64,000 nt of DNA from Butyricicoccus sp. Marseille-Q5471 (GTDB taxonomy: Bacteria; Bacillota; Clostridia; Oscillospirales; Butyricicoccaceae), in contig NZ_CATNVC010000004.1 in the NCBI RefSeq assembly GCF_951230135.1, forward strand, positions 1 through 64,000. Direction: 5' to 3'. This document shows, piece after piece, positions 1 to 64,000 of the stretch (the first letter of the stretch is position 1; the number at the start of each line of letters is the position of its first letter). The notes under the pieces were generated by a model that was not told the origin of the DNA, did not search any database, and worked only from the letters and a program-made list of their open reading frames with translations. Made by a program: the position numbers and the translations under genes.

Positions 1-184
1 TGCCGGCGATGTCCTTGCCTTCGCCCAGCAGCAGTCCGCAAACCTCAACGCCCATGTCGTCAGCCAGCTTGCGTGCCTCGGAGATCAGCTCCAGTACGGT
101 CGGCTGCAGCTTGCCCTGGCGCTGCTCGCAGAATACCCAAACACCGGAAAAATCGGTGAGATTGGTGTTGTTAAATTCAGCCAT
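1..184 (-). CDS. etfA: Electron transfer flavoprotein alpha subunit, N-terminal part (cut by window edge)
   Basis: Only the first 61 codons are inside the window. They read MAEFNNTNLTDF, then a GVWVFCEQRQGK stretch and an LLLGEG motif, as in the N-terminal ETF domain of EtfA. The ATG at 184 follows a ribosome-binding site (GGAGAAG). It lies 18 nt after the etfB stop, so it should be the third gene of a bcd-etfB-etfA operon. EtfA and EtfB form the FAD-containing flavoprotein that works with butyryl-CoA dehydrogenase. In clostridia this couples crotonyl-CoA reduction to ferredoxin reduction (established for the family). The FAD-binding C-terminal domain is outside the window. Confidence 0.9.
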   Translation of the reverse strand, partial: MAEFNNTNLTDFSGVWVFCEQRQGKLQPTVLELISEARKLADDMGVEVCGLLLGEGKDIAG

Positions 185-202
185 TTTAGCTTCTCCTTTC
201 GA

Positions 203-1003
203 TTAGATAATGTGCTTCTTCAGCAGAGCGGCAGCCAGAGTTTCGCAGGTAGCCTTATCTGCGCCCTCAAGCATAACGCCCTTGCCCTTCTGCGGGGGAG
301 TGAAGGACTTGAAGATGTTGGTGGGAGAACCCTTCAGGCCGATGGTGGTGGGATCGATCAGCGGATCATCCTTCAGGGTGTTGTAATCATAAACAGTTAC
401 AGGCTTTGCGTAGCAGTCCATGATGCCGCCGAGAGACATGTAACGGGGAGCGTTGAGCTCCTTGATGCAGGTCAGCAGGCAGGGAGTCTGCGCCTGGACG
501 GTCATGTAGCCATCCTCGAGCATACGCTTAACAGTAACGGAGCTGCCATCCTTCTTGATGTCAGCAGCGTAAGAAATCTGGGGAATGTCCAGCTTCTCAG
601 CAATCTGTGAGCCTACCTGAGCGGTATCACCGTCGATTGCCTGACGGCCGCAGAATACGACGTCGTCGTCCTCGAGGCCAATCTTCTTGATGGCAGCAGC
701 GAGGATCTGAGAGGTTGCGAAGGTATCGGAACCGCCGAATTCACGAGCGGAAACCAGTACGCCTTCGTCAGCGCCCATTGCGATCAGCTCACGCAACATG
801 CCTTCTGCCGGAGGGGGGCCCATGGTAACGACAACGACCTTGCAGCCGGTCTCGTCCTTGAGCTTGAGGGCAGCCTCAACCGCGTTGAGGTCATCCGGGT
901 TAATGATAGTTGCCATAGAAGCACGGTTCAGGGTGCCGTCCGGATTGACTGCAACCTTGCCGGAGGTGTCCGGAACCTGCTTTACACAAACAATAGCTTT
1001 CAT
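203..1003 (-). CDS. etfB: Electron transfer flavoprotein beta subunit
   Basis: A 266-aa protein, normal for EtfB. It begins MKAIVCVKQVPDT, the typical EtfB opening, and contains VVTMGPPPAEGMLRE, DTFATSQILAAAI and FCGRQAIDGDTAQVG, which are nucleotide-binding signatures of the family. The ATG is preceded by AAAGGAGG at good spacing. It lies between the acyl-CoA dehydrogenase gene (21 nt upstream) and etfA (18 nt downstream). The expected product is the small subunit of a cytoplasmic EtfAB that bifurcates electrons from NADH to ferredoxin and crotonyl-CoA with Bcd. The bifurcation role is known for clostridial homologues and is inferred here from the operon. Confidence 0.95.
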   Translation of the reverse strand: MKAIVCVKQVPDTSGKVAVNPDGTLNRASMATIINPDDLNAVEAALKLKDETGCKVVVVTMGPPPAEGMLRELIAMGADEGVLVSAREFGGSDTFATSQILAAAIKKIGLEDDDVVFCGRQAIDGDTAQVGSQIAEKLDIPQISYAADIKKDGSSVTVKRMLEDGYMTVQAQTPCLLTCIKELNAPRYMSLGGIMDCYAKPVTVYDYNTLKDDPLIDPTTIGLKGSPTNIFKSFTPPQKGKGVMLEGADKATCETLAAALLKKHII

Positions 1004-1023
1004 GTTCAGTTATCCTCCTTTTC

Positions 1024-2175
1024 TTAGCGCAGAATCTGACCGGCGATGACCATTCTCTGAACCTGAGAAGTGCCTTCGTAGATCTCAGTGATCTTGGCGT
1101 CACGCATCATGCGCTCCATCGGGTACTCACGGATATAGCCGTAACCGCCGTAGATCTGTACACACTTGGTGGTAACATCCATAGCGACCTCAGAAGCGTA
1201 CAGCTTAGCCATAGCAGCTTCCTTGGTGAACGGCAGGCCAACGTCATGGTTGAACGCAGCGCGGCGAACCAGCAGACGGGCAGCATCAATCTGGGTAGCC
1301 ATGTCAGCTACCATCCACTGCAGACCCTGGAACTTGTCCAGCGTCTTACCGAACTGAACGCGCTCCTTCATATACTGAACAGCCTTGTCCAGTGCGCCCT
1401 GAGCGATGCCCAGTGCCTGAGAAGCGATGCCGATACGGCCGCCGTCCAGCGTCATCATAGCAATCTTGAAGCCGCCGTTTTCCTTGCCCAGCAGACGGTC
1501 TGCGGGAAGCTTAATGTCCTCAAAAATCAGCTCAGAGGTCTGAGAACCGCGGATGCCCATCTTGTGCTCAATCTTGCCGATCGAGAAGCCCGGATCATCC
1601 TTATCAACGATGAAGGCGGAAATGCCGTGGTTGCCCTTAGCCTTGTCCGTCATCGCGAAAACGACATACGTGTCGGCACGGCCGCCGCCGGTGATGAACA
1701 CCTTGGTGCCGTTGAGGATGTAAGAACCGTCCTCCTGCTTGATGGCAACGGTCTGCTGTGCAGCAGAGTCGGTGCCGGCGTTCGGCTCGGTCAGGCCGAA
1801 TGCGCCAACCTTAGCGCCTTCCTTCGGCTCAATCAGCGGACGCAGCCACTTTTCCTTCTGCTCAGGGGTGCCGAAGTGGTAAATCGGCCAAGCGCCCAGC
1901 GTGCCGTGAGCGGACATAATGCCGCCAGTAGTCGCGCAAACGCGGCTCATCTCTTCGATTGCGATCGAGTAGCAAACATAGTTGCCGCCCGAACCGCCGA
2001 CTTCCTTCGGGAACTGAATGCCCATCATGCCGTACTTCATCAGCTTCTGGACGGTTTCCTCGGGGTAACGCTCCTGCTCGTCAATCTCAGCTGCGATCGG
2101 TTCTACTTCGTTGAGTGCGAACTCGCGGCAAAGCTTCTGAAACATCGCTTCTTCTTTTGTAAGCCTAAAATCCAT
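1024..2175 (-). CDS. bcd: Butyryl-CoA / short-chain acyl-CoA dehydrogenase
   Basis: A 383-aa protein, full length for the acyl-CoA dehydrogenase family. FAD/substrate-binding motifs seen include AFGLTEPNAGTDS near residue 130, FITGGGRADTYVVFA and KMGIRGSQTSELIFEDI. The C-terminal MRDAKITEIYEGTSQVQR carries the catalytic glutamate (EIYEGTS). The ATG at 2175 follows GGGAGGTAT. It is the first gene of bcd-etfB-etfA and has its own strong promoter. With EtfAB it should reduce crotonyl-CoA to butyryl-CoA in butyrate formation. The crt, hbd and thl genes often found beside it are absent upstream. Another short-chain acyl-CoA substrate cannot be excluded, but the EtfAB partner supports Bcd. Confidence 0.9.
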   Translation of the reverse strand: MDFRLTKEEAMFQKLCREFALNEVEPIAAEIDEQERYPEETVQKLMKYGMMGIQFPKEVGGSGGNYVCYSIAIEEMSRVCATTGGIMSAHGTLGAWPIYHFGTPEQKEKWLRPLIEPKEGAKVGAFGLTEPNAGTDSAAQQTVAIKQEDGSYILNGTKVFITGGGRADTYVVFAMTDKAKGNHGISAFIVDKDDPGFSIGKIEHKMGIRGSQTSELIFEDIKLPADRLLGKENGGFKIAMMTLDGGRIGIASQALGIAQGALDKAVQYMKERVQFGKTLDKFQGLQWMVADMATQIDAARLLVRRAAFNHDVGLPFTKEAAMAKLYASEVAMDVTTKCVQIYGGYGYIREYPMERMMRDAKITEIYEGTSQVQRMVIAGQILR

Positions 2176-2286
2176 GCCATATACCTCCCAAAAAATATTC
2201 GCAGGCGCACGCCATCCCGGGTCTTCGGCGAAAAATGCCGAAAACCTGCTGTTAGGTGCACCTTACTTTGGAGCATGTCTATAACT

Positions 2287-2314
2287 ATTATATCGTTTGT
2301 CGAAAATATGTCAA
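2287..2314 (-). promoter_or_regulatory. Housekeeping promoter of bcd-etfBA, in the 2176-2495 intergenic region
   Basis: On the minus strand a perfect -35 TTGACA (2309-2314) is followed after 16 nt by a perfect -10 TATAAT (2287-2292). The predicted start gives a leader of about 105 nt before bcd, with GC-rich inverted stretches. The rest of the 320-nt intergenic region is the AT-rich upstream of asnB. There only a weak plus-strand candidate is seen (TTGCAT, 16 nt, TAATAC near 2370). No clear Rex-type operator was recognised. Confidence 0.8.
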
Positions 2315-2495
2315 GGATTTAACACAGTTTTGTTGCGAAATTCCCACACAATTTCGCCTTCTTTTTTTGCATCTTTTTACATCCGGTGTAATACCTTCAA
2401 CACATTTCTCTCTGTAATCGTTCACGCGCACGCATAGTCCGGCATTTTTCAGCATAGGAAGGAGGGAAGTGACTATAAAGGAGGAGCTTTCATCT

Positions 2496-3887
2496 ATGTG
2501 TGGAATTGGCGGCTTTGTCGACTATGACCGCGACGCACGCGACTTTGGCTCAGTCGCCGCGCGTATGCTGCGTACCCTAACCCCGCGCGGGCCCGATGCG
2601 GGTGGCCAGTGGGGCGATTTGGACGCGACGCTTGTACATCGCAGACTGATCGTAATCGATCCGGAGGGCGGGCAGCAGCCCATGGTATCACCGGACGGAA
2701 ATACCATCCTTGTATATAACGGAGAGTTATATAATACGGAAGATATACGAAAAGACTTACTCTCATGCGGGCACACCTTTCGCGGGCACTCCGATACCGA
2801 GGTCGTGCTGCATGCATTTCTCGAATGGGGCACCGACGCGTTCCCCCGTTTTAATGGGATTTATGCCTTTGCGCTGTGGCAGGCAAACGAGCGCCGACTG
2901 ACGCTCTGCCGTGACCGGTTGGGCGTAAAGCCGCTGTTCATTGCCCACTCCAAGGGCGGCATTGTGTTCGGTTCGACGCTGGCCACGCTGCTGTGCCATC
3001 CTGAGATTGAGCCGGTCATTGATCAGGACGGCCTGCGCACGCTGCTGCTGCTCGGCCCGGCGCGCCCGCCCGAATCCGGTGTATTCCGGCAGATTCAGTC
3101 CATCCTGCCCGGACACTACGCCATTTTGACCCCTGAAAACTATATCGACCGTGCCTATTGGTCGCTGCAGGCGCACGAGCACGAGGATGATCTTGAAACA
3201 ACCATTGAACGCACGCACGATTTAATTTGTGATGCGACCCAGCGGCAGTTGGTGTCCGATGTGCCGCTTGCGACCTTCCTGTCGGGTGGTCTGGACTCCT
3301 CAATCCTGTCCATGCTGGCCGCCAAGGAGTACGCCGCGCGTGGCGAAACCCTGCACACCTGGTCGGTTGATTATCGGGATAACGACAAGTATTTTACAAA
3401 GAGTAATTTTCAGCCAAATAGTGACAGCGAGTATATCGGCATGATGGTTGATTTTCTGCATAGCGAGCATCACGACATCATCATCGAACCGGCTGCGCTC
3501 TGTGCCGCTCTGCTGCCCGCGACCGACGCGCGCGACCTGCCCGGCATGGCCGACGTAGACTCTTCCCTGCTGCTGTTCTGCGGCCAGATTAAGAAGGAGT
3601 TCACGGTATGCTTGTCCGGCGAGTGCGCCGATGAACTGTTCGGCGGTTATCCCTGGTATCATCGGGAGGAGATTCTGTTTGAGGATACCTTCCCCTGGTC
3701 CCGCTCGATTGACTTCCGCAAATCGCTGCTTGCACCGGGCACTGTGATGGACGGCGAGGAATTTGTGCGACAGCACTATCTGGACACCTGCCGCGCGGCC
3801 GACAAACTGTCTACCGACAGCAAGAAGGATGCCCGCATGCGCGAAATGTTCCTGCTCAATTTGGATTGGTTTATGGCGACCCTGCTT
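2496..3887 (+). pseudogene. asnB: Asparagine synthetase (glutamine-hydrolysing), 5' part, split by the inserted element
   Basis: Codons 1-464 of AsnB. The start is ATG 2496, not an earlier in-frame GTG at 2469, because Cys2 must become the N-terminal catalytic residue (MCGIGGFVDY) and AAAGGAGG lies just before it. The glutaminase domain shows RGPDAGG, HRRL, YNGELYN and GHSDTEVVL. The synthetase domain shows the ATP-pyrophosphatase loop SGGLDSS at residues 263-269 and LSGECADELFGGYPW. Homology stops exactly after WFMATLL; the expected continuation DRKDRMSMYSGLEVRVPF is found at 47443 on the same strand. The open frame runs on antisense to the protease gene until 5486, but a terminator at 3997-4044 should end the transcript. 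As it stands the product lacks its C-terminal quarter. Confidence 0.93.
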
Positions 3888-3913
3888 GAAGGAAGGGTTG
3901 CGAGAGGATACTT
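3866..3913. other. attL: left attachment site (asnB / element junction)
   Basis: The crossover is placed at GA 3888-3889. To the left is asnB coding sequence (ATGGCGACCCTGCTT). To the right, 3890-3913 is one arm of an inverted repeat whose partner is at the other junction (47419-47442). The shared arm pattern is AAGTATYCTYTYGCAACCCT, with 18 of 24 positions matching about the GA centre. A 7-nt identity ACCCTGC (3879-3885 and 47434-47440) also flanks the core. A two-base core at the dyad centre is the known geometry for large serine recombinases. The exact core is inferred, not proved. Confidence 0.8.
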
Positions 3914-3996
3914 GAGAAAACGCAGCTTTCCATATACCGCCGATGCGTACATCCTCACGCCCCCCCTGCATCAGTGCTGTTTCCGTCACGACTTAG

Positions 3997-4044
3997 AAAA
4001 ACAGACCCCCTCGATTGCTGAATGCCTTCGAAGGAGTCTGTTTT
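3997..4044 (-). terminator. Terminator after the subtilisin-SLH gene, usable on both strands
   Basis: Imperfect long stem: AAAACAGAC with CTCGA on one side pairs with TCGAAGG and GTCTGTTTT on the other. On the minus strand the stem ends in GTCTGTTTTTCT just after the protease stop at 4047. On the plus strand it ends in GTCTGTTTTC and would stop read-through from the broken asnB. Confidence 0.7.
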
Positions 4045-4046
4045 CT

Positions 4047-7000
4047 TTATTTCATGCAGATGAGACGCTGCAAAATTGCTGCAACTTCGGCTCTGGTGGC
4101 ATTGCCGCCCGGATCGAGCCGATTGCCGTCCTTGCCTGCAAGCAATCCCTGATTTGCCGCCCAGCGCAGTGCAGTCAAAGCCCAATCCGACGCGTCTGCC
4201 GCATCTGCAAATTCGAGTTTCTGCGTCGAAACGGCAGGTTTCCCCGAGAAATTGTACAGAATCACGGCAATCTGTTCCCGCGTAACGCTGTTGCCGGGAT
4301 AGAACATGCCGTCCCCCATGCCGCTGACCAGTCCCGAGCCGCCTGCCCACTGAACCGCATCACTGTACCAGCTGTCTTGGGATATATCGGCAAATGTAAC
4401 CGGCGCTGCAGTCTCAAGCGAAGCCGGATTGCCCGATGCCAGACGATGGAGCGTCGTCACCAGCATCGCGCGCGTCATTGTGCCGTCCGGCGAAAAAGAG
4501 GTGCTCGAGGTTCCCGTGAACAGACCCCGCGCGGTCACAAACGCGACTGCACCGTCAAACCAGTCACCGTCCGCAACATCATTAAAGGACAGGCCGCCGT
4601 TGACGATTTGATACGTTGCCGCATGATTTGCCGTAAAGGTCACCGAACCCTTTTCCACCACGCCCCACGGCAGGACGTGCAGCACGTATTGCTCATCCAC
4701 ATACGCCAGCACCTGTCCGTTCGCGCCTGTCGCGCGGCTGAGGTCGGGCACCAGACGATTGACATCAAAGCCCTCCGGCAGCGTCCCTGCGGGCACCGTG
4801 ATTTTCAGGCCTTCTCCGGTTACAAGCACAGCATTTTTGGCATTTTTTTCAACGAGCGCCGTGCTTTCCTCCGTGGTGATTTTGGCAGACTTCAGTGTCA
4901 GCGTGGTCGTGCCCTGACTATCCGTCATGGTATTGACCTCCGCAGCGGGCAGTACCGGCGTCGTAACACCGCCGCCGCCACCGCCTCCTCCTCCACCGGC
5001 AGCACCGCCGCCGGCAGCATTCCACTTGGCATAAACCGTGAGGTTTCCGGTCACTGCGGTTTGAGCCGTAAAGGCGCTGCCTGCGCCATTCTGCGCTGTA
5101 TACCAGCCGCCAAAGGTGTAGCCGCTTTGGGTGGGCGCGGCGGGCAATGCAACCGTACCGCCCTCGCGCACCTCGGAGGACGTGCTGTAGGTGCTGCCCT
5201 GACTGACAAAGGTCACTTTGTAGTGCGGCGCACTATCCTTGACGGTCAGCGTAACCGCAACCGGGTCGCCCGCGGCGAAGGCAACGGTCACTGTATGCAC
5301 GCCGTCGGTCAATGCGGTGTTCAGCAAAAGCTGCGCTGTGCCATCCGTAGACACCTCGGACAGCGTATAGCCCTCTGCTGTCAGCGCGGTTTGGTCGACG
5401 GTCACCCCTGTAATTGTGTTGCCGACCAGAGCGAGCGGAATGGCGGCCTGCTTTGCCGTATACCGATCAAACTCGACCGCACTTGACAGGGCGGCGGCCG
5501 TACCCGGCGGTGGCGCGCCGACATCCAGCGCAACACTCACCGCATCCAGCGTTGTCATGCTGCCGCTCTGCGCGGCAATCCTTAATGTCACGATGCGGTT
5601 TGCATCAGCCAGAGCAGGGGTGTAGGTCACGCGCGTACCACTCACCTGCACATTTCCCGTGCCGTTTCTTGTTTCCGCAACGCAGACAGTATCCGCGGGC
5701 AGCGCCGTGTTTTCACCGTCGCGGAACCACGATGCCGCGTCCACCGTATACGAAACCGCCGGGATCACGCTGTCGTATGACGGAGGTGTCGCCTGCCCGG
5801 TCTGCGTCCCCGCTCCCTGCGCTACATGAAGCGGCATGACAGCGAGGCGCAGCGTATACTGCTTGGACAGGCCGGCCGCACCCGCCGCACGCACGGTAAA
5901 GCTCCAGGTCGCGCCCGCATCCGCGGTGGTGATCTGATCCGCTATGCTGGTTGCAACCGTTGGCGTTACAATCACCTGATTGCTCGTCAGCGCAGACAGG
6001 TCGGTTCCGTACGGCTGATAGGCCAAATAGCTTCCATCCGCCTGCCGGATGGCCGTCTGCCCGTTTACAACAACCTCTGCCACATCGGTGGCATCATTTG
6101 ACTGCCATGCGGCAAACAGCGTCCGGTCACCGACCGAACCCGCCGGAATGGTCGTGACGCGCGCGCCGCTCAGATCACTTGTCTCATACCAACCGGCAAA
6201 TACATACCCGTCCCGCGTAGGCTCAGGCAGTGTGCAGGTGTCGTCCGTCACCTGATAGGTCTGCGCCGCCTGCTCGGGCAGCGTGCCGTCGTTCAGGCGA
6301 TAATCAATGGTATACGCACGCTGAAGCTCCTTGACAAATGCATCAACATTGACCACACCATAACCGTATTGGTTATCGTACCCTGCCGTTCCGCCGTCGA
6401 GCGACGTGTTTTCGAGCAGATACCGTATCCCCCGTTCGGTGATGTCATCATCATAGCCGCGTGCAATCGCCGCCATGCCGGTCACGACAGGTGCGGCAAA
6501 CGAGGTGCCTTTGTTGCTGCTCAGCGTCATATTCAGCATATACGCATCATCCGCGGTATTGCCCAGACTGACCACCCCTCCGCCCGGCGCGGTGACATAC
6601 ACCGAGCTGTTGCGCTGCGAAAAGGAGGAAACCGTCAAATCACGGTCGACCGAACCAACGCCGATGACATCGGTATATCCCGCCGGGTACTGCATGGTGG
6701 CGGCACCGCCGTTGCCCGCCGCCGCAACCATGATGACGCCCGCCGCCGCGGCACGGTCGATGGCTTCCGCAAGCGCGGTCGGGGACGAGCCCGAAATGCC
6801 AAGGCTGAGGTTCATCACGTCACAGCCGTCGTCCACGGCGGCGTTGATTGCCTGCACAACAGCGGAAAGCGTGGTCGTTTTTTGATTGAAAACACGGTAG
6901 GCCATGATTTCAGCATCCGGTGCAACGCCTGCCAGACCCTTTCCGTTATTGGTCTGCGCGGCGAGAATGCCTGCGGCAAATGTGCCGTGCCCATAGACAT

Positions 7001-7559
7001 CCTCATCGTATTGCAGCCCATCGCTATTGAAATTCTTACCGGTAATGTTTGCGCTGTTTAAATCCTCATGGGTTTTATTGATACCGGAATCAATAAATGC
7101 CACTTTGACCCCTGCCCCCCGCAAGCCGCGGTTGTAAGCGGTCATAGCGCCAATTTTAGAAAGATTCCACTGGCTGGTGTAGTAGCTGTCGTCCGGCGCG
7201 GCATCATCGGCGACCGTATCCAGCAGCTCGATATAATAGTTGGGTTCTATGTACTCCACATATTCCGGCGGAATCTCCTCGGCCTGTGCCCTATCCTCCA
7301 CTACGAGAAAATTTCCATCCTCAACGTACTGGACATCCGCATCCAGCATCATCGGCACGCTGCCGCCGCTCAGCTTGACGAGATACCCATCATGTGCGGG
7401 CACATCCCCCGCGGGTGCGCCATCCAGCGCGGACGCAGGTACCGCAAGCGCATTTGCGAGCAATGCGGCACATAAAAGCAGGCTCAAACGTCTGATAAAA
7501 ACACTTCCTTTTCTCTTTTTTCGAACTGTTTTGTTATCTCCAGTATACCAAACAAGCAC
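4047..7559 (-). CDS. Secreted subtilisin-like (S8) serine protease with InlB-type repeats and three SLH domains
   Basis: About 1170 aa. A hydrophobic signal segment (RRLSLLLCAALLANALAVPASA) is followed by a pro-region and an S8 catalytic domain. The triad is Asp157 (VAFIDSGIN), His191 (YGHGTFAAG) and Ser353 (NKGTSFAAP); residue numbers assume the GTG start at 7559. Two InlB/Flg_new-type repeats (GYVFAGWYE and GYTFGGWYT) follow, then a linker of ten glycines, then three SLH repeats ending at the C terminus. The protein should be exported, held on the cell wall through SLH binding to secondary wall polymer, and cleave or mature surface proteins, perhaps its giant neighbours (inference). The start is uncertain: GTG 7559 lies inside the predicted promoter. 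A site at ATC 7496 with AAAAGGAAG before it, or TTG 7487, would give a more normal signal peptide. Confidence 0.9.
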   Translation of the reverse strand: MLVWYTGDNKTVRKKRKGSVFIRRLSLLLCAALLANALAVPASALDGAPAGDVPAHDGYLVKLSGGSVPMMLDADVQYVEDGNFLVVEDRAQAEEIPPEYVEYIEPNYYIELLDTVADDAAPDDSYYTSQWNLSKIGAMTAYNRGLRGAGVKVAFIDSGINKTHEDLNSANITGKNFNSDGLQYDEDVYGHGTFAAGILAAQTNNGKGLAGVAPDAEIMAYRVFNQKTTTLSAVVQAINAAVDDGCDVMNLSLGISGSSPTALAEAIDRAAAAGVIMVAAAGNGGAATMQYPAGYTDVIGVGSVDRDLTVSSFSQRNSSVYVTAPGGGVVSLGNTADDAYMLNMTLSSNKGTSFAAPVVTGMAAIARGYDDDITERGIRYLLENTSLDGGTAGYDNQYGYGVVNVDAFVKELQRAYTIDYRLNDGTLPEQAAQTYQVTDDTCTLPEPTRDGYVFAGWYETSDLSGARVTTIPAGSVGDRTLFAAWQSNDATDVAEVVVNGQTAIRQADGSYLAYQPYGTDLSALTSNQVIVTPTVATSIADQITTADAGATWSFTVRAAGAAGLSKQYTLRLAVMPLHVAQGAGTQTGQATPPSYDSVIPAVSYTVDAASWFRDGENTALPADTVCVAETRNGTGNVQVSGTRVTYTPALADANRIVTLRIAAQSGSMTTLDAVSVALDVGAPPPGTAAALSSAVEFDRYTAKQAAIPLALVGNTITGVTVDQTALTAEGYTLSEVSTDGTAQLLLNTALTDGVHTVTVAFAAGDPVAVTLTVKDSAPHYKVTFVSQGSTYSTSSEVREGGTVALPAAPTQSGYTFGGWYTAQNGAGSAFTAQTAVTGNLTVYAKWNAAGGGAAGGGGGGGGGGVTTPVLPAAEVNTMTDSQGTTTLTLKSAKITTEESTALVEKNAKNAVLVTGEGLKITVPAGTLPEGFDVNRLVPDLSRATGANGQVLAYVDEQYVLHVLPWGVVEKGSVTFTANHAATYQIVNGGLSFNDVADGDWFDGAVAFVTARGLFTGTSSTSFSPDGTMTRAMLVTTLHRLASGNPASLETAAPVTFADISQDSWYSDAVQWAGGSGLVSGMGDGMFYPGNSVTREQIAVILYNFSGKPAVSTQKLEFADAADASDWALTALRWAANQGLLAGKDGNRLDPGGNATRAEVAAILQRLICMK

Positions 7560-7570
7560 AGCCGAAGCAA
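7542..7570 (-). promoter_or_regulatory. Promoter of the subtilisin-SLH gene, embedded in a hairpin
   Basis: Minus strand -35 TTGCTT (7565-7570), 17-nt spacer, -10 TATACT (7542-7547). The -35 lies inside the hairpin 7557-7585, so termination of the upstream giant gene and initiation of the protease gene share sequence. Confidence 0.6.
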
Positions 7571-7585
7571 TATGCTTCGGCTGTG
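7557..7585 (-). terminator. Perfect 11-bp hairpin after the 4189-aa protein gene
   Basis: CACAGCCGAAG, a 7-nt loop, then CTTCGGCTGTG. It lies about 70 nt past the stop of the giant gene. The following minus-strand tract CTTGTTTGG is only weakly T-rich, so termination may be partial. Confidence 0.55.
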
Positions 7586-7653
7586 CCCTTTGGCTGACTG
7601 TTGGGCGGACCGCTCAGGACAACGGTCCCTCAAGTCTTAGACAGCCCATGCAG

Positions 7654-10600
7654 TCAGGCATCATAGCCCAGCAGGCGTGTTTCCATACAACGCCTGAGAA
7701 TCGTGGACACCTCTGCACGGGTGGCCTGACCGGCGGGATCCAGCAGGGTATCCGACTTGCCGTTCATCAGCTTTGCGCCAATCGCCCAGCTGACCTGTGT
7801 TTTAGCCCAGTCGGAAATTTTGCCCCGATCCGCAAAGCCGGACACGTCGCCCACTGCGGTGGTATCCTGACCGATCATCTCCGCATAGTTCATGAGAATA
7901 ACGGCCATCTGTTCGCGGGTGATTGCATCATTCGGCCCGAACTTTCCGTTGCCGTAACCCGAAATCACACCGTTCTTGGTTGCCCATTCCACGTAAGGCG
8001 CGTACCACTCGCCAAGCGCAACATCGTCAAAGGTCTTCGCGGTATACGCGGTGACATCCGCACCTTCCATGCGTCCAAGCACCGTCACAAACATGCCGCG
8101 GGTCATGGACAAATCAGGGGTGAACACACCCTCGCCTGTGCCATTGAACAGTTCGCGTGCCGTGACAAAATCAATGGAATCGAGCGCCCAATGCGTATTC
8201 ACATCAGAGAACGCCTTGGCATTGCTTGTAACACTATACTTGCCGGGCATGCTCGCAATGTAAATCATCTTGCCGCCAGAAACCATGCACCACGGCATGA
8301 TAACCGTTTTGCCGTCCGCGCCGGTGCACTGCACCACATTTGCGGACTGCGGATCGGATAGCTCATCCGGCAATGTCACGATCATATCATTGACATTATC
8401 GCCCGCGCTCAGTGTGCCTGCCGGGATGATGACGATGGCAGTGTCTGTCTTAACCGTGACATCCTCATCCCGATTTTTCTCGATAAGTTCCTTCTGCTCT
8501 GCCTCTGTCAACTCATTCGGGGTGGTGACGACCGGCGAATCCGTGCTTGGACGGCGCATCCGCACCATTTCCGTGTACAGGTTCTCCGGATTGTTCTTGT
8601 CGCGCACCGCAACCTGATTCCAACCGTACTGGCAGCCGACAAAGACGTGTGTATCCGTGCCGCTGGTCTTCCAGTTGAGTCCGTCATCCTCTGCAGTGGC
8701 CTGCGCAATGCCTGCCGCATCCAGCAAATCACTGCTCGTGTCGCGCTTCATGACGAAGAACTCATAGTCGCCGCTGCCGCCGGTAGCGTTGACCGTAATC
8801 GTGCGAATGCCCGCTTCACTGTTTCGTCTTGCAACTGCCGTGAAGGCAATGGCAGCATCTGGCACGGTCAGCGGGGTGATGAGGTAATCCTCCGGCGTGG
8901 AGGCCTCGGCCGTTTCCGCCTTATCCTTGGTATAAAGAACGTACGCACCCGGAACAAGGTCGGTAAACTGTGTTGCATCCTGCCATTTCAGCGCATCTGC
9001 ATACGCATCAAATGCAGCATGATAGGCGTTAATCGCCTGCGCTGCCTCTTCCGCCGTCATATCGGCGGTGTCCGGCATTGTCTCGGCGAACTGATCGGCC
9101 GCCGCAACCAACGCAAACTGATACGCGTTTCCGTAAGCATTTGCGGACGGGTTGGACAGGCTCGCATCATAAACGCCACCGACCAGCTTTGCAGGGTCAA
9201 CACTCACGATGCCGTTGTTGCGCGCCTGACTCCAGGACGGAGTGACCGCCGCAACGTCCCCGCTCAGCGCGCGAATCGGCATGCTGACATTCATGTTGTA
9301 AACCTGTTCGTTGTTTGCACCATCCTTAGCGGCGAATTGATAGGCGCCGCCATAGGTAATCGGGAAGGAATCCACAACCGAATTGGGTCGAGTGCCGCCG
9401 GTCGCCGCAAAGACCGAATAGCCGTTGATGGCAACCGACTCAATGCCCTGCTGGCTGCTCTTGCCCTTCCTGACGACATAGCCGATTGTGTCACCTGCAT
9501 CCTGCGTCGCCGCCGTATAGGCCGTTTCGATGCTCGGCAGGTCGGTATTCAGGCGGTTCATCAGGAACATGTTTGTGCTGCTCGTGCCCTTGCCCGCGCT
9601 CATTGCAGTGACTTTGTAAACCGCATTCTGCGCAATCGGGTAAACATTGCTCTCGGATGCGGTCGCCGGGACCTCCGTCCACGTGCCCTGCGTCTTGCTG
9701 ACTACACTTGTCTTGGGTACCTCGGTGGTAGCAGAAGCGTCGGTTTCGGTAACCGTCGGCTCGCCGATAAGCTGATTGTTTGCATCGTACTCTGCGACGG
9801 TCTTAACCAGCTTCCAGTCGCCGTCCTTTTCGACCAGCTCATAGCTCGTCGTCACAGACACGGTGTTCGCGCTGTAATACTGTACCGTTACCGCTGCATC
9901 CGCATCGGTTGCAATCTGCGCAAATGCATACTGGTTCTTTGCAAGCTGATCGGTATCCGCAATGCCGGCAATCGGGTTGCCCGCAGTATCCCGGTACAGC
10001 ATGCTGACCTTCAGCGGAACCGCCTGATCGGCCGCGCTGACCGGATCGTTAAACCAGTCTACCGTAACCGTACGGGTTGTGGTTTTGCCGTTTACGTTGC
10101 TTACCTGCACGGTAAAGGTACCATTCTTCTTGACCAGTACATCGAATTGACGGAACTGCTCGCTGTTAACACGCGCATTCTCCGTTGTCGCACCCGATGT
10201 GCCGGATGCGAAGGCCGGTTGCACCAGTCCCACGTTATCCAGCATATACACGGTCAGTTTGAATCCGGAATCCTTGTAATCCGCCGGGTTCAGCGATGCC
10301 GTTTCCGGCAGGATACGGCTGAAATAAATCTGCGGCTCTTCCCCGCCGACATCCGGCAGAATATCCTGATTCTTCGAGAACGTCTCAATCATGCGGTCAA
10401 CCGCTACAGTGGACGAGTCCGCTGTAACCGTAACCATGCGCGCTTCGTTGCTCGGATTTGCGCCAAGGTCGATGGTCGCGAAGCTGCCCGCTCCTTCGCC
10501 GCCGGTCGCGGTGAAGCTTCCAAGATTGGTGGAATCCCGCTTTACGGTGACCGTGCCGTCAAAGTAAAGGTCAATCTTTTCCGCAAGCGTGGAGAACGAG

Positions 10601-13600
10601 AATGATGCGCCCCTTGTATTGGTGCGCGACACATCACCGAGATACGGAACGGCAAGCACGCTTGCGCCACTGCCCCAGTTCATGACGTTCTGCTGATAAA
10701 TCCAAACACCGGACTGATCTGTTTCCGGATCAATCTTTTGACCCCGTGCATTATACCAGCTGAAAATATCGTTATCCTTAAAGATATTCACGCCGGTGCC
10801 CGACTTGGTCACGGTATAGGCGATATCCTTCCAAGTGTTGGTAGTCATATCGGAGACGCGGATGATGCCGCTGCCCTCCGACGACGGACTGATGACCACA
10901 TAACCATTTTTGCCCGTACCGTCAGTGCCCATGTTGTAATACAGCACACCCAGATGCTTTTCGGTCGTTTCGAGTGCCTGACTGTTCAGCTCGCTTACCG
11001 AAATGACCGGATTGCCCTTCTCCGTGGTAGTAACCGGAACGCTCAGGCGCATCGTGGTGCTCAGCGGAACCGCGATCTTATCCGGCGCAGTGAAGAAGGA
11101 CTGCGGCTCAAGCTCCTGATAATCGGCATTGTTCACAGCGTTGTACTCATTGTCGAAGCCGGATGACTGTACGCCCGTCGACGACAGCGAGCTGATTGTC
11201 GTATTGCTGTCAAACACCGTTACCTTGAGGTTCAGACTGCCGGTCGCGGTTGCCTGACAGTACGCATCCTTCGAGACCAGAATGGTACCCGTAACCGTAC
11301 GCGAGTAATTCTTTTTGAGATCCGCGCCATCCTTGCCGACAAGACGCAGAATGCCCTGCTCCTTGTCATCCGAATCACCGAATGTCTCCAGCGGCACCTG
11401 ATTAGAAATTTCCAGCTGGCTGGAGCGAATATTGAGCGCACTGTAAACCGCCTGTTGGTAGTCCGTGTCGCCCGGATTCACCGTTTCCATCGTGCGGCCG
11501 CTCTGGTATGTGAACTGGAGGTAAGGCGCTGCCGAATCCGCGCCGCCGCGGTTTGTGACCTCCATGCTGACCGAAATCTTAACCTGATCGCCTTCCACGC
11601 CGACAGTGCTGAACTTCAAGTTCTCCACCGCAAGCTCAGGTGTCGCTTCAATGGTCTTGGTCGTGCCGCCCTCTGCCGACAGCGAGCTGTAAACCAACGG
11701 ATCGTCCACGCCATTCGGATGCGCGGCGCTTCTGCCGGTTTCCTGCACAGTAAAGTAGAACTTTCTGCCTTCCAAATCATTAGGCAGTGCGCTGGTGTAG
11801 AAAGAGTTTGCCAGACCCGTGTTCATCGTTTGTCCGACTGCGATGGTGTCCTCGATCTTCCACTCAGCGAGCTTTTCGCCTTCGCCCGTGCCGTCCTTGC
11901 CGGAAATGTGCAGCTCCAGCGTAATCGGCTCTGTTTTCGAGCCGAGCAGCGGCACATCGCCGGTGTTCTTAAACTCGATGACCGGCCGCAGGATGGCGCC
12001 CGGCACAAAGTTGCTTTCCGCAAACCGAATCTGTCCTTCGCCGACGTTCTTTTCACCTACGCCGAAGGAGAGCGCATAGTAGCCTGTCGAGCTTTGGAGC
12101 GCACCGCTGTCATCATACTTCGGCATGATTATCTTGGTGCTCTCGCCCGCGTCCAGGAACTCCTTTTCTTCCAATGCGGTCTGTGTACCCTGTGTCAAAA
12201 TGACGAGTGTCGACTTGTTGCCGGAGTTTGTCGGCTCTTCGCCAACACCGGCCGCGGCAACATAATCCTCGGATGCTTCCGCATTCGCCTCACCGCTGAC
12301 GATGCTGCTGGCCGAAACCGAGTCGCTCGACACGGTTTTCTTGAGTCCCAGCGCAACATTCAGGTTGGCAAAGGTAAACGAGGACATACCGCCGTTTTGA
12401 TAACCGTCCAGCTTGCCGTAGTATGCGCGCTCGGTATCCTCTGCGCTCCAACCGTTTGCAACGGAGTCCTCATAAACCTGCATGTAGTTCATCGCAAGCA
12501 TACGACCCTCGCCAAACTTCATGGTATTGGGATCGTATTTTGCAACATAAATGGCGTTGTTCGTCGTACTGGGCACCGTGTCGGTGTAGACCGCCGAAAT
12601 GTTGCCCTCGCCGTCCGTGCCGATTGCTACGTTTCCGCGGGTGCGGTTGTCTTCCGATGCGGTGAAGAAGGGAATGATCGCGCCTGTACCCGTGCTCGTG
12701 ATGGTACCGAGATCGTTCTGCGGAACGACATAGGTCGCACCGTTCATTTCAAATACCATGAACAGGCTGTCGCCTTCGCCAAGCGCGTTAAATGCCAAAT
12801 CCTCACTGAAGTTCTCGGACTCACCGGTCAAATTGCCGAGTTTGCCGTACAGGAAGCGGATATTGCCGAAGTACGGATCCTCAAATGCTTCAATCTGCTG
12901 TGCGCCGCTGCCGCGGTTGGCGTATACGCCGTCCGCCGTCTGCGTGCTGTCACTGCCTGTGAGCATGCTCAGGCCTGAGGTGAGCTGTGCGCCGAGTCCC
13001 ATATCGTTGATGTCAACGAGCTGACGGAGCATCTTGGCCGTATCCAGCGTAACCTCACCGGTTGCCGAATCGACACTGCCCTTTTGCAGGTACAGCTTAT
13101 GTACGGTCTTGTCACCGTAGCTGCTGCCGTTTGTCTGCGTCTGGGTCTGGCTCGCTGTATAGGCGAGATAGAAGGTGGTGTCATCCAGCATGGTCATTGT
13201 GCAGTGATCCAGCCGCATGCCGGATGCTTCCCAGCCCTCCGGGGTAAAGCCGGTGTGCACGAGTGTGCCGTCCGCCTTCGGATAGCTGAACATGAACTGG
13301 GTATTCTTTCCGTACACATCGTCCATCGACGTCGTATAGGCGTAGCGGAAGCCCGCACTCGGGTCGCCCTCGCCCGTGCTTACGCCGTCACCGCTTGTGG
13401 ACACGTCGCCGCGGCTGGCGTTATAGTAATCCTTTGCCTTGGTAGTTGCCGCCGTTTTTTCCTCTGCGCTGTAATTATTGGTGCGTGCATAGAAGGTGAG
13501 CTTGCCGTCGTTGCTCGCCGCGGGCAGGAACACATAGCTGCCTGTGCCGCTCGAAACCTGCTTCGGCGTGCTAAATGCGTTGTCGCCCACTGTATAGGCT

Positions 13601-16600
13601 GCGTTCTTAATGACCGTATTCTTTGCGGAATTCGCAAGCTGCTGCTGTTCGTTCTTTGCCGTGGTCTTTTCGCCGTTGTAATACGCAGACCACGCGTCAA
13701 ATGCAGCCTTTTTCTCCGCATATCCGGTCGCAGCAAACGCATTGTACTTCTCCCACGCCGCCTGATTGGCCTCAAAGCGTGCCAACGCAAGGCGATACTC
13801 GCTCCACGGCTTGTAAGCCGCTTCGGCATCATCAAACGCCTGCTTGGCTGCCGCATAGCTTGCGCCCTTGTCAGCGGCATAGTACATATCCGGATCGGCC
13901 GCTTCATCCAACGCATAGGCTGCCTTCGCCGCATCCTCAAGCGCAGCATACTCATCCGGCGTCAGATAATACGCCGTGCGTACCGGCGCTTCCGTGATTT
14001 CATCGCCCTCGGGCGCCGGCGGCGCTGTCAAGGTCTCGCTCGGCTTTGCGACCACGCCGCCCTCCGGCAGCGCAGGAACAAACCGCGCGTCATCGAAGTT
14101 TGTTGCATCCATGAAGACCTCGGTCTCGCCGTCCATGTAGCTCGGCCGCGCCACATCGGAGCCCGGCATAGGTGCGCTGCTCGTCGATCCGTCCGCTTCG
14201 GTCGTGCCCGCATAGCTGGCCCATGCGGCATAGATGGTGGATCCGGTTACCGATGCGGTGAAGTCAAGGTCACCTGTTCCATCGTCATCCACGATGATAT
14301 AGGGCTGTTCCTTGTTGCCTTCGTCCACCGGATTGACCAAACCGACCGACTCACCCGTATTTTTGACTCTAGACAGCACGAGCATGTTGGAGTCGACCTG
14401 ATTTGCCGGATTGTCACGGCTGATGGTATAGAGCACATAGTTCTCGTCGCCCACCGTCAGCAATTTGTAATCCGTGCCGGTTGACAGCTTATCAGACAGC
14501 CGGAACGCATCGCCCGAAGACGAATAACCGGAAATCTGGAACTCGTTTGTGGGCAGGTTATCCGGATCAAATGCCAGCGCGTCGATTTCGTCGAGCGCCA
14601 TCTTGGCCTCATCGGGACCGTAAATCTGCTGCGCCGCAAAGGTGTTGGACGGCAGCGTAATCTTGATGCCCGGGAAGCCGTCGCTGTCATCCACATCGTT
14701 CAGATCATACGAGCCGATGGTCTGCGAGCCGTTGAGGACATACCACGCAAACTTCCAGCCGTTGTCATGGAATCCGTCCTCGGGATCCTTACCGCCGTTT
14801 ACACTCTTATTCTGACCGCGGTTATAGTCGATACCGAACTGAATTGCATCGAGTTCAAAGTTGAACAGCAGCAGCACAACGCGTACGCCAAAGCCTGCGC
14901 GGAAGGTCATGCTGTTGAAGATGAACGGTTCGACCTTATCATCGCCCAGTGCGGAAACCTCGTCGTCCGAAACCACGTTGTTCGAAACGCCGGCAACCGA
15001 TACCGAGGAAGAGGATGGGTCACGCAGCTGACTTCCCTTGGTTGCCGCGTTGTTTTCGCGTGTGGCAAAGGACATGCTGCAGCCGATGCTCGCCTTGAAG
15101 TAGATTTCAATCTTCATTACCTCAACGCCGACACCTGCGCCGACCTCAAGGAAGATGGACGGCGACAGCGACAGGCCGGAGAAGAAGGTGTCATTTCGCA
15201 CACCCGAGATGGGGACAATGCGGTCAATATTGGCATCCTCATCCAGCACAGTAACGCGCACTTCCAAATTGGCTGTACCGTCTACCTTCTCGTCGAACAT
15301 GACAAATGCAGGATCGGAACCGTCAGAGGCGACATAGCCAAGGTTCTTCCACGTGGTTCCATCCTTCCACTCAACCTTGACCTTGCCCTTAAAGTACAGG
15401 TTGAGCGCGTCGGACTTACTGATAAAGGTAAGGGCATCACCCTTTGTGCCGGCGATGACATCCTTGCCTGTCGCCGCCTCATCAGCCTCTGTTTTCCAGC
15501 TTGATGCGCCGCCCGTGCTCAGGTTGGTCGCCGTGCGCACAATCTTGCCCTGATCGTAGCCCGTACCGCTGCCAACGCCGTAGGCCTGCTTGATATCGAT
15601 GGTCGCTTCCTTGTTTTCCACGACCTCCCGTTCGTTGACCACGCCGCCTGCCAGCTCGAGCGATGCGCCAACCACAAAATAAGCGTATACAATCGGGCAG
15701 ACCGTCAGACGGAAGGTCATCTTAAACTCAAAGCCAAACTGCAGGAATACCATTGCAGAGGTGAACTTATACGCATGATCGGGGGCGCTGTACTTAAACA
15801 TAACGGTTACATTGACCGCAACCGAGAATTCCAGCCCCTTGCTCTTGATGAGCTTATCGGAATCAAGCGACTTTGCCTGTGCATCCTTCGCCGCCTTCCA
15901 ATCATCCCCCTTGATCAACTCGCCGGGATTTGCAAAAGCGTCCTTAATCTTCTTCAGGTTGCCGCGGCTTTCCTCGACGCCCTTCGTGGCATCCGCCTTT
16001 TCGCCCCAGTTTTCCTTAATCGGGCCGCTCTTTTCCCAGTCGCCGTAAGCAGGCTTGGTCGTGCCGTACTTCTCATCCGAGCTGGTGTAGGCCTCCTTGC
16101 TCTTTTCCGCCTTGAACACAGGAATGCCAATTGAGAAGCCAAACTCGCTGCCATCCATAATAAGGGTGACATAGTCGGTCAGTCCGGCACTCAGCGACGG
16201 CAGTTCAATGCCCAAATCCACATTGAATTCCGGCATGGAGTTTGAGCTGCTGCCGGAATCGCCCGCTACGCTGCTGCCGTCTTCCGGTCCGGCCATACGG
16301 CGCAGCCCGCTCGCGTCCGGGACTGCCTTGAAGCCGGCATCTCTGGTCGAATCGACCTCGACCTGATATTCGCCCGACTGAATGATATCGAGCGTAGAAA
16401 GGCCTTCCGTGTTAAACCAGCCCTGAATAATGTCCGTTGTGCGACCCTCCTGCGGACGAATGCACAGTGACACTGTATCGAGCGGATTTAAGCTGCCCAG
16501 ATAGCCGTTGAGCTTGCTTACATTATACTGATCTGCTGTTGCGCCGTTTTCACCCGCCTTGATCACAATATCCGCCACCGGCAGGTTTTCGCCGACAAGC

Positions 16601-19600
16601 GAGTCGGATACAAAGACCGGCTCCGGGTTGCTGAACTGATACAGCAAATTCCCGCGGTAGTCCGGGTTCCATCTGGAGCGCTCGAACTTTACGTCAGTTA
16701 CTGTAATATTCTTCTCCTTGAGCTCCGCGTCGCTCAGCAGCTCGTTGGTCTGCGAGCCATCACTGTATACATAGGTTGCAGGCGCGGGATAGTAGTCGCC
16801 GCCAAGCGGTATGTCGACCGTTTCTGTCGCATTGGCAGACGCCTGATACATGAGCTTGTTGTCACCCGTCCAGCTGCCGGCCGTCTTGGTGTCAACCGTC
16901 TCGCCCTTGCCGTTATAGATGCTTGCGGCCTTGGAGTACTTGCTGCTTGTGATAAAGCGGTAGCCCTGCATTTCCGCAGACAGAGCCTCCTTGTCGCTCG
17001 CATCGGTAATGGAGGTGACGAATGCGGGCAGAATCTGCGCGCGATCGTTTATCGACGCGCCAGATGGAACGGTCAGGCAGCGCGGGGTCATATTATAGTA
17101 GAACTTGAGGAACTGCTGCCGGATGTTCCCATCCTCATCGTATACCGGCGTAAAGGTGGTTGCCGTATACTCTTCCTTGGTCAGCGTTTGCACGAGCTGA
17201 TCCTTTTTACCGTCTACCGTATCCAGCTCAAACACGTTGTTCTGATTTACCGCGCCATCGAGCTGGCCATTGCCATTCATATCGATATAATGCTCAATGC
17301 GGCCAATAATCATCGTCATGCTGCTGGGAACAGAGACGTAATCCTTATTATAATAGGTAAACGCCAGTGTGCCCATGCCGAACGACGAAACCGGAATTGG
17401 GATATCCGCATTGCCGTTGTACTGCACGCCGTTCAGCAGGATTTGATCCTCGGCAGGCAGTCCGAAGTTAATGGAACGGACATTGTCCTGCGCCAATGCA
17501 GAGGTCAGCACCGTATTATCCGCACTGAAATCCGCTTGGGTCAGGGTCTTTGTTGTCTGTGTAAACTTGCCGTTACCGGACTTATCCGGAACCGCATAAG
17601 TGATTTTCACTTTGGACGTGTTCCAGAAATCCGAGATAGTTTTGCCGATTTTGGTGTCGTCCATCGTCAGGCCGTCTTCCTTGCGGGGCACCGAAGGACG
17701 AACATCGATTGCAATCTTCTGCGAACGGTTCAGCACAACATTGACTGTGTACTGATCGGACAGGCTCAGTGTGTTGGCTCCTGCGCCCGTTGCAAAGGTC
17801 TTTCCGGAATCCGCTAAAATGTTCAGGTTTGCCGAGCGATCGACCGTGCCGGAAGTAACCTTTGTACCGTTCGAGCTGCTCAGATAGACAGCCGAGCCGG
17901 TATTCACGTCCTTGGTTGCATAGGAATAAGTTGCCCATTGAGGCGCACTCAGCGAAAGCTGCGTACCGATATACACCTGATTGGCGGCGTATGTGCCGCC
18001 CTTTCCTGCCGCAACCGAAATCACAGGTGCAATCTGTTGGTACAGTGCGGTCTGTTTCTCAGCGCTCAGCATATCGTCATCTGCCGTATGTACCTTGTAT
18101 TGCAGCGGCTGGGTTAAATAGCGTCGCTGCGCACGCGCGCGAATATAAACCTCACCGTTTGGCGAGCCGGTATCCGCCCATCCCTTATCTGCAATACCCA
18201 GCGCCAAGAATATACCGGTAGCGCCCGCATTGACATCCCACGAGGCGTTTCCGTAACGCCAACCCGGTGTATCACGGAATGACATTTCAGGTTTTCCGGA
18301 GCCATGTGGAGCAATGCCGCCGCGCGCGGTTGTCCAGAAGGTTTCCAGCCAGTTGTAGTTGGTGCTCGCATAATATCTGGCGTAGACGTGATCAAACTGC
18401 TGGTCGAAGTTTGTAACGTTCTGTGTGGCCACTCTTGAGTAGCTGTTGTTGTCGCCAGTTACGTCTTCGACATAGAATCCGTAAAAGCCGCTTTCCTTAT
18501 AACTCCCATTTGTAATGGTATAGTCCTTCATAGTCTGACCGGACCAGCCAGCTTTGTTAAGACCTTGCTCATTGTTTGTTCCCCAGTAATCGCTCATGCT
18601 GTCAAGGTCGGCGTAACTATTCCAGCCGCCGCCCGACAGCTTCAGCAGCGCCGTTGCGTCGTAGGTCAGCGCGCTCACATCGCCGCTGCTGCCGAATACG
18701 GCTTCAACCGGCGTGTCCTCGCCCTGCGGCACAGGCGTCGCGGTCACAACCTCGTCCGTCGCTTCCGCAATGGCGCTCTGCGTGGTCTCGGTATCGCCCG
18801 AAACATCGTCGGCCTCGGGCGTGTACAGCATGGTCGCGAGGTTGGTTTCCTCGGCCACGGCCGTATTAAAGAGCTTGACCGTTGCGGTCCCCGCATTGAT
18901 CGCAGTCTCTTCGCCGCCGCCCTTGGCATTGTCGAGCACAACGGTGAACGTTTTGTTCGCCTCTGCCACGGCCGCACCGTCATTGATGAGCGGTACGTCA
19001 ATGGTCATTTCATCCATGTCGGCCGCAAAATACAGCGTGCCGCTCGTGGAGGAATAATCCTTGCCGGCGATTGCCGTACCGTCCACCGTGTGGTAATCCA
19101 CGGTTGCAACATACTGCAGTGCTCCCGTGCGCTTGACCTTGAGCGAAGCAGTGCCGGCAGCCTTGTCGACAGTCAGGTCGCTCGTCTCAAATGCGAAGTA
19201 ACTTGGCAGCACCTTATCGTTATCCTCAATACTGACGAGCATGGTGTTTGCCGCATCATACAGTTCGCCGCCCTTGCACGAATCAATTTTCATCGTGACA
19301 AGCTCAACGTTCTCGGAAATCGCATCATCGGTCGGTGTAATGCGGATTTCCTTGATCCATTCGCCTTCGGCAAAGGTCATATAAAACTCATACGTATCAA
19401 ATTCGCCGTCTTTTAACTCAAGCGTGTGGAAGCTCTGCTCCGGATTGAGTTCCAGATCCTCCGGCACTTCCTTTGCGGTATTATCCTCCGCAACATATGC
19501 GATGCCGCCATACGAGGTCGTGCAGTACTGCACGCCGCCTACCGTATAAATGCAGCGGAAGTCGCTTGCCGCAACGGCCTCATTGTCTACATCAAGCGTG

Positions 19601-20223
19601 CGTTCTGTCCCCTCAACATCCTGCCAGCCGCTTGTGCTCAGTGCCTGCCAACGGTAGCTGTCCGCATCGACATCGGCGGTCAGCACAGTATGTCCGTAAA
19701 CAATCTCGCCCGCCTCGTCGGTAGAATTTTCGGTGGACTCCTCTGCTACCGTAGAGACTGTCACCGCTGTTTCGGGCGCTTTAGGCTGCTCATCGTAGCC
19801 ATACGCCTGATAATCGGTAATGGGCAGGCTGTCCTCTACCTCGACGGTAAAATCCTTGGTGCCTGCCGCATTGGCATAGCTGTATGTACCGTCGTCCAGT
19901 TCGGTCACGACCGGAGACAGCGTCAGCGCAATCTGCGCCTTGCCCTTGGTTCCGCCCAGACGATAAACCTGAATCGTCTGCGCTTTGGCCCCCTCCGCCG
20001 TGCTCAACTGACTACTGTGGAACGCAAACGTACCATACGGGAAGGTTTCCTCCCACGATTCATCCGCAGTAATCGTATTGCCGTTGCTGTCTGTCAGCGT
20101 TACGCCCTTAGCGCTGCTGGTATCCATCAGCACCGCCAGCGCCGGCGTTGTGATATTGGTCATCAGAATGATGACCAATATCAGACTGACCATACGCGCA
20201 AAGACCTTTTTCCTGCTATCCAT
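7654..20223 (-). CDS. Giant SLH-anchored surface protein (4189 aa) with a Calx-beta domain
   Basis: The ATG at 20223 follows AAAAGGAGGG. A signal peptide is clear (basic start MDSRKKVFARM, hydrophobic core, cleavage near PALA). A Calx-beta-type domain spans about residues 340-455 (VDYHTVDGTAIAGKDYS and the end FTVVLDNAKGG). Most of the protein is long beta-rich repeats without a recognised enzyme motif; CARDB-like stretches (ATPELAVENLKFS) occur in the middle. A lysine/alanine/glutamine-rich helical segment near residues 2050-2200 breaks this. The last ~190 residues hold three SLH repeats (FSDVNTHWALDSIDFV, FDDVALGEWYAPYVEWA, FADRGKISDWAKTQ). It is probably an extracellular adhesin or S-layer-associated structural protein; the ligand is unknown. 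It lies 77 nt after a DUF2442 gene, probably in the same transcript. Confidence 0.85.
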   Translation of the reverse strand: MDSRKKVFARMVSLILVIILMTNITTPALAVLMDTSSAKGVTLTDSNGNTITADESWEETFPYGTFAFHSSQLSTAEGAKAQTIQVYRLGGTKGKAQIALTLSPVVTELDDGTYSYANAAGTKDFTVEVEDSLPITDYQAYGYDEQPKAPETAVTVSTVAEESTENSTDEAGEIVYGHTVLTADVDADSYRWQALSTSGWQDVEGTERTLDVDNEAVAASDFRCIYTVGGVQYCTTSYGGIAYVAEDNTAKEVPEDLELNPEQSFHTLELKDGEFDTYEFYMTFAEGEWIKEIRITPTDDAISENVELVTMKIDSCKGGELYDAANTMLVSIEDNDKVLPSYFAFETSDLTVDKAAGTASLKVKRTGALQYVATVDYHTVDGTAIAGKDYSSTSGTLYFAADMDEMTIDVPLINDGAAVAEANKTFTVVLDNAKGGGEETAINAGTATVKLFNTAVAEETNLATMLYTPEADDVSGDTETTQSAIAEATDEVVTATPVPQGEDTPVEAVFGSSGDVSALTYDATALLKLSGGGWNSYADLDSMSDYWGTNNEQGLNKAGWSGQTMKDYTITNGSYKESGFYGFYVEDVTGDNNSYSRVATQNVTNFDQQFDHVYARYYASTNYNWLETFWTTARGGIAPHGSGKPEMSFRDTPGWRYGNASWDVNAGATGIFLALGIADKGWADTGSPNGEVYIRARAQRRYLTQPLQYKVHTADDDMLSAEKQTALYQQIAPVISVAAGKGGTYAANQVYIGTQLSLSAPQWATYSYATKDVNTGSAVYLSSSNGTKVTSGTVDRSANLNILADSGKTFATGAGANTLSLSDQYTVNVVLNRSQKIAIDVRPSVPRKEDGLTMDDTKIGKTISDFWNTSKVKITYAVPDKSGNGKFTQTTKTLTQADFSADNTVLTSALAQDNVRSINFGLPAEDQILLNGVQYNGNADIPIPVSSFGMGTLAFTYYNKDYVSVPSSMTMIIGRIEHYIDMNGNGQLDGAVNQNNVFELDTVDGKKDQLVQTLTKEEYTATTFTPVYDEDGNIRQQFLKFYYNMTPRCLTVPSGASINDRAQILPAFVTSITDASDKEALSAEMQGYRFITSSKYSKAASIYNGKGETVDTKTAGSWTGDNKLMYQASANATETVDIPLGGDYYPAPATYVYSDGSQTNELLSDAELKEKNITVTDVKFERSRWNPDYRGNLLYQFSNPEPVFVSDSLVGENLPVADIVIKAGENGATADQYNVSKLNGYLGSLNPLDTVSLCIRPQEGRTTDIIQGWFNTEGLSTLDIIQSGEYQVEVDSTRDAGFKAVPDASGLRRMAGPEDGSSVAGDSGSSSNSMPEFNVDLGIELPSLSAGLTDYVTLIMDGSEFGFSIGIPVFKAEKSKEAYTSSDEKYGTTKPAYGDWEKSGPIKENWGEKADATKGVEESRGNLKKIKDAFANPGELIKGDDWKAAKDAQAKSLDSDKLIKSKGLEFSVAVNVTVMFKYSAPDHAYKFTSAMVFLQFGFEFKMTFRLTVCPIVYAYFVVGASLELAGGVVNEREVVENKEATIDIKQAYGVGSGTGYDQGKIVRTATNLSTGGASSWKTEADEAATGKDVIAGTKGDALTFISKSDALNLYFKGKVKVEWKDGTTWKNLGYVASDGSDPAFVMFDEKVDGTANLEVRVTVLDEDANIDRIVPISGVRNDTFFSGLSLSPSIFLEVGAGVGVEVMKIEIYFKASIGCSMSFATRENNAATKGSQLRDPSSSSVSVAGVSNNVVSDDEVSALGDDKVEPFIFNSMTFRAGFGVRVVLLLFNFELDAIQFGIDYNRGQNKSVNGGKDPEDGFHDNGWKFAWYVLNGSQTIGSYDLNDVDDSDGFPGIKITLPSNTFAAQQIYGPDEAKMALDEIDALAFDPDNLPTNEFQISGYSSSGDAFRLSDKLSTGTDYKLLTVGDENYVLYTISRDNPANQVDSNMLVLSRVKNTGESVGLVNPVDEGNKEQPYIIVDDDGTGDLDFTASVTGSTIYAAWASYAGTTEADGSTSSAPMPGSDVARPSYMDGETEVFMDATNFDDARFVPALPEGGVVAKPSETLTAPPAPEGDEITEAPVRTAYYLTPDEYAALEDAAKAAYALDEAADPDMYYAADKGASYAAAKQAFDDAEAAYKPWSEYRLALARFEANQAAWEKYNAFAATGYAEKKAAFDAWSAYYNGEKTTAKNEQQQLANSAKNTVIKNAAYTVGDNAFSTPKQVSSGTGSYVFLPAASNDGKLTFYARTNNYSAEEKTAATTKAKDYYNASRGDVSTSGDGVSTGEGDPSAGFRYAYTTSMDDVYGKNTQFMFSYPKADGTLVHTGFTPEGWEASGMRLDHCTMTMLDDTTFYLAYTASQTQTQTNGSSYGDKTVHKLYLQKGSVDSATGEVTLDTAKMLRQLVDINDMGLGAQLTSGLSMLTGSDSTQTADGVYANRGSGAQQIEAFEDPYFGNIRFLYGKLGNLTGESENFSEDLAFNALGEGDSLFMVFEMNGATYVVPQNDLGTITSTGTGAIIPFFTASEDNRTRGNVAIGTDGEGNISAVYTDTVPSTTNNAIYVAKYDPNTMKFGEGRMLAMNYMQVYEDSVANGWSAEDTERAYYGKLDGYQNGGMSSFTFANLNVALGLKKTVSSDSVSASSIVSGEANAEASEDYVAAAGVGEEPTNSGNKSTLVILTQGTQTALEEKEFLDAGESTKIIMPKYDDSGALQSSTGYYALSFGVGEKNVGEGQIRFAESNFVPGAILRPVIEFKNTGDVPLLGSKTEPITLELHISGKDGTGEGEKLAEWKIEDTIAVGQTMNTGLANSFYTSALPNDLEGRKFYFTVQETGRSAAHPNGVDDPLVYSSLSAEGGTTKTIEATPELAVENLKFSTVGVEGDQVKISVSMEVTNRGGADSAAPYLQFTYQSGRTMETVNPGDTDYQQAVYSALNIRSSQLEISNQVPLETFGDSDDKEQGILRLVGKDGADLKKNYSRTVTGTILVSKDAYCQATATGSLNLKVTVFDSNTTISSLSSTGVQSSGFDNEYNAVNNADYQELEPQSFFTAPDKIAVPLSTTMRLSVPVTTTEKGNPVISVSELNSQALETTEKHLGVLYYNMGTDGTGKNGYVVISPSSEGSGIIRVSDMTTNTWKDIAYTVTKSGTGVNIFKDNDIFSWYNARGQKIDPETDQSGVWIYQQNVMNWGSGASVLAVPYLGDVSRTNTRGASFSFSTLAEKIDLYFDGTVTVKRDSTNLGSFTATGGEGAGSFATIDLGANPSNEARMVTVTADSSTVAVDRMIETFSKNQDILPDVGGEEPQIYFSRILPETASLNPADYKDSGFKLTVYMLDNVGLVQPAFASGTSGATTENARVNSEQFRQFDVLVKKNGTFTVQVSNVNGKTTTRTVTVDWFNDPVSAADQAVPLKVSMLYRDTAGNPIAGIADTDQLAKNQYAFAQIATDADAAVTVQYYSANTVSVTTSYELVEKDGDWKLVKTVAEYDANNQLIGEPTVTETDASATTEVPKTSVVSKTQGTWTEVPATASESNVYPIAQNAVYKVTAMSAGKGTSSTNMFLMNRLNTDLPSIETAYTAATQDAGDTIGYVVRKGKSSQQGIESVAINGYSVFAATGGTRPNSVVDSFPITYGGAYQFAAKDGANNEQVYNMNVSMPIRALSGDVAAVTPSWSQARNNGIVSVDPAKLVGGVYDASLSNPSANAYGNAYQFALVAAADQFAETMPDTADMTAEEAAQAINAYHAAFDAYADALKWQDATQFTDLVPGAYVLYTKDKAETAEASTPEDYLITPLTVPDAAIAFTAVARRNSEAGIRTITVNATGGSGDYEFFVMKRDTSSDLLDAAGIAQATAEDDGLNWKTSGTDTHVFVGCQYGWNQVAVRDKNNPENLYTEMVRMRRPSTDSPVVTTPNELTEAEQKELIEKNRDEDVTVKTDTAIVIIPAGTLSAGDNVNDMIVTLPDELSDPQSANVVQCTGADGKTVIMPWCMVSGGKMIYIASMPGKYSVTSNAKAFSDVNTHWALDSIDFVTARELFNGTGEGVFTPDLSMTRGMFVTVLGRMEGADVTAYTAKTFDDVALGEWYAPYVEWATKNGVISGYGNGKFGPNDAITREQMAVILMNYAEMIGQDTTAVGDVSGFADRGKISDWAKTQVSWAIGAKLMNGKSDTLLDPAGQATRAEVSTILRRCMETRLLGYDA

Positions 20224-20300
20224 GTAGTTCCCTCCTTTTAGTTAGGTGTCAAAACCGCCGCATTGAAACAGAATATGTGTTTCCCGCTCAGGGTAAACCG

Positions 20301-20540
20301 CTAAAATCCGGTGACGAGACTCACCACCTCGTCAAATGATAATTCGCAAGCGCCCGGCCAGCGCACAAATAGTCCATCTGTCTCGGCCCGCTCCCATACC
20401 GCAGGATTTTTCAGCTCCATAAACCGCACCTTGGGCAGCATCCTGTCCATATTCAATAGTACGCTGTTGCCGCTGGTGAATTCCACCCGCAGCGTATAAT
20501 CCTGTAACGTCTGGACTGCTTTGATGGGTCTCTCCTTCAT
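20301..20540 (-). CDS. DUF2442-type small protein
   Basis: 79 aa. The start at 20540 (MKERPIKAVQTLQDYTLRVEF) is chosen because AAGGAGGG precedes it; a longer upstream frame runs through a hairpin and is unlikely. The pattern V...L.DY.L.VEF..G....L, the central LPKVRFMELKNPAVWERAETDG and the end ELSFDEVVSL fit DUF2442. Such proteins often pair with a DUF4160 partner in a suspected toxin-antitoxin-like unit; no DUF4160 gene is seen here. It lies between the LuxR-type regulator and the 4189-aa surface protein, with a terminator-like hairpin touching its ribosome-binding site. The role is unknown; DNA or RNA binding would be a guess. Confidence 0.75.
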   Translation of the reverse strand: MKERPIKAVQTLQDYTLRVEFTSGNSVLLNMDRMLPKVRFMELKNPAVWERAETDGLFVRWPGACELSFDEVVSLVTGF

Positions 20541-20557
20541 TTTCTGCTTCCCTCCTT

Positions 20558-20607
20558 CAAAAAAATATGACGATCTATCGTATCCATTGTACGATAGATC
20601 GTCATAT
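20558..20607 (-). terminator. 18-bp perfect hairpin plus T-run, directly before the DUF2442 ribosome-binding site
   Basis: Arms 20565-20582 and 20590-20607 are perfectly complementary with a 7-nt loop. On the minus strand the stem is followed at once by a run of about seven T and then GAAGGAGGG, the ribosome-binding site of the next gene. It should end the LuxR-regulator transcript. There is no room for a promoter between it and the next gene, so downstream expression needs read-through or a promoter inside the DUF2442 gene. Confidence 0.75.
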
Positions 20608-20643
20608 TGCACACTGACCCTTAGGTACAGTTCTTCTTTTTCG

Positions 20644-23142
20644 TCAAAAAAACCGTTCAAGCTGCTTCCGTTTGTTCTTTACTCCATCAATATTCAGCTT
20701 GCTGAACACCTGATTCAAATGGAACTTCACCGTGCGTTCGGTGACAAACAGCCGCTCCGCAATCTCGCGGTTGGTCAGCCGAGCTGCGGCCAGGCGCGCC
20801 ACGCCCAGTTCCGCCTCGGTCAGGCCGCAGGTTTCGGGCGCTGCCTGATCCGACGATGCGCTCCGTTCCCGGCGCAGCGTCCGCATCAGCCGTTCCACCG
20901 CATCGAAACAGCTCATTTCACCCGCCTCAGCCGCTTCACGGTATAAGTGCTGCAGTAAATCGCTCATCTCGACAAAGGGTATGAGCGAATCGTCAGGCTC
21001 GGCGATTGCCGCCGCAATGCGCAGCTGCTGCATCGCCGCCTCCCGCTTGTGGAAGAATTCATAGCCCGCGCACAAGTAAAGGTGCTCATACAGCTCATCC
21101 TGCAAATTGGGATAAATCCGCATGATACGCAAAACGTCATCCTTGGCACTGATCAGCTCCCCAAACTTCTCTTGCTGCACGAGCACACGGCCGTAAACCA
21201 TATGCAGCATCGGCATGGCCGGAAAGAGAACGCGCGCATTTTGCAGCTCGCCCGCTGCAATCCATTCGGGAATTTCATCGCACATATTTAGCTGCGCATA
21301 GACAAACGCCTCGCACAAATCCAGCGTGTGCAGCAGCATATACTGCCGCGCGGCAGAAAAACGCTCTCGTTCCATATCCGCAAGCGCACGGATACTTTCC
21401 ACATTTCCGACAAGCGCACACATCCGCATCTGCAAAAAAACTGCCGTCAGGTGAATGCCCCACTGCTGCTCGCTTGCCGCGCGATAGCGCGCCTGATGAG
21501 TCAGCAGCGTAGCCTCGCGCAGCTTGCCGCGGTAGAAATACCACTCTGCCTCCATGGAGGCCTCCGAGCCATAGCCGTGTTTGCCCGAAACGCTGTAATA
21601 ATGCGGCATAGCAGACTTTATAATCTGCACCTCTTGTTCCATTTGCCCCGAAATCCGGTGGAACATATGTAAAACAGAGGGGGCGCCAAATGTCCAGGTG
21701 CCGGTGGACTTGAGGCATACGCTTCTGCGGCTCATGATTTGCTCCGCGCGCTGATGATGAAGACTCATCTCGCCGATATTGTTATAGGACATAAAGCTCA
21801 GCAGAATCTCATATTCACCGGTATAATTATTCCGTTCCTGCTCCGACAAGCGCTCATCCTTCTGCACATTTTCCAACATGCGCTCAAGCACTTTTACGCA
21901 TTCCTTGCGCTTATTAAAGGTAAACAGCCGCCGCGCATAAATCAGCATCGCCGCATGATGTTTGGCGAGCAATGCATCCGGACAGTCGCGAAACCACTTG
22001 TCCATTTCCTGCTGATGCGCGGCGTTCAGATTATCCGCAAAATCCAGTTCAATCGCCGTGAGCAAACTCTCAAAATCCCCACCGGCATAAAAATACGGAA
22101 GCGCAGTAACATAATCGCCCTTCTCCGCGTACCACTTTCCCGCCCGTACGCGATAGCTGTTTTGCTGCTCAACGGGTAGTTCTGCAAACAGGTTCCGGAT
22201 ATATTCGAGCAACAGCTGATGAAACCGATACTCCCCCGATTCTTCCCGATAAGTCAGAAAGCCGTTGTTGTTCTGCGCCTGAATCAGCATGCTGCGGCTG
22301 TCGTCCTCGCCCCAGATTGCACGGGCAAGCGGGTGCGTAAACGCCGGCACTACACTAAGCGCCGTAAAAAACTTTTTTTCCCGCGCGCTGAGCGGCTGAA
22401 ACAAGACGCACCCCATCATTTGATGAATGCTGCCCAGCTCCACGAACATCCCGGTCTCTACATAGGCAATCAGATTGAGGTAAATAACCGATATCCATCC
22501 ATCGCTGGCTTCATACAGTTCCTCACATTTCGGAGCAGGCAAATCAATATCAAACGATTTAAAATAGGCTGCGATTTCCTCGGGCTGCAGCGCAAAATCC
22601 TGCGCATTGATGCAATGAAGCCGATCGCCCAGCCAGATTAAATCCTCCAAACGTATGACCGCACGGCGGCTGGCCAGTACAAGATGCAGGTTCTCCGGCA
22701 TGTCACGTACCAGCGTGCAAAGCAGGTCATATACTGCATCGTTTGCCACGATATGATAATCATCAATCAGCAGCATCACCTGCCGACTGTCCGGCTGCTC
22801 CCGCATCATCCGGTGAATCATCCGCATAAAATCATCGCGCTCTAAATCGCCGCTCGGGAAGCCCATTGCGGCAATTTCGTCTGCATATTGTGAAGAGACA
22901 GTGCGCAGCACATCCACCAGTGATGCCCAGAACGCCTCTTGCGAAGCAGAATAAACCGAGATCCACAGCGCCAGACAATCTTCCCGCACCCGCGCCATAT
23001 ACGCGCGCAGTGCGGTCGTTTTTCCGTAGCCACCCGGCGCGACCAACGTAGTCACTGCATGCTGTGCAATGGCATCCAACTTCTCAACCATCCTCGGAGT
23101 AAAAAACTGTACCTGGAGATTGCGCTTAGACTCGCTTGCCAT
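20644..23142 (-). CDS. MalT-like ATP-dependent LuxR-family transcriptional activator
   Basis: 832 aa, the usual size of the MalT/STAND class. Near the N terminus is a P-loop APGGYGKT (residues 35-42) and further on a Walker B segment VMLLIDDYHIV. A long helical, TPR-like middle follows. The C terminus holds a LuxR helix-turn-helix (LTEAELGVARLAAARLTNRE, then RTVKFHLNQVFSKL). The ATG at 23142 is preceded by AGGGGGC. Such proteins bind ATP and an inducer, oligomerise and activate nearby genes (family knowledge). It is directly upstream of DUF2442 and the 4189-aa surface protein and divergent from a two-component system. Control of the surface genes is a reasonable inference, but its signal is unknown. 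Confidence 0.88.
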   Translation of the reverse strand: MASESKRNLQVQFFTPRMVEKLDAIAQHAVTTLVAPGGYGKTTALRAYMARVREDCLALWISVYSASQEAFWASLVDVLRTVSSQYADEIAAMGFPSGDLERDDFMRMIHRMMREQPDSRQVMLLIDDYHIVANDAVYDLLCTLVRDMPENLHLVLASRRAVIRLEDLIWLGDRLHCINAQDFALQPEEIAAYFKSFDIDLPAPKCEELYEASDGWISVIYLNLIAYVETGMFVELGSIHQMMGCVLFQPLSAREKKFFTALSVVPAFTHPLARAIWGEDDSRSMLIQAQNNNGFLTYREESGEYRFHQLLLEYIRNLFAELPVEQQNSYRVRAGKWYAEKGDYVTALPYFYAGGDFESLLTAIELDFADNLNAAHQQEMDKWFRDCPDALLAKHHAAMLIYARRLFTFNKRKECVKVLERMLENVQKDERLSEQERNNYTGEYEILLSFMSYNNIGEMSLHHQRAEQIMSRRSVCLKSTGTWTFGAPSVLHMFHRISGQMEQEVQIIKSAMPHYYSVSGKHGYGSEASMEAEWYFYRGKLREATLLTHQARYRAASEQQWGIHLTAVFLQMRMCALVGNVESIRALADMERERFSAARQYMLLHTLDLCEAFVYAQLNMCDEIPEWIAAGELQNARVLFPAMPMLHMVYGRVLVQQEKFGELISAKDDVLRIMRIYPNLQDELYEHLYLCAGYEFFHKREAAMQQLRIAAAIAEPDDSLIPFVEMSDLLQHLYREAAEAGEMSCFDAVERLMRTLRRERSASSDQAAPETCGLTEAELGVARLAAARLTNREIAERLFVTERTVKFHLNQVFSKLNIDGVKNKRKQLERFF

Positions 23143-23233
23143 TGACTATGCCCCCTGTTTTTCAGTCTGCTGCTCCGCTGCAGCGAAAACTGTCACCTAA
23201 CCCTTCTCCTTACCGCCCCAGTAAATAATATCC

Positions 23234-23262
23234 ATTATACCATATTCCGCCCATGATATGAA
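23234..23262 (-). promoter_or_regulatory. Extended -10 promoter of the LuxR-type regulator
   Basis: Minus strand -35-like TTCATA (23257-23262), 17-nt spacer, -10 TATAAT (23234-23239) preceded by TGG, giving an extended -10. It leaves a leader of roughly 85 nt before the regulator. Confidence 0.65.
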
Positions 23263-23271
23263 AGCCGTTTT

Positions 23272-23311
23272 CTTGACATTCTTCACAAAAGGCACCACGA
23301 AGGCTGTCAAG
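23272..23311. promoter_or_regulatory. Inverted CTTGACA/TGTCAAG pair in the divergent regulator intergenic region
   Basis: CTTGACA (23272-23278) and its complement TGTCAAG (23305-23311) lie between the divergent LuxR-type and LytTR regulators. A related TTGTCAA...TTGACAA pair lies at 25463-25494 downstream of the kinase. They could be an operator or just -35-like sequences. The rest of 23143-23456 is AT-rich leader with no gene. Confidence 0.3.
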
Positions 23312-23456
23312 CCGCGCAAATTCGCGAATAGTCTCCGCGAAAAGCAGGCTTTTGTGCACCGCATTGTGTCGGTGACAAAAAATTTGCGTTCTCGACAATA
23401 TAGGAATAACATGGTAATCTATTGGTGGTATTAATAAAAACGTAGAGGTGACCACT

Positions 23457-24185
23457 ATGCTGCGCATTGCCATCTGTGACGACACGCCGGACGAACTGCA
23501 GACCATCGCCGCGCTGACAAAAGCGTACCTTGCTGTGCATCATCCGAATGCTTCTGTTCGGACGTTCTCCCATCCGGATGCACTGCTCACTGCGTGCGAA
23601 ACTGAAACCTTTCACATTTATCTGCTGGACATGGTCATGCCAATGGTCAGCGGGTTGGAGTTGGGCCGCAGCATCCGCCGCCTGAGCACTGACGCGCAGA
23701 TTATCTTCATCACGACCGAGCGGAGCTTTGCACTGGACGCCTATTCGGTCAACCCCCTGCACTATCTGCTCAAGCCGGTGAACGCGGATGCCCTCTCCGC
23801 CGCACTGGCGCTGGCTGCCGAAAAGGTGGATTGCGGCAGGGAGACCACCGTCACCATCAAAACGCATGACGGCCTGCACACCCTGTCCGCAGACGCGATT
23901 GTCTGCTGTGAATATGTGCGTCATATCGTTGTCTACACGTTGATCGGCGGCAAACGGGTGGAAACTGTCACCCTGTCCGGCAGCTTTGCGGCGCACATCA
24001 CACCGCTGCTGCAGGATCGCCGGTTCATTCAGCCGCATGCCGCCTTTGCAGTCAACATGGGCTGCGTGGAACGGCTGTCCAAAGACGGCTTCACGCTGCA
24101 AACCGGCGTTTTTGTGCCGGTTTCGGGCAAGCAGTTTACCGCGGTGCGCAGCGCCTATATGCGTTACCGCTTGGGGGAGGAATAA
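23457..24185 (+). CDS. LytTR-family response regulator
   Basis: 242 aa from ATG 23457 (MLRIAICDDTPDE), chosen over an in-frame GTG 9 nt earlier because AGAGGTG is well placed for it. The receiver domain has the acidic pair Asp8/Asp9, the phospho-acceptor Asp58 (YLLDMVMP) and the lysine of HYLLKPV. The C-terminal half is a LytTR DNA-binding domain (the stretch from TVTIKTHDGLHTL to FAVNMGCVERL and VPVSGKQF). This is the AgrA/LytR type. The kinase gene starts 3 nt after its stop, so the pair is co-expressed. It is divergent from the MalT-like regulator. Likely targets are surface genes of the element, which is inference. Confidence 0.9.
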   Translation: MLRIAICDDTPDELQTIAALTKAYLAVHHPNASVRTFSHPDALLTACETETFHIYLLDMVMPMVSGLELGRSIRRLSTDAQIIFITTERSFALDAYSVNPLHYLLKPVNADALSAALALAAEKVDCGRETTVTIKTHDGLHTLSADAIVCCEYVRHIVVYTLIGGKRVETVTLSGSFAAHITPLLQDRRFIQPHAAFAVNMGCVERLSKDGFTLQTGVFVPVSGKQFTAVRSAYMRYRLGEE

Positions 24186-24187
24186 GC

Positions 24188-25444
24188 ATGGAGTTTTATG
24201 ATATTCTTCGCTCGCTTACCACAAACGTCATGATGTCCGCGCTGCTCTTTACCCTGGCGCAGCCAAAATACCGCAAATGGACGCTTTGGACGGCGCTGAG
24301 CGCAATCGCATTACTGGATTTGGCGATGAACGTGTTTTTCTATCTGCGGAACGACTACTCGGCACTGGCTGCTGCGGACATCCTCTTTTTCATCCTCGTA
24401 GGTGCCGCCGTCAAACCGCTGTTTCGGGAAACGCTGATGCAGTGGCTGTTCAACTGTTTCACCGCTATGAACATCTATGCCATTGCCGTGATTATCAGCT
24501 ACCACCTCTGTGATTTCTTTCCGCACCCGTATTATGCCATTACCATGCTGCGGGCGCTGCTGTTTGCCGCCGCCATCCTGCTGTTTCGGAAGCGTCTGCG
24601 TCCGCTTTACCGTCAGGCTGCGGAGCATTGGAGTGTCTATTTGTTTGTATCCGTCGGCCTGTTTATGAATTTCGCGTGGTACTTCGTTGGGGGCGACAAT
24701 GTGGAGCAAATGCTCACGGATCAGGTCGTTCCGCTTGTGCTGCTGATTGTGCTGGTGCTGCTCGTATACCTTTCCATCTTTCTCTCCCTGCACAAGACGC
24801 TGCGGGAAACCGCATTGCGGGAGGAAAACCTGAAAATGCAGTCCGAGCGGGAGCTGGTTCGCCAACGGCTGACATTGATGGATGAGGCAGTGCGGCAAAT
24901 GAGCGTGGTGCAGCACGATCGGCGTCACTTTAACCACACGCTCTCCTACCTGCTGCGGGAGGGTGAGACCGCGCAGGCCATTATCCTGCTTGACCGGCAG
25001 ACCGAATCGCTCCCGCAAAAACCCCAGACCTACTGCGAGAATGTGTCGGTGAACGCCGCCGTGTCCTATTATGCGGAGCAGGCCAAACGGCAGGGCATCC
25101 GCTGCGATATTCGCCTGAACATCTCACAGACACCGGGCGTAGACGAGTTGTCCCTTGCCATGGCGGTATCCAATCTCATGGAAAATGCCATTCATGCGGT
25201 CTCCGCCCTGCCGGAGGAGCAGCGGACGCTTCGCTTTACCGCCGTGGACACCGGCCAACTGCTGCTGGAGCTGACAAACCCCTATGCCGAAACGGTTACA
25301 CTGGACGAAAACGGTCTGCCAACCGCCCGAGCGGAGGGGCACGGCCGGGGCACGCAAAGCGTTGCGGCCTTCGTGAAACGCTGCGGCGGCGAGCTGGTCT
25401 ACCATGTTTCGGACGGCGTTTTTAAGGTGCAGCTACTGCTGTAA
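24188..25444 (+). CDS. GHKL-type membrane sensor histidine kinase (AgrC-like)
   Basis: 418 aa. About seven hydrophobic segments fill the first 200 residues, followed by a helical linker. The phospho-acceptor region is QHDRRHFNHTL (His243). The ATPase domain follows, with the N-box SNLMENAIHAV and the G-box EGHGRGTQS. This is the layout of the peptide-sensing AgrC/GHKL group that pairs with LytTR regulators. No agrB- or agrD-like gene is adjacent, so its ligand must come from elsewhere or be another signal. The gene ends about 90 nt before a strong hairpin (25534-25598) that precedes the 2419-aa surface protein unit. Confidence 0.9.
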   Translation: MEFYDILRSLTTNVMMSALLFTLAQPKYRKWTLWTALSAIALLDLAMNVFFYLRNDYSALAAADILFFILVGAAVKPLFRETLMQWLFNCFTAMNIYAIAVIISYHLCDFFPHPYYAITMLRALLFAAAILLFRKRLRPLYRQAAEHWSVYLFVSVGLFMNFAWYFVGGDNVEQMLTDQVVPLVLLIVLVLLVYLSIFLSLHKTLRETALREENLKMQSERELVRQRLTLMDEAVRQMSVVQHDRRHFNHTLSYLLREGETAQAIILLDRQTESLPQKPQTYCENVSVNAAVSYYAEQAKRQGIRCDIRLNISQTPGVDELSLAMAVSNLMENAIHAVSALPEEQRTLRFTAVDTGQLLLELTNPYAETVTLDENGLPTARAEGHGRGTQSVAAFVKRCGGELVYHVSDGVFKVQLLL

Positions 25445-25462
25445 AATCACGCCCCGAACCGT

Positions 25463-25494
25463 TTGTCAAGAGAAACATCTTTCCAAATTGACAA
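25463..25494. repeat. Inverted TTGTCAA / TTGACAA pair
   Basis: TTGTCAA (25463-25469) and its complement TTGACAA (25488-25494), separated by 18 nt, just after the kinase stop. It is similar in letters but opposite in arrangement to the pair at 23272-23311. A shared regulator site is possible; no -10 at proper spacing was found. Confidence 0.3.
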
Positions 25495-25533
25495 CATTAA
25501 GCATAAAATCAAGCCTTTCGAGCAGAAAATACG

Positions 25534-25598
25534 CGCTCCCTTCTCTTTCGTGCTATCCTCATCGCAGGAACTCACAAAAGAGAAGGGAGCGTTTTTTT
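25534..25598 (+). terminator. 15-bp perfect hairpin plus T7, whose 3' arm holds the next ribosome-binding site
   Basis: Arms 25534-25548 and 25577-25591 are perfectly complementary with a 28-nt loop, followed by seven T (25592-25598). It ends the two-component operon. The 3' arm contains AGAAGGGAG, which is also the ribosome-binding site for the small frame that starts at 25600. Termination and access to that site are thus mutually exclusive. The long loop is larger than a plain terminator needs. Confidence 0.75.
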
Positions 25599-25599
25599 G

Positions 25600-25821
25600 A
25601 TGCCTCAAACCGCAAGACGGCAAACCGACCAGCCGCTCACCGCGCCCAATACAGACGGCAATGTGTGGCCGGGACAAAGCTGCCCGGCGTTCACACCGCG
25701 AGAAGGGTGCCATCCGGAAACAAGAGAGTGTTGGTACTGTCAACATGCGGACTTCCATCTGTACAGACCGCGTGCGTTGGACGTAGGCGTGTGCTATTGG
25801 CCGAAAAAAATACTCGATTGA
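25600..25821 (+). CDS. Small cysteine-rich hypothetical protein upstream of the 2419-aa surface protein
   Basis: 73 aa from ATG 25600, with GGGAG 10 nt before it. The C-terminal half has SCPAFTPREGCHPETRECWYC and DFHLYRPRALDVGVCYWPKK, five cysteines in all. That density of Cys, Trp, Tyr and Pro is not expected from a random frame. It has no signal peptide or membrane segment. It ends 15 nt before the surface-protein start. I considered an AgrD-like pheromone but the make-up does not fit. It may be a small metal-binding or leader protein; the function is not recognised. Confidence 0.5.
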   Translation: MPQTARRQTDQPLTAPNTDGNVWPGQSCPAFTPREGCHPETRECWYCQHADFHLYRPRALDVGVCYWPKKILD

Positions 25822-25835
25822 AAGAGGGAAAATAT

Positions 25836-28800
25836 ATGAAAAAGAGAATTTTAAGCATGGCGCTGACGGTGTGCATGGTACTATCCCTGCTGCCCACCAT
25901 GACAATACCCGCAGGAGCGGCGGGGGCGATCGTGAGAGACGAAGCAAACCTAAAATTGGCGCTGGCTAACAGCAACACGGACACAATTATTCTTTCAGGG
26001 TCGATTACCCTTACAGGAACGCTCACAGTTAGCCGCGACGTTACGCTTTCCTTGGGCGGGAATACGCTGACGGGCGCCGCAGGGGCGGACGCCGCCAACG
26101 GAACCACAGTCGATGCCGGAGCGGGGGGCACGGTAATCACGGTTGCCGCTGGCACTCTGACCGTTTTAGGCGCCGGCAGCATTGTTGGCGGTCAAGGCGG
26201 CATAGCGAACAATGCATACAGCGGCGGCGCGGGAGGCAACGGTATAACGCTCACCGGCGGCAGCCTGATCGTCAAGGACGGCGCATCCGTTTCCGGCGGC
26301 CAAGGCGGTATCGCCATGGGTACCGCCTCATTTTCCGGCGGCGCAGGCGGCGACGGTATCAATGCCACCGGCGGTAGCCTAACCTTTACAAGCGCCACAA
26401 TCAAGGGCGGCTGGGGCGGTTCGGCCAACGGCACGTCCATCGGCAGCGCCGGCACTGCCGGAAAGGGCGGTAACGGCATTTATACCAAGAATATCGGCGC
26501 ATTTACCGTGACCAACTCCGTCATCAACGGTGGAACAGGCGGCGGCGTCGGCAGTGCAAATCGTTCCCTGCTTGCCGGAGGAGAAGGCTTGCGGCTGCTG
26601 GAGAACTCTCCTGTAACCCTTTCCGGAAGCTGCACGGTGACAGGCGGAACAGGCGGAATCGGCAACTCCAGATCCGGTCAGGGCGCTCATGCCATTAACA
26701 GCGCCAAGACTGTGACCATCGATACCGGCTCCAACGGTAACACAACCATTACCGGCGGCAATGGCGCAGGCATTGGCGTTCATGGCAGCGTAAGTGTCAC
26801 AGGCAGCGGCAGCACAACCATCACCGGCGGCAATGGCGGACAATACGACAACTATTATCCCGGATGGGGCATCTACGAAAACCTGACCGTCGACTCTACC
26901 GCCACGGTATATGTATCCGGGGGCTATAGCGACAGCACGTTCAAGCCGGGCGTCATTGGCGCGATTACCGCCGCGAGCAGCCTGATTCAGGACAGTGACG
27001 ACAATAAAACCTATACGACCCTAACAGGTACCACCAGCGCAAAGCGCTATGTGCGTGTGCTGCCGCTGTACGCCATCACCGCGAGTACATCCACCAACGG
27101 CAGCTACACCGTCAATGCAGACGGCGCTGCGGTCACGAAGGCCGCCCCGGGTCAGACCGTGAGTATTTCCGACACACCAAGTACAGGGTTTGAGCTGTCC
27201 GCCATCACCGTCACCAAAACCGGGGACACAAACACGGCGGTAACGGTTAAGGACAAGGCCTTTACCATGCCGAATTATCCTGTGAGCGTGACGGTCACGT
27301 TTGCCCGCAAGGGCTATGAGGTTTCCGGCACGGTGAGCGCCGGCACCTCCGGTGCAAGCGTTTCGGGCATTACGGTGAATCTGTATGAAAAGACAGACAC
27401 AACCTTTCAGACCTCCTTCGGCAGCGGCACGACCGACTCGAACGGAGCATATAAAATCAGCGAAAAAGCGCCCAACGGCGACTATGTTGTGCGTGTGGCG
27501 GCAAGCTCCGGCAACTATGCCGAATCCGCTGCCGATGTGACGATAGTGGACGCAGCAGTCACTGCTGCCAACATCACCCTTGCCACGCTGACCACAAAGA
27601 GCATTGCCCTAAAGAGCACCAATCACAAAACCGCCTATATTGTGGGTGATACATTAGATGTGTCCAACCTGACAATCACGGTTACGCGCAGCGACGATTC
27701 CACCTATGACAAGGCTGTCACCGCAGGTATGGTATCGGGCTTTGACTCTACGGCAGCGATCGCCAGCCAAACCCTGACCATCACGTTAGATGGCAAAACA
27801 ACAAGCTATGCGATTTCCATCTCCAAGAAAACACCGACCATCGACGATTTTACTTACAGCAAGAACCCGAAGACTTATAACGGCTACCCGCAAGTTGTCA
27901 CTATGACGACGAGTGCCGCCATGGGTGATTACAAGGTATATTATACGGGGACAAGCGGCACGACCTATGCAAAATCCGAAACCGCGCCAACTCTGCCGGG
28001 CACCTACGCTCTGGAGATATCCGTAGTTGGCAATGATAATTACTACGCCGCTGTGCTGGACGCGGGCACCTTAACCATCAACAAGGCTAACCCCACGGTT
28101 ACGCTGGCAAGCTCCAAGCTCGCCTCAATCTACGAGGATGAAGTAACCTTCACCGCCACTGTTGCCTTCACTGGCGGCGCGGTACCCACCGGCAAAGTTA
28201 CCTTTCAGGACGGCAATGCGGATCTTGCAACCGTCACGTTAGACAGCAACGGCGTTGCCACGCTCAAAAAGAGCGATTTGACTGCAGCGACTCATCCCAT
28301 CACTGCGGTTTACAGCGGCGACAGCAATTACAACGAAAAAACCTCCTCGGCGGTTTCGCAGGGCGTCGTCAAACGTGCCATGGTTTTCACCATCGCGGGC
28401 ACGGAGCAGACCTACGAAAGTGGTGTGGCAAAGACCATTACTCTCGACAAAACCGGCTCCAAGCTGACGGCGGATGCTTTCAATATTCAGTATTACCGCG
28501 TGGATGAAAACGAGGGCGTACTTGCCAGCACCACCCCGGTATCAAAAACTGTGGCGGCGGGGCAGTATCTCTATGTCATCAGCTTTAAAAGCACGCAGAC
28601 CAACTATGAAATCGCCCGGACATACAGCGTCGGCAGCAGCACAGCTTTGCCCGCCAGCGCAAGCTATGATAACGTGGGCTACCTGCTGATCAAGGCGGGT
28701 GCGTCTGACCAGCAAAAGCCCATCAGCTTCAAAACCGGCGTGGTAAACATGCTAACTACGGACACGACCTATCAAAACGAGCTGACCAATGAAAACGGCA

Positions 28801-31800
28801 CCACGCCGACCTACGCCAGCAGTGAAAAAAGCGTGGCCACAGTTGCCGGAGACGGCACAGTGACCATTCTCAAAGCCGGCAGCGCCACCATTACGGCTAC
28901 CTCCACAAAGAGCGGCACCACTCCGGTGTACGCCAGCTACACGATCAACATCTCCAAAGCGCCGGTCACCGTGACTGTACAGGACAAGAGCGTTACCTAC
29001 GGCGATGCTTCTCCTTATACCGACGCGGCGCAGCTCACGTTCTCGCCAGCAATTACCTCGGATTACGATGCGACCGGCCTGACCTTCTCCGGCTATACCG
29101 CAGGCAAGGGCGTGAACACCTATGACATTAGCGCCAAGGGGGTGACCTCGGAGAAGTACGTATTCACCTATGTCCCCGGCACGCTGACCGTCACTCAAAA
29201 GGCACTGGGCGTGGACGACTTGACCTTTGCCGCCAACCCCAAGGTCTACGACGCCGCCACCACAGCTACCGGCAGCGTAACGGTGAAATCCACCGCGTTG
29301 GTGGGCAGTGACACGCTTGGAGTCGGCTTTACGGTAAAATTTGCAGACGCGAATGTCGGCAACAGCAAGCAGGTAGACTTTACAAACTTGTCCCTCACCG
29401 GCGGCAAGGCGGACAACTATAAGCTTACGACAGCCACCGGGACGGCCACCGCGAGCATCACCCCCGCCTCCGTGACCGTGGTGTGCCAGAACAGTACCGT
29501 GGCCTATGACGGCAACGTGAAAACCGCCGCCGTCTCCGCCTATGTGGACGGCAAGCTGTTTACGAATTACGACGTAACCTACAATGGGTTAACCGCAGCT
29601 CCCAGAGACGTGGGCGAATATACCGTCGGCATTGCGCTCAAGGATGCGGTAAATTACACGGTTACGCCGTTCACCGCCAAGCTGACCATTTCCAGCGCGG
29701 CACAGGACTCGTTTGAAATCGTCGGCGTACCCGATACGGTGACCTATGGCGATGGGAACTTCACCCTGTCCGCGCAGGGCAATACCACCGGCAGCACCGT
29801 CACCTATGCCGTGACGGGCGGCGACGCGGTCAGCATCAGCGACAGCACCGTCACCATTGTGAAGCCCGGCACCGTGACCATTACCGCCACCAGCAAACTG
29901 GACGGATACAAGGACAAAACCCGCACCATCACCTTCACAGTAAAGAAAAAGCCTGTCGTGGTGACTGCAGACAATCAGGCCATGGTTTACGGCGAACCGT
30001 TCAGCAGCGTGGCCAACGTCTATACCACAGCGGGCACGGTGATCGGCAACGACGTCGCCGGCGAGGCGTCCTACACCACCACCTATACCCCTTCCAAGGG
30101 CGCGGGCAGCTACCTCATCACCCCGTCCGGCCTGACCTCGAACTACTACACCCTTACTTACGAGCCGGGAACACTGACCGTCAATCCCAAGACGCTGACA
30201 GAAGATGACTTCACCGTCACCGTTGCAAATAAGGAGTACGACGGCACCACCGCGGCTGACTTCACCGTCGCCGTCGCCGCTGTAGAGGGAGATCAGCTCA
30301 CCGCAGTCTATACCGGCGGCTTCACCGACAAGATCGTGGCGGACTCTGCCGCAGCAAAATGCATCATCACCGGCGTTGGCGGCTCCAAGGCGGACAGCTA
30401 TATCCTGAGTCCCACAACCATTGAAAAAACAGCGCATGCAGAAATCGCTCCGATGCCCATTACCTTCACCTTCGGCACGCATACTTATCTCTATGACGGG
30501 CAGCAAAAGGCCGTTATGGTGAGTGCAGTGGACAGCAAAAACCGCATATTCTCCGACTTTACGGTCAAGTATGACGGCAAAAGTGAAATTCCCAGAGATG
30601 TGGGCACTTATACCGTCACCGCAGAGCTGTCGGACGGTCAGAGCTATACCGTTAACGGTGAAAACACGGTGGAGTTGACCATCACCGAGGGCAATGTCGT
30701 GGTATGGGCTGCCGCCGGCACAACGCAAAAATATGACGGCAATCCCAAGGCGGTTACGCCGATGTCCGTTCCGGCCGTGCAAACCGCAGTGACCTATTAC
30801 GCCATCACGGAGGACGGCGCGGTCGGCGATGTCATTTCAGAACCCACCGCCGTCGGCAAGTACCTCTATGTCATCACTCAGAGCGACCCCAACTATAAGA
30901 TTGGAAACGAGGTCACCGTTGCAGCGGGCGATATGGTTGCCGAACTCACCGGTTCCAACTTCGGTGTGATGGAAATTGCCGAAAACGTACAGACACAGCC
31001 GGTATTCGCGGCCACCGTGGTAAACAAGACCTACGGCGACGATTCGTTCGCAAACGATATTGTCGCACAGGAGCCTGACGCGACCATCACCTATGCCAGC
31101 AGCGACGAGCAGGTTGCCACGGTCGAAAGCGACGGCCAAATCACGATTTTGAAGCCCGGCACGACCATCATCACCGCCACCTCGACCAAGGAAGGCTACG
31201 GAGATGTATCCACCCGGTTTGCCGTTCAGGTCGCGAAAAAGACGGTGACGCTGAAGCTGGATGAAAAGACCATCGTCACCTACAAGGGACTGAATTGGGT
31301 CGTGCCTTATACGGTGACCGGCGACGTCGCGGGCAATCCGCTCGAGGTGAGCGGGATTACCTTCACCTATACCGACCAGAGCGACTATACCAAGCACACA
31401 CCGAAGAATGTAGGAACGTATCTGGCTTCCGCCCATGTCAGCACAGACAATGCGTACTACACCTCTACCGAAGCCACCGGATTTCTGCAAATTGATCCTG
31501 CTCCGATTGATGTCACGGCGGAGGATAAAACCGTCACCTACGGCGACGCGGCCCCCGGCTACACCGTGCGCTACACACTGTTGGGGGACGATGCGGTGAA
31601 TGGCGTTTCACTGGACGGTACTGCAGAATTTGACTGCGTTTACAAGCAGTTTGACGATGTCGGTTCGTATCCCATCACCCCATCCGGCCTGCATTCTCCA
31701 AACTACAGCATTTCGTTTATCGGCGGCACGCTGACCGTCAACCCGAAGCCGGTTGCGCTAACCTGGAATGCCCCGCTGCGCCTGCCATACAACAGCGCCG

Positions 31801-33095
31801 AGCAGAGCATCACCGCAGCAGTTAGCAATGCCGTCAACAGCGATGTCGTTACGGTCACGGCCTATACGGACAACACCGGCAAGGATAAGGGCAGCTATAC
31901 CGCAGAGGCAACCGCCCTGTCCAACGCAAATTACACGCTGACGGGTGGGAGCGCCCTCACGCAGGCATGGGAAATCACTGCCGTCACACCCGCGCTAACC
32001 CTTTCCAACCAATCCATAGCGAACACCGGCAAGGCGGTCGAAATCAGCGCGGCTCACATTCGCGGCGCGGGCGCGGATGGCGACATCAGCGCAAGCTACA
32101 CAGTGCGCTACACCTATTATACCGATGCGGCCTGCACCCAGCCGACAACGGCCGCACACGGCGCGGCTGCCGATGGCGGTGCGCCCTCCGAGAATGGCAC
32201 ATATTATGTGAAGGCGTCCATTCTGGCCATGGGAAACTATGCAGCCGCGGAAACGACCGCGCAGCTTACCATCTACACGCCGTCCCACAGCGGAGGCGGC
32301 GGCAGTGTGGCAACCACCACGCCGGAAGTGACCCTTCCCGAGGTGATTGGCGGCACGGTAACCCTGCAGCCCGCGAAACCCGCAAAGGGCGATAAGGTGA
32401 CTGTTACCGTAGTGCCGGACAGCGGCTTTACCGACGGCGGCGTGACCGTGACAGACAAGGACGGCAAGCCGATTTCCGTTACCAAAAATGCTGACGGCAC
32501 ATACTCCTTCACCATGCCCGGCGACGCCGTTACCGTCACCCCGAAATTCAACAAGGAAACCCGCGAAAATCCATTTGGCGATGTGCCAAACGATGCGTAT
32601 TATCGTGACGCGGTGCTCTGGGCTGTTGCGCACGGTGTGACCGGCGGCACGGCGGACGGCATCTTTGCGCCGCACACCATCTCCACCCGCGCGCAGACGA
32701 TAACCTTCCTGTGGCGAGCCATGGGCAGTCCCGAGCCGACAGCGACGGTCAATCCGTTTGCGGATGTCAGCAGAGATGCGTATTACTACAAGGCAGTCCT
32801 GTGGGCAGTCGAAAAGGGCATCACCGAGGGCACAAGCGAAACCGCCTTCAGCCCCGATGAAACAGTGACCCGCAGCCAGACCGTCACCTTCCTCTATCGC
32901 GCGGCGGGAAAACCTTTGGTAAGTACAGACAATCCCTTCGGTGACGTGGCCGATGACGCCTACTATGCAAACGCTGTCCTTTGGGCAGTGGCGCAGAAAA
33001 TTACGGGCGGAACCGAGATGGACGCCTTCTCCCCCGCTGCAGGCTGCACCCGCGCACAGATTGTAACTTTCCTGTATCGATATCTGGGGCAATAA
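25836..33095 (+). CDS. SLH-anchored surface protein (2419 aa) with beta-helix, Ig-like and MBG-type repeats
   Basis: The ATG at 25836 (MKKRILSMALTVCMV, signal peptide ending PAGA) follows AAAGAGGG; longer in-frame readings through the kinase end are not real. Residues ~40-330 are glycine-rich GGxGG repeats of a parallel beta-helix/pectin-lyase-like fold. Next comes a carboxypeptidase-regulatory-like domain (YEVSGTVSAGTSGASVSGIT). Many Ig-like, Big2-type (VATVAGDGTVTILKAGSATI) and YDG/MBG-type repeats (VTYGDASPYT, GTLTVNPK) follow. A GGGGS-like linker leads to three SLH repeats (FGDVPNDAYYRDAVLWAV and two more). It should be a wall-anchored fibrillar protein; a polysaccharide or host ligand is possible but unproved. 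It probably belongs to the regulon of the upstream two-component system. Confidence 0.87.
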   Translation: MKKRILSMALTVCMVLSLLPTMTIPAGAAGAIVRDEANLKLALANSNTDTIILSGSITLTGTLTVSRDVTLSLGGNTLTGAAGADAANGTTVDAGAGGTVITVAAGTLTVLGAGSIVGGQGGIANNAYSGGAGGNGITLTGGSLIVKDGASVSGGQGGIAMGTASFSGGAGGDGINATGGSLTFTSATIKGGWGGSANGTSIGSAGTAGKGGNGIYTKNIGAFTVTNSVINGGTGGGVGSANRSLLAGGEGLRLLENSPVTLSGSCTVTGGTGGIGNSRSGQGAHAINSAKTVTIDTGSNGNTTITGGNGAGIGVHGSVSVTGSGSTTITGGNGGQYDNYYPGWGIYENLTVDSTATVYVSGGYSDSTFKPGVIGAITAASSLIQDSDDNKTYTTLTGTTSAKRYVRVLPLYAITASTSTNGSYTVNADGAAVTKAAPGQTVSISDTPSTGFELSAITVTKTGDTNTAVTVKDKAFTMPNYPVSVTVTFARKGYEVSGTVSAGTSGASVSGITVNLYEKTDTTFQTSFGSGTTDSNGAYKISEKAPNGDYVVRVAASSGNYAESAADVTIVDAAVTAANITLATLTTKSIALKSTNHKTAYIVGDTLDVSNLTITVTRSDDSTYDKAVTAGMVSGFDSTAAIASQTLTITLDGKTTSYAISISKKTPTIDDFTYSKNPKTYNGYPQVVTMTTSAAMGDYKVYYTGTSGTTYAKSETAPTLPGTYALEISVVGNDNYYAAVLDAGTLTINKANPTVTLASSKLASIYEDEVTFTATVAFTGGAVPTGKVTFQDGNADLATVTLDSNGVATLKKSDLTAATHPITAVYSGDSNYNEKTSSAVSQGVVKRAMVFTIAGTEQTYESGVAKTITLDKTGSKLTADAFNIQYYRVDENEGVLASTTPVSKTVAAGQYLYVISFKSTQTNYEIARTYSVGSSTALPASASYDNVGYLLIKAGASDQQKPISFKTGVVNMLTTDTTYQNELTNENGTTPTYASSEKSVATVAGDGTVTILKAGSATITATSTKSGTTPVYASYTINISKAPVTVTVQDKSVTYGDASPYTDAAQLTFSPAITSDYDATGLTFSGYTAGKGVNTYDISAKGVTSEKYVFTYVPGTLTVTQKALGVDDLTFAANPKVYDAATTATGSVTVKSTALVGSDTLGVGFTVKFADANVGNSKQVDFTNLSLTGGKADNYKLTTATGTATASITPASVTVVCQNSTVAYDGNVKTAAVSAYVDGKLFTNYDVTYNGLTAAPRDVGEYTVGIALKDAVNYTVTPFTAKLTISSAAQDSFEIVGVPDTVTYGDGNFTLSAQGNTTGSTVTYAVTGGDAVSISDSTVTIVKPGTVTITATSKLDGYKDKTRTITFTVKKKPVVVTADNQAMVYGEPFSSVANVYTTAGTVIGNDVAGEASYTTTYTPSKGAGSYLITPSGLTSNYYTLTYEPGTLTVNPKTLTEDDFTVTVANKEYDGTTAADFTVAVAAVEGDQLTAVYTGGFTDKIVADSAAAKCIITGVGGSKADSYILSPTTIEKTAHAEIAPMPITFTFGTHTYLYDGQQKAVMVSAVDSKNRIFSDFTVKYDGKSEIPRDVGTYTVTAELSDGQSYTVNGENTVELTITEGNVVVWAAAGTTQKYDGNPKAVTPMSVPAVQTAVTYYAITEDGAVGDVISEPTAVGKYLYVITQSDPNYKIGNEVTVAAGDMVAELTGSNFGVMEIAENVQTQPVFAATVVNKTYGDDSFANDIVAQEPDATITYASSDEQVATVESDGQITILKPGTTIITATSTKEGYGDVSTRFAVQVAKKTVTLKLDEKTIVTYKGLNWVVPYTVTGDVAGNPLEVSGITFTYTDQSDYTKHTPKNVGTYLASAHVSTDNAYYTSTEATGFLQIDPAPIDVTAEDKTVTYGDAAPGYTVRYTLLGDDAVNGVSLDGTAEFDCVYKQFDDVGSYPITPSGLHSPNYSISFIGGTLTVNPKPVALTWNAPLRLPYNSAEQSITAAVSNAVNSDVVTVTAYTDNTGKDKGSYTAEATALSNANYTLTGGSALTQAWEITAVTPALTLSNQSIANTGKAVEISAAHIRGAGADGDISASYTVRYTYYTDAACTQPTTAAHGAAADGGAPSENGTYYVKASILAMGNYAAAETTAQLTIYTPSHSGGGGSVATTTPEVTLPEVIGGTVTLQPAKPAKGDKVTVTVVPDSGFTDGGVTVTDKDGKPISVTKNADGTYSFTMPGDAVTVTPKFNKETRENPFGDVPNDAYYRDAVLWAVAHGVTGGTADGIFAPHTISTRAQTITFLWRAMGSPEPTATVNPFADVSRDAYYYKAVLWAVEKGITEGTSETAFSPDETVTRSQTVTFLYRAAGKPLVSTDNPFGDVADDAYYANAVLWAVAQKITGGTEMDAFSPAAGCTRAQIVTFLYRYLGQ

Positions 33096-33112
33096 CACAC
33101 TAAGCACACATC

Positions 33113-33149
33113 AAAACGGTGGCTGTTCATCAAGAACAGCCACCGTTTT
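33113..33149 (+). terminator. Strong intrinsic terminator after the 2419-aa surface protein
   Basis: 16-bp perfect stem (33113-33128 with 33134-33149) around a 5-nt loop, AAAA at one end and TTTT at the other. It starts 18 nt after the stop codon. Confidence 0.85.
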
Positions 33150-33235
33150 CATTTGATGCGGCGACGCTTATTCTGACACCCCACCAAAGCCATTTGGGGG
33201 ACAAATATGGTGGCATTGATGATTCTCTCGAGCCA

Positions 33236-33241
33236 TATAAT
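33236..33241 (+). promoter_or_regulatory. -10 box of the recombinase promoter
   Basis: A perfect TATAAT with only a weak -35 region (GCATTGATG around 33214-33222). It lies between the terminator at 33149 and the small frame and recombinase. The remaining sequence 33150-33423 holds no other signal. Confidence 0.45.
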
Positions 33242-33272
33242 GGATAGAAAAGCAAGTATGGGAGATGATTGC

Positions 33273-33359
33273 ATGCCCGCAGCTGCCAAGCCCGTAAAAA
33301 TTTCAGACGACACCCCCACCCCAAGCGAACTCAAGGCGATTCTCGCGCAGATTGCATGA
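33273..33359 (+). CDS. 28-aa leader-like peptide before the recombinase
   Basis: ATG 33273 with GGGAG 8 nt upstream; it reads MPAAAKPVKISDDTPTPSEL and ends LKAILAQIA. An in-frame ATG at 33258 would add five residues. It sits between the -10 box and the recombinase start (64 nt away), so it would be on the same transcript. It is very short and unmatched to any family I know. It could be a leader peptide, a recombination accessory factor, or chance. Confidence 0.35.
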   Translation: MPAAAKPVKISDDTPTPSELKAILAQIA

Positions 33360-33423
33360 GTTTTGACCGCCCGCTGCCCGAAAATCCGTAATCATCCTCC
33401 AAAAGCCAAGAAAGGAGAGCCAT

Positions 33424-34989
33424 ATGATTGCGATTTATACGCGGCAGTCGGTCGAGCGAGCTGATAGCATCTCGGTCGAGCAGCAGGCCGATTTCTGCCG
33501 GGCGGCGTTAACTACCGCGGAGCTGAACCGCGTTCGGGTCTATACCGACAAAGGCTTCTCCGGCAAAAACACCGACCGTCCCGCCCTCCAGCAGTTGGTG
33601 GCCGATGCCAAAGCCGGGCGGGTTGAAAAAATCCTTGTCTACCGGCTCGACCGCATCAGCCGCAGCGTGCACGACTTTACCGGTCTGTCTCAGGAGCTGA
33701 CCGAACAGGGCGTGCATTTTCAGTCCGTGACCGAGGGCATTCTGCTCGATGACTCGCTCTCCGGCACGGTCATGGCGCAGATTATGATGGTCTTCGCGCA
33801 ATTTGAACGCGAAACCATCCAGCGGCGTGTCACCGACAACTACTTCGCCCGCGCCAAAACCGGCATGTACCTAGGCGGGCTGCCGCCGTATGGCTTTGAA
33901 AAGGGCAAAACCATGGTGGACGGCAGACACACGGCATGCTATGTGCCCCACCCCGCGCAGTCCGTCATCGTCCGCCGGATGTTCGAGCGGTATGTGCAGG
34001 ACGGTGAAACGCTGGGCACTTTGACGCGCTGGCTCAACGCTGCCGGATATCGCACCGCACGTGGCGGGTCGTGGAGCACGCTCCCGCTCGGACGGCTGCT
34101 GCGAAATCCCGCGTTTGTGCGTGCCGATGCGAAGGTTTACCGCTATTTACAGTCCAAGGGGGCAACGCTAAACGACCCCATCGAACGCTTTGACCAGTGT
34201 CACGGGTGTTACTGCTACGCACCGCTTTCATCCCGCAAAACACGGCCGACACAGAGCAAGTTTTCGGACATGTCCCACAGCTTCATTACGTGCGCGCCGC
34301 ATGAGGGGCTTATCGATGCCGCGCTCTGGCTGCAAACACAGTACAAGCTCGACCGGAACAAGGCCTTGAAAAGCAGCGGCTCCGGCACGCACAGCTGGCT
34401 GTCCGGTCTGATGAAGTGCCAAAAATGTGGCTACGCCATTACGGTGGTCAACAAACCCAACGGCATGTCCGGCCACTACATCAACTGCGGCGGACACAAG
34501 CGCGGCAATGCCGTCTGTCCGGGACGAACGCAGGTGATGACGCTCGAGCAGATTGAATCGTCCGCCGAGCTGCGCCTGCTGGAGTACCTCGATGGCTATC
34601 GGAGCGTGCCGATGCAGGTGCAGCAGACGCAAAGCGCAGAGGGCAACCGCATTGAAATAGAGCTTGTGCGCTGCGAGGAGGACATCAAACGGCTCACGCA
34701 AAACCTCGCGCACATCACCGAGGTCGATGTCGTACATATCATTTCGGCGCAAATCCACGAGAGGAACCAAGCCCTGACCGCGCTGCAGGCCGAGCGGGAC
34801 GCCTTGCTGTATGAGCGCGCGCCCTATGACTTAGAACCCTATTTTGAAGCGATTTTAACCGAGTGGCACGACTATACCATCCCTGAAAAGAAGAAAATCG
34901 CCTGCGCCGTCATTGAACAGGTAATTGTGGGCGACGGAGATATTGAGGTAGTCTTTCGCGCCGTGCGCGGTGACATCTGCCCCGTCTAA
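33424..34989 (+). CDS. Large serine recombinase (site-specific integrase)
   Basis: 521 aa with ATG 33424 after AAAGGAGAG. The N-terminal resolvase domain begins MIAIYTRQSVER with the catalytic Ser9. It carries the conserved arginines and YRLDRISRS, GTVMAQIMMVFAQFERE and RRVTDNYFARAKTG. A recombinase domain follows (PPYGFEKG, FERYVQDGETLGTLTRWLN). The zinc ribbon is CQKCGYAITVV...HYINCGG...NAVCPG. A C-terminal coiled coil (RIEIELVRCEEDIKRL...LTALQAERDALLYE) follows, where integrase synapsis is controlled. It is the best candidate for inserting and excising the element at asnB. No separate recombination directionality factor was recognised. Confidence 0.93.
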   Translation: MIAIYTRQSVERADSISVEQQADFCRAALTTAELNRVRVYTDKGFSGKNTDRPALQQLVADAKAGRVEKILVYRLDRISRSVHDFTGLSQELTEQGVHFQSVTEGILLDDSLSGTVMAQIMMVFAQFERETIQRRVTDNYFARAKTGMYLGGLPPYGFEKGKTMVDGRHTACYVPHPAQSVIVRRMFERYVQDGETLGTLTRWLNAAGYRTARGGSWSTLPLGRLLRNPAFVRADAKVYRYLQSKGATLNDPIERFDQCHGCYCYAPLSSRKTRPTQSKFSDMSHSFITCAPHEGLIDAALWLQTQYKLDRNKALKSSGSGTHSWLSGLMKCQKCGYAITVVNKPNGMSGHYINCGGHKRGNAVCPGRTQVMTLEQIESSAELRLLEYLDGYRSVPMQVQQTQSAEGNRIEIELVRCEEDIKRLTQNLAHITEVDVVHIISAQIHERNQALTALQAERDALLYERAPYDLEPYFEAILTEWHDYTIPEKKKIACAVIEQVIVGDGDIEVVFRAVRGDICPV

Positions 34990-35000
34990 CGTATGCCAAA

Positions 35001-35034
35001 ACAAAGGGAGAACCCGGTTGGGTTCTCCCTTTGT
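35001..35034. terminator. Bidirectional terminator between the convergent recombinase and UbiB-like genes
   Basis: A 15-bp perfect stem, ACAAAGGGAGAACCC with GGGTTCTCCCTTTGT, around a 4-nt loop. It serves the plus-strand recombinase and the minus-strand kinase, whose stop lies at its edge. Confidence 0.75.
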
Positions 35035-36614
35035 CAGCGTTTCCGATAAATATCATACAGCAGCCGCAGACCAAGCACGACGGCAAGCAAATAACCGACC
35101 GCGCCGAGCGCCGGAATGCCAAACAGCTTGCCCTTCATATCGGTCGTGCAAATCAGGCTGGAACCGACCAACAGGCCGGTTGTAATGATTGCCAGAATCA
35201 GCTTATCCACCATGCGGTCAATGCGCCGCAGCGGCTGTTCCGAGCCGGTCAGCTCGAGATTGACCTTGGTCTGCCCCTTGACCGTCATCTTGAGCACGTC
35301 CGCCAGATAAGACGGAATATCCACCGCCTTTTTGAGCACATGCGCCGCGTGCACGCCTGCGTCCCGCAATTCCTTGCCCCAGTCTGCCCTGCGAAAGGCC
35401 TCACCCGCGAGATGCCCCGAAAAGATGCGAATAAAATTAATCGACGGACTCGTCCTGCTGAGCACGCCTTCGATGGTCAGCACGCCGCGCGCGAGCATGC
35501 TCAGTCCGGGCGACAGTCCGATATGATAGCGATTGAGCACATCGGTCAAATCCCGCAGCACCTCGCCCAGATCGAGGGCGGCAAACTCAGCCGAGCCGTA
35601 TTTCGAAACAAACAAATCAATATCACTGTACAACGCAGCATGGTCGATTTCCCCGCGGCGGATGCCGAGCGACAGCGACACATCCTTTAAGGCGCACACA
35701 TCGCCTGCAACAAACGCACTGACCAACTGTCCGAACAGCTGCCGGTCGCGGCCGGACAGCTCGCCCATCATGCCCAAATCAAGCCAGACAATCTGCCCGC
35801 CGCGCACCACCAGATTGCCCGGATGCGGGTCCGCGTGGAAAAATCCGCTTTCCAACACCTGCTGCGCGTAGCTTTCCGCGAGCTTTTCGCCGATTTCCGC
35901 TAAATCATACCCCTGCTGCGTGAGCATGCTCAGATCGTCAACCGGAATGCCGTCCACATATTCCATCACGAGCACATGCCGCGTGGTCAACGCACGGTGC
36001 ACCTGCGGGCAGGCGGTATACACAATGCCCTTGTTTTCCCGAGTGAAGCGCTCAATATGGTCAGCCTCGACAATGAAATCCATCTCCTGCTGTGCGGCGA
36101 CCCACATTTCGTCGATGATGGTGCGCAAATCGTCCGGCGCGCCCTCGCCCGTCACGACCTTGAGCATCGAAATGGCGCGGCGAATGAGCGTAATATCGCG
36201 CGACATGGTTTCATAAATCCCGCTGCGCTGCACCTTGACCGCAACGATTTCGCCGTTGCATAGCATCGCCTTATGCACCTGCGCTATTGAGGCCGATCCC
36301 AGTGCCACAGGATCGATTTCGGCAAAGATTTCATCGTACATTTCGCCGTATTCTTCTCGCAGCAGGCGGGTTACCTCATCAAACGGCATGGGCGTGACCT
36401 CGGTGCGCAGGTTTTTCAATTCGTCACAGTATTTGCGCGGGATAAGGTCAGCACGCATCGAGAGGATTTGACCCAGCTTGATGAAGGTAGGCCCCAGTTC
36501 CTCCAAAACGGTGCGCAGCTTGCGCGGATCGAGTCCGTGTACCACATCGCTGCGGCGCAGCACGCCGAATATCTCCGACAGGCGCGAGGGATGGGCGGTT
36601 TTAGCGTCTTTCAT
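35034..36614 (-). CDS. AarF/ABC1/UbiB-family atypical kinase, membrane-anchored
   Basis: 526 aa. Family hallmarks are visible: the KxGQ motif (FIKLGQILSMR), the alanine-rich loop (LGSASIAQVHKA), the lysine of VAVKVQRSG, the catalytic HADPHPGNL and the metal motif in WLDLGMMGEL. Two C-terminal hydrophobic segments (AIITTGLLVGSSLI and LGAVGYLLAVVLGL) anchor it in the membrane. UbiB/COQ8 proteins act as ATPases in lipid or quinone metabolism. This anaerobe probably lacks ubiquinone, so its role is unknown. It follows the phasin-like gene with a hairpin between them. A housekeeping-looking gene inside a mobile element is unusual. Confidence 0.9.
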   Translation of the reverse strand: MKDAKTAHPSRLSEIFGVLRRSDVVHGLDPRKLRTVLEELGPTFIKLGQILSMRADLIPRKYCDELKNLRTEVTPMPFDEVTRLLREEYGEMYDEIFAEIDPVALGSASIAQVHKAMLCNGEIVAVKVQRSGIYETMSRDITLIRRAISMLKVVTGEGAPDDLRTIIDEMWVAAQQEMDFIVEADHIERFTRENKGIVYTACPQVHRALTTRHVLVMEYVDGIPVDDLSMLTQQGYDLAEIGEKLAESYAQQVLESGFFHADPHPGNLVVRGGQIVWLDLGMMGELSGRDRQLFGQLVSAFVAGDVCALKDVSLSLGIRRGEIDHAALYSDIDLFVSKYGSAEFAALDLGEVLRDLTDVLNRYHIGLSPGLSMLARGVLTIEGVLSRTSPSINFIRIFSGHLAGEAFRRADWGKELRDAGVHAAHVLKKAVDIPSYLADVLKMTVKGQTKVNLELTGSEQPLRRIDRMVDKLILAIITTGLLVGSSLICTTDMKGKLFGIPALGAVGYLLAVVLGLRLLYDIYRKR

Positions 36615-36627
36615 GATGCTCTCCTAA

Positions 36628-36663
36628 TAAAAGCCGCGGCCCTCCCGTGAGGGATGGCCGCGG
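36628..36663 (-). terminator. GC-rich hairpin between the phasin-like and UbiB-like genes
   Basis: CCGCGGCC (36634-36641) pairs with GGCCGCGG (36656-36663), with a further CCTCCC/GGG pairing inside. On the minus strand it is followed by TTTTATT and then the AGGAGAG ribosome-binding site of the UbiB-like gene. It is probably a partial terminator that lowers UbiB expression. Confidence 0.6.
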
Positions 36664-36677
36664 TCAGGTGCGGTATC

Positions 36678-36983
36678 TTACACTTCTTCGCTCCGGTCGA
36701 GCGCGGCGAGCTTTGCGCGCAGCACGGCAAGCTCCTCCTGCGACATGGAATCCATACGCTTTGCGATTGACTCCGCGCTGTCGTCCAGATCGAACACGTT
36801 CTTCACCGTCTTCTTGGCGTTGTGCTTCAGTTCTTCGTTGAGCACCTTGCCCTGCTCGACGGTCAGCTGACCCTTTTCAACCAACTTATCAATCATTTCA
36901 CCCGATTTTTCAGCAGTCACCGCGACCGCGCCCACGCCGGCCAAAAAGATCTTCTTTAAATCATCGCTAAATTTTTCAATCAT
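36678..36983 (-). CDS. Phasin-like small helical protein
   Basis: 101 aa from ATG 36983 (MIEKFSDDLKKIFLAGVGAV), chosen because GAGGTG is 7 nt before it; a GTG nine bases earlier is possible. The pattern of an N-terminal LKKIFLAGVGAVAVTAEKSGE and then a charged coiled coil (DKLVEKGQLTVEQGKVLNEE) matches the phasin/PhaI-like superfamily in Firmicutes. These are often next to AarF/UbiB-type genes. Its own promoter is at 37050-37078. The function in clostridia is not established; membrane or granule surface association is an inference. Confidence 0.75.
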   Translation of the reverse strand: MIEKFSDDLKKIFLAGVGAVAVTAEKSGEMIDKLVEKGQLTVEQGKVLNEELKHNAKKTVKNVFDLDDSAESIAKRMDSMSQEELAVLRAKLAALDRSEEV

Positions 36984-37049
36984 ATCGGTCACCTCGTTTT
37001 CTTACTCGGAATCACCTTACTACACCTTTAACTTACCACTTTTCACCTG

Positions 37050-37078
37050 ATTTTACAACTGCTTTTTAAAATTAACAA
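37050..37078 (-). promoter_or_regulatory. Promoter of the phasin-like/UbiB-like pair
   Basis: Minus strand TTGTTA (37073-37078), 17-nt spacer, TAAAAT (37050-37055). Confidence 0.55.
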
Positions 37079-37079
37079 A

Positions 37080-37112
37080 GAACCCGCGTCCCCTTTTTCG
37101 GAACGCGGGCTC
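37080..37112 (-). terminator. Terminator after the 3087-aa surface protein
   Basis: GAGCCCGCGT pairs with ACGCGGGTTC on the minus strand, followed by TTTGTTAATTTT. It ends 27 nt after the stop at 37139. The plus-strand side also ends in TCTTTT. Confidence 0.7.
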
Positions 37113-37138
37113 TTTTAGTTTATGCGTTTTGCAGTGTC

Positions 37139-40100
37139 TTATGCGTCGTACGCTGCTGCCGCGGTTGCCCACTGGGTCTCAAGCTGACTCCAATCACGCG
37201 CGGGCGTAATTTCGGTCCACTTTTCGTACTCAGTCGGGGTTGCGCGATCATAGTCATGCGAGTTCGTCGCTTCCTGCACTGCTGCATAGTGCCATGCAGT
37301 AGTCGGGTTATCCGGCCAAACCGTCATATCCTTCAGCATACCCTCTGCCTTCACGCGGCGATCAAGCACGTTGTTAACGAGCGTCATCGCTTCGGCGCGG
37401 GTGATGTATGCATCCGGACGGAACGTGCCGTCGGGGTAGCCCGAAATCCAACCCTTCTGCGCTGCGCGGTTGATATAATCTGCCGCCCAGTGGCCGGAAA
37501 TGTCGCTGAACATATTGTCGCCAACATACAGCGAAGAGTCAAAGCGTGCTGCGATAGCTGCAAACTCCGCGCGGGTAATCGGCGCATTGGGACGGAACGT
37601 GCCATCCTTGTAGCCGTTGAGAATACCTGCGCTGGACATGGTCGAAACTGCATTGTTCGACCACAGTGCAGAGGTAACATCCTTAAAGGTGTTAACAGAG
37701 CTCCATGCCTTGATGCGGGACTCATCGGTCAGCAGACGGAAGAAGATGGTTGCAACTTCCTGACGATCGATGTTTGCATTCGGACGGACATTGCCATCCG
37801 GATAGCCGATGACATACGCGAAGTGATCGTCCTTGTTCAGGCCCGGATCAAGAGGAATCTCATTTTCCGGAATAGTGGGATCACCGCCGCCGGAGCTGCG
37901 TCTGTTATAGTTGAAGGTAATCTTGTAGGAACCTTCATTGACAGGCACTTCTACCACCTGCTGCTGGCCGTTCACATTCTCGCCGCCATTCATGGATACA
38001 TCCGTGCTCAAATAACGAATGCGGGAAATGCCAAAGAAGCCGGTGTTCATCGAAGCCGTCGCCGACTCGGTCAGCGTTGCAATCGACTGCGCTGCATCAA
38101 ACTGAGCGTCATAGCCCGAGCGCTGATGCCATACGGCAAGATCGAAGGGCACGTAGTATACACGGATGACTTCATTATCCTTGGTTAGGGTAAAGTCGTG
38201 CTTCGAATCCGTTATCACGGACATGGCCTGCGGCTCGTCAGCAACCGCTTCGCCCTGTACATAACGCAGGAACTTGTAACCCTGCGTAATCTTGCCGGCG
38301 GTCTGCTCTTCTGTCAGCAGAACTGCTGCATCGAGCGGAAGCGTTGCAGTAAACTGCGGCTCGGTCTCATTGACCTTGAGATACAGATCGCTGCGAGTAT
38401 CTACCAGCTTCTGATTGGTGCCATTCTGGTTCATCGTGTAGATTTCAACGCTGTACTTGAACTTGTCGGAACGCCACTGCGCGGTCAATTCCTGATTGGC
38501 CGTGACAGTATCCGCAAGCTCCTTATCAAAGCCGTTGAATACATAGCCTTCGCTCGGATTCTTCTGCACAAGCAGCTTGCCGTTAAGTGTTTCGCCGAAC
38601 CACTCGCTCAGCTTTGCGCCATAAGGAATATTGGTGAATACAATGCTGCCATTTTCCTTCGTGCCCTTTGCGCCTTCGCCCAAATCGAGCGTGCCATGGT
38701 CGCCCGGCTTATAGGTTACAGTGAAGCGGTGGAGCGGGTAGCGGACGAGCATCTTGTTGTTGCTTGCCTGCACGGTATAGGTGGCAGGAATTACGGTTGC
38801 ATCCGCCCACTTGTCAGCACTGGGCAGGTGGAAGGTGCTGCCGGACTCGTTGATGCCGGCGGCCAGTGCGGGCTTCTTGGCTGCAATGTAGCCTTCAATT
38901 TCCGCCTTGGTCAGCGTATCGCCAACGTACTTTTCGACGATGGTCACGCCATTGTCAGCCTCATATGCAGTTTCCGAACCGTTCACAGTCTCGGTCTGGA
39001 AGTAAAGCTGAACCGGAACCTTTGCTTCTACCACATCGGTTTCCGTGTTGTCCTGCTTCTCCTTGCCTTCGGCCACACCTACGGCAGTGTTGGAAATCTT
39101 CTTGCCTGCATCTGCTACAGCGACTGTGTAGTCATAGGTCACGATTGCCGTCGTTCCTACAGGGAGGTCAAAGACCAACGCATTATCTGCGCCTACCGTT
39201 GCTGCTGCCGCATCCGCATTGCCGATTTTAATCTTGAGATTGCTCATCTGGCTCAGATTGTGGTTGATACCGCCGATTACCATGGCATCGGTCAGCTTAA
39301 AGCCATCCAGTGCCTTGTCGCCGGTGTTAACGACCGTTACCGTGTAGTGCACGGTATCGCCCGCGCGGAGCGTTGTATGGCTGCCGCTGCGTTCGATTGT
39401 TGCAGTCTTATCAACCGTAAAGTTCGGGGTGTAATCCGGGGTAAAGGGATCGGTTTCGTCCTTGCCCTCAATCTTACCGTCGCTAACCGTTGCAGTGTTG
39501 ACCAGTGCCTTGCCTGCGTCCGTTGCCTTGACAACATACTCAGCGGTAAAGGTCTTTTCACCTGCAACAGCCAGATCAAACCGGGTGCTGTCTGTGACTG
39601 CCGTCGCACCATCATAAACGGTGACGCCGGTCAGCGCAGTGCTGCCTGTGGTCAGTGCATCGGTCAGCTTGAGGTCGGTCAGTGCCAAATCGCCGGCATT
39701 CGTAACCTTGATGGTGTAAACAAGCTTATCGCCTGCCGAAGCCTTCAGCTCTGTTTTATCGGTCCAGTTGCCTTCCGTCAGGTTCTGCACCTTGGTCAGC
39801 GATTTTTCAACCGTAATCTTATGGTACAGTGCCTTGAGGGTCAGCGGCTTGTCGGTGGTCGCCTTGCCGTCTGTGAAGGTGAACTGGTTGCCGACCGAGC
39901 CGTTTTCAACCACATACCAGCCCGCGAAGGCAAATCCGTCCTTGGTCGGAGCAGCCGGCTGATTGAACGCACCCTTATCGGTGTTTTCACGCCACAGAGC
40001 TGTGTGCGTGCCGGAAGTGCCGCCGTTCGGATCAAACGTCACAACCGGTGCATATTGGGCAACATAGGTGATGCTGCTGTTTACAACGGTGTCCATAGCG

Positions 40101-43100
40101 AATGCTGTTGTGCCGTTCATCCAGTCGCCGGTGAAGTACCATGCGTTTGCGTCTACATTGGTAACGCCCGGTGCTGCGGTGACAGAATGATTGGCCAGAA
40201 TCTGCTGTACTGTCCAGCCTTCGTAACCGGCATAGGAAACAGTCGTGCCGGTCGTGCCGGTGATTGTACCCTTGGCAGTCGCATCAAAGATTACGGCAAC
40301 CGGATTACGCGCCGCGAAGGTCAGCTTGTAGCTGTCTCCGTCCTTGACAGCGGCAGCAGCCTTATCCCATGTGCCGTTTCCGGTGTGGGTGCTGTCCGGC
40401 TTGCCGGTCGGCAAAGTAACGTTGCCGTCGGCCTTCGGGTTGGTGTAGGTCTTGCTCAGTCCGGTTTCCGTTGCGGTGTAACCGGCCTGATTTGCGTCAA
40501 ATGTGCCGCCGTCTACGGTGTAGTTGACGGTTGCTGTCCACTTAGCGTAGAGGTCAATCACGGATTCATTGCCAGTCGGCTTGACTGTCGCCGAAACTGT
40601 GTTCTTGCCTTCTACATCGCTCGCCCAACCGTTGAACTTATAGTTGGACTGCGCAAAGGTAACGTCGGCTGCAAAACCGTTTGCCGCGAGGAATGCGGTA
40701 GTGGTATTGACTGTGTGCGCCGCAGTCTTCAAAATATCGACCGTGGTTGCAGTCTGTTCGCCGGTCGCAACATCGTTTGCGTGATAAACGACCTTGTACC
40801 ATTGTGCATCATCCTTGACCACCGTTGCAATGACTGCGGTGTTTTTCTGGATATTAGAGAGCGATACCGTCAGCTTTCCGTCTGCGGCAGGCTGCTCTGT
40901 ACCCTGTGTGCCGTTTACGGTGTAACCGGTCACCTTGTAACCCGGTGCGGGGGTCACCGTTACGCTCGACGAGCCATTGTAGTTCACTGTTGCGTTAGTA
41001 ACTGCGGTCGTACCCAGCTTATTCTGCTCGTTATCCTTGATGGATGCCGTAACGCTGTGCTGAGACACGTAGTAAACCTTAATGACATCGCCATCGTTCA
41101 GCGTCTGCGCCGCAAACGTATAGTTGCCGTCGCTCAGAGTTGCTGTAAGTTCGTCCTCGCCCAGCATGATTTTGTCAAAGGCAAAACCGGTGCTGTCTGC
41201 CATGGTCAAGCCACTCTTCTTATCCAGGACAGAGGTTGCTGTCAGCGGCTGCAGCCACTGCACCTTGGACGACTCATAACCGAGTGTCTCCTGCTTGCTG
41301 TCGTTGAGATAATACTGCACGGTGTAGGACTTCGTCTGCGCTTCATCCGCAACATAATGATAGGTGATTGTCGCGTTTGTCAGCAGGTTGCCGGAAACTG
41401 TGCCGTTGTTATCCGCAAGGCCAGTTCCGGTTGTAGGCTCGATGGTAACCGAGCCGTACTTATAGCCCTTGCGCAGTTCGGTCAGCGGAGTTGCGGTGAC
41501 CGGAGCGCCCGCAGTAACGTTTTCATCCTTGCTGCGCTCGGTTGCCGTTTCGGCGCCGTACTGATCCTTGATAATCAGCGTGTGGCGCGCCGCGAAGGTC
41601 AGCTTGTAGCTGTCGCCGTTCTTGACAGCGGCAGCATCCTTATCCCATTTGCCGTCTCCGGTGTGGGTGCTGTCCGGCTTGCCGGTCGGCAGGGTAACAC
41701 TGCCGTCGGTCTTCGGGTTGGTGTAGATCTTGCTCAGTCCGGTTGCCGTTGCGGTGTAACCGGTCTGGTTTGCGTCAAATGTGCCGCCTTCCACGGTGTA
41801 GTTCACGGTTGCCGTCCACTTGGCGTAGAGATTGAGCACAGATGCACCAGCATCCGGCTGCACTGTTGCAGGAGCAGGCATCTTGCCGTCCGCGTCAAGC
41901 GCCCAGCCGTTAAAGCTGTAGTTGGACTGTGCGAAGGTCACATCTGCTGCAAAACCGTTTTCTGCAGTGAATGCGATACCGTCATTGACTGTGTGCGCTT
42001 TGGTCTTAAGGATGTCGACCGTGGCTGCAGTCTGTTCACCGGTGGTCTTGTCATTTGCGTGGTAAACAACCTTGTACCAGTGATCCGCATTCTTTTCAAG
42101 CGTCGCAATAACTGCGGTGTTGGTTGTAATGTTTTTCAGCTCAACGGTCAGCGTGCCGTCTGTGCCGGGCTGCACATTGCCTGTCACACCGTTCACGGTG
42201 TACGACTTGACCTTGTAGCCATAGCTTGGGGTGATGGTCGCCGTGGTGGCGCCGTTGTGGTTAACGGTGCTCTGCGCGACAGTCGCCGTGCCGTTCGACG
42301 CATTCGGTGCTGCAATAGATGCTGCAACCGAGTGCTTGGAAACGTAGTAGACATTGAACACCGTACCGTCTGCAAGATTGGTTTGCGCAGTGGTAAAGGT
42401 GTGCGAGTCGCCGGAAACCAAATTGTTGCCTGCCGTGTCGCGGGTAATCTTGTCAACCGCCCAAGCGGTTTCAACTGCGCTGTCGACGGTCGGCTTCTTG
42501 TCAGTTACAGCCGTTGCGGACAGGGTTTCGAGCAGCTGAACCGAAGACTTATACTCCAGCGCCTTATCCTCTGTGCCGTTGATGAAGTATTTCACGGTGT
42601 AGGACTTGGTCTGTCCGCCATCAGGCGTGTATACATAGGTGACAGTCACATCAGCCGTACCCATCGTACCAGTTACCTTATCGTCCTTGATGGCAAAGCC
42701 GGTCGGTTTTGCAGTTACGCCGCTGAACGTATAGCCGCTTTCGATGGATGCAAGCTTTGCGATCTCGGTGATTGGCTGACCGACGTAATAGGTGACAGCC
42801 GTTCCGCGCTGACCGCCAAGGCCATCGACCTTATCGCCGTTGCTGTTGCGGTACTCATCAATGATAGTCACCTTCGCCTGCTTGCGCGGGAAGTAAACGT
42901 TGATCACAGATGTCGTAATCGGAGCCGTACCAACCGTGTAGCTGCCTTCACCGATTTTACCTGTGGTGGGCTTAGTGGTCGATGCAGCAGCTGCCGCATA
43001 AACTTCAGCCGCGTTCAGCACAGTTGCGTCGGAGATTGCCGTTTTGACATCACCGGCTGCGCCGATGGTAAGCGCCTTGCCGACATAGCTGTCAATTGTG

Positions 43101-46100
43101 CTCGTGCCGTTCTGGCGAAGTGCATACGTACCGTCCGTGCCCTGCTCATAGTAGTTGACGGTGATGGTCTTGTTCTCTGCATAAACCGCTTCATACGTCA
43201 CGCTTGTTTTCAGAGAATTAATTGTGATGGTCTTGGCCGGCGCATTGTTTGAACCCTGCAGCTTCCAACCAAGGAATGTATATCCATCTCGCTGAGCAAC
43301 GGGGGACTGTTCAAACTTGCTGCCATAGGCCTGCGTGTAGACCCAGATCTTTCCGCTGACTTCGGCAGGAGCAGCCGTGCCCGTCATCGTGCCGTCCTTC
43401 GGATCGAAGGTTACGGTGCGGTTTTGCAGCGTCCACTGTGCGGTCAGGGTAACATTCTTTGCCGGCATAGTGAAGGTTGCGGAAACAGCCGCGTTGTCCT
43501 GATCCTTCCAGCCCGCAAAATTGTAGTTTTCCTTGCTCGGGTCGGGAGTCACAACTGTGACCGTTTCGCCTGCGAAATAAGACTTCTGCGTTGTATCGCC
43601 TGTGGTGGAACCTCCGTCGAGGTTATAGATGACAGCATACTTAGGCGCATACACCACAGTCAGCACCAACGGTGCGGTGACAGTATTAAAGGTAAAGCTG
43701 CCATCCTCAACGTCATTCTTCTTGTCGACGTTGCCGGTCAGCATCGCACTCTTGAGCACGTTCGGAGCGGTCGCAGCAAGCGTGAACGCATTGCTGTCCG
43801 CACCGGCGTTGACCCACGCAGAGTCGGTTGCCTTTTGGTTTACCGTGCCGCCGGTCACGTTAACGGTGACCTGATACTGCTTGGTATAATGTGCGGTATA
43901 GGTCTTATCCGCGGTGACGGTGGCCGGGAAGCTCGTGACCTTGGTCTGCCCGTCGTACCAACCTTCAAACACATACCGCACACCATTTTCCGTGCTGGTT
44001 TTGCTTGCAGTCGGTGCAGTCGGGAATGCACTGCCGTCGACCTGATTGAACGTTTTATTGCCGTCAGCATCCGCGCCCGCGATCACGCCCTCGCCCGGCT
44101 TAAAGGTAACCGCATAAACCGGATCGTAGTACAGCGTAATCTCGTTGCCCGAAGCTGCAACCGTAATGTCCTTTGATGCCGAGTTGTAGCGATATTCGCG
44201 GCCACCGTAAACAATCGTTGTCAGCTTCTCTGTATCTTTCAGTTGGCTCACACCAAAGCTTGAGCCAATGGTAACGCCAGACACCTGAATCGCATCATGA
44301 ATTACCGTCGTCTTATCCTTATTGCTGAGATAATTTACCGTAACCGTGGTGGTCTTGGCAGTTTTGCTCCAAACGCCGTAAACCGTCTTGTCGACGTTAC
44401 CCATGGTGACGGATGCTGTCACGTTAGCGGATGTGCCCTCTCCGAAAGTGGTCTGCGTTTCCGACCAACCAAGGAAAGTATAGCGATACGCAGAATCCTC
44501 CGGAACGGTCAGTGTCGGATTCGGCATTGTCAAGGTATGGCTTTCGCCCTCTGAAACCTGTACCGAAGACGGAACCGTACCGGCGACCGTCTTACCGCCG
44601 GCATTAGCGTTATAGTTCAGCGTATGCTTGGGTGTTACCGGACGAGTTAAATCGCCACAAGTAAGAGTCGTCTCTTGCGGCGCACCGGAAGCATCCTTAT
44701 AAGAAAGGTTTGCAGAGGTGTTTGTGTTGCCGGTGTAGGACTGGAGCATCTTCTCGGCCTTCAGCTTGACATTGATTGTCAGCTGAGCCGTTGCGCCCTC
44801 CGCCAGTTCCCCAACTGCCCACGCAATATTGCCGCCGGAAACGGTGACCGTACCTTGAGTTGCATCATAGGTCGTACCGGAAGCCGCCTCACCGTTATCC
44901 AGTACCAGTTCCCAATCTGCCGTGTTGATTACGTCAGAAACGGAAACGTTGGCACTAATCTGGCCGCCGATTGCGTTAAAGATGTTGTTTAAGTCACTTG
45001 CCAGTTTAACATTCTGGAAATGTGCCTCATCAGTTGCAACCTTCTTAACATAATCTGTACCGGACGACATGCTAAGTCCAATTGCATAAACAGTAGCAAG
45101 TCCCTTCACCGAGGCAGCTACTGTATCATAGTTATCGTAGTTCGGCTCACCGTCGGTTAAGAACACAACATATTTGTCATGACCATTATTCTTAATTGAA
45201 GAAGTCTCTAATAAACTCTTTGCGTTTGTCAGTCCTTCACTATAATCCGTACCACCACCAGCAGTAAAATTGCTGTTAATTGTATTAACTAGCGTCGTGT
45301 ATTGGTTGCCGGAATACCAGCCATAGGATGTTGCGCTGCCGGCAAAATCAACAGCCGCAATATTGTTATCCGCATCATCCAGCGTAACAAGCAGCGTTGC
45401 CGCCGCGGCTTTCGCGCTATCCATGCGATTGGTGCATCCATAGCTCGCAGACGCGTTATTCGTATAAGTTTTACCACCGTTACTCGTTACAAAGTGGTGA
45501 TCTTTTTCATAAAAATGGCCCTCATCCCAGTGCGCAGGATTGGTGCACGGACCATAGCCATAGTATGGATATGCCCTGCTCCACGCCATTGAACCTGACG
45601 TGTCCATCACCAAAACAACATCAACCGGGGCCTTCTCAAGCTTCGTGCCGCCGGTTACATCGAACGTGATGGTTGCTGTACCGTCCTCCTTATTATTCCA
45701 GTCTGCACTCTTGGTTGCAGTTGGGGCGTTGTACTCCGTCGCAGTGTAGACGAACTTGGCCGCGGTTACTGTGCCGATCCAACCGCTTGTACCGTTGAGG
45801 GAATACTGGATGGCTGTCCCAACCGACTTTACCTTGGCGGTTGTAACTGCATCGCCTGTGATTTCTACTGACGAACCACCACCCGTAAGCACAATTTTGG
45901 ACAACGTATAGGGCATCTTATTCGCTGTGGTGAATCTGCCCTTTAAGCCGTTAAGTAGTGTGCCGTCAGTCGGGATAGATGTGTTCGCCGCCGCCAGCAA
46001 CACCGTGCCATCGCCAGCCTCATGACTGACCGACAGGTCACGAGAGGCTGCCGTGTAGTGGTAGGTTACTTGGTTGTCCCCTAACCACTCCCCTTCATCA

Positions 46101-46402
46101 TCATCGTCATACGTATAATACACAACATCCTCCGAGCTAACACCTAACTCATCGATTTGTGTATCGCCTACGCTTGCATAAGAATAGGCATATCCATCGA
46201 TCTTTGGTGCGTAATTCGATGCCGCCTGCTTCCTATTTTTAATACTAGTGCTAGTGGATGAGCCAGGAATCACTGTGTTTCCATACATACACTGAATGGA
46301 TACCACTTTCTCCGTGCTAGGCGCCGCAAGCGCCTCCATCGGCATCATGCTTGCGGTCATAATAATCGTCAGCACGAGTGCCAGAAACCGTTTCAGTTTC
46401 AT
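37139..46402 (-). CDS. Giant SLH-anchored surface protein (3087 aa) with von Willebrand A domain and InlB/MucBP-type repeats
   Basis: The ATG at 46402 follows AAAGGAGGG. A signal peptide is clear (MKLKRFLALVLTIIM, cleavage near EALA). A vWA domain spans about residues 259-480 with the metal site DTSGS at 267-271 and the FLTDGEPNYDNY segment. Then come many InlB/Flg_new-type repeats (GYTFLGWKL, NYNFAGWKDQ), MucBP-like repeats (SYTVQYYLND), and DUF11-like modules (KSLTKVQNLTEGNW, NTGDKALDGFKLTDAM). The C terminus has three SLH repeats (GYPDGNVRPNANIDRQE, GYKDGTFRPNAPITRAE, GYPDGTFRPDAYITRAE) and a short tail. It should be an exported adhesin that binds metal through the vWA domain. A near-tandem 1.28-kb duplication lies within it. 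It is probably co-transcribed with the small acidic secreted protein upstream. Confidence 0.87.
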   Translation of the reverse strand: MKLKRFLALVLTIIMTASMMPMEALAAPSTEKVVSIQCMYGNTVIPGSSTSTSIKNRKQAASNYAPKIDGYAYSYASVGDTQIDELGVSSEDVVYYTYDDDDEGEWLGDNQVTYHYTAASRDLSVSHEAGDGTVLLAAANTSIPTDGTLLNGLKGRFTTANKMPYTLSKIVLTGGGSSVEITGDAVTTAKVKSVGTAIQYSLNGTSGWIGTVTAAKFVYTATEYNAPTATKSADWNNKEDGTATITFDVTGGTKLEKAPVDVVLVMDTSGSMAWSRAYPYYGYGPCTNPAHWDEGHFYEKDHHFVTSNGGKTYTNNASASYGCTNRMDSAKAAAATLLVTLDDADNNIAAVDFAGSATSYGWYSGNQYTTLVNTINSNFTAGGGTDYSEGLTNAKSLLETSSIKNNGHDKYVVFLTDGEPNYDNYDTVAASVKGLATVYAIGLSMSSGTDYVKKVATDEAHFQNVKLASDLNNIFNAIGGQISANVSVSDVINTADWELVLDNGEAASGTTYDATQGTVTVSGGNIAWAVGELAEGATAQLTINVKLKAEKMLQSYTGNTNTSANLSYKDASGAPQETTLTCGDLTRPVTPKHTLNYNANAGGKTVAGTVPSSVQVSEGESHTLTMPNPTLTVPEDSAYRYTFLGWSETQTTFGEGTSANVTASVTMGNVDKTVYGVWSKTAKTTTVTVNYLSNKDKTTVIHDAIQVSGVTIGSSFGVSQLKDTEKLTTIVYGGREYRYNSASKDITVAASGNEITLYYDPVYAVTFKPGEGVIAGADADGNKTFNQVDGSAFPTAPTASKTSTENGVRYVFEGWYDGQTKVTSFPATVTADKTYTAHYTKQYQVTVNVTGGTVNQKATDSAWVNAGADSNAFTLAATAPNVLKSAMLTGNVDKKNDVEDGSFTFNTVTAPLVLTVVYAPKYAVIYNLDGGSTTGDTTQKSYFAGETVTVVTPDPSKENYNFAGWKDQDNAAVSATFTMPAKNVTLTAQWTLQNRTVTFDPKDGTMTGTAAPAEVSGKIWVYTQAYGSKFEQSPVAQRDGYTFLGWKLQGSNNAPAKTITINSLKTSVTYEAVYAENKTITVNYYEQGTDGTYALRQNGTSTIDSYVGKALTIGAAGDVKTAISDATVLNAAEVYAAAAASTTKPTTGKIGEGSYTVGTAPITTSVINVYFPRKQAKVTIIDEYRNSNGDKVDGLGGQRGTAVTYYVGQPITEIAKLASIESGYTFSGVTAKPTGFAIKDDKVTGTMGTADVTVTYVYTPDGGQTKSYTVKYFINGTEDKALEYKSSVQLLETLSATAVTDKKPTVDSAVETAWAVDKITRDTAGNNLVSGDSHTFTTAQTNLADGTVFNVYYVSKHSVAASIAAPNASNGTATVAQSTVNHNGATTATITPSYGYKVKSYTVNGVTGNVQPGTDGTLTVELKNITTNTAVIATLEKNADHWYKVVYHANDKTTGEQTAATVDILKTKAHTVNDGIAFTAENGFAADVTFAQSNYSFNGWALDADGKMPAPATVQPDAGASVLNLYAKWTATVNYTVEGGTFDANQTGYTATATGLSKIYTNPKTDGSVTLPTGKPDSTHTGDGKWDKDAAAVKNGDSYKLTFAARHTLIIKDQYGAETATERSKDENVTAGAPVTATPLTELRKGYKYGSVTIEPTTGTGLADNNGTVSGNLLTNATITYHYVADEAQTKSYTVQYYLNDSKQETLGYESSKVQWLQPLTATSVLDKKSGLTMADSTGFAFDKIMLGEDELTATLSDGNYTFAAQTLNDGDVIKVYYVSQHSVTASIKDNEQNKLGTTAVTNATVNYNGSSSVTVTPAPGYKVTGYTVNGTQGTEQPAADGKLTVSLSNIQKNTAVIATVVKDDAQWYKVVYHANDVATGEQTATTVDILKTAAHTVNTTTAFLAANGFAADVTFAQSNYKFNGWASDVEGKNTVSATVKPTGNESVIDLYAKWTATVNYTVDGGTFDANQAGYTATETGLSKTYTNPKADGNVTLPTGKPDSTHTGNGTWDKAAAAVKDGDSYKLTFAARNPVAVIFDATAKGTITGTTGTTVSYAGYEGWTVQQILANHSVTAAPGVTNVDANAWYFTGDWMNGTTAFAMDTVVNSSITYVAQYAPVVTFDPNGGTSGTHTALWRENTDKGAFNQPAAPTKDGFAFAGWYVVENGSVGNQFTFTDGKATTDKPLTLKALYHKITVEKSLTKVQNLTEGNWTDKTELKASAGDKLVYTIKVTNAGDLALTDLKLTDALTTGSTALTGVTVYDGATAVTDSTRFDLAVAGEKTFTAEYVVKATDAGKALVNTATVSDGKIEGKDETDPFTPDYTPNFTVDKTATIERSGSHTTLRAGDTVHYTVTVVNTGDKALDGFKLTDAMVIGGINHNLSQMSNLKIKIGNADAAAATVGADNALVFDLPVGTTAIVTYDYTVAVADAGKKISNTAVGVAEGKEKQDNTETDVVEAKVPVQLYFQTETVNGSETAYEADNGVTIVEKYVGDTLTKAEIEGYIAAKKPALAAGINESGSTFHLPSADKWADATVIPATYTVQASNNKMLVRYPLHRFTVTYKPGDHGTLDLGEGAKGTKENGSIVFTNIPYGAKLSEWFGETLNGKLLVQKNPSEGYVFNGFDKELADTVTANQELTAQWRSDKFKYSVEIYTMNQNGTNQKLVDTRSDLYLKVNETEPQFTATLPLDAAVLLTEEQTAGKITQGYKFLRYVQGEAVADEPQAMSVITDSKHDFTLTKDNEVIRVYYVPFDLAVWHQRSGYDAQFDAAQSIATLTESATASMNTGFFGISRIRYLSTDVSMNGGENVNGQQQVVEVPVNEGSYKITFNYNRRSSGGGDPTIPENEIPLDPGLNKDDHFAYVIGYPDGNVRPNANIDRQEVATIFFRLLTDESRIKAWSSVNTFKDVTSALWSNNAVSTMSSAGILNGYKDGTFRPNAPITRAEFAAIAARFDSSLYVGDNMFSDISGHWAADYINRAAQKGWISGYPDGTFRPDAYITRAEAMTLVNNVLDRRVKAEGMLKDMTVWPDNPTTAWHYAAVQEATNSHDYDRATPTEYEKWTEITPARDWSQLETQWATAAAAYDA
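40308..42865 (-). repeat. Two-copy tandem repeat of about 1278 bp inside the 3087-aa gene
   Basis: Matching landmarks recur with a period of 1275-1278 bp. The codons for FAARH/FAARN lie at 41586 and 40308, YKVVYHAND near 42069 and 40791, and KSYTVKY/KSYTVQY near 42593 and 41318. Both copies keep blocks such as GFAADVTFAQSNY, FNGWA, TLPTGKPDSTHTG and ATVNYTV. The MucBP-like parts have drifted more, so the duplication is not very recent. Confidence 0.8.
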
Positions 46403-46426
46403 ATTTTTTACCCTCCTTTGAATGGT

Positions 46427-46464
46427 GCTAGAACCGAGCAGTCCTAAAGCTGCCCGGTTCTAGC
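46427..46464 (-). other. Long hairpin just upstream of the 3087-aa gene's ribosome-binding site
   Basis: A 15-position stem with one mismatch: GCTAGAACCG plus GCAG pairs with CTGC plus CGGTTCTAGC, around an 8-nt loop. On the minus strand it is followed by ACCATTCAAAGGAGGG with no T-run, so it is not a canonical terminator. It may stabilise or mark a processing site between the small secreted protein and the giant gene. Confidence 0.6.
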
Positions 46465-46489
46465 GAATATATTACTGTTTATTTCTATC

Positions 46490-47119
46490 TCAAACGATAA
46501 CCCAGCCGTCCGCCAGCTCATAATTCAGCACAATCTCGTTCATGCCTTCCGCAACGGTAACCGCAGTTGCATCACCGGTAAACGTGATGCCGCCGATGTC
46601 CGTCCAGACATACTTGCTCAGGTCAAGCGTATCCCCTACGTTCAACTCAACCTCCTGCGTTTCCTCGTAAGCCATCTCGCCGGCCGTGTTGTATACCACG
46701 CCGCGGATTGTAATGGTCTGCGCTACGGGAGCGAGCGGAATCTGCTCATCAATGATTTCAACAACCGGTGCCTCTTCTGCCGGCAGCTCTTCCTCAGGAG
46801 CTTCGACTGCCGGAGGCTCGGCTACCGGGGTATCAACCACCGGAGCATCCTCGTCAGGCGTCTCTACCGGGGCTTCCACAACCGGAGCCTCCACCTCAGG
46901 AAGCTCTTCTACAGGAGCCTCAACCGCAGGAATCTCCTCTTCGGGAACAATGACTCCGTTTTCGTCCACCAACATCTCATCCAGCAAAGCATCTTCCTGT
47001 GCGATAATTGTGGGTGTGATAGGCAGAAGTCCCTCTTGCGCGGCTGTATTTGCCGCAAATGCCGTGGTTGTCATGGTGCACATCATTGCAGTCGCCAAAA
47101 TGATAACAGCCTTTTTCAT
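46490..47119 (-). CDS. Small secreted acidic protein with EAPV-type repeats
   Basis: 209 aa. The signal peptide MKKAVIILATAMMCTMTTTAFAA is clear. Residues ~50-135 are a Pro/Glu/Val-rich region built from repeated EAPVxE units. The C-terminal ~75 residues form a small beta-rich domain (TITIRGVVYNTAGE, VELNVGDTLDLSKYVW, GMNEIVLNYEL). There is no SLH domain or sortase motif, so it is probably released or bound to a partner. The gene is 87 nt upstream of the 3087-aa protein and in the same direction, which suggests an accessory subunit or processing partner. No family was recognised. Confidence 0.75.
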   Translation of the reverse strand: MKKAVIILATAMMCTMTTTAFAANTAAQEGLLPITPTIIAQEDALLDEMLVDENGVIVPEEEIPAVEAPVEELPEVEAPVVEAPVETPDEDAPVVDTPVAEPPAVEAPEEELPAEEAPVVEIIDEQIPLAPVAQTITIRGVVYNTAGEMAYEETQEVELNVGDTLDLSKYVWTDIGGITFTGDATAVTVAEGMNEIVLNYELADGWVIV

Positions 47120-47442
47120 AAGAACCTTCTCCTTTGCAAATCATCTGTAAATGGATCGCACCGGCGATTGCCGCTGCGGTTAAATTCTCTCTTATCGATG
47201 ATTTGAGTATACAGGAGTACGGTTACATCTTGGTCACATATCAGGGAATTATGGAAATTTACGTTTCTTCATATAAATCCAATTCAGGTTTCCCTTGTTT
47301 AGTATACTTTCTTCGGGGATGAAAGGCCGTAATGCACCAATATCCATTTTATTTCAAATGAAAATTTTTTATTCGCGTGTTTTGTCCCGTCAGGCTGCTG
47401 TCAATCGCCCGTCCTGCGAAGTATTCTTTTGCAACCCTGCGC
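47120..47442. other. Right end of the element: noncoding upstream region
   Basis: There is no convincing gene in these 323 bases. On the minus strand two TATACT boxes are seen (47206-47211 and around 47302-47307) without a good -35 at normal spacing. Either could drive the small secreted protein. The last 24 bases (47419-47442) are the left arm of the attP-type inverted repeat. An in-frame ATG at 47377 could start a short chimeric frame that enters the asnB 3' part. Confidence 0.5.
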
Positions 47443-47470
47443 GACCGCAAGGACCGCATGAGCATGTACT
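47419..47470. other. attR: right attachment site (element / asnB junction)
   Basis: The core GA at 47443-47444 is the first two bases of the GAC codon of DRKDRM. On the left, 47419-47442 is the second arm of the inverted repeat (AAGTATTCTTTTGCAACCCT and four more bases); on the right asnB resumes. Joined to 3890-3913, the arms are symmetric about the GA. The asnB side shows only weak dyad symmetry, as expected of an attB. Confidence 0.8.
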
Positions 47471-47877
47471 CCGGACTCGAGGTACGTGTGCCCTTCTGCG
47501 ACCACCGCATCGTCGAATACGCCTACAACATGCCTTGGGACATGAAGGCACTGCAGGGACGCGAAAAAGGCATCGTCCGCCGCGCGTTTGAACGCGAACT
47601 GCCCGAGGAAATTGTTTACCGCAAGAAGAGTCCCTATCCGAAGACCTTCCATCCTGAGTACACCGAACTGTGTGCTTCCTATGTACGGCAGATTTTTGCC
47701 GACGATCGCTCAATTGCCGCAACGCTGTTTAACCACGACGCGGTCGGCGCACTCATGCAGGAGCCGGAAAGTCTGGCAGAGCCGTGGTACGGACAGCTGA
47801 TGCGCACACCGCAGATATTCGCTTACATCATTCAAATGGACCGCTGGTTCAAGCAATATAAGGTTCGTTTGGCCTAA
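47443..47877 (+). pseudogene. asnB: Asparagine synthetase, 3' part
   Basis: Codons 465-607 of asnB plus the stop: DRKDRMSMYSGLEVRVPFCD (start of the fragment), AYNMPWDMKALQGREKGIVR, RKKSPYPKTFHPEY and the usual C-terminal tryptophan/lysine end. The frame matches the 5' part exactly when the element is removed. Without the N-terminal glutaminase and the ATP loop it cannot act alone. An ATG at 47377 inside the element gives a 166-aa frame through this fragment, which might be translated but would not be a synthetase. Confidence 0.93.
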
Positions 47878-47885
47878 TACAACAA

Positions 47886-47909
47886 AAGACGGCGCTTTCG
47901 CACCGTCTT
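47886..47909. terminator. Hairpin after asnB
   Basis: AAGACGGCGC, a TTTC loop, then GCACCGTCTT, with one mismatch. It lies between the convergent asnB 3' part and the UPF0303-type gene. The T-tract on the minus side (CTTTTGTTG) is short. Confidence 0.55.
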
Positions 47910-47918
47910 GAGCGGAAG

Positions 47919-48383
47919 TTACTTCCAGTCTGCAAGCGTATTAATGATTAACTGATGATCGTCCAGATGGTCAGGCAGACCGGATACGCAAATCGAACCA
48001 ATCATCCCCGTACCGCGCAGGAGAATCGGAAAACCGCCGCCGCCTGCCGCGTAATCGTCTGCGTTCAGCTTGCGGCTTTCCAGCGTTTCGCCGCCGGTCT
48101 CGAGCCATGCGAGAAAATGCAGCGACGACATGCTCATCAATTCGACCGAATTGCGCTTGCGGCGGAGCCACAGCTCGTTGTCCGCAATCGTGCCTTCAGG
48201 GAAAAAGCGGAACACGACCAACCCGTTTATCGCGATCTCAACCGCGACCGGTGCGGGGTAAGCCTTCGCATTTTCAAGCAGCTTGAGGCCGAAATTCAGC
48301 GCATCCTCGCGCGTGAAATGGTCGAACTGGAATTTTTTCTCCTGCTCTGTGCACATTTCCAGCAATGTTCTCATATCATTCAT
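47919..48383 (-). CDS. UPF0303 / HbpS-like (GlcG-type) small protein
   Basis: 154 aa. The motifs FTREDALNFGLKLLENAK, PVAVEIAINGLVVFRFF, RKRNSVELMSMSSL and YAAGGGGFPILLRGTGMIGSI, with the end GLPDHLDDHQLIINTL, fit the UPF0303 family, sometimes annotated as heme-degrading domain proteins. There is no signal peptide, so it is cytoplasmic. The start at 48383 is the first of two close ATGs. It is divergent from the peptidoglycan-binding gene set, 73 bp away. The biochemical role is not established. Confidence 0.75.
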   Translation of the reverse strand: MNDMRTLLEMCTEQEKKFQFDHFTREDALNFGLKLLENAKAYPAPVAVEIAINGLVVFRFFPEGTIADNELWLRRKRNSVELMSMSSLHFLAWLETGGETLESRKLNADDYAAGGGGFPILLRGTGMIGSICVSGLPDHLDDHQLIINTLADWK

Positions 48384-48456
48384 TATGCAACCCGTCCCTT
48401 TCCTGTGTTGTTACCATTATAAAACAGTGGGCCATACTTTACAAGGAGGTTTTTGA

Positions 48457-48861
48457 TTGAAAGACGGTACTGGCATTCTGCGCGTGCAGGTTTCCACCGC
48501 GCTCGGCGCATATCCCGTCGAAGGCGCAGTCGTCACGGTATCGACCACCGCCGCCGATCCCAACGGGCCGACTCTGCTCTATACCGAGGTGACCGACAAA
48601 GGCGGCATGACGCCACCCATGGAGCTCGAAGCCCCACCGCGCAGCGAATCACTCACCCCCGGGGCGGTTCAGCCCTATGCACTCTATACCGTAGAGGTCG
48701 TCCATCCCAACTTTGTCCCGCAGGCGGCGCTCAATGTCGCCGCTTTTTCGGGTGTCTCCGCCGTGCTGCCGGTGCAGCTGACGCCGCTGCCCGAAAATGA
48801 GACAGTTGCGCCACCGCAGCTAAATGTAACCGTTGATCCACAAGTATTGTCAGAGGAGTGA
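48457..48861 (+). CDS. Carboxypeptidase-regulatory-like beta-sandwich protein, first gene of a peptidoglycan-binding set
   Basis: 134 aa with a TTG start at 48457, placed by AAGGAGG 7 nt before it. ILRVQVSTALGAYPVEGAVV, TEVTDKGGM and YTVEVVHPNFVP follow the pattern of a small beta-sandwich of the CarboxypepD_reg/CNA-B type. There is no signal peptide. It is followed directly by two genes with PG_binding_1 repeats. Such three-gene sets occur in spore-forming clostridia and may encode spore-coat or cortex-associated proteins made inside the mother cell (inference; the function is unknown). Confidence 0.7.
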   Translation: MKDGTGILRVQVSTALGAYPVEGAVVTVSTTAADPNGPTLLYTEVTDKGGMTPPMELEAPPRSESLTPGAVQPYALYTVEVVHPNFVPQAALNVAAFSGVSAVLPVQLTPLPENETVAPPQLNVTVDPQVLSEE

Positions 48862-48866
48862 GGCCA

Positions 48867-50288
48867 TTGGCGACAACCCCTGTAACGATTCCCGAAACCA
48901 TCACCGTCCACCTTGGCACACCCTCATCAAACGCACCGAATATCACTGTGCCCTTTGATGAGTACATCAAAAACGTCGCATCGAGCGAAATCTATCCCAC
49001 TTGGCCCGAGGAAGCCATCCGCGCCAACGTTTATGCGCAGGTATCCTACGCGCTCAACCGTGTGTTCACCGAATGGTACCGCTCGCAGGGATATGATTTT
49101 GACATCACCAATTCAACCCGATACGACCAGTCCTTCGTGCAAAACCGCGATATCTTTGAAAATATATCTACCATTGTAGACGATTTGTTCAACAACTACC
49201 TGACTCGCGGCGATGCGATTGAGCCGTTGTTCGCCCAATACTGCAACGGCACGACCGTCACCTGTCCGGGCGGGCTGTCCCAATGGGGCACTGTCCCGCT
49301 TGCCGAGCAGGGCATGACGGCTGAGGAAATCGTGCGCAGCTTTTATGGAAACGACATTAATTTCATCAAAAATGCGCCGGTTTCCCCCAATCTTGGCGGG
49401 TCGTGGCCGGGCGTCACCTACCGATTAGGGGATACCGGTGAAGAAGTGCGTACTATCCAAAACCGGCTCAACCGTATTTCCACCAATTATCCAAACATCC
49501 CGAAAATTTCACCGGTCAACGCGATTTATGACGCGGGCACCGAACGTGCTGTGCGTGCATTCCAGCAGCAGTTTAACCTGACGCCAGACGGCATTGTCGG
49601 CAAGGCAACCTGGTATCGCATCGCCTTTATCTACAATAACGTTAAACGGCTGAGCGAGCTCAACAGCGAAGGCCTTTTGCTGTCCGATGTATCGCGCCAG
49701 TATCCCGAAGAACTCAGCGAAGGGATGCAAGGCGTCTATATCCAGCTACTTCAGTATTTTCTGTCTATCGTTGGCGCGTACTATGACGAGCTGCCACGAC
49801 TCCCTGACATTGATGGGATATTTGGCCCACAGACACGTAACGCAGTAATTGCTTATCAAAAGATGATGGGTCTCCCACAAACCGGTGTTGTTGATCAGGA
49901 AACTTGGAATGCACTGGTTTCTACATATCAGGCTGTTGTCCGTGTTCGCCCGATTGAAGAATGGCTGCCCGGCACGGCTGGATTCCCCAATATTTTCCTG
50001 GTCGAGGGCATGAGCGGCGAAGAGGTGCGACGTGCGCAGGAACTAATTAACATAATTGCGCGCGGGTATCCGGCAGTTGGCACCGTAACAGTTGATGGTG
50101 CTTTTGGGCCCGCAACCCGCGCTTCTGTTATTGCGATTCAAAAGCAGCTTGGGCTGCCCGAAACCGGCGCAATAGGCCCATTGACATGGGAAGGGATGAA
50201 TGATCTTGCTGAAAGTATACTCGGCGGCAGCGTGACCGCCGAGGGACAGCACCCCGGATATCCCGTTGGAGAGGAGGACAATGCCTGA
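48867..50288 (+). CDS. Protein with three PG_binding_1 repeats
   Basis: 473 aa from TTG 48867 (MATTPVTIPETITV); GAGGAG is better spaced for it than for a GTG at 48858, which overlaps the previous stop. After an N-terminal domain of about 180 aa (FDEYIKNVASSEIYPTWPEE, YALNRVFTEWYRSQGYDFD) come three peptidoglycan-binding repeats: GDTGEEVRTIQNRLN...GTERAVRAFQQQF, LPDIDGIFGPQTRNAVIAYQ and TVDGAFGPATRASVIAIQKQ. No secretion signal is seen. Its position between two related genes, with overlap of the next start, indicates an operon. A spore-structural role is plausible; a cortex-lytic activity is not supported because no hydrolase domain is present. Confidence 0.8.
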   Translation: MATTPVTIPETITVHLGTPSSNAPNITVPFDEYIKNVASSEIYPTWPEEAIRANVYAQVSYALNRVFTEWYRSQGYDFDITNSTRYDQSFVQNRDIFENISTIVDDLFNNYLTRGDAIEPLFAQYCNGTTVTCPGGLSQWGTVPLAEQGMTAEEIVRSFYGNDINFIKNAPVSPNLGGSWPGVTYRLGDTGEEVRTIQNRLNRISTNYPNIPKISPVNAIYDAGTERAVRAFQQQFNLTPDGIVGKATWYRIAFIYNNVKRLSELNSEGLLLSDVSRQYPEELSEGMQGVYIQLLQYFLSIVGAYYDELPRLPDIDGIFGPQTRNAVIAYQKMMGLPQTGVVDQETWNALVSTYQAVVRVRPIEEWLPGTAGFPNIFLVEGMSGEEVRRAQELINIIARGYPAVGTVTVDGAFGPATRASVIAIQKQLGLPETGAIGPLTWEGMNDLAESILGGSVTAEGQHPGYPVGEEDNA

Positions 50289-50839
50289 TGTATTCAGAGC
50301 AGCAAAAGCGCGACCACGTGTATGATTTACAACGTTTTCTGCGGCGCATTCAGCGCGAAGAGAACCATCCCAATCCGCTTGCGCCGGACGGCATTTACGG
50401 TCCGGAAACCGAGCAGGCAGTGCGAGAGTTTCAGCTTCAGCATGGCCTGCCGCCGCGCGGCACGGCCGACTATCACACCTGGACGCTGATTTACGAGCAT
50501 TTTGTGCCCCTCTCCACCAGCGATACCCTGCCGCAGGCGGCACTGTTCTTTCCGCCAGCCAAGGGCACTGTGCTGTCCCCCGGCGCAAAGGGAAACTCTG
50601 TCGCCGTATTGCAGATGATGCTCAATACCGTTGCAACGCACTTTGCCAACATGCCGCAGGTGCCGGTCACCGGTCTCTATGATGAAGAAACCTCCATGGC
50701 CATCGTAGACCTGCAAAACAAATTCCGTATTGCGCCGACCGGCTTGACCGACCGCACAACCTGGGATCTGCTGACCCAGCTGCACAATGCCTATTACGAG
50801 CGTCCGCCGCTCTCATGGATCATCGCCGAGCAAGACTAA
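50288..50839 (+). CDS. Protein with two PG_binding_1 repeats
   Basis: 183 aa. The ATG at 50288 overlaps the last base of the previous stop, so translation is coupled. Two repeats: VYDLQRFLRRIQREENHPNP...DGIYGPETEQAVREFQ, then GNSVAVLQMMLNTVATHFAN...GLYDEETSMAIVDLQNKF. There is no signal peptide or catalytic domain. It is the third gene of the set and is followed by a terminator. Confidence 0.8.
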   Translation: MYSEQQKRDHVYDLQRFLRRIQREENHPNPLAPDGIYGPETEQAVREFQLQHGLPPRGTADYHTWTLIYEHFVPLSTSDTLPQAALFFPPAKGTVLSPGAKGNSVAVLQMMLNTVATHFANMPQVPVTGLYDEETSMAIVDLQNKFRIAPTGLTDRTTWDLLTQLHNAYYERPPLSWIIAEQD

Positions 50840-50885
50840 ACCGCATGCCCGTCCGACAAGGACGGGTATGTGCGAACGAAAAAAA

Positions 50886-50913
50886 AGACGTGCCTTAAGG
50901 CACGTCTCTTTTC
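50886..50913. terminator. Bidirectional terminator between the convergent peptidoglycan-binding and foldase genes
   Basis: AGACGTGCC, a TTAA loop, then GGCACGTCT followed by CTTTTCTTT on the plus strand; a run of A on the other side serves as a T-run for the minus strand. Confidence 0.8.
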
Positions 50914-50922
50914 TTTATGGTT

Positions 50923-52167
50923 TTACTGCGCAGGCTGTGCCTGTGCGTCAGCCGCAGCATTGTCACCGGTTGCAGCGTTCTCGTCGGTCACGGCATCATT
51001 GCCGGCAGCGGCGAGTGCGTCTTCCGCATAGGTCGGCTTATCGACCAGTGCATAATCGTACACATTCTGGTAGGTGATTTCATTGAAGGCATCGGTGGTC
51101 TGCACGTCAGCCGTGTCCATCCACTCGGTCAGCATCGCATCCATGGTCTTTTCCAGACCTGCGTTGGCCAACTCGCCGTAGGTGGTCGCGCCGTCGGACG
51201 AAACCTCATCCAGCTTGGTGGAAAAATCAATCGGCATGCGCATGATAATATGGTAGCCGTAATCCGACTTGACCAGACCGGAAATCTCGCCCTCCTTCAG
51301 CGCCTTCGCGCCTTCGTAGAACGGGGTAACCATCTGACCCTCGGTGAAGATATAGCCGTCCGGATAGGTGCTCAGACCGGTATCCTCGCTGACTTCCTGC
51401 ATAACGGTGTCGAAGTCTTCGCCTGCCTTGAGACGGTCAAGCGCCTTCTGTGCCTCCGCCTTGGCTTCTTCATCGGTGCGCTTCGCTTCACCCGTCGCCG
51501 GGTCAATGGTCGAAATCAGAATGTGCTTGGCGCTGATATAGTTTTCATTCAGATACGCCAGCTTTTCCTCGTCGGTTGCACCCATCGTGCCGTTTTCGCC
51601 GAAGTAATGCTCGTTCAGCGCATCGTAGCACATGCTGGCATACATGAAGTTGTTATACGCCTGCTCGGTAAAACCAAAGCCGGCAATCATATCCTTATAA
51701 GCCTGCTTGGCGTTAATCGTGCTGACATCCACACCGGTCAGCATCGCCTGCTGCTGTGCGGCCTGCTCCATCAAGCTGGTGCGCACCTGCTTGAGCTGCT
51801 GCTGCTGCGCGCTGGTCAGCTTAAGACCCGCTTCGTTGAACTTGCCAATCATGACACGCATGTAGGTGGCCTGCTCCTTGGCCGCGTTGGACATTTCAGG
51901 GCCCATCATCGCGGACATGCTCTCATCGCCCCACAGGTCGGTCATGCCGTACTGTGCATACATGTTTTCGTAATACTTCATGTTATAAAGCATGTAGGTC
52001 GCGAACTCATCCGCGCGCACCTCACTGCCGTTGACGGTCATAACGACAGGCGCGTCGCTCTTGAGTTCCTTGTATGTGATGTTGGTGGCAGAGGTAACGC
52101 CGATCGTCGTGCCGAGGACCACGGCCAGCATAAGCGCGGTCGCCACAATGCGTTTGCCCATTTTCAT
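50923..52167 (-). CDS. Secreted PpiC/PrsA-like peptidyl-prolyl isomerase foldase
   Basis: 414 aa from ATG 52167 (MKMGKRIVATALMLAVVLG), chosen for the AAAGGAG before it; longer frames lack this. The signal or anchor segment has no lipobox cysteine, so it is not a PrsA lipoprotein of the usual kind. A SurA-N-like helical region is followed by a rotamase domain (ISAKHILISTIDPATGE, RLKAGEDFDTVMQEVSEDTG, LVKSDYGYHIIMRM). The end is an Ala/Asp/Gln-rich low-complexity tail. It should help fold exported proteins outside the membrane. The nearby giant exported proteins would be natural clients, but that is inference. Confidence 0.85.
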   Translation of the reverse strand: MKMGKRIVATALMLAVVLGTTIGVTSATNITYKELKSDAPVVMTVNGSEVRADEFATYMLYNMKYYENMYAQYGMTDLWGDESMSAMMGPEMSNAAKEQATYMRVMIGKFNEAGLKLTSAQQQQLKQVRTSLMEQAAQQQAMLTGVDVSTINAKQAYKDMIAGFGFTEQAYNNFMYASMCYDALNEHYFGENGTMGATDEEKLAYLNENYISAKHILISTIDPATGEAKRTDEEAKAEAQKALDRLKAGEDFDTVMQEVSEDTGLSTYPDGYIFTEGQMVTPFYEGAKALKEGEISGLVKSDYGYHIIMRMPIDFSTKLDEVSSDGATTYGELANAGLEKTMDAMLTEWMDTADVQTTDAFNEITYQNVYDYALVDKPTYAEDALAAAGNDAVTDENAATGDNAAADAQAQPAQ

Positions 52168-52263
52168 TGCACTTAAATCTCCTTTATTGTTGGTATCAAA
52201 CCACAGACTTTTTTGATTATAGCACCCTGTGCCGCAAAACACAAGCGAAGACACAGAATAATC

Positions 52264-52294
52264 ACAAAACAAGGCCCTCCGAACAGGAGGGCCT
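52264..52294 (-). terminator. Terminator after the nucleotide-sugar dehydrogenase gene
   Basis: AGGCCCTCC, loop, GGAGGGCCT, followed on the minus strand by TGTTTTGTG, eight bases past the stop at 52302. Confidence 0.75.
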
Positions 52295-52301
52295 GCATTT
52301 T

Positions 52302-53504
52302 TTACTCCATCATGCCGACACAGTCGTAATACGACTTTTCAGAAATCAACTCTTTGTTATTTTTGAAGATAGAATGACCGAGAGTAATCACCAAGTAATC
52401 CGCCTCGCGCATAACCTGCTCAAAGGACACGTTCGGAATGCCCTGCACTTCGCTTGCCTCTGCAAACGGCTCGCAGGCGACCACACGGACGCCCTTCTCC
52501 TGCAGGATATGGCACAGCTCAATCGAGGGAGATTCACGCAGATCGTCCACGTCCGGCTTGTAGGACAGACCCAGCACACCGACCGTATCGGTCACCTTTG
52601 CGAGTGAGGACACGACCTTGTCCGCAACGAAGCGAGGCTTGTTCTCATTGCGCACGCGGGATGCATGGATGACCTTGGCCTCCTCCGGGAACTGCTCGTA
52701 GATGAACCACGGATCGACCGCGATGCAGTGGCCGCCCACGCCCACGCCCGGCGTGAGGATATTAACACGCGGGTGGCAGTTGGCCAGCCGAATCAGCTCA
52801 AACACGTCGATGCCCATCTTGTCGCAGATGACCGAAAGCTCGTTTGCATACGCGATATTTACGTCGCGGAAGGTGTTTTCGGTCAGCTTGCACATTTCGG
52901 CGGTCAGGTCGTCGGTCTTGTGTACGATGCCCTTTTCCAACACCTTTTCATAGATGGCTGCTGCCATTTCGGCCGCCTCCGGGGTGCGCGCACCAACGAT
53001 GCGGTCGTTGTTTTTTAGTTCAAACATCATGTTGCCCGGAATAACGCGCTCGGGGCAGTGTGCCACGTGCAGCTCATCCATCGCAATGCCCGATTCCTCG
53101 GACAGCACGCGAGCAAGCATCTCGGTCGTGCGCGGCGGCACCGTGGACTCCAGAATGACCAGATTTTTCGGTTCAAGCACCTTGCCCGCCATACGGCCGG
53201 CCGATTCGACGAAGCGCAAATCCGCCTTGTGCGTACCGCTCTCGTCCTGATAGAAGGGCGTGGGCACGGCGATATAAAACACATCAGACTTTGAAAGCTC
53301 GGCCGAGAAATGCAGGTGTCCATGCGCAACAGCCGTTTCAAACGCCTCCTGCAGACCCGGCTCCACGATATGGATATGGCCACCCTTGAGCGTTTCGATC
53401 GTTTTTTCGTTGACGTCGAAGCCGCACACCTCAAAGCCCGCTTCGGCGAGGGTAATCGCGGTGGGCAGGCCGATATATCCCAGTCCCATGACAGTAATTT
53501 TCAT
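52302..53504 (-). CDS. wecC: UDP-N-acetylmannosamine-type nucleotide-sugar dehydrogenase
   Basis: 400 aa from ATG 53504 ([20 protein letters not shown]), chosen because GAGGTA lies 9 nt before it. It has the Rossmann motif GLGYIGLP, the AVPTPF and [10 protein letters not shown] segments, and the catalytic cysteine in [15 protein letters not shown]. The C-terminal domain has [18 protein letters not shown]. These fit the UDP-glucose/UDP-ManNAc dehydrogenase family, nearest to WecC/MnaB. It would make an acidic sugar nucleotide for wall polymer or capsule. No glycan cluster is beside it. The precise sugar cannot be told from the sequence. Confidence 0.85.
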
Positions 53505-53538
53505 AATTTTTGTACCTCGTTCAACAAAATCTTCTATC

Positions 53539-53566
53539 ATTATACCACTTTTTATCGGGAATTCAA
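53539..53566 (-). promoter_or_regulatory. Extended -10 promoter of the wecC-like gene
   Basis: Minus strand TTGAAT (53561-53566), 16-nt spacer, TATAAT (53539-53544) with TGG before the -10. It is back to back with the cysE promoter. Confidence 0.7.
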
Positions 53567-53574
53567 TGAAGGGT

Positions 53575-53603
53575 TTGAATTTTTACAGAGATTCGTCTAT
53601 AAT
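53575..53603 (+). promoter_or_regulatory. Promoter of cysE
   Basis: TTGAAT (53575-53580), 17-nt spacer, TATAAT (53598-53603). No T-box-like leader fits in the short 5' region, so control by a cysteine T-box is not supported here. Confidence 0.75.
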
Positions 53604-53646
53604 GATAATAAACCCGATTTCAGATCAATCAGATAGGATGCTTTTC

Positions 53647-54315
53647 ATGATTTTTAAGGGACTGCTTTCCGACGCGCGTCTCATCCGCGACCGAGATCCG
53701 GCCGCGCGCACGACGCTCGAGGTCATTTTGCTTTATCAGGGCTTTCACGCGCTGTTCTACCACAGGCAGGCGCACTGGCTCTACCGACACAAACGGTTTT
53801 TCCTGGCCCGCGCACTTTCACAGTTTGCCCGCCATATGACCGGTATCGAGATTCATCCGGGCGCGAAGATCGGCCGCGGACTGTTCATCGACCACGGCAT
53901 GGGCATCGTCATCGGCGAAACAGCCGAAATTGGCGACAACTGCACGATTTACCACGGCGTGACCCTGGGCGGTACCGGTCACGACACCGGCAAGCGTCAC
54001 CCGACCATCGGTGACAACGTGCTGATTTCAACGGGCGCCAAGGTGCTCGGCCCGTTCAAGGTGGGCGACAACAGCCGCATCGGCGCCAACGCCGTTGTAC
54101 TGCAGGAGGTGCCGGCTAATTCGACGGTCGTCGGTGTCAAGGCGCGCGTGGTCAAGATTGACGGCCAGCGTGTCAGCACGCCCTCCTACGACCTCGACCA
54201 AATCAACCTTCCCGATCCGCTCGCACAGGAGCTGTGCAGACTGCAGCACCGTGTGTATGTCAACGAGCAGCGCCTCAAGCAAGAGGCCGACAAGATACTA
54301 GAATCCGACGAATAA
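53647..54315 (+). CDS. cysE: Serine O-acetyltransferase
   Basis: 222 aa from ATG 53647 ([20 protein letters not shown]). This start is favoured over the ATG nine bases upstream because AGGA is properly spaced. The left-handed beta-helix hexapeptide repeats are clear ([55 protein letters not shown]), including the catalytic-region histidines and aspartate. It transfers acetyl from acetyl-CoA to serine, the first step of cysteine synthesis. CysK is not in the window. It ends in a strong terminator. Confidence 0.92.
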
Positions 54316-54318
54316 TCA

Positions 54319-54350
54319 AAAAAAAGGACGCCCGAAGGCGTCCTTTTTTT
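54319..54350. terminator. Bidirectional terminator between cysE and mrnC
   Basis: An A-run followed by GGACGCC, a CGAA tetraloop, GGCGTCC and a T-run; it serves both convergent genes. Confidence 0.9.
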
Positions 54351-54756
54351 ATGAGCCGAATGTTGGAATAATCTCCGCGAACAGCTCGTTGATGCGGTCA
54401 TACCGCTGCTTGAGATAGAGCCAGCCGAACAGCGCCTCCAAGGCGGTTGCATAAGCATACTCGGCTACCGAGGCCGACTTGGGCACGGATTTCGGCTTTG
54501 CGTTGCGGCCGTGGCGGAAGGCGGTCTGCTCCTCCTCGGAGAGGAGGGGCAGAATATGCTCGGCCGCCTTGGCCTGCGCGCCCGCACGAACCAACTGAAT
54601 CGTGCGGCTGTGCAGGTTTTTAGCCGTTTGCAGTCCACCGCACGCCAGATAGGATCGTACGAGCATCTCATACACGGCGTCGCCCACATGCGCCAGCGCA
54701 AGGCTTGACATCTGTTTGATCGCCGCGTCGTCAAGCTGCGGATGCAGATGATCCAT
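54349..54756 (-). CDS. mrnC: Mini-ribonuclease III
   Basis: 135 aa, typical for MrnC, which is an RNase III catalytic domain without the double-stranded-RNA-binding domain. Motifs seen are LALAHVGDAVYEMLVRSYL near the N terminus and YATALEALFGWLYL near the C terminus; these carry the metal-binding acidic residues. In Bacillus it matures 23S rRNA. It is usually beside cysS; here its ATG overlaps the rnfB stop (TAATG), so it is coupled to the rnf operon as its last gene. Confidence 0.9.
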   Translation of the reverse strand: MDHLHPQLDDAAIKQMSSLALAHVGDAVYEMLVRSYLACGGLQTAKNLHSRTIQLVRAGAQAKAAEHILPLLSEEEQTAFRHGRNAKPKSVPKSASVAEYAYATALEALFGWLYLKQRYDRINELFAEIIPTFGS

Positions 54757-55646
54757 TACTTCGCCGCTTCGGCCTGCGCAGCCGCTGCCTTTTCCTTAGC
54801 GGCAGCCGCCTGCTTTGCCTGCATTTCCTTGAACTTAGCCTTTTCCTCTTCGGTCGGGATAGGCTCAATGCAGTTCTTCGGGCAGACCTTTGCGCACATC
54901 TTGCAGTTCTTGCACTTGTCATAGTCGATCTTGGCAACGCCGCCCTCGACATGAATTGCGTCAAACTTACAGGTTTTTTCGCACATCTTGCAGCCGATGC
55001 AGCCGACAGAGCAGACCTTCATTACTTCCGAGCCCTTGTCGCGGTTGACGCAGTTCACGTGAACCTTCTTGGACTCCGGCAGCAGATCGATCAGCTTCTT
55101 CGGGCAGGCATCAACACACTTGCCGCAGGCAACACACTTGTCGGTGTCAACCTTGGCAACGCCGTCAATGATGTGCAGCGCGTCAAACGCGCAGGCCTTG
55201 ACGCACGAGCCTAGACCCATGCAGCCGAACGAGCAGGCCTTGGGGCCGTTCGCGACGCGCATGGCGGCAGTGCAGTCTTCCAGACCTTCGTACTTGGTTT
55301 TGTCTACGGCGTTGCAGCCGCCGTTGCAGTGCACGTGCGCAACATTGCGCTCGCCCGTCACGGCCTCTACGCCCATGACCTCGGCGACCTTCGCGGCACA
55401 AGCCGCACCGCCGACCGGGCAGCCGTTAACCGGCGCGTTGCCCTCTACGATTGCGGCAGCCAGACCGTCACAGCCGGGGAAGCCGCAGCCGCCGCAGTTT
55501 GCACCGGGCAGGCACTCGCGCACGAGCGGCACGCGCTCGTCAACCTCGACCGCGAACACCTTGGCCGCGACGCCGAGCAGAATTGCGAACACGACGCCCA
55601 TGACAAACAGCACCGCAACCGCAGAGATAATGTTTTGAATATCCAT
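54756..55646 (-). CDS. rnfB: Rnf complex iron-sulphur subunit B
   Basis: 296 aa. An N-terminal hydrophobic anchor is followed by the Fer4_15-type motif PGANCGGCGFPGCDGLA. Then come several cysteine clusters: CVACGKCVDACPKK, CIGCKMCEKTCKFDAIH and CKNCKMCAKVCPKNCIEP, with CSFGCMGLGSCVKACAF between. An alanine/lysine/glutamate-rich tail ends the protein. RnfB accepts electrons from ferredoxin and passes them to the membrane complex. It is the sixth gene of rnfCDGEAB. Confidence 0.95.
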   Translation of the reverse strand: MDIQNIISAVAVLFVMGVVFAILLGVAAKVFAVEVDERVPLVRECLPGANCGGCGFPGCDGLAAAIVEGNAPVNGCPVGGAACAAKVAEVMGVEAVTGERNVAHVHCNGGCNAVDKTKYEGLEDCTAAMRVANGPKACSFGCMGLGSCVKACAFDALHIIDGVAKVDTDKCVACGKCVDACPKKLIDLLPESKKVHVNCVNRDKGSEVMKVCSVGCIGCKMCEKTCKFDAIHVEGGVAKIDYDKCKNCKMCAKVCPKNCIEPIPTEEEKAKFKEMQAKQAAAAKEKAAAAQAEAAK

Positions 55647-55666
55647 TTCTTATCGTTCCTCCTTGG

Positions 55667-56281
55667 TTACCAGATTTTCAGACCGGAGAAGCCCATGAAG
55701 GACATTGCGAGCAGGGCCGCGGAAATCAGGGCGATTGGAAAGCCCTCGAAGCACTTGGGGCACTTGTTCGTCGCGTCGAGGCGCTCACGGATGGACGCGA
55801 ACAGCACGATCGCGAGGGTGTAGCCGATACCGGCGGCCACGCCGTAAACCACCGAACCGATAAAGGAGTTGCCGTTATCGATATTGGTGATGGCGGCGCC
55901 GAGCACGGCGCAGTTGGTGGTGATCAGGGGCAGGAAGATGCCGAGCGCCGAATACAGCGAGGGCATCGACTTCTTCATGAACATTTCGACAAACTGCACG
56001 AGCGTCGCGATAACAAGAATGAACGCGATGGTCTGCATGTAGCCGAGGTTCAGCGGCTCCAGGATAAAGTACTGAACCGCCCACGATACCGCGGACGCCA
56101 GTGCCATAACGAAGATAACCGCCATGCCCATGCCGACAGCCGTGTCGGTCTTCTTGGAAACACCGAAGAACGAGCAGCAGCCGAGGAACTGGACAAGAAT
56201 GTAGTTGTTCACCAAAATCGCCGCAATGGCGAGGGACAGGATCTCGGTCAGACCCATAGAAGCAGGCAATGCAATAGACAT
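55667..56281 (-). CDS. rnfA: Rnf complex integral membrane subunit A
   Basis: 204 aa with about six membrane helices. NNYILVQFLGCCSFFGVSKK and LPLITTNCAVLGAAI match RnfA, including the conserved cysteines of the intramembrane iron-sulphur site shared with RnfE. The start directly follows the rnfE stop. Confidence 0.95.
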   Translation of the reverse strand: MSIALPASMGLTEILSLAIAAILVNNYILVQFLGCCSFFGVSKKTDTAVGMGMAVIFVMALASAVSWAVQYFILEPLNLGYMQTIAFILVIATLVQFVEMFMKKSMPSLYSALGIFLPLITTNCAVLGAAITNIDNGNSFIGSVVYGVAAGIGYTLAIVLFASIRERLDATNKCPKCFEGFPIALISAALLAMSFMGFSGLKIW

Positions 56282-56896
56282 TTACTTGCCCTCCTTTCCG
56301 GACATGATCTTCTGAATCGCGGCCAGAATGAAGCCCATGGCGAGGAAGCCGCCGGCAGGCAGAATCATCATAACAGCCGGATCAGAAATCAGCTGGATAC
56401 CCTTACCGCCGTTGACATAGCCGGCGAGGATGGTGCCCGCGCCCAGCAGCTCACGCACGAAGCCCATCAGGACCAGCGCGAAGGTAAAGCCAAGACCCAT
56501 GACGACACCGTCGACGGCCGAGGGCAGCACCTTGTTTTTGGAAGCATACGCCTCAGCACGGCCGAGGATGATGCAGTTAACAACGATCAGCGGCAGGAAC
56601 AGGCCGAGAGAAGCCGCCAGATCGGGAACATATGCCTTGAGCAGCATCTGAATCAAGGTTACAAAGGTCGCAATGATCGAAATGAACGCCGCGATACGAA
56701 CCTTATCCGGAATAAACTTGCGCAGCGCCGAAATAACGACGTTGGAGCAGATCAGAACGACGGTTGCCGCCAGACCCATACCGATTGCATTGGACAGCGA
56801 GGTGGTCGTTGCCAGTGCGGGGCAGAGGCCGATCATCTGCATGAAAACCGGGTTGTCAAGAAGAACGCCCGATTTCAGGCTATCAAAAAATTTCAT
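56282..56896 (-). CDS. rnfE: Rnf complex integral membrane subunit E
   Basis: 204 aa with six hydrophobic segments. LDNPVFMQMIGLCPALATTT and LPLIVVNCIILGRAEAYASK are the RnfE signatures and carry the paired cysteines. It sits between rnfG and rnfA. Confidence 0.95.
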   Translation of the reverse strand: MKFFDSLKSGVLLDNPVFMQMIGLCPALATTTSLSNAIGMGLAATVVLICSNVVISALRKFIPDKVRIAAFISIIATFVTLIQMLLKAYVPDLAASLGLFLPLIVVNCIILGRAEAYASKNKVLPSAVDGVVMGLGFTFALVLMGFVRELLGAGTILAGYVNGGKGIQLISDPAVMMILPAGGFLAMGFILAAIQKIMSGKEGK

Positions 56897-56911
56897 ATCG
56901 AACCCTCCTCC

Positions 56912-57493
56912 TTAACCGAGTGCCGCGACATATTCTGCCGCAGCGTTCACGCCGGTCGTAACCGCACGCGAGGTGATGGTCGCACCGGTGATGGCGTTAA
57001 TGGTGCCGCCGTCCTTGGTAACGGCGAGCGAGCCGTCAGCCGGCTGGCCGGCGTACTGTGCAATCCACTCTGCGTCCTGGCTCTTCGCGCCAAGACCCGG
57101 GGTTTCCGCATGCGCCGTGACCTTTGCGCCTGCAACCGTGCCGTCCGCATTGATGCCGACAATCATGGTCAGTGCGCCGCCAAAGCCCTTGGGGTTGACC
57201 TGCACGCAGTAGCCTGCGTCAGCGCCGTCCTTGGTGGCCTTATATACGCCGGTGATGGCGGTAGCGTTCTTATCCGTCGGCTTGCTGACTTCCTCCGGAA
57301 CTTCCACTTCGGTAAACTCTGCGTCAGCGATGATTTCGCTCATTGCCATGTTGCGGGTATTTGCATCGTTCTGCTCAATCAGCGGTGCGGTAATCTGGTT
57401 TACAACGCCCAGCAGAAGCGCACAGACGAAGGTGATCAGGCCGAGCACAACGACCAGCATAACGATGCCGCCGCCCTTTTTGCTGCTTTTCAT
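56912..57493 (-). CDS. rnfG: Rnf complex FMN-binding subunit G
   Basis: 193 aa. One N-terminal membrane helix (IVMLVVVLGLITFVCALLLG) is followed by an extracytoplasmic FMN-binding domain (GFGGALTMIVGINADG, AHAETPGLGAK). The flavinylation motif is ITGATITSRAV, where FMN would be covalently bound to threonine. Confidence 0.94.
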   Translation of the reverse strand: MKSSKKGGGIVMLVVVLGLITFVCALLLGVVNQITAPLIEQNDANTRNMAMSEIIADAEFTEVEVPEEVSKPTDKNATAITGVYKATKDGADAGYCVQVNPKGFGGALTMIVGINADGTVAGAKVTAHAETPGLGAKSQDAEWIAQYAGQPADGSLAVTKDGGTINAITGATITSRAVTTGVNAAAEYVAALG

Positions 57494-57495
57494 GA

Positions 57496-58485
57496 TTACT
57501 TCGCCTCCTTCTTGTCAAGCGCGTAGCCGAACTTGCGGGGATGGGTCGCCTTGTCGATTGCCCAAACCAGCGTGTTCATAATCAGAATCGAGTAGGATAC
57601 GCCCTCCGGCAGGCCGCCGAAGTAGCGGATAAATACGGTCAGCAGACCGCAGCCCACGCCGAAGATAATCTGACCCTTGGGGGTAACCGGGCTGGTGACA
57701 TAATCGGTCGCCATGAAGATCGCGCCGAGCATCAGGCCGCCCGAAAGCACCTGGGACAGCATCCAGTCCAGACGAGCAACGCCGCCCATCGGGAACAGGA
57801 AGGTAATCACGGCAACGGTCAGGATGTAAGCCGCGGGGATGTTGATGGTGATGACCTTGCGGTACAGCAGGTAGATACCGCCAACCAGCAGAGCCAGTGC
57901 CGAGGTCTCGCCGATTACGCCGCCGGTCTGGCCGAGCAGCAGATCAAGCGCGGAAGCGTCCGGCAGGGTGCCGTTCTTCAGCGCAACCAGCGGGGTTGCG
58001 GTCGAAACCACGTCCACCTTGCCGAACAGCGGCAGTGCCGTGTGCGGGTCGGTCCATGTGGTCATCAGTGCCGGCCAGGAGGCCAGCAGGAACGCACGCG
58101 CACCGAGCGCGGGGTTCATAAAGTTACGGCCCAGACCGCCAAACAGCATCTTAACGATGATAATTGCGAACATCGCGCCGAGAACCGGCAGCCACCACGG
58201 CGCCGAAACGGGGATGTTGAAGGCAATCAGCGCACCGGTCACCATGGCAGAAAGGTCGCCGACCGTGACAGGCTGCTTGGTAATCTTGCAGTACAGTGCC
58301 TCAAACACGCCGCAGGCAATCATCGAGATGACGGTCAGCACAAGCGCGCGGGGGCCAAAGGTGAATACTGCGACGGCGAGCGCGGGAATCAGCGCAATCA
58401 GCACGTCGAGCATGAGGGAACGGGTGTCGTCCTCCGCCTTGATATGGGGCGAGGAGGATACGACGACTTTACTCAGATCGTACAT
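57496..58485 (-). CDS. rnfD: Rnf complex membrane subunit D (covalent flavin)
   Basis: 329 aa, multi-spanning. SSSPHIKAEDDTRSLMLDVL at the start, GGLGRNFMNPALGARAFLLA, and the flavinylation region STATPL match RnfD. It overlaps closely with rnfG (stop to start 2 nt). RnfD is part of the ion-translocating core. Confidence 0.94.
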   Translation of the reverse strand: MYDLSKVVVSSSPHIKAEDDTRSLMLDVLIALIPALAVAVFTFGPRALVLTVISMIACGVFEALYCKITKQPVTVGDLSAMVTGALIAFNIPVSAPWWLPVLGAMFAIIIVKMLFGGLGRNFMNPALGARAFLLASWPALMTTWTDPHTALPLFGKVDVVSTATPLVALKNGTLPDASALDLLLGQTGGVIGETSALALLVGGIYLLYRKVITINIPAAYILTVAVITFLFPMGGVARLDWMLSQVLSGGLMLGAIFMATDYVTSPVTPKGQIIFGVGCGLLTVFIRYFGGLPEGVSYSILIMNTLVWAIDKATHPRKFGYALDKKEAK

Positions 58486-58500
58486 TTCGTTTTCTCCTCC

Positions 58501-59880
58501 TTACTTGTTCTCGGCTTCGGCCTTGGCCTTGGCTTCGGCTTCCGCCTTTGCCTTGGCAGCCTGACGGGCAGCCATGATCTTGCCCTTGGACAGGCGGAAC
58601 TGCTGCACGAGCTGGATACGGGCCGGGCACACATAGGAGCACGAGCCGCACTCGATGCAGTCGAGCATGCCGCATTCGACCGCCTCATCAAGGTTGTCGT
58701 TCTTGCCGTGGACGTTCATGTAAATCGGAAGCAGGTGCATCGGGCAGGCGTTGATGCACTTGCCGCAGCGGATGCACTGGGGATTGGCCTCACGCTTATC
58801 CTCATCGCCGCAAAAGGCGAGGAACGCGTTGGTGCCCTTGAAAATCGGGATTTCGAGCGAGAACTGCGCCACACCCATCATCGGGCCGCCCATAAGCAGC
58901 TTGTTGGGCGCTTCCTTGAAGCCGCCGCACGCGTCGATCATCTTTTCGACCTGCGTACCGATACGCACCTCGAGGTTCTTGGGTTCCGCGATCGCCGAGC
59001 CGGAAACGGTGACGATACGGCGGATAACCGGCATGCCGGTTGTAAAGCGGCGGTAAACCGCGCCCGCGGTGTCTACGTTGAACACGGCGCAGCCTGCGTC
59101 AGCTGGCAGCTTGCCCGAGGGAACCTCGCGGCCGGTGCAGGCGTTGATGAGCTGCTTCTCCGCGCCCTGCGGGTACTTGCACTTGAGGGGATACAGCTTC
59201 AGGCGCGGATCGTCCGCGATCAGCTTTTCGATGCCGGGGAAGGTATCGGCCTTGTTCTCCTCAATGGCGATGATGGCGTTCGGCACGCCCATGATGTCGG
59301 CGAGCATCTTCAGGCCACCGATGACCTCCTCCGGCCGCTCAAGCAGCAGACGGTGGTCGCTGGTTATGTACGGCTCGCACTCAGCCGCGTTGATGATGAC
59401 CGTGTCGCACTTGCCGATACCCGACTGAATCTTGACGTGGGTCGGGAACGTTGCGCCGCCGTGGCCGACGATGCCGGCCGAGCGAATCGTCTCGATGCGC
59501 TCCTCGTTGGTCATTGCCGCAAAGTCATAGGGATGCACGGATTCGTGCAGGCGATCCTCACCGTCATTCTCAATGACGATGGACAGCACCTTGCTGCCAT
59601 TGGGATGCAGCCGGGGTTCTACCGCCGTGACCTTACCGGACACGGTTGCATGGATGGGTGCGGAAACGAAACCGCCTGCCTCAGCGATCGTCTGACCCAG
59701 ATCCACGGTGTCACCGACCTGAACGATCGGCTTCGCCGGGGCGCCGATATGCATCGAGACGGGCAGGATTACCTGTTCGGGCAAAGCGAGCTTCTCGATC
59801 GGCTTGGTGTTTGTCGCGGCCTTGTAACCCGGATCGCTGTGCGGACCGGGGTGAATGCCGCCACGGAACGAATACACCAT
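58501..59880 (-). CDS. rnfC: Rnf complex NADH-binding subunit C
   Basis: 459 aa from ATG 59880 (MVYSFRGGIHPG), chosen because GAGAGGTG is at normal spacing; an upstream ATG is less well placed. The FRGGIHP start is an RnfC hallmark. NADH/FMN-binding motifs (GHGGATFPTHVK, NAAECEPYITSDHRLL) and two 4Fe-4S clusters (CIRCGKCINACPMHL, CIECGSCSYVCPARI) are present. The C-terminal tail is Ala/Lys/Glu-rich. It is the first gene of the operon; RnfC reduces NAD with electrons from ferredoxin while the complex pumps ions. Confidence 0.94.
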   Translation of the reverse strand: MVYSFRGGIHPGPHSDPGYKAATNTKPIEKLALPEQVILPVSMHIGAPAKPIVQVGDTVDLGQTIAEAGGFVSAPIHATVSGKVTAVEPRLHPNGSKVLSIVIENDGEDRLHESVHPYDFAAMTNEERIETIRSAGIVGHGGATFPTHVKIQSGIGKCDTVIINAAECEPYITSDHRLLLERPEEVIGGLKMLADIMGVPNAIIAIEENKADTFPGIEKLIADDPRLKLYPLKCKYPQGAEKQLINACTGREVPSGKLPADAGCAVFNVDTAGAVYRRFTTGMPVIRRIVTVSGSAIAEPKNLEVRIGTQVEKMIDACGGFKEAPNKLLMGGPMMGVAQFSLEIPIFKGTNAFLAFCGDEDKREANPQCIRCGKCINACPMHLLPIYMNVHGKNDNLDEAVECGMLDCIECGSCSYVCPARIQLVQQFRLSKGKIMAARQAAKAKAEAEAKAKAEAENK

Positions 59881-59977
59881 GTTTTTCACCTCTCTAGTTT
59901 TTTGCACAAGAAGAGCCGAGGCTCCATCTTATCACGGAAAAATACAGGTTGAGCCTTCGCGCAACCTCACATAGTAG

Positions 59978-60007
59978 ATTATACTGTTTTTACACCCATG
60001 GGCGCAA
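59978..60007 (-). promoter_or_regulatory. Promoter and leader of the rnf operon (59881-60137 region)
   Basis: Minus strand TTGCGC (60002-60007), 18-nt spacer, TATAAT (59978-59983). The leader of about 90 nt holds a small hairpin (AGGTTG with CAACCT, followed by GTATTTTT) that could be a weak attenuator. No gene is seen in 59881-60137. Confidence 0.65.
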
Positions 60008-60137
60008 GGGTGAAATGCAAAAAAGTTCACCATAAATTAAAAATATTTCGTATGAGTTGGGCAAAAGTTGGTCACTTTGTCTATTCCTATATGAACAGAC
60101 TGTGAATCATTGCGGGCGATACCTATTAATAGCAAAC

Positions 60138-60180
60138 AAAAACGGGGCGCTGCCGTTTCATACGGCAGTGCCCCGTTTTT
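60138..60180. terminator. Strong terminator after the spoVT-linked small gene
   Basis: 19-position stem (60138-60156 with 60162-60180) with one or two mismatches; A-run on one side and T-run on the other, so it can act on both strands. It begins directly after the stop of the 52-aa gene. Confidence 0.88.
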
Positions 60181-60339
60181 TCATTCGATTGCGCCTTTAC
60201 AATACATTTCGGTATAAGCGGTTGCGGCAGGGTCAACGCGCGGCGCACCGTTTTGCGGCAGATCGGGCGGCGGCGTGATTGCGTTTGAGTCGATATGCCG
60301 AACATCGTCATATCTCGGGAATTTCTTGGGATGCTCCAT
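60181..60339 (-). CDS. 52-aa hypothetical protein downstream of spoVT
   Basis: ATG 60339, with AAAGGAG about 12 nt before. It reads MEHPKKFPRYDDVRHIDSNA and ends AATAYTEMYCKGAIE; it is proline-rich in the middle. It is small and hydrophilic without a signal peptide. It lies 58 nt after spoVT on the same strand and ends exactly at a strong terminator. That placement supports a real gene, perhaps expressed with spoVT during sporulation. No family recognised. Confidence 0.6.
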   Translation of the reverse strand: MEHPKKFPRYDDVRHIDSNAITPPPDLPQNGAPRVDPAATAYTEMYCKGAIE

Positions 60340-60397
60340 CGCTTAAACACGCTCCTTTCGCCATTAGTGTGCCGCGATACGCCGCAGGTTAAACCTG

Positions 60398-60940
60398 TCA
60401 CATCGCTACTCGTTTGGATAAAAATTGAGCGGCGGTTTGGCTCAGCTTGGAGTCGACCTCACTTGCAGCTGCGCCTTCATCCTCGCTGAGGAAGGTAACG
60501 CAGCCGGTCACATCACCATCGGTGATGATGGGCGCTGCAACTACGATATGGTAGTTGTCATGCTCCGAGACCGTATAGTCCTGCGCATCGCCCAAGCGGT
60601 GCTCATAGACGGTACGCTGTTCCATCAGCGTTTCAAGGCCTGCGGAAATGCTTTTTTCATAAATATCCTTTTTCGCCCCGCCAGCCGCGGCAATGACTGC
60701 GTCGCGGTCACAGATGGCACAGGACATGCCGGAGGTGCGAGCCAGTGCTTCGGCCAGTTCGCCCGCTACCGCACCCATTTCCCCCATCGGGGAATACTTT
60801 TTAAAAATGACCTCGCCGTCCCGATCCGTGAAAATCTCCAGCGGATCACCCTCGCGAATACGAAGTGTTCGGCGGATTTCCTTTGGAATGACGACGCGGC
60901 CTAAGTCATCAATTCGTCTGACAATACCGGTTGCCTTCAT
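60398..60940 (-). CDS. spoVT: Stage V sporulation protein T (AbrB-family regulator with GAF domain)
   Basis: 180 aa from ATG 60940 (MKATGIVRRIDDLGRVVIPK), chosen for the GGGAGGG before it. The N-terminal AbrB/MraZ swapped-hairpin domain (GRVVIPKEIRRTLRIREGDP) is followed by a GAF domain. The length equals Bacillus SpoVT. It tunes sigma-G dependent genes in the forespore (family knowledge). It is preceded by a sigma-G-like promoter, and its presence shows that the organism can sporulate or recently could. Confidence 0.93.
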   Translation of the reverse strand: MKATGIVRRIDDLGRVVIPKEIRRTLRIREGDPLEIFTDRDGEVIFKKYSPMGEMGAVAGELAEALARTSGMSCAICDRDAVIAAAGGAKKDIYEKSISAGLETLMEQRTVYEHRLGDAQDYTVSEHDNYHIVVAAPIITDGDVTGCVTFLSEDEGAAASEVDSKLSQTAAQFLSKRVAM

Positions 60941-60981
60941 TAATGCGTTCCCTCCCATTACGGAATTTCTGGTTGTGTTGT

Positions 60982-61010
60982 TAGTATGACGAAAGGAACG
61001 TTAATTATGT
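60982..61010 (-). promoter_or_regulatory. Sigma-G-like promoter of spoVT
   Basis: Minus strand: ACATA (61006-61010), 17-nt spacer, CATACTA (60982-60988). This fits the known sigma-G pattern gHATR-N17-CATNHTA with one -35 mismatch, and agrees with forespore control of spoVT in Bacillus. Confidence 0.6.
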
Positions 61011-61073
61011 AAGCAATATGTATGACAAATTTTTCTTAAATTTGCGATGCGCCTTTAGGCCGCGCTTCGCCGT

Positions 61074-62012
61074 TTATCTGCACTTAGACAGTAGCTCTTT
61101 CCACTTTTTATCCACATAATTCTGTGCAACCTCGAGCATCCACTCGTTGCCGGACGCAAACATGTGCTTAAAACGCCCCTGCTTTTTCAAAAACTCCGCA
61201 ACAGGCAGCTTGGTTTTTGGCTCATAGCTCAGGCGGTACTCGCCTTCAATGACCTCATAGAGCGGCCAGACGCAGGTTTCAACCGCAAGGCGACAGATTT
61301 CGGCCATTTCCTCGGCCGGATAGCGCCAGCCGCGCGGACACGGGCTCATCACGTTCAAAAACGCGGGGCCGGGTGTGTAAATGGCGCGGTGCGCCTTTTC
61401 GTGCAAATCCTTAAAATTGCCCAGGAAGGTCGACTGTGCCACATACGGAATGCCGTGCGCCACCATGATTTGGGTCAAGTCCTTCTTGTTCTGGCGTTTG
61501 CCGTTTGACACCTTGCCGGTCGGCGAGGTGGTCGCGTCGGCAAAGCGCGGCGTGGAGGACGAACGCTGGATGCCGGTGTTCATGTACGCCTCGTTGTCGT
61601 AGCAGACGTAAACCATATCGTGTCCGCGCTCCATCGCACCCGAGAGCGACTGAAAACCGATGTCATACGTGCCGCCGTCGCCGCCAAAGGTGATGAACTT
61701 GAAATTGTCCTGCACCTTGCCTTTTTTCTTGAGCACATTGTATGCCGCTTCGACACCGCCGCAGGTCGCGGCCGCATTTTCAAACGCGGAATGAATGTAG
61801 CTGTCCTCCCACGCGGTATAAGGATAGAGGAAGGACGAAACCTCAAGGCAGCCCGTCGCATTGGTGACGACGGCTCTGTCCTCCTCCTCGAGTGCACGCA
61901 GCACCGCGCGCACCGTGATGCCTGCACCGCAGCCCGCGCACAGGCGGTGTCCGGGGGCAAAACGTTCTTTTTTCTGCACTTCGGCTCTGAGATTGTATGC
62001 CATATTGCTCAT
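61074..62012 (-). CDS. porB: 2-oxoacid:ferredoxin oxidoreductase beta subunit (pyruvate type)
   Basis: 312 aa. The thiamine-diphosphate region is evident: GHRLCAGCGAGI near the start, the GDGGTYDIGFQSLSGAMERG motif with the metal-binding acidic residue, and YDNEAYMNTGIQRSS. The ATG at 62012 overlaps the porA stop by ATGA, so it is translationally coupled. With PorA, PorC and PorD it forms a four-subunit enzyme making acetyl-CoA and reduced ferredoxin. Pyruvate is the likely substrate; other 2-oxoacids are possible. Confidence 0.92.
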   Translation of the reverse strand: MSNMAYNLRAEVQKKERFAPGHRLCAGCGAGITVRAVLRALEEEDRAVVTNATGCLEVSSFLYPYTAWEDSYIHSAFENAAATCGGVEAAYNVLKKKGKVQDNFKFITFGGDGGTYDIGFQSLSGAMERGHDMVYVCYDNEAYMNTGIQRSSSTPRFADATTSPTGKVSNGKRQNKKDLTQIMVAHGIPYVAQSTFLGNFKDLHEKAHRAIYTPGPAFLNVMSPCPRGWRYPAEEMAEICRLAVETCVWPLYEVIEGEYRLSYEPKTKLPVAEFLKKQGRFKHMFASGNEWMLEVAQNYVDKKWKELLSKCR

Positions 62013-63193
62013 TCGCTCCTTTGTCCGATATGGCGATAAACCTCGCCCGTTTTTCCGGTTGCAACGATTTCGTCCAGCGCGGCGAACACGGTTTCCGCCG
62101 TGTCGACCGTGAAATCGCGGCCGCCCAGACCGTATACGTAATTGATCGCCTTGGGGCGCGTATCCAAATCGTACAGTGCGCTTCTTGTTTCGGCAAACAG
62201 CGGGCCGCCCGCGGCGGAAAAGCTCTCCGCCTTGTCCATGACGGCAATCGCCTTGCAGCCCGCAAGCGCCGCGGCCAGCTCCTCCATCGGGAACGGACGG
62301 AACACGCGCAGCTTGACCATGCCGACCTTTTTGCCCTGCGCCCGCAGCTTGTCGACCGCGGCACGTGCCGTGCCGGCCGACGAACCAATCAGCACGAGCG
62401 CGGTTTCCGCGTCCTCCATGCGGTAGCTTTCAAAAAAGCCGTATTTACGACCCGATACCTTCTCAAACGCCTCCGCGATCTTGAGAATGACCGGCTTTGC
62501 CGCCTTCATCGCTTCGGCCTGCTGGATTTTGTGCTCCATATAATAGTTGGTCACGTCGTAAGGGCCGACGGCGAGGGGATTTTCGTGCTTGAGCAGGTAG
62601 TTTTCCGGCTGATACTCGCCGACAAAGTCCTTGACAATCTCATCCTCAAGCAGCTCGATGTTTTCCACACCGTGCGAGGTGATAAAACCGTCCTGACAAA
62701 TCATGACCGGCAGGCGCACGTCGGGATGCTCGCCAATCGGCATGGCCTGCAAAAAATTGTCATAGGCCTCCTGATTGGTTTCGGCGTAAATTTGAATCCA
62801 GCCCGCGTCGCGCGCGCCCATTGAATCAGAGTGGTCGTTATTAATGTTAATCGGCCCTGTGAGCGCACGGTTGACGCAGGCAAGCGTCACCGGCAGGCGG
62901 GACGAGGACGCGACGTACAGCAGCTCAAACATCAGCGCCAGACCGCAGGACGAGGTCGCAGTCACCGCGCGTCCGCCTGCCGCCTGCGCACCGATGCAGG
63001 TGGACATGGACGAGTGCTCGCTCTCGACAGTGACATATTCGGTGTCCACCAGACCGTCGGCCACGTACTGGGCAAAATACTGGGGAATTTCGGTCGAAGG
63101 CGTGATTGGGAACGCGCCCATCACATCGGGATTAATCTGCTTCATCGCATAGGCGACAGCTTCGTTGCCCGAAAGACGTTCACGAATGGACAT
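62009..63193 (-). CDS. porA: 2-oxoacid:ferredoxin oxidoreductase alpha subunit (pyruvate type)
   Basis: 394 aa from ATG 63193 (MSIRERLSGNEAVAYAMKQI) with AAAGGAGGG before it. GAFPITPSTEIPQYFAQYV, SEHSSMSTCIGAQAAGGRAV, TSSCGLALMFELLYVASS and NINNDHSDSMGARDAGWIQI match PorA. The start lies 1 nt after the porD stop. Confidence 0.93.
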   Translation of the reverse strand: MSIRERLSGNEAVAYAMKQINPDVMGAFPITPSTEIPQYFAQYVADGLVDTEYVTVESEHSSMSTCIGAQAAGGRAVTATSSCGLALMFELLYVASSSRLPVTLACVNRALTGPININNDHSDSMGARDAGWIQIYAETNQEAYDNFLQAMPIGEHPDVRLPVMICQDGFITSHGVENIELLEDEIVKDFVGEYQPENYLLKHENPLAVGPYDVTNYYMEHKIQQAEAMKAAKPVILKIAEAFEKVSGRKYGFFESYRMEDAETALVLIGSSAGTARAAVDKLRAQGKKVGMVKLRVFRPFPMEELAAALAGCKAIAVMDKAESFSAAGGPLFAETRSALYDLDTRPKAINYVYGLGGRDFTVDTAETVFAALDEIVATGKTGEVYRHIGQRSE

Positions 63194-63194
63194 A

Positions 63195-63500
63195 TTATTC
63201 CCCCTCCTTTCCGAAAGAAATCGCGCCGAAGGGACACACTTTTTCGCAAATGCCGCAGCCCTTGCAGTGGTCGAGGTCAAAATCCAGCCGTTCTTTTCCC
63301 ACGACCGGAATTGAGCTGTCCGGGCAAAACGGCACGCACAGCATGCAGTGTTTGCACTTTTCCGCGTCAAATACGGGCGTTTTGGTGCGCCATTCGCCGG
63401 TCATGGTCAGGCGGGACGTGCCGCCCTCGTAAATCTCACCGCCGATGGTCATCTTCTGCCACGGCGATGTTTCGTGAATCTCTGCTGCTTTGAAACTCAT
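63195..63500 (-). CDS. porD: 2-oxoacid:ferredoxin oxidoreductase delta (ferredoxin-like) subunit
   Basis: 101 aa with two 4Fe-4S motifs: CKHCMLCVPFCPDSS and CKGCGICEKVCPFGAI. Its ATG overlaps the porC stop by ATGA. It passes electrons from the thiamine cofactor to free ferredoxin. Confidence 0.94.
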   Translation of the reverse strand: MSFKAAEIHETSPWQKMTIGGEIYEGGTSRLTMTGEWRTKTPVFDAEKCKHCMLCVPFCPDSSIPVVGKERLDFDLDHCKGCGICEKVCPFGAISFGKEGE

Positions 63501-64000
63501 CCTACCTGTACCTCTTTCATCGACTGGGTGAGCGCGGCCATATTGCCGGTAATCACCTGCGGTTTGTGCGCAAATTTGTGTTTGAAGGACGCCTCCATGT
63601 CGGAAACAAACTTGTCGGCCTCCACCACGCCCGAAATCTTGACCGCCGCGGCCAGCATCGGGGTATTCGGAAAGTTCTTTCCAAGTGTCTGCTCGGAAAT
63701 GGCGCGGGCATCAATGGTACATACCTTGCCCGCGTAGTCGCCCAGCATGGGGCGAATCTCCTCCGGGCGCTTGGGTGTGTTGACGATAATCGCGCCCTCC
63801 TCGCTCAGGCCGCGGGTCACGTCGACCGCGTCGAGCAGCGTTTCGTCCACCACGACCACGTAATCCGGCTCATAGATGTTGGAATGCACCGGGCAGCGCT
63901 CGTCCGATATGCGGTTGTAGGCCGTAATCGGTGCACCCATGCGCTCCGGGCCGTACTCCGGAAAGCCCTGCACATATTTGCCCGAGGAAAACGCCGCGTC
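63497..64000 (-). CDS. porC: 2-oxoacid:ferredoxin oxidoreductase gamma subunit, C-terminal part (cut by window edge)
   Basis: The frame enters from the right edge (AAFSSGKYVQGFPEYGPERM) and continues GAPITAYNRISDERCPVHSN, PDYVVVVDETLLDAVDV, GLSEEGAIIVNTPKRPEE and FPNTPMLAAAVKISG. These are PorC signatures. The start is outside the window. Order porC-porD-porA-porB. Confidence 0.93.
   Translation of the reverse strand, partial: DAAFSSGKYVQGFPEYGPERMGAPITAYNRISDERCPVHSNIYEPDYVVVVDETLLDAVDVTRGLSEEGAIIVNTPKRPEEIRPMLGDYAGKVCTIDARAISEQTLGKNFPNTPMLAAAVKISGVVEADKFVSDMEASFKHKFAHKPQVITGNMAALTQSMKEVQVG

Follow-up and report, generated by a model that had tools for sequence, protein, structure and literature searches.

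A serine-recombinase element that splits asnB in Agathobaculum is a candidate skin-type gene-intervening element

Introduction

The closest described relatives of the locus analyzed here are elements that split a gene and leave it by precise excision. In the parts of the reports covered here, skin splits sigK in frame in Bacillus subtilis and C. difficile, carries its own serine recombinase, and is excised precisely (PMC4191935, PMC10747680). The gin element in gerE of B. cereus ATCC10987 is described as a 28.6-kb island without phage genes that has three recombinases and the helper GirX, and the gene is rebuilt in sporulation (PMC5595907). SPbeta in spsM, vfbin in spoVFB, vrin in spoVR, and yin in yabG are prophages or prophage-like elements that are also removed precisely from mother-cell or sporulation genes (PMC4191935, PMC10747680). 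As for asparagine synthetases, the excerpts covered place asnO of B. subtilis under the control of σE, SpoIIID, and σK (PMC517825) and report that its inactivation gives an asporogenous culture (PMC12575378; a table row in PMC4703394). The titles and abstract openings of open-licence PMC literature contained no report that we could find of an asparagine synthetase gene interrupted by an element; in word searches of the available text, asnO and asparagine were not mentioned in PMC5595907, and asn was not mentioned in PMC10747680 or PMC4191935.

Here, we analyze a stretch of 64,000 nucleotides (the window) in which the asparagine synthetase gene asnB is split by a 43.6-kb element. The window belongs to a genome of 2.9 Mb (G000) in the genus Agathobaculum, the habitat of which is the gut. 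We compared it with the other genomes of a 25-genome genus set and with 295 genomes drawn from the order. With moderate confidence, we propose that the element is a skin-type gene-intervening element that is excised in the sporulating mother cell.

Results and Discussion

Joining the two parts of asnB (Table 1), which lie in the same frame, at their GA dinucleotides gives a protein of 608 amino acids with the motif LLDRKDRM, and the only stop codon is the final one. The breakpoints are at 3887/3888 and 47442/47443, and the element proper (3888-47442) comprises 43,555 bp. These data bear out an initial annotation of the same DNA, which had claimed that a 43.6-kb element splits asnB, that its excision would restore the gene, and that a joint at GA gives 608 codons with this motif and without an internal stop. 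Its range of codons 1-464 for the 5' part stands, whereas that for the 3' part (465-607) had to be corrected to 465-608, i.e., 144 codons plus the stop, so that the whole gene has 608 sense codons and a stop. The asnB copy of G010 matches TIGR01536. We found no second asnB in the window genome, where the sole other match to the 5' half, at 29% identity, is confined to a part of the glutaminase domain, nor did we find AsnA in any of the 25 genus genomes.

Table 1. Features of the split asnB locus and the intervening element (window coordinates)
Feature	Position	Strand	Basis
σE-like promoter position of asnB, GCATAGT-N14-CATAGGAA, degenerate -10	2432..2460	+	aligned with invariant CATA...GCATA columns
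asnB 5' part, codons 1-464, GATase and most of Asn_synthase domain	2496..3887	+	PF13537, PF13522, PF00733
Left end, GA core and arm AGGAAGGGTTGCGAGAGGATAC	3888..3911	+	end alignment, arm test
Subtilase with List_Bact repeats and SLH domains, 1170 aa	4047..7559	-	Pfam
Calx-beta/SLH surface protein, 4189 aa	7654..20223	-	Pfam
NTPase with LuxR-type HTH, 832 aa	20644..23142	-	Pfam
Response regulator	23448..24185	+	Pfam
GHKL sensor kinase	24188..25444	+	Pfam
MBG/YDG/Big repeat surface protein with SLH, 2563 aa	25404..33095	+	Pfam
Small ORF before recombinase, 28 codons, candidate directionality factor	33273..33359	+	position; function inferred
Large serine recombinase, 521 aa, intact	33424..34989	+	PF00239, PF07508, PF13408; phrog_95 integrase
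ABC1-type kinase-like protein	35034..36614	-	Pfam
Phasin-like protein	36678..36992	-	Pfam
VWA/DUF11/SLH surface protein, 3087 aa	37139..46402	-	domain matches
209-aa protein, extensin-like match	46490..47119	-	Pfam
Right end, arm and GA core, inverted copy of left arm (15/18)	47421..47444	-	end alignment, arm test
asnB 3' part, codons 465-608 and stop	47443..47877	+	PF00733 and join

asnB is split at this GA dinucleotide in 16 of the 25 genus genomes and intact in nine (G003, G005, G007, G009, G020, G022, G026, G029, and G030); A. massiliense Marseille-P4005 and A. sp. Marseille-P7918 are isolates with a split gene. Within the reach of each stretch, eight intact stretches and the split ones share the same genes next to asnB. 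In the 16 split genomes, we examined 14 left ends and 15 right ends, and every one of them has the GA core (only the left end was seen in G006 and only the right end in G011 and G021; the two ends lie on different contigs in G024 and G028, the latter with two copies of the right end). Because the window lies inside a contig of 246,944 bases and the same GA junction recurs in independent assemblies across 16 genus genomes, we conclude that the split is neither a chance event nor an assembly slip, an alternative that the initial annotation had raised; one split genome is that of an isolate with a 3.2-Mb contig.

The two ends of the element form a palindromic att site, with arms that are inverted repeats, mostly near GGTATCCTTnTGCAACGC / GCGTTGCAnAAGGATACC. 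For the 18-nt left arm, the next-best match in the 64-kb window is the right arm, inverted, while none of the 25 longest of the 507 inverted-repeat pairs within the element joins both ends. Changes in one arm are often matched in the partner arm (G010, G012, and G024). Across 13 species, 206 of 234 positions match between the arm pairs within species, compared with a mean of 186.5 after permutation, and 0 of 20,000 draws reached 206; this test does not correct for the kinship of the species, and the arms were first spotted by eye. That the arms stay paired within species suggests that the recombinase still uses them. As in skin-type elements, a short direct core lies at the ends together with inverted-repeat arms, and the precise excision of a single element would restore the coding frame.

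Also as in skin-type elements, the element carries its own site-specific recombinase, which is intact and belongs to one lineage within the genus. Fourteen of the 16 split genomes carry a member of this lineage together with an asnB end, with 54-71% identity to the window's copy among genus members (the copy of G010, which is frameshifted, was read in two frames); a close recombinase was not found in G006 or G021, both of which are split. A search of named genomes returned 15 loci, most of them in Agathobaculum, including A. massiliense Marseille-P4005 and A. sp. Marseille-P7918, and many of them shared with the 25-genome set; in the DNA examined around them, an asnB half is present at 14 of these loci and absent at L146. 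Outside the genus, the best match among the 295 genomes of the order (E<=1e-90) has 40% identity and is found in G072, in which asnB itself is split, on a different contig from the recombinase match. With the recombinase, the att sites, and intact asnB genes in sister genomes all present, the excisable serine-recombinase element proposed in the initial annotation, which took it to be either a simple parasite or a switch, is well founded.

A small ORF of 28-50 codons precedes the recombinase at 13 of 13 loci; it encodes 36-50 amino acids in the 12 relatives and is short, with 28 codons, in the window genome. The combination of a serine recombinase and a putative helper recalls gin and its GirX (PMC5595907, as far as covered). 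In G008, G024, G023, and G001, the recombinase is encoded on the asnB strand and starts less than 300 nt after the 5' half, and by its position, asnB transcription could read through into the recombinase; skin, in the parts of the reports covered, likewise has its recombinase gene after the 5' half. At the position of the recombinase start codon, G011, G012, G023, and G024 (L097, L090, L098, and L103) have ATA, ACG, ATC, or CTG. The window genome is rich in serine recombinases, with 21 matches to the element recombinase at E<=1e-3. Against the XisF model, the element recombinase scores E 7e-32, far under the model cut-off. The fdxN element of cyanobacteria is excised by the serine recombinase XisF; it interrupts another target gene, and its setting is the heterocyst and not the spore. 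To our knowledge, asnO is not split in B. subtilis 168.

In a tree of asnB, the intact genes of G022 and G005 nest among those of split species, and the minimum number of changes is four, with weak deep branches. Based on Nei-Gojobori estimates, for which medians were taken from pairs with dS of 0.05-1.2 that are not independent of each other, the median dN/dS between split genes is 0.117 for the 5' half (60 pairs) and 0.092 for the 3' half (78 pairs), compared with 0.149 (32 pairs) and 0.141 (23 pairs), respectively, between intact genes. Both halves are under purifying selection while split, with a constraint equal to that between intact genes. G002, G004, and G025 make the strongest case. 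Among these three genomes, dS is 0.39-0.64 for asnB, 0.50-0.59 for the recombinase, and 0.37-0.54 for xdhA, and this agreement indicates that asnB has probably been split since their common ancestor. The dN/dS of the 3' half is 0.014-0.029 in this trio (0.025 for G004-G025), with six amino-acid-changing versus 40 silent differences between G002 and G004 and three versus 41 between G002 and G025. The window genome and G010 give dN/dS of 0.097 and 0.037 at dS of 1.3-1.5, i.e., near saturation. For most other pairs, dS is higher for the recombinase than for asnB (e.g., 1.30 versus 0.49), which, together with the lower dS of the permease in the trio (0.11-0.35), suggests that parts of the element have been exchanged.

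A trace of excision is found in G005, which has an intact asnB and is the sister of the split G004 (support 100/100). On another contig, G005 carries a cargo block with the order MobA-xdh-MATE-permease-orf263-orf219, in which the element's right-end sequence adjoins its left-end sequence; the core and one arm are missing, and the 18-kb stretch around the block contains no recombinase match. This order fits an opened circle of the element, and the move was probably out of asnB. The similar intact species G022 has the cargo block without orf219. The selection on both halves together with this remnant of joined ends favors real excision over a dead knock-out. Altogether, based on the split, the att arms, the recombinase, the selection, and the joined ends in G005, precise excision of the element from asnB is well supported as a reading of these genomes.

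Besides regulators, the window's element carries four SLH proteins, large or giant, as cargo (Table 1); over ~960 aa, the 3087-aa protein is 48% identical to proteins from the elements of G010 and G021. In many relatives, the cargo comprises genes for xanthine dehydrogenase, a MobA-like protein, a MATE protein, and a xanthine permease, to which A. massiliense adds EutA/EutB (ethanolamine). xdhA is present in 21 of the 25 genus genomes, and its location outside asnB in the window genome and in other species points to a complex history of the cargo. We rejected a prophage: among the nine element ORFs compared with PHROGs (those other than the three giant ones), only the integrase has a full-length match to a phage mobility or structural function, and a tail match and a protease match correspond to the SLH and subtilase portions of the 1170-aa protein. 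An integrative conjugative element was rejected as well, as the Pfam matches of 12 element ORFs include no relaxase or transfer genes. Among the element ORFs examined, we recognized no gene that would replicate a free circle.

The most serious alternative is that asnB is a hot spot for genomic islands, i.e., that this recombinase family targets the gene, that excision is rare and unprogrammed, and that the loss of asnB is tolerated via asparagine import. The accessory and variable cargo, the empty sites in nine of the 25 genomes, the state of the recombinase in G010, G006, and G021, and the module exchange suggested by the recombinase dS would all fit such a hot spot. However, the strong purifying selection on both halves while element and gene appear to be co-inherited, and the co-variation of the att arms, argue against it, and we consider it unlikely.

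Upstream of asnB, two CATA boxes ~20 nt apart are invariant in all 16 regions compared and, besides the ribosome site and the start, are the only invariant four-column runs. The summed score for σE-like promoters over these 16 regions is 178 compared with 152.1 ± 2.9 for shuffled sequences, with relatedness not corrected. The best σE-like site lies at the CATA boxes in 11 regions and elsewhere in five, and six regions individually score at p<0.05 against shuffles. In the window genome, the match at this position is weak and is neither the best-scoring site nor at p<0.05. Among the regions upstream of the recombinase, 2 of 13 have a σE-like score with p<0.05. A search with a strict σE pattern was too strict, giving one hit in four genomes and one in the reversed control. 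As a yardstick, the region upstream of spoIVA was unusable because spoIVA lies closely behind another gene; the regions upstream of sigK, which were used instead, have a double-CATA layout similar to that of asnB.

With regard to sporulation genes, SpoIVA is present in 20 of the 25 genus genomes, including the window genome, and the SigE of the window genome, queried as a partial protein, scores above one of the two NCBIfam SigE cut-offs. Among the matches listed, sigK is near full length in 14 of the 25 genomes, ends ~10 residues early in four, is cut in three, and was not found in four, including the window genome. Based on the σE-like promoter of asnB, the role of AsnO in sporulation, and the presence of sporulation genes, excision is likely timed to the mother cell, although the sigK not found among the matches listed, the weak promoter, and the short small ORF weaken the case for this timing in the window genome itself. 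The matches that end ~10 residues early are L192 (G027), L194 (G031), L196 (G024), and G001:C30, and in G027 a serine-recombinase match lies 0.6 kb after the short sigK. The cut genes end at ~codon 60 in G005 (L189 and L190), G022 (L191), and G011 (L193), and a serine-recombinase match (26% identity) lies ~0.9 kb past the cut in G005 and G022; the cut is predicted to be a second, skin-like interruption in the genus.

Alternatively, excision in a part of the growing population, e.g., under asparagine or nitrogen limitation, could turn asnB on reversibly. With no other asnB and no asnA found, the restored gene would give asparagine synthesis, and the selection on asnB fits such a vegetative switch as well. 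Yet, no nutrient-linked control was noticed, the CATA boxes are the sole invariant upstream runs besides the ribosome site and the start, and no gene for replication of the circle was recognized among the ORFs examined; we regard the switch as improbable, and a terminal event in the mother cell is the better reading. Finally, it is very hard to credit that the halves are made as separate proteins that reassemble without excision: open frames are kept in both halves, but the 5' half reads into element sequence to a length that varies by species, and the 3' half begins at the att arm and has no conserved start codon.

We therefore return to excision of a skin-type element in the mother cell, for which we suggest the following model. 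Probably with the help of the small ORF, the large serine recombinase would recombine the two ends at the GA core, releasing a 43.6-kb circle and rebuilding asnB. The best-supported setting for this event is the mother cell, in which asnB would act like asnO of B. subtilis and be needed for spores; the excised DNA would die with the mother cell, while the spore would keep the island. Where the small ORF and the recombinase directly follow the asnB 5' half, the promoter of asnB itself would switch on excision. Between excisions, accessory genes may use the locus as a cargo bay. From these comparisons we infer that the element is excised in this strain, when this happens, and what the small ORF does. 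By analogy with AsnO, which the excerpts covered describe as an asparagine synthetase under mother-cell control, we propose the same control for asnB here.

Relative to the known elements, as far as the reports were covered, the asnB element differs in several respects. Its target encodes a metabolic enzyme and not a sigma factor as in skin, it has no recognized phage remnants, and its excision is predicted from sequence. Unlike SPbeta, vfbin, vrin, and yin, it is not prophage-like and sits in a different target (PMC4191935, PMC10747680); whereas gin has three recombinases (PMC5595907), it has a single one and carries exchangeable cargo of metabolic or surface-protein genes. If our model is correct, the few genes known to be reassembled by programmed DNA loss during sporulation would be joined by one for a metabolic enzyme, and elements of this kind could house ordinary catabolic genes (xanthine, ethanolamine).

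Outside the genus, 68 of the genomes drawn from the order have an asnB match of at least 40% identity (hand count), and asnB is split in five of them: at the same site in G300, G072, and G298, and at ~codon 380 in G092 and G140. For G072 and G298, the search recovered the 5' part but not the 3' part; the asnB of G016 is cut by a contig end, and the other 62 matches run past both sites. Four of the five genomes have a serine-recombinase match next to the split; the stretch of G072 examined has none. The insert in G092 (L223, G092:C82), at ~codon 380, is minimal, with 2,392 bp that encode a 530-aa serine recombinase and a 96-aa ORF. σE-like promoters are mixed outside the genus, with p<0.05 in G094, G300, G140, and G148 and not in 7 of 11 regions. 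That the same gene is split repeatedly in several families suggests a rule for safe sites of large islands. We tentatively raise the broader possibility, which we hold with less than even confidence, that asnB is a recurrent developmental docking bay in the order for catabolic and surface-protein islands, that mother cells discard the islands to rebuild asnB and so differ in genome from the spore, and that the simplest forms are self-timed, with the recombinase driven by the asnB promoter.

Two further arrangements were observed. In G300 (L218, G300:C38), the asnB halves lie on opposite strands ~7 kb apart with the recombinase beside the 5' half, which is either an inversion or an assembly fault. 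Intestinibacillus massiliensis (L150) has a related recombinase, matched over 389 residues, with an asnB 3' half ~8 kb away on the other strand.
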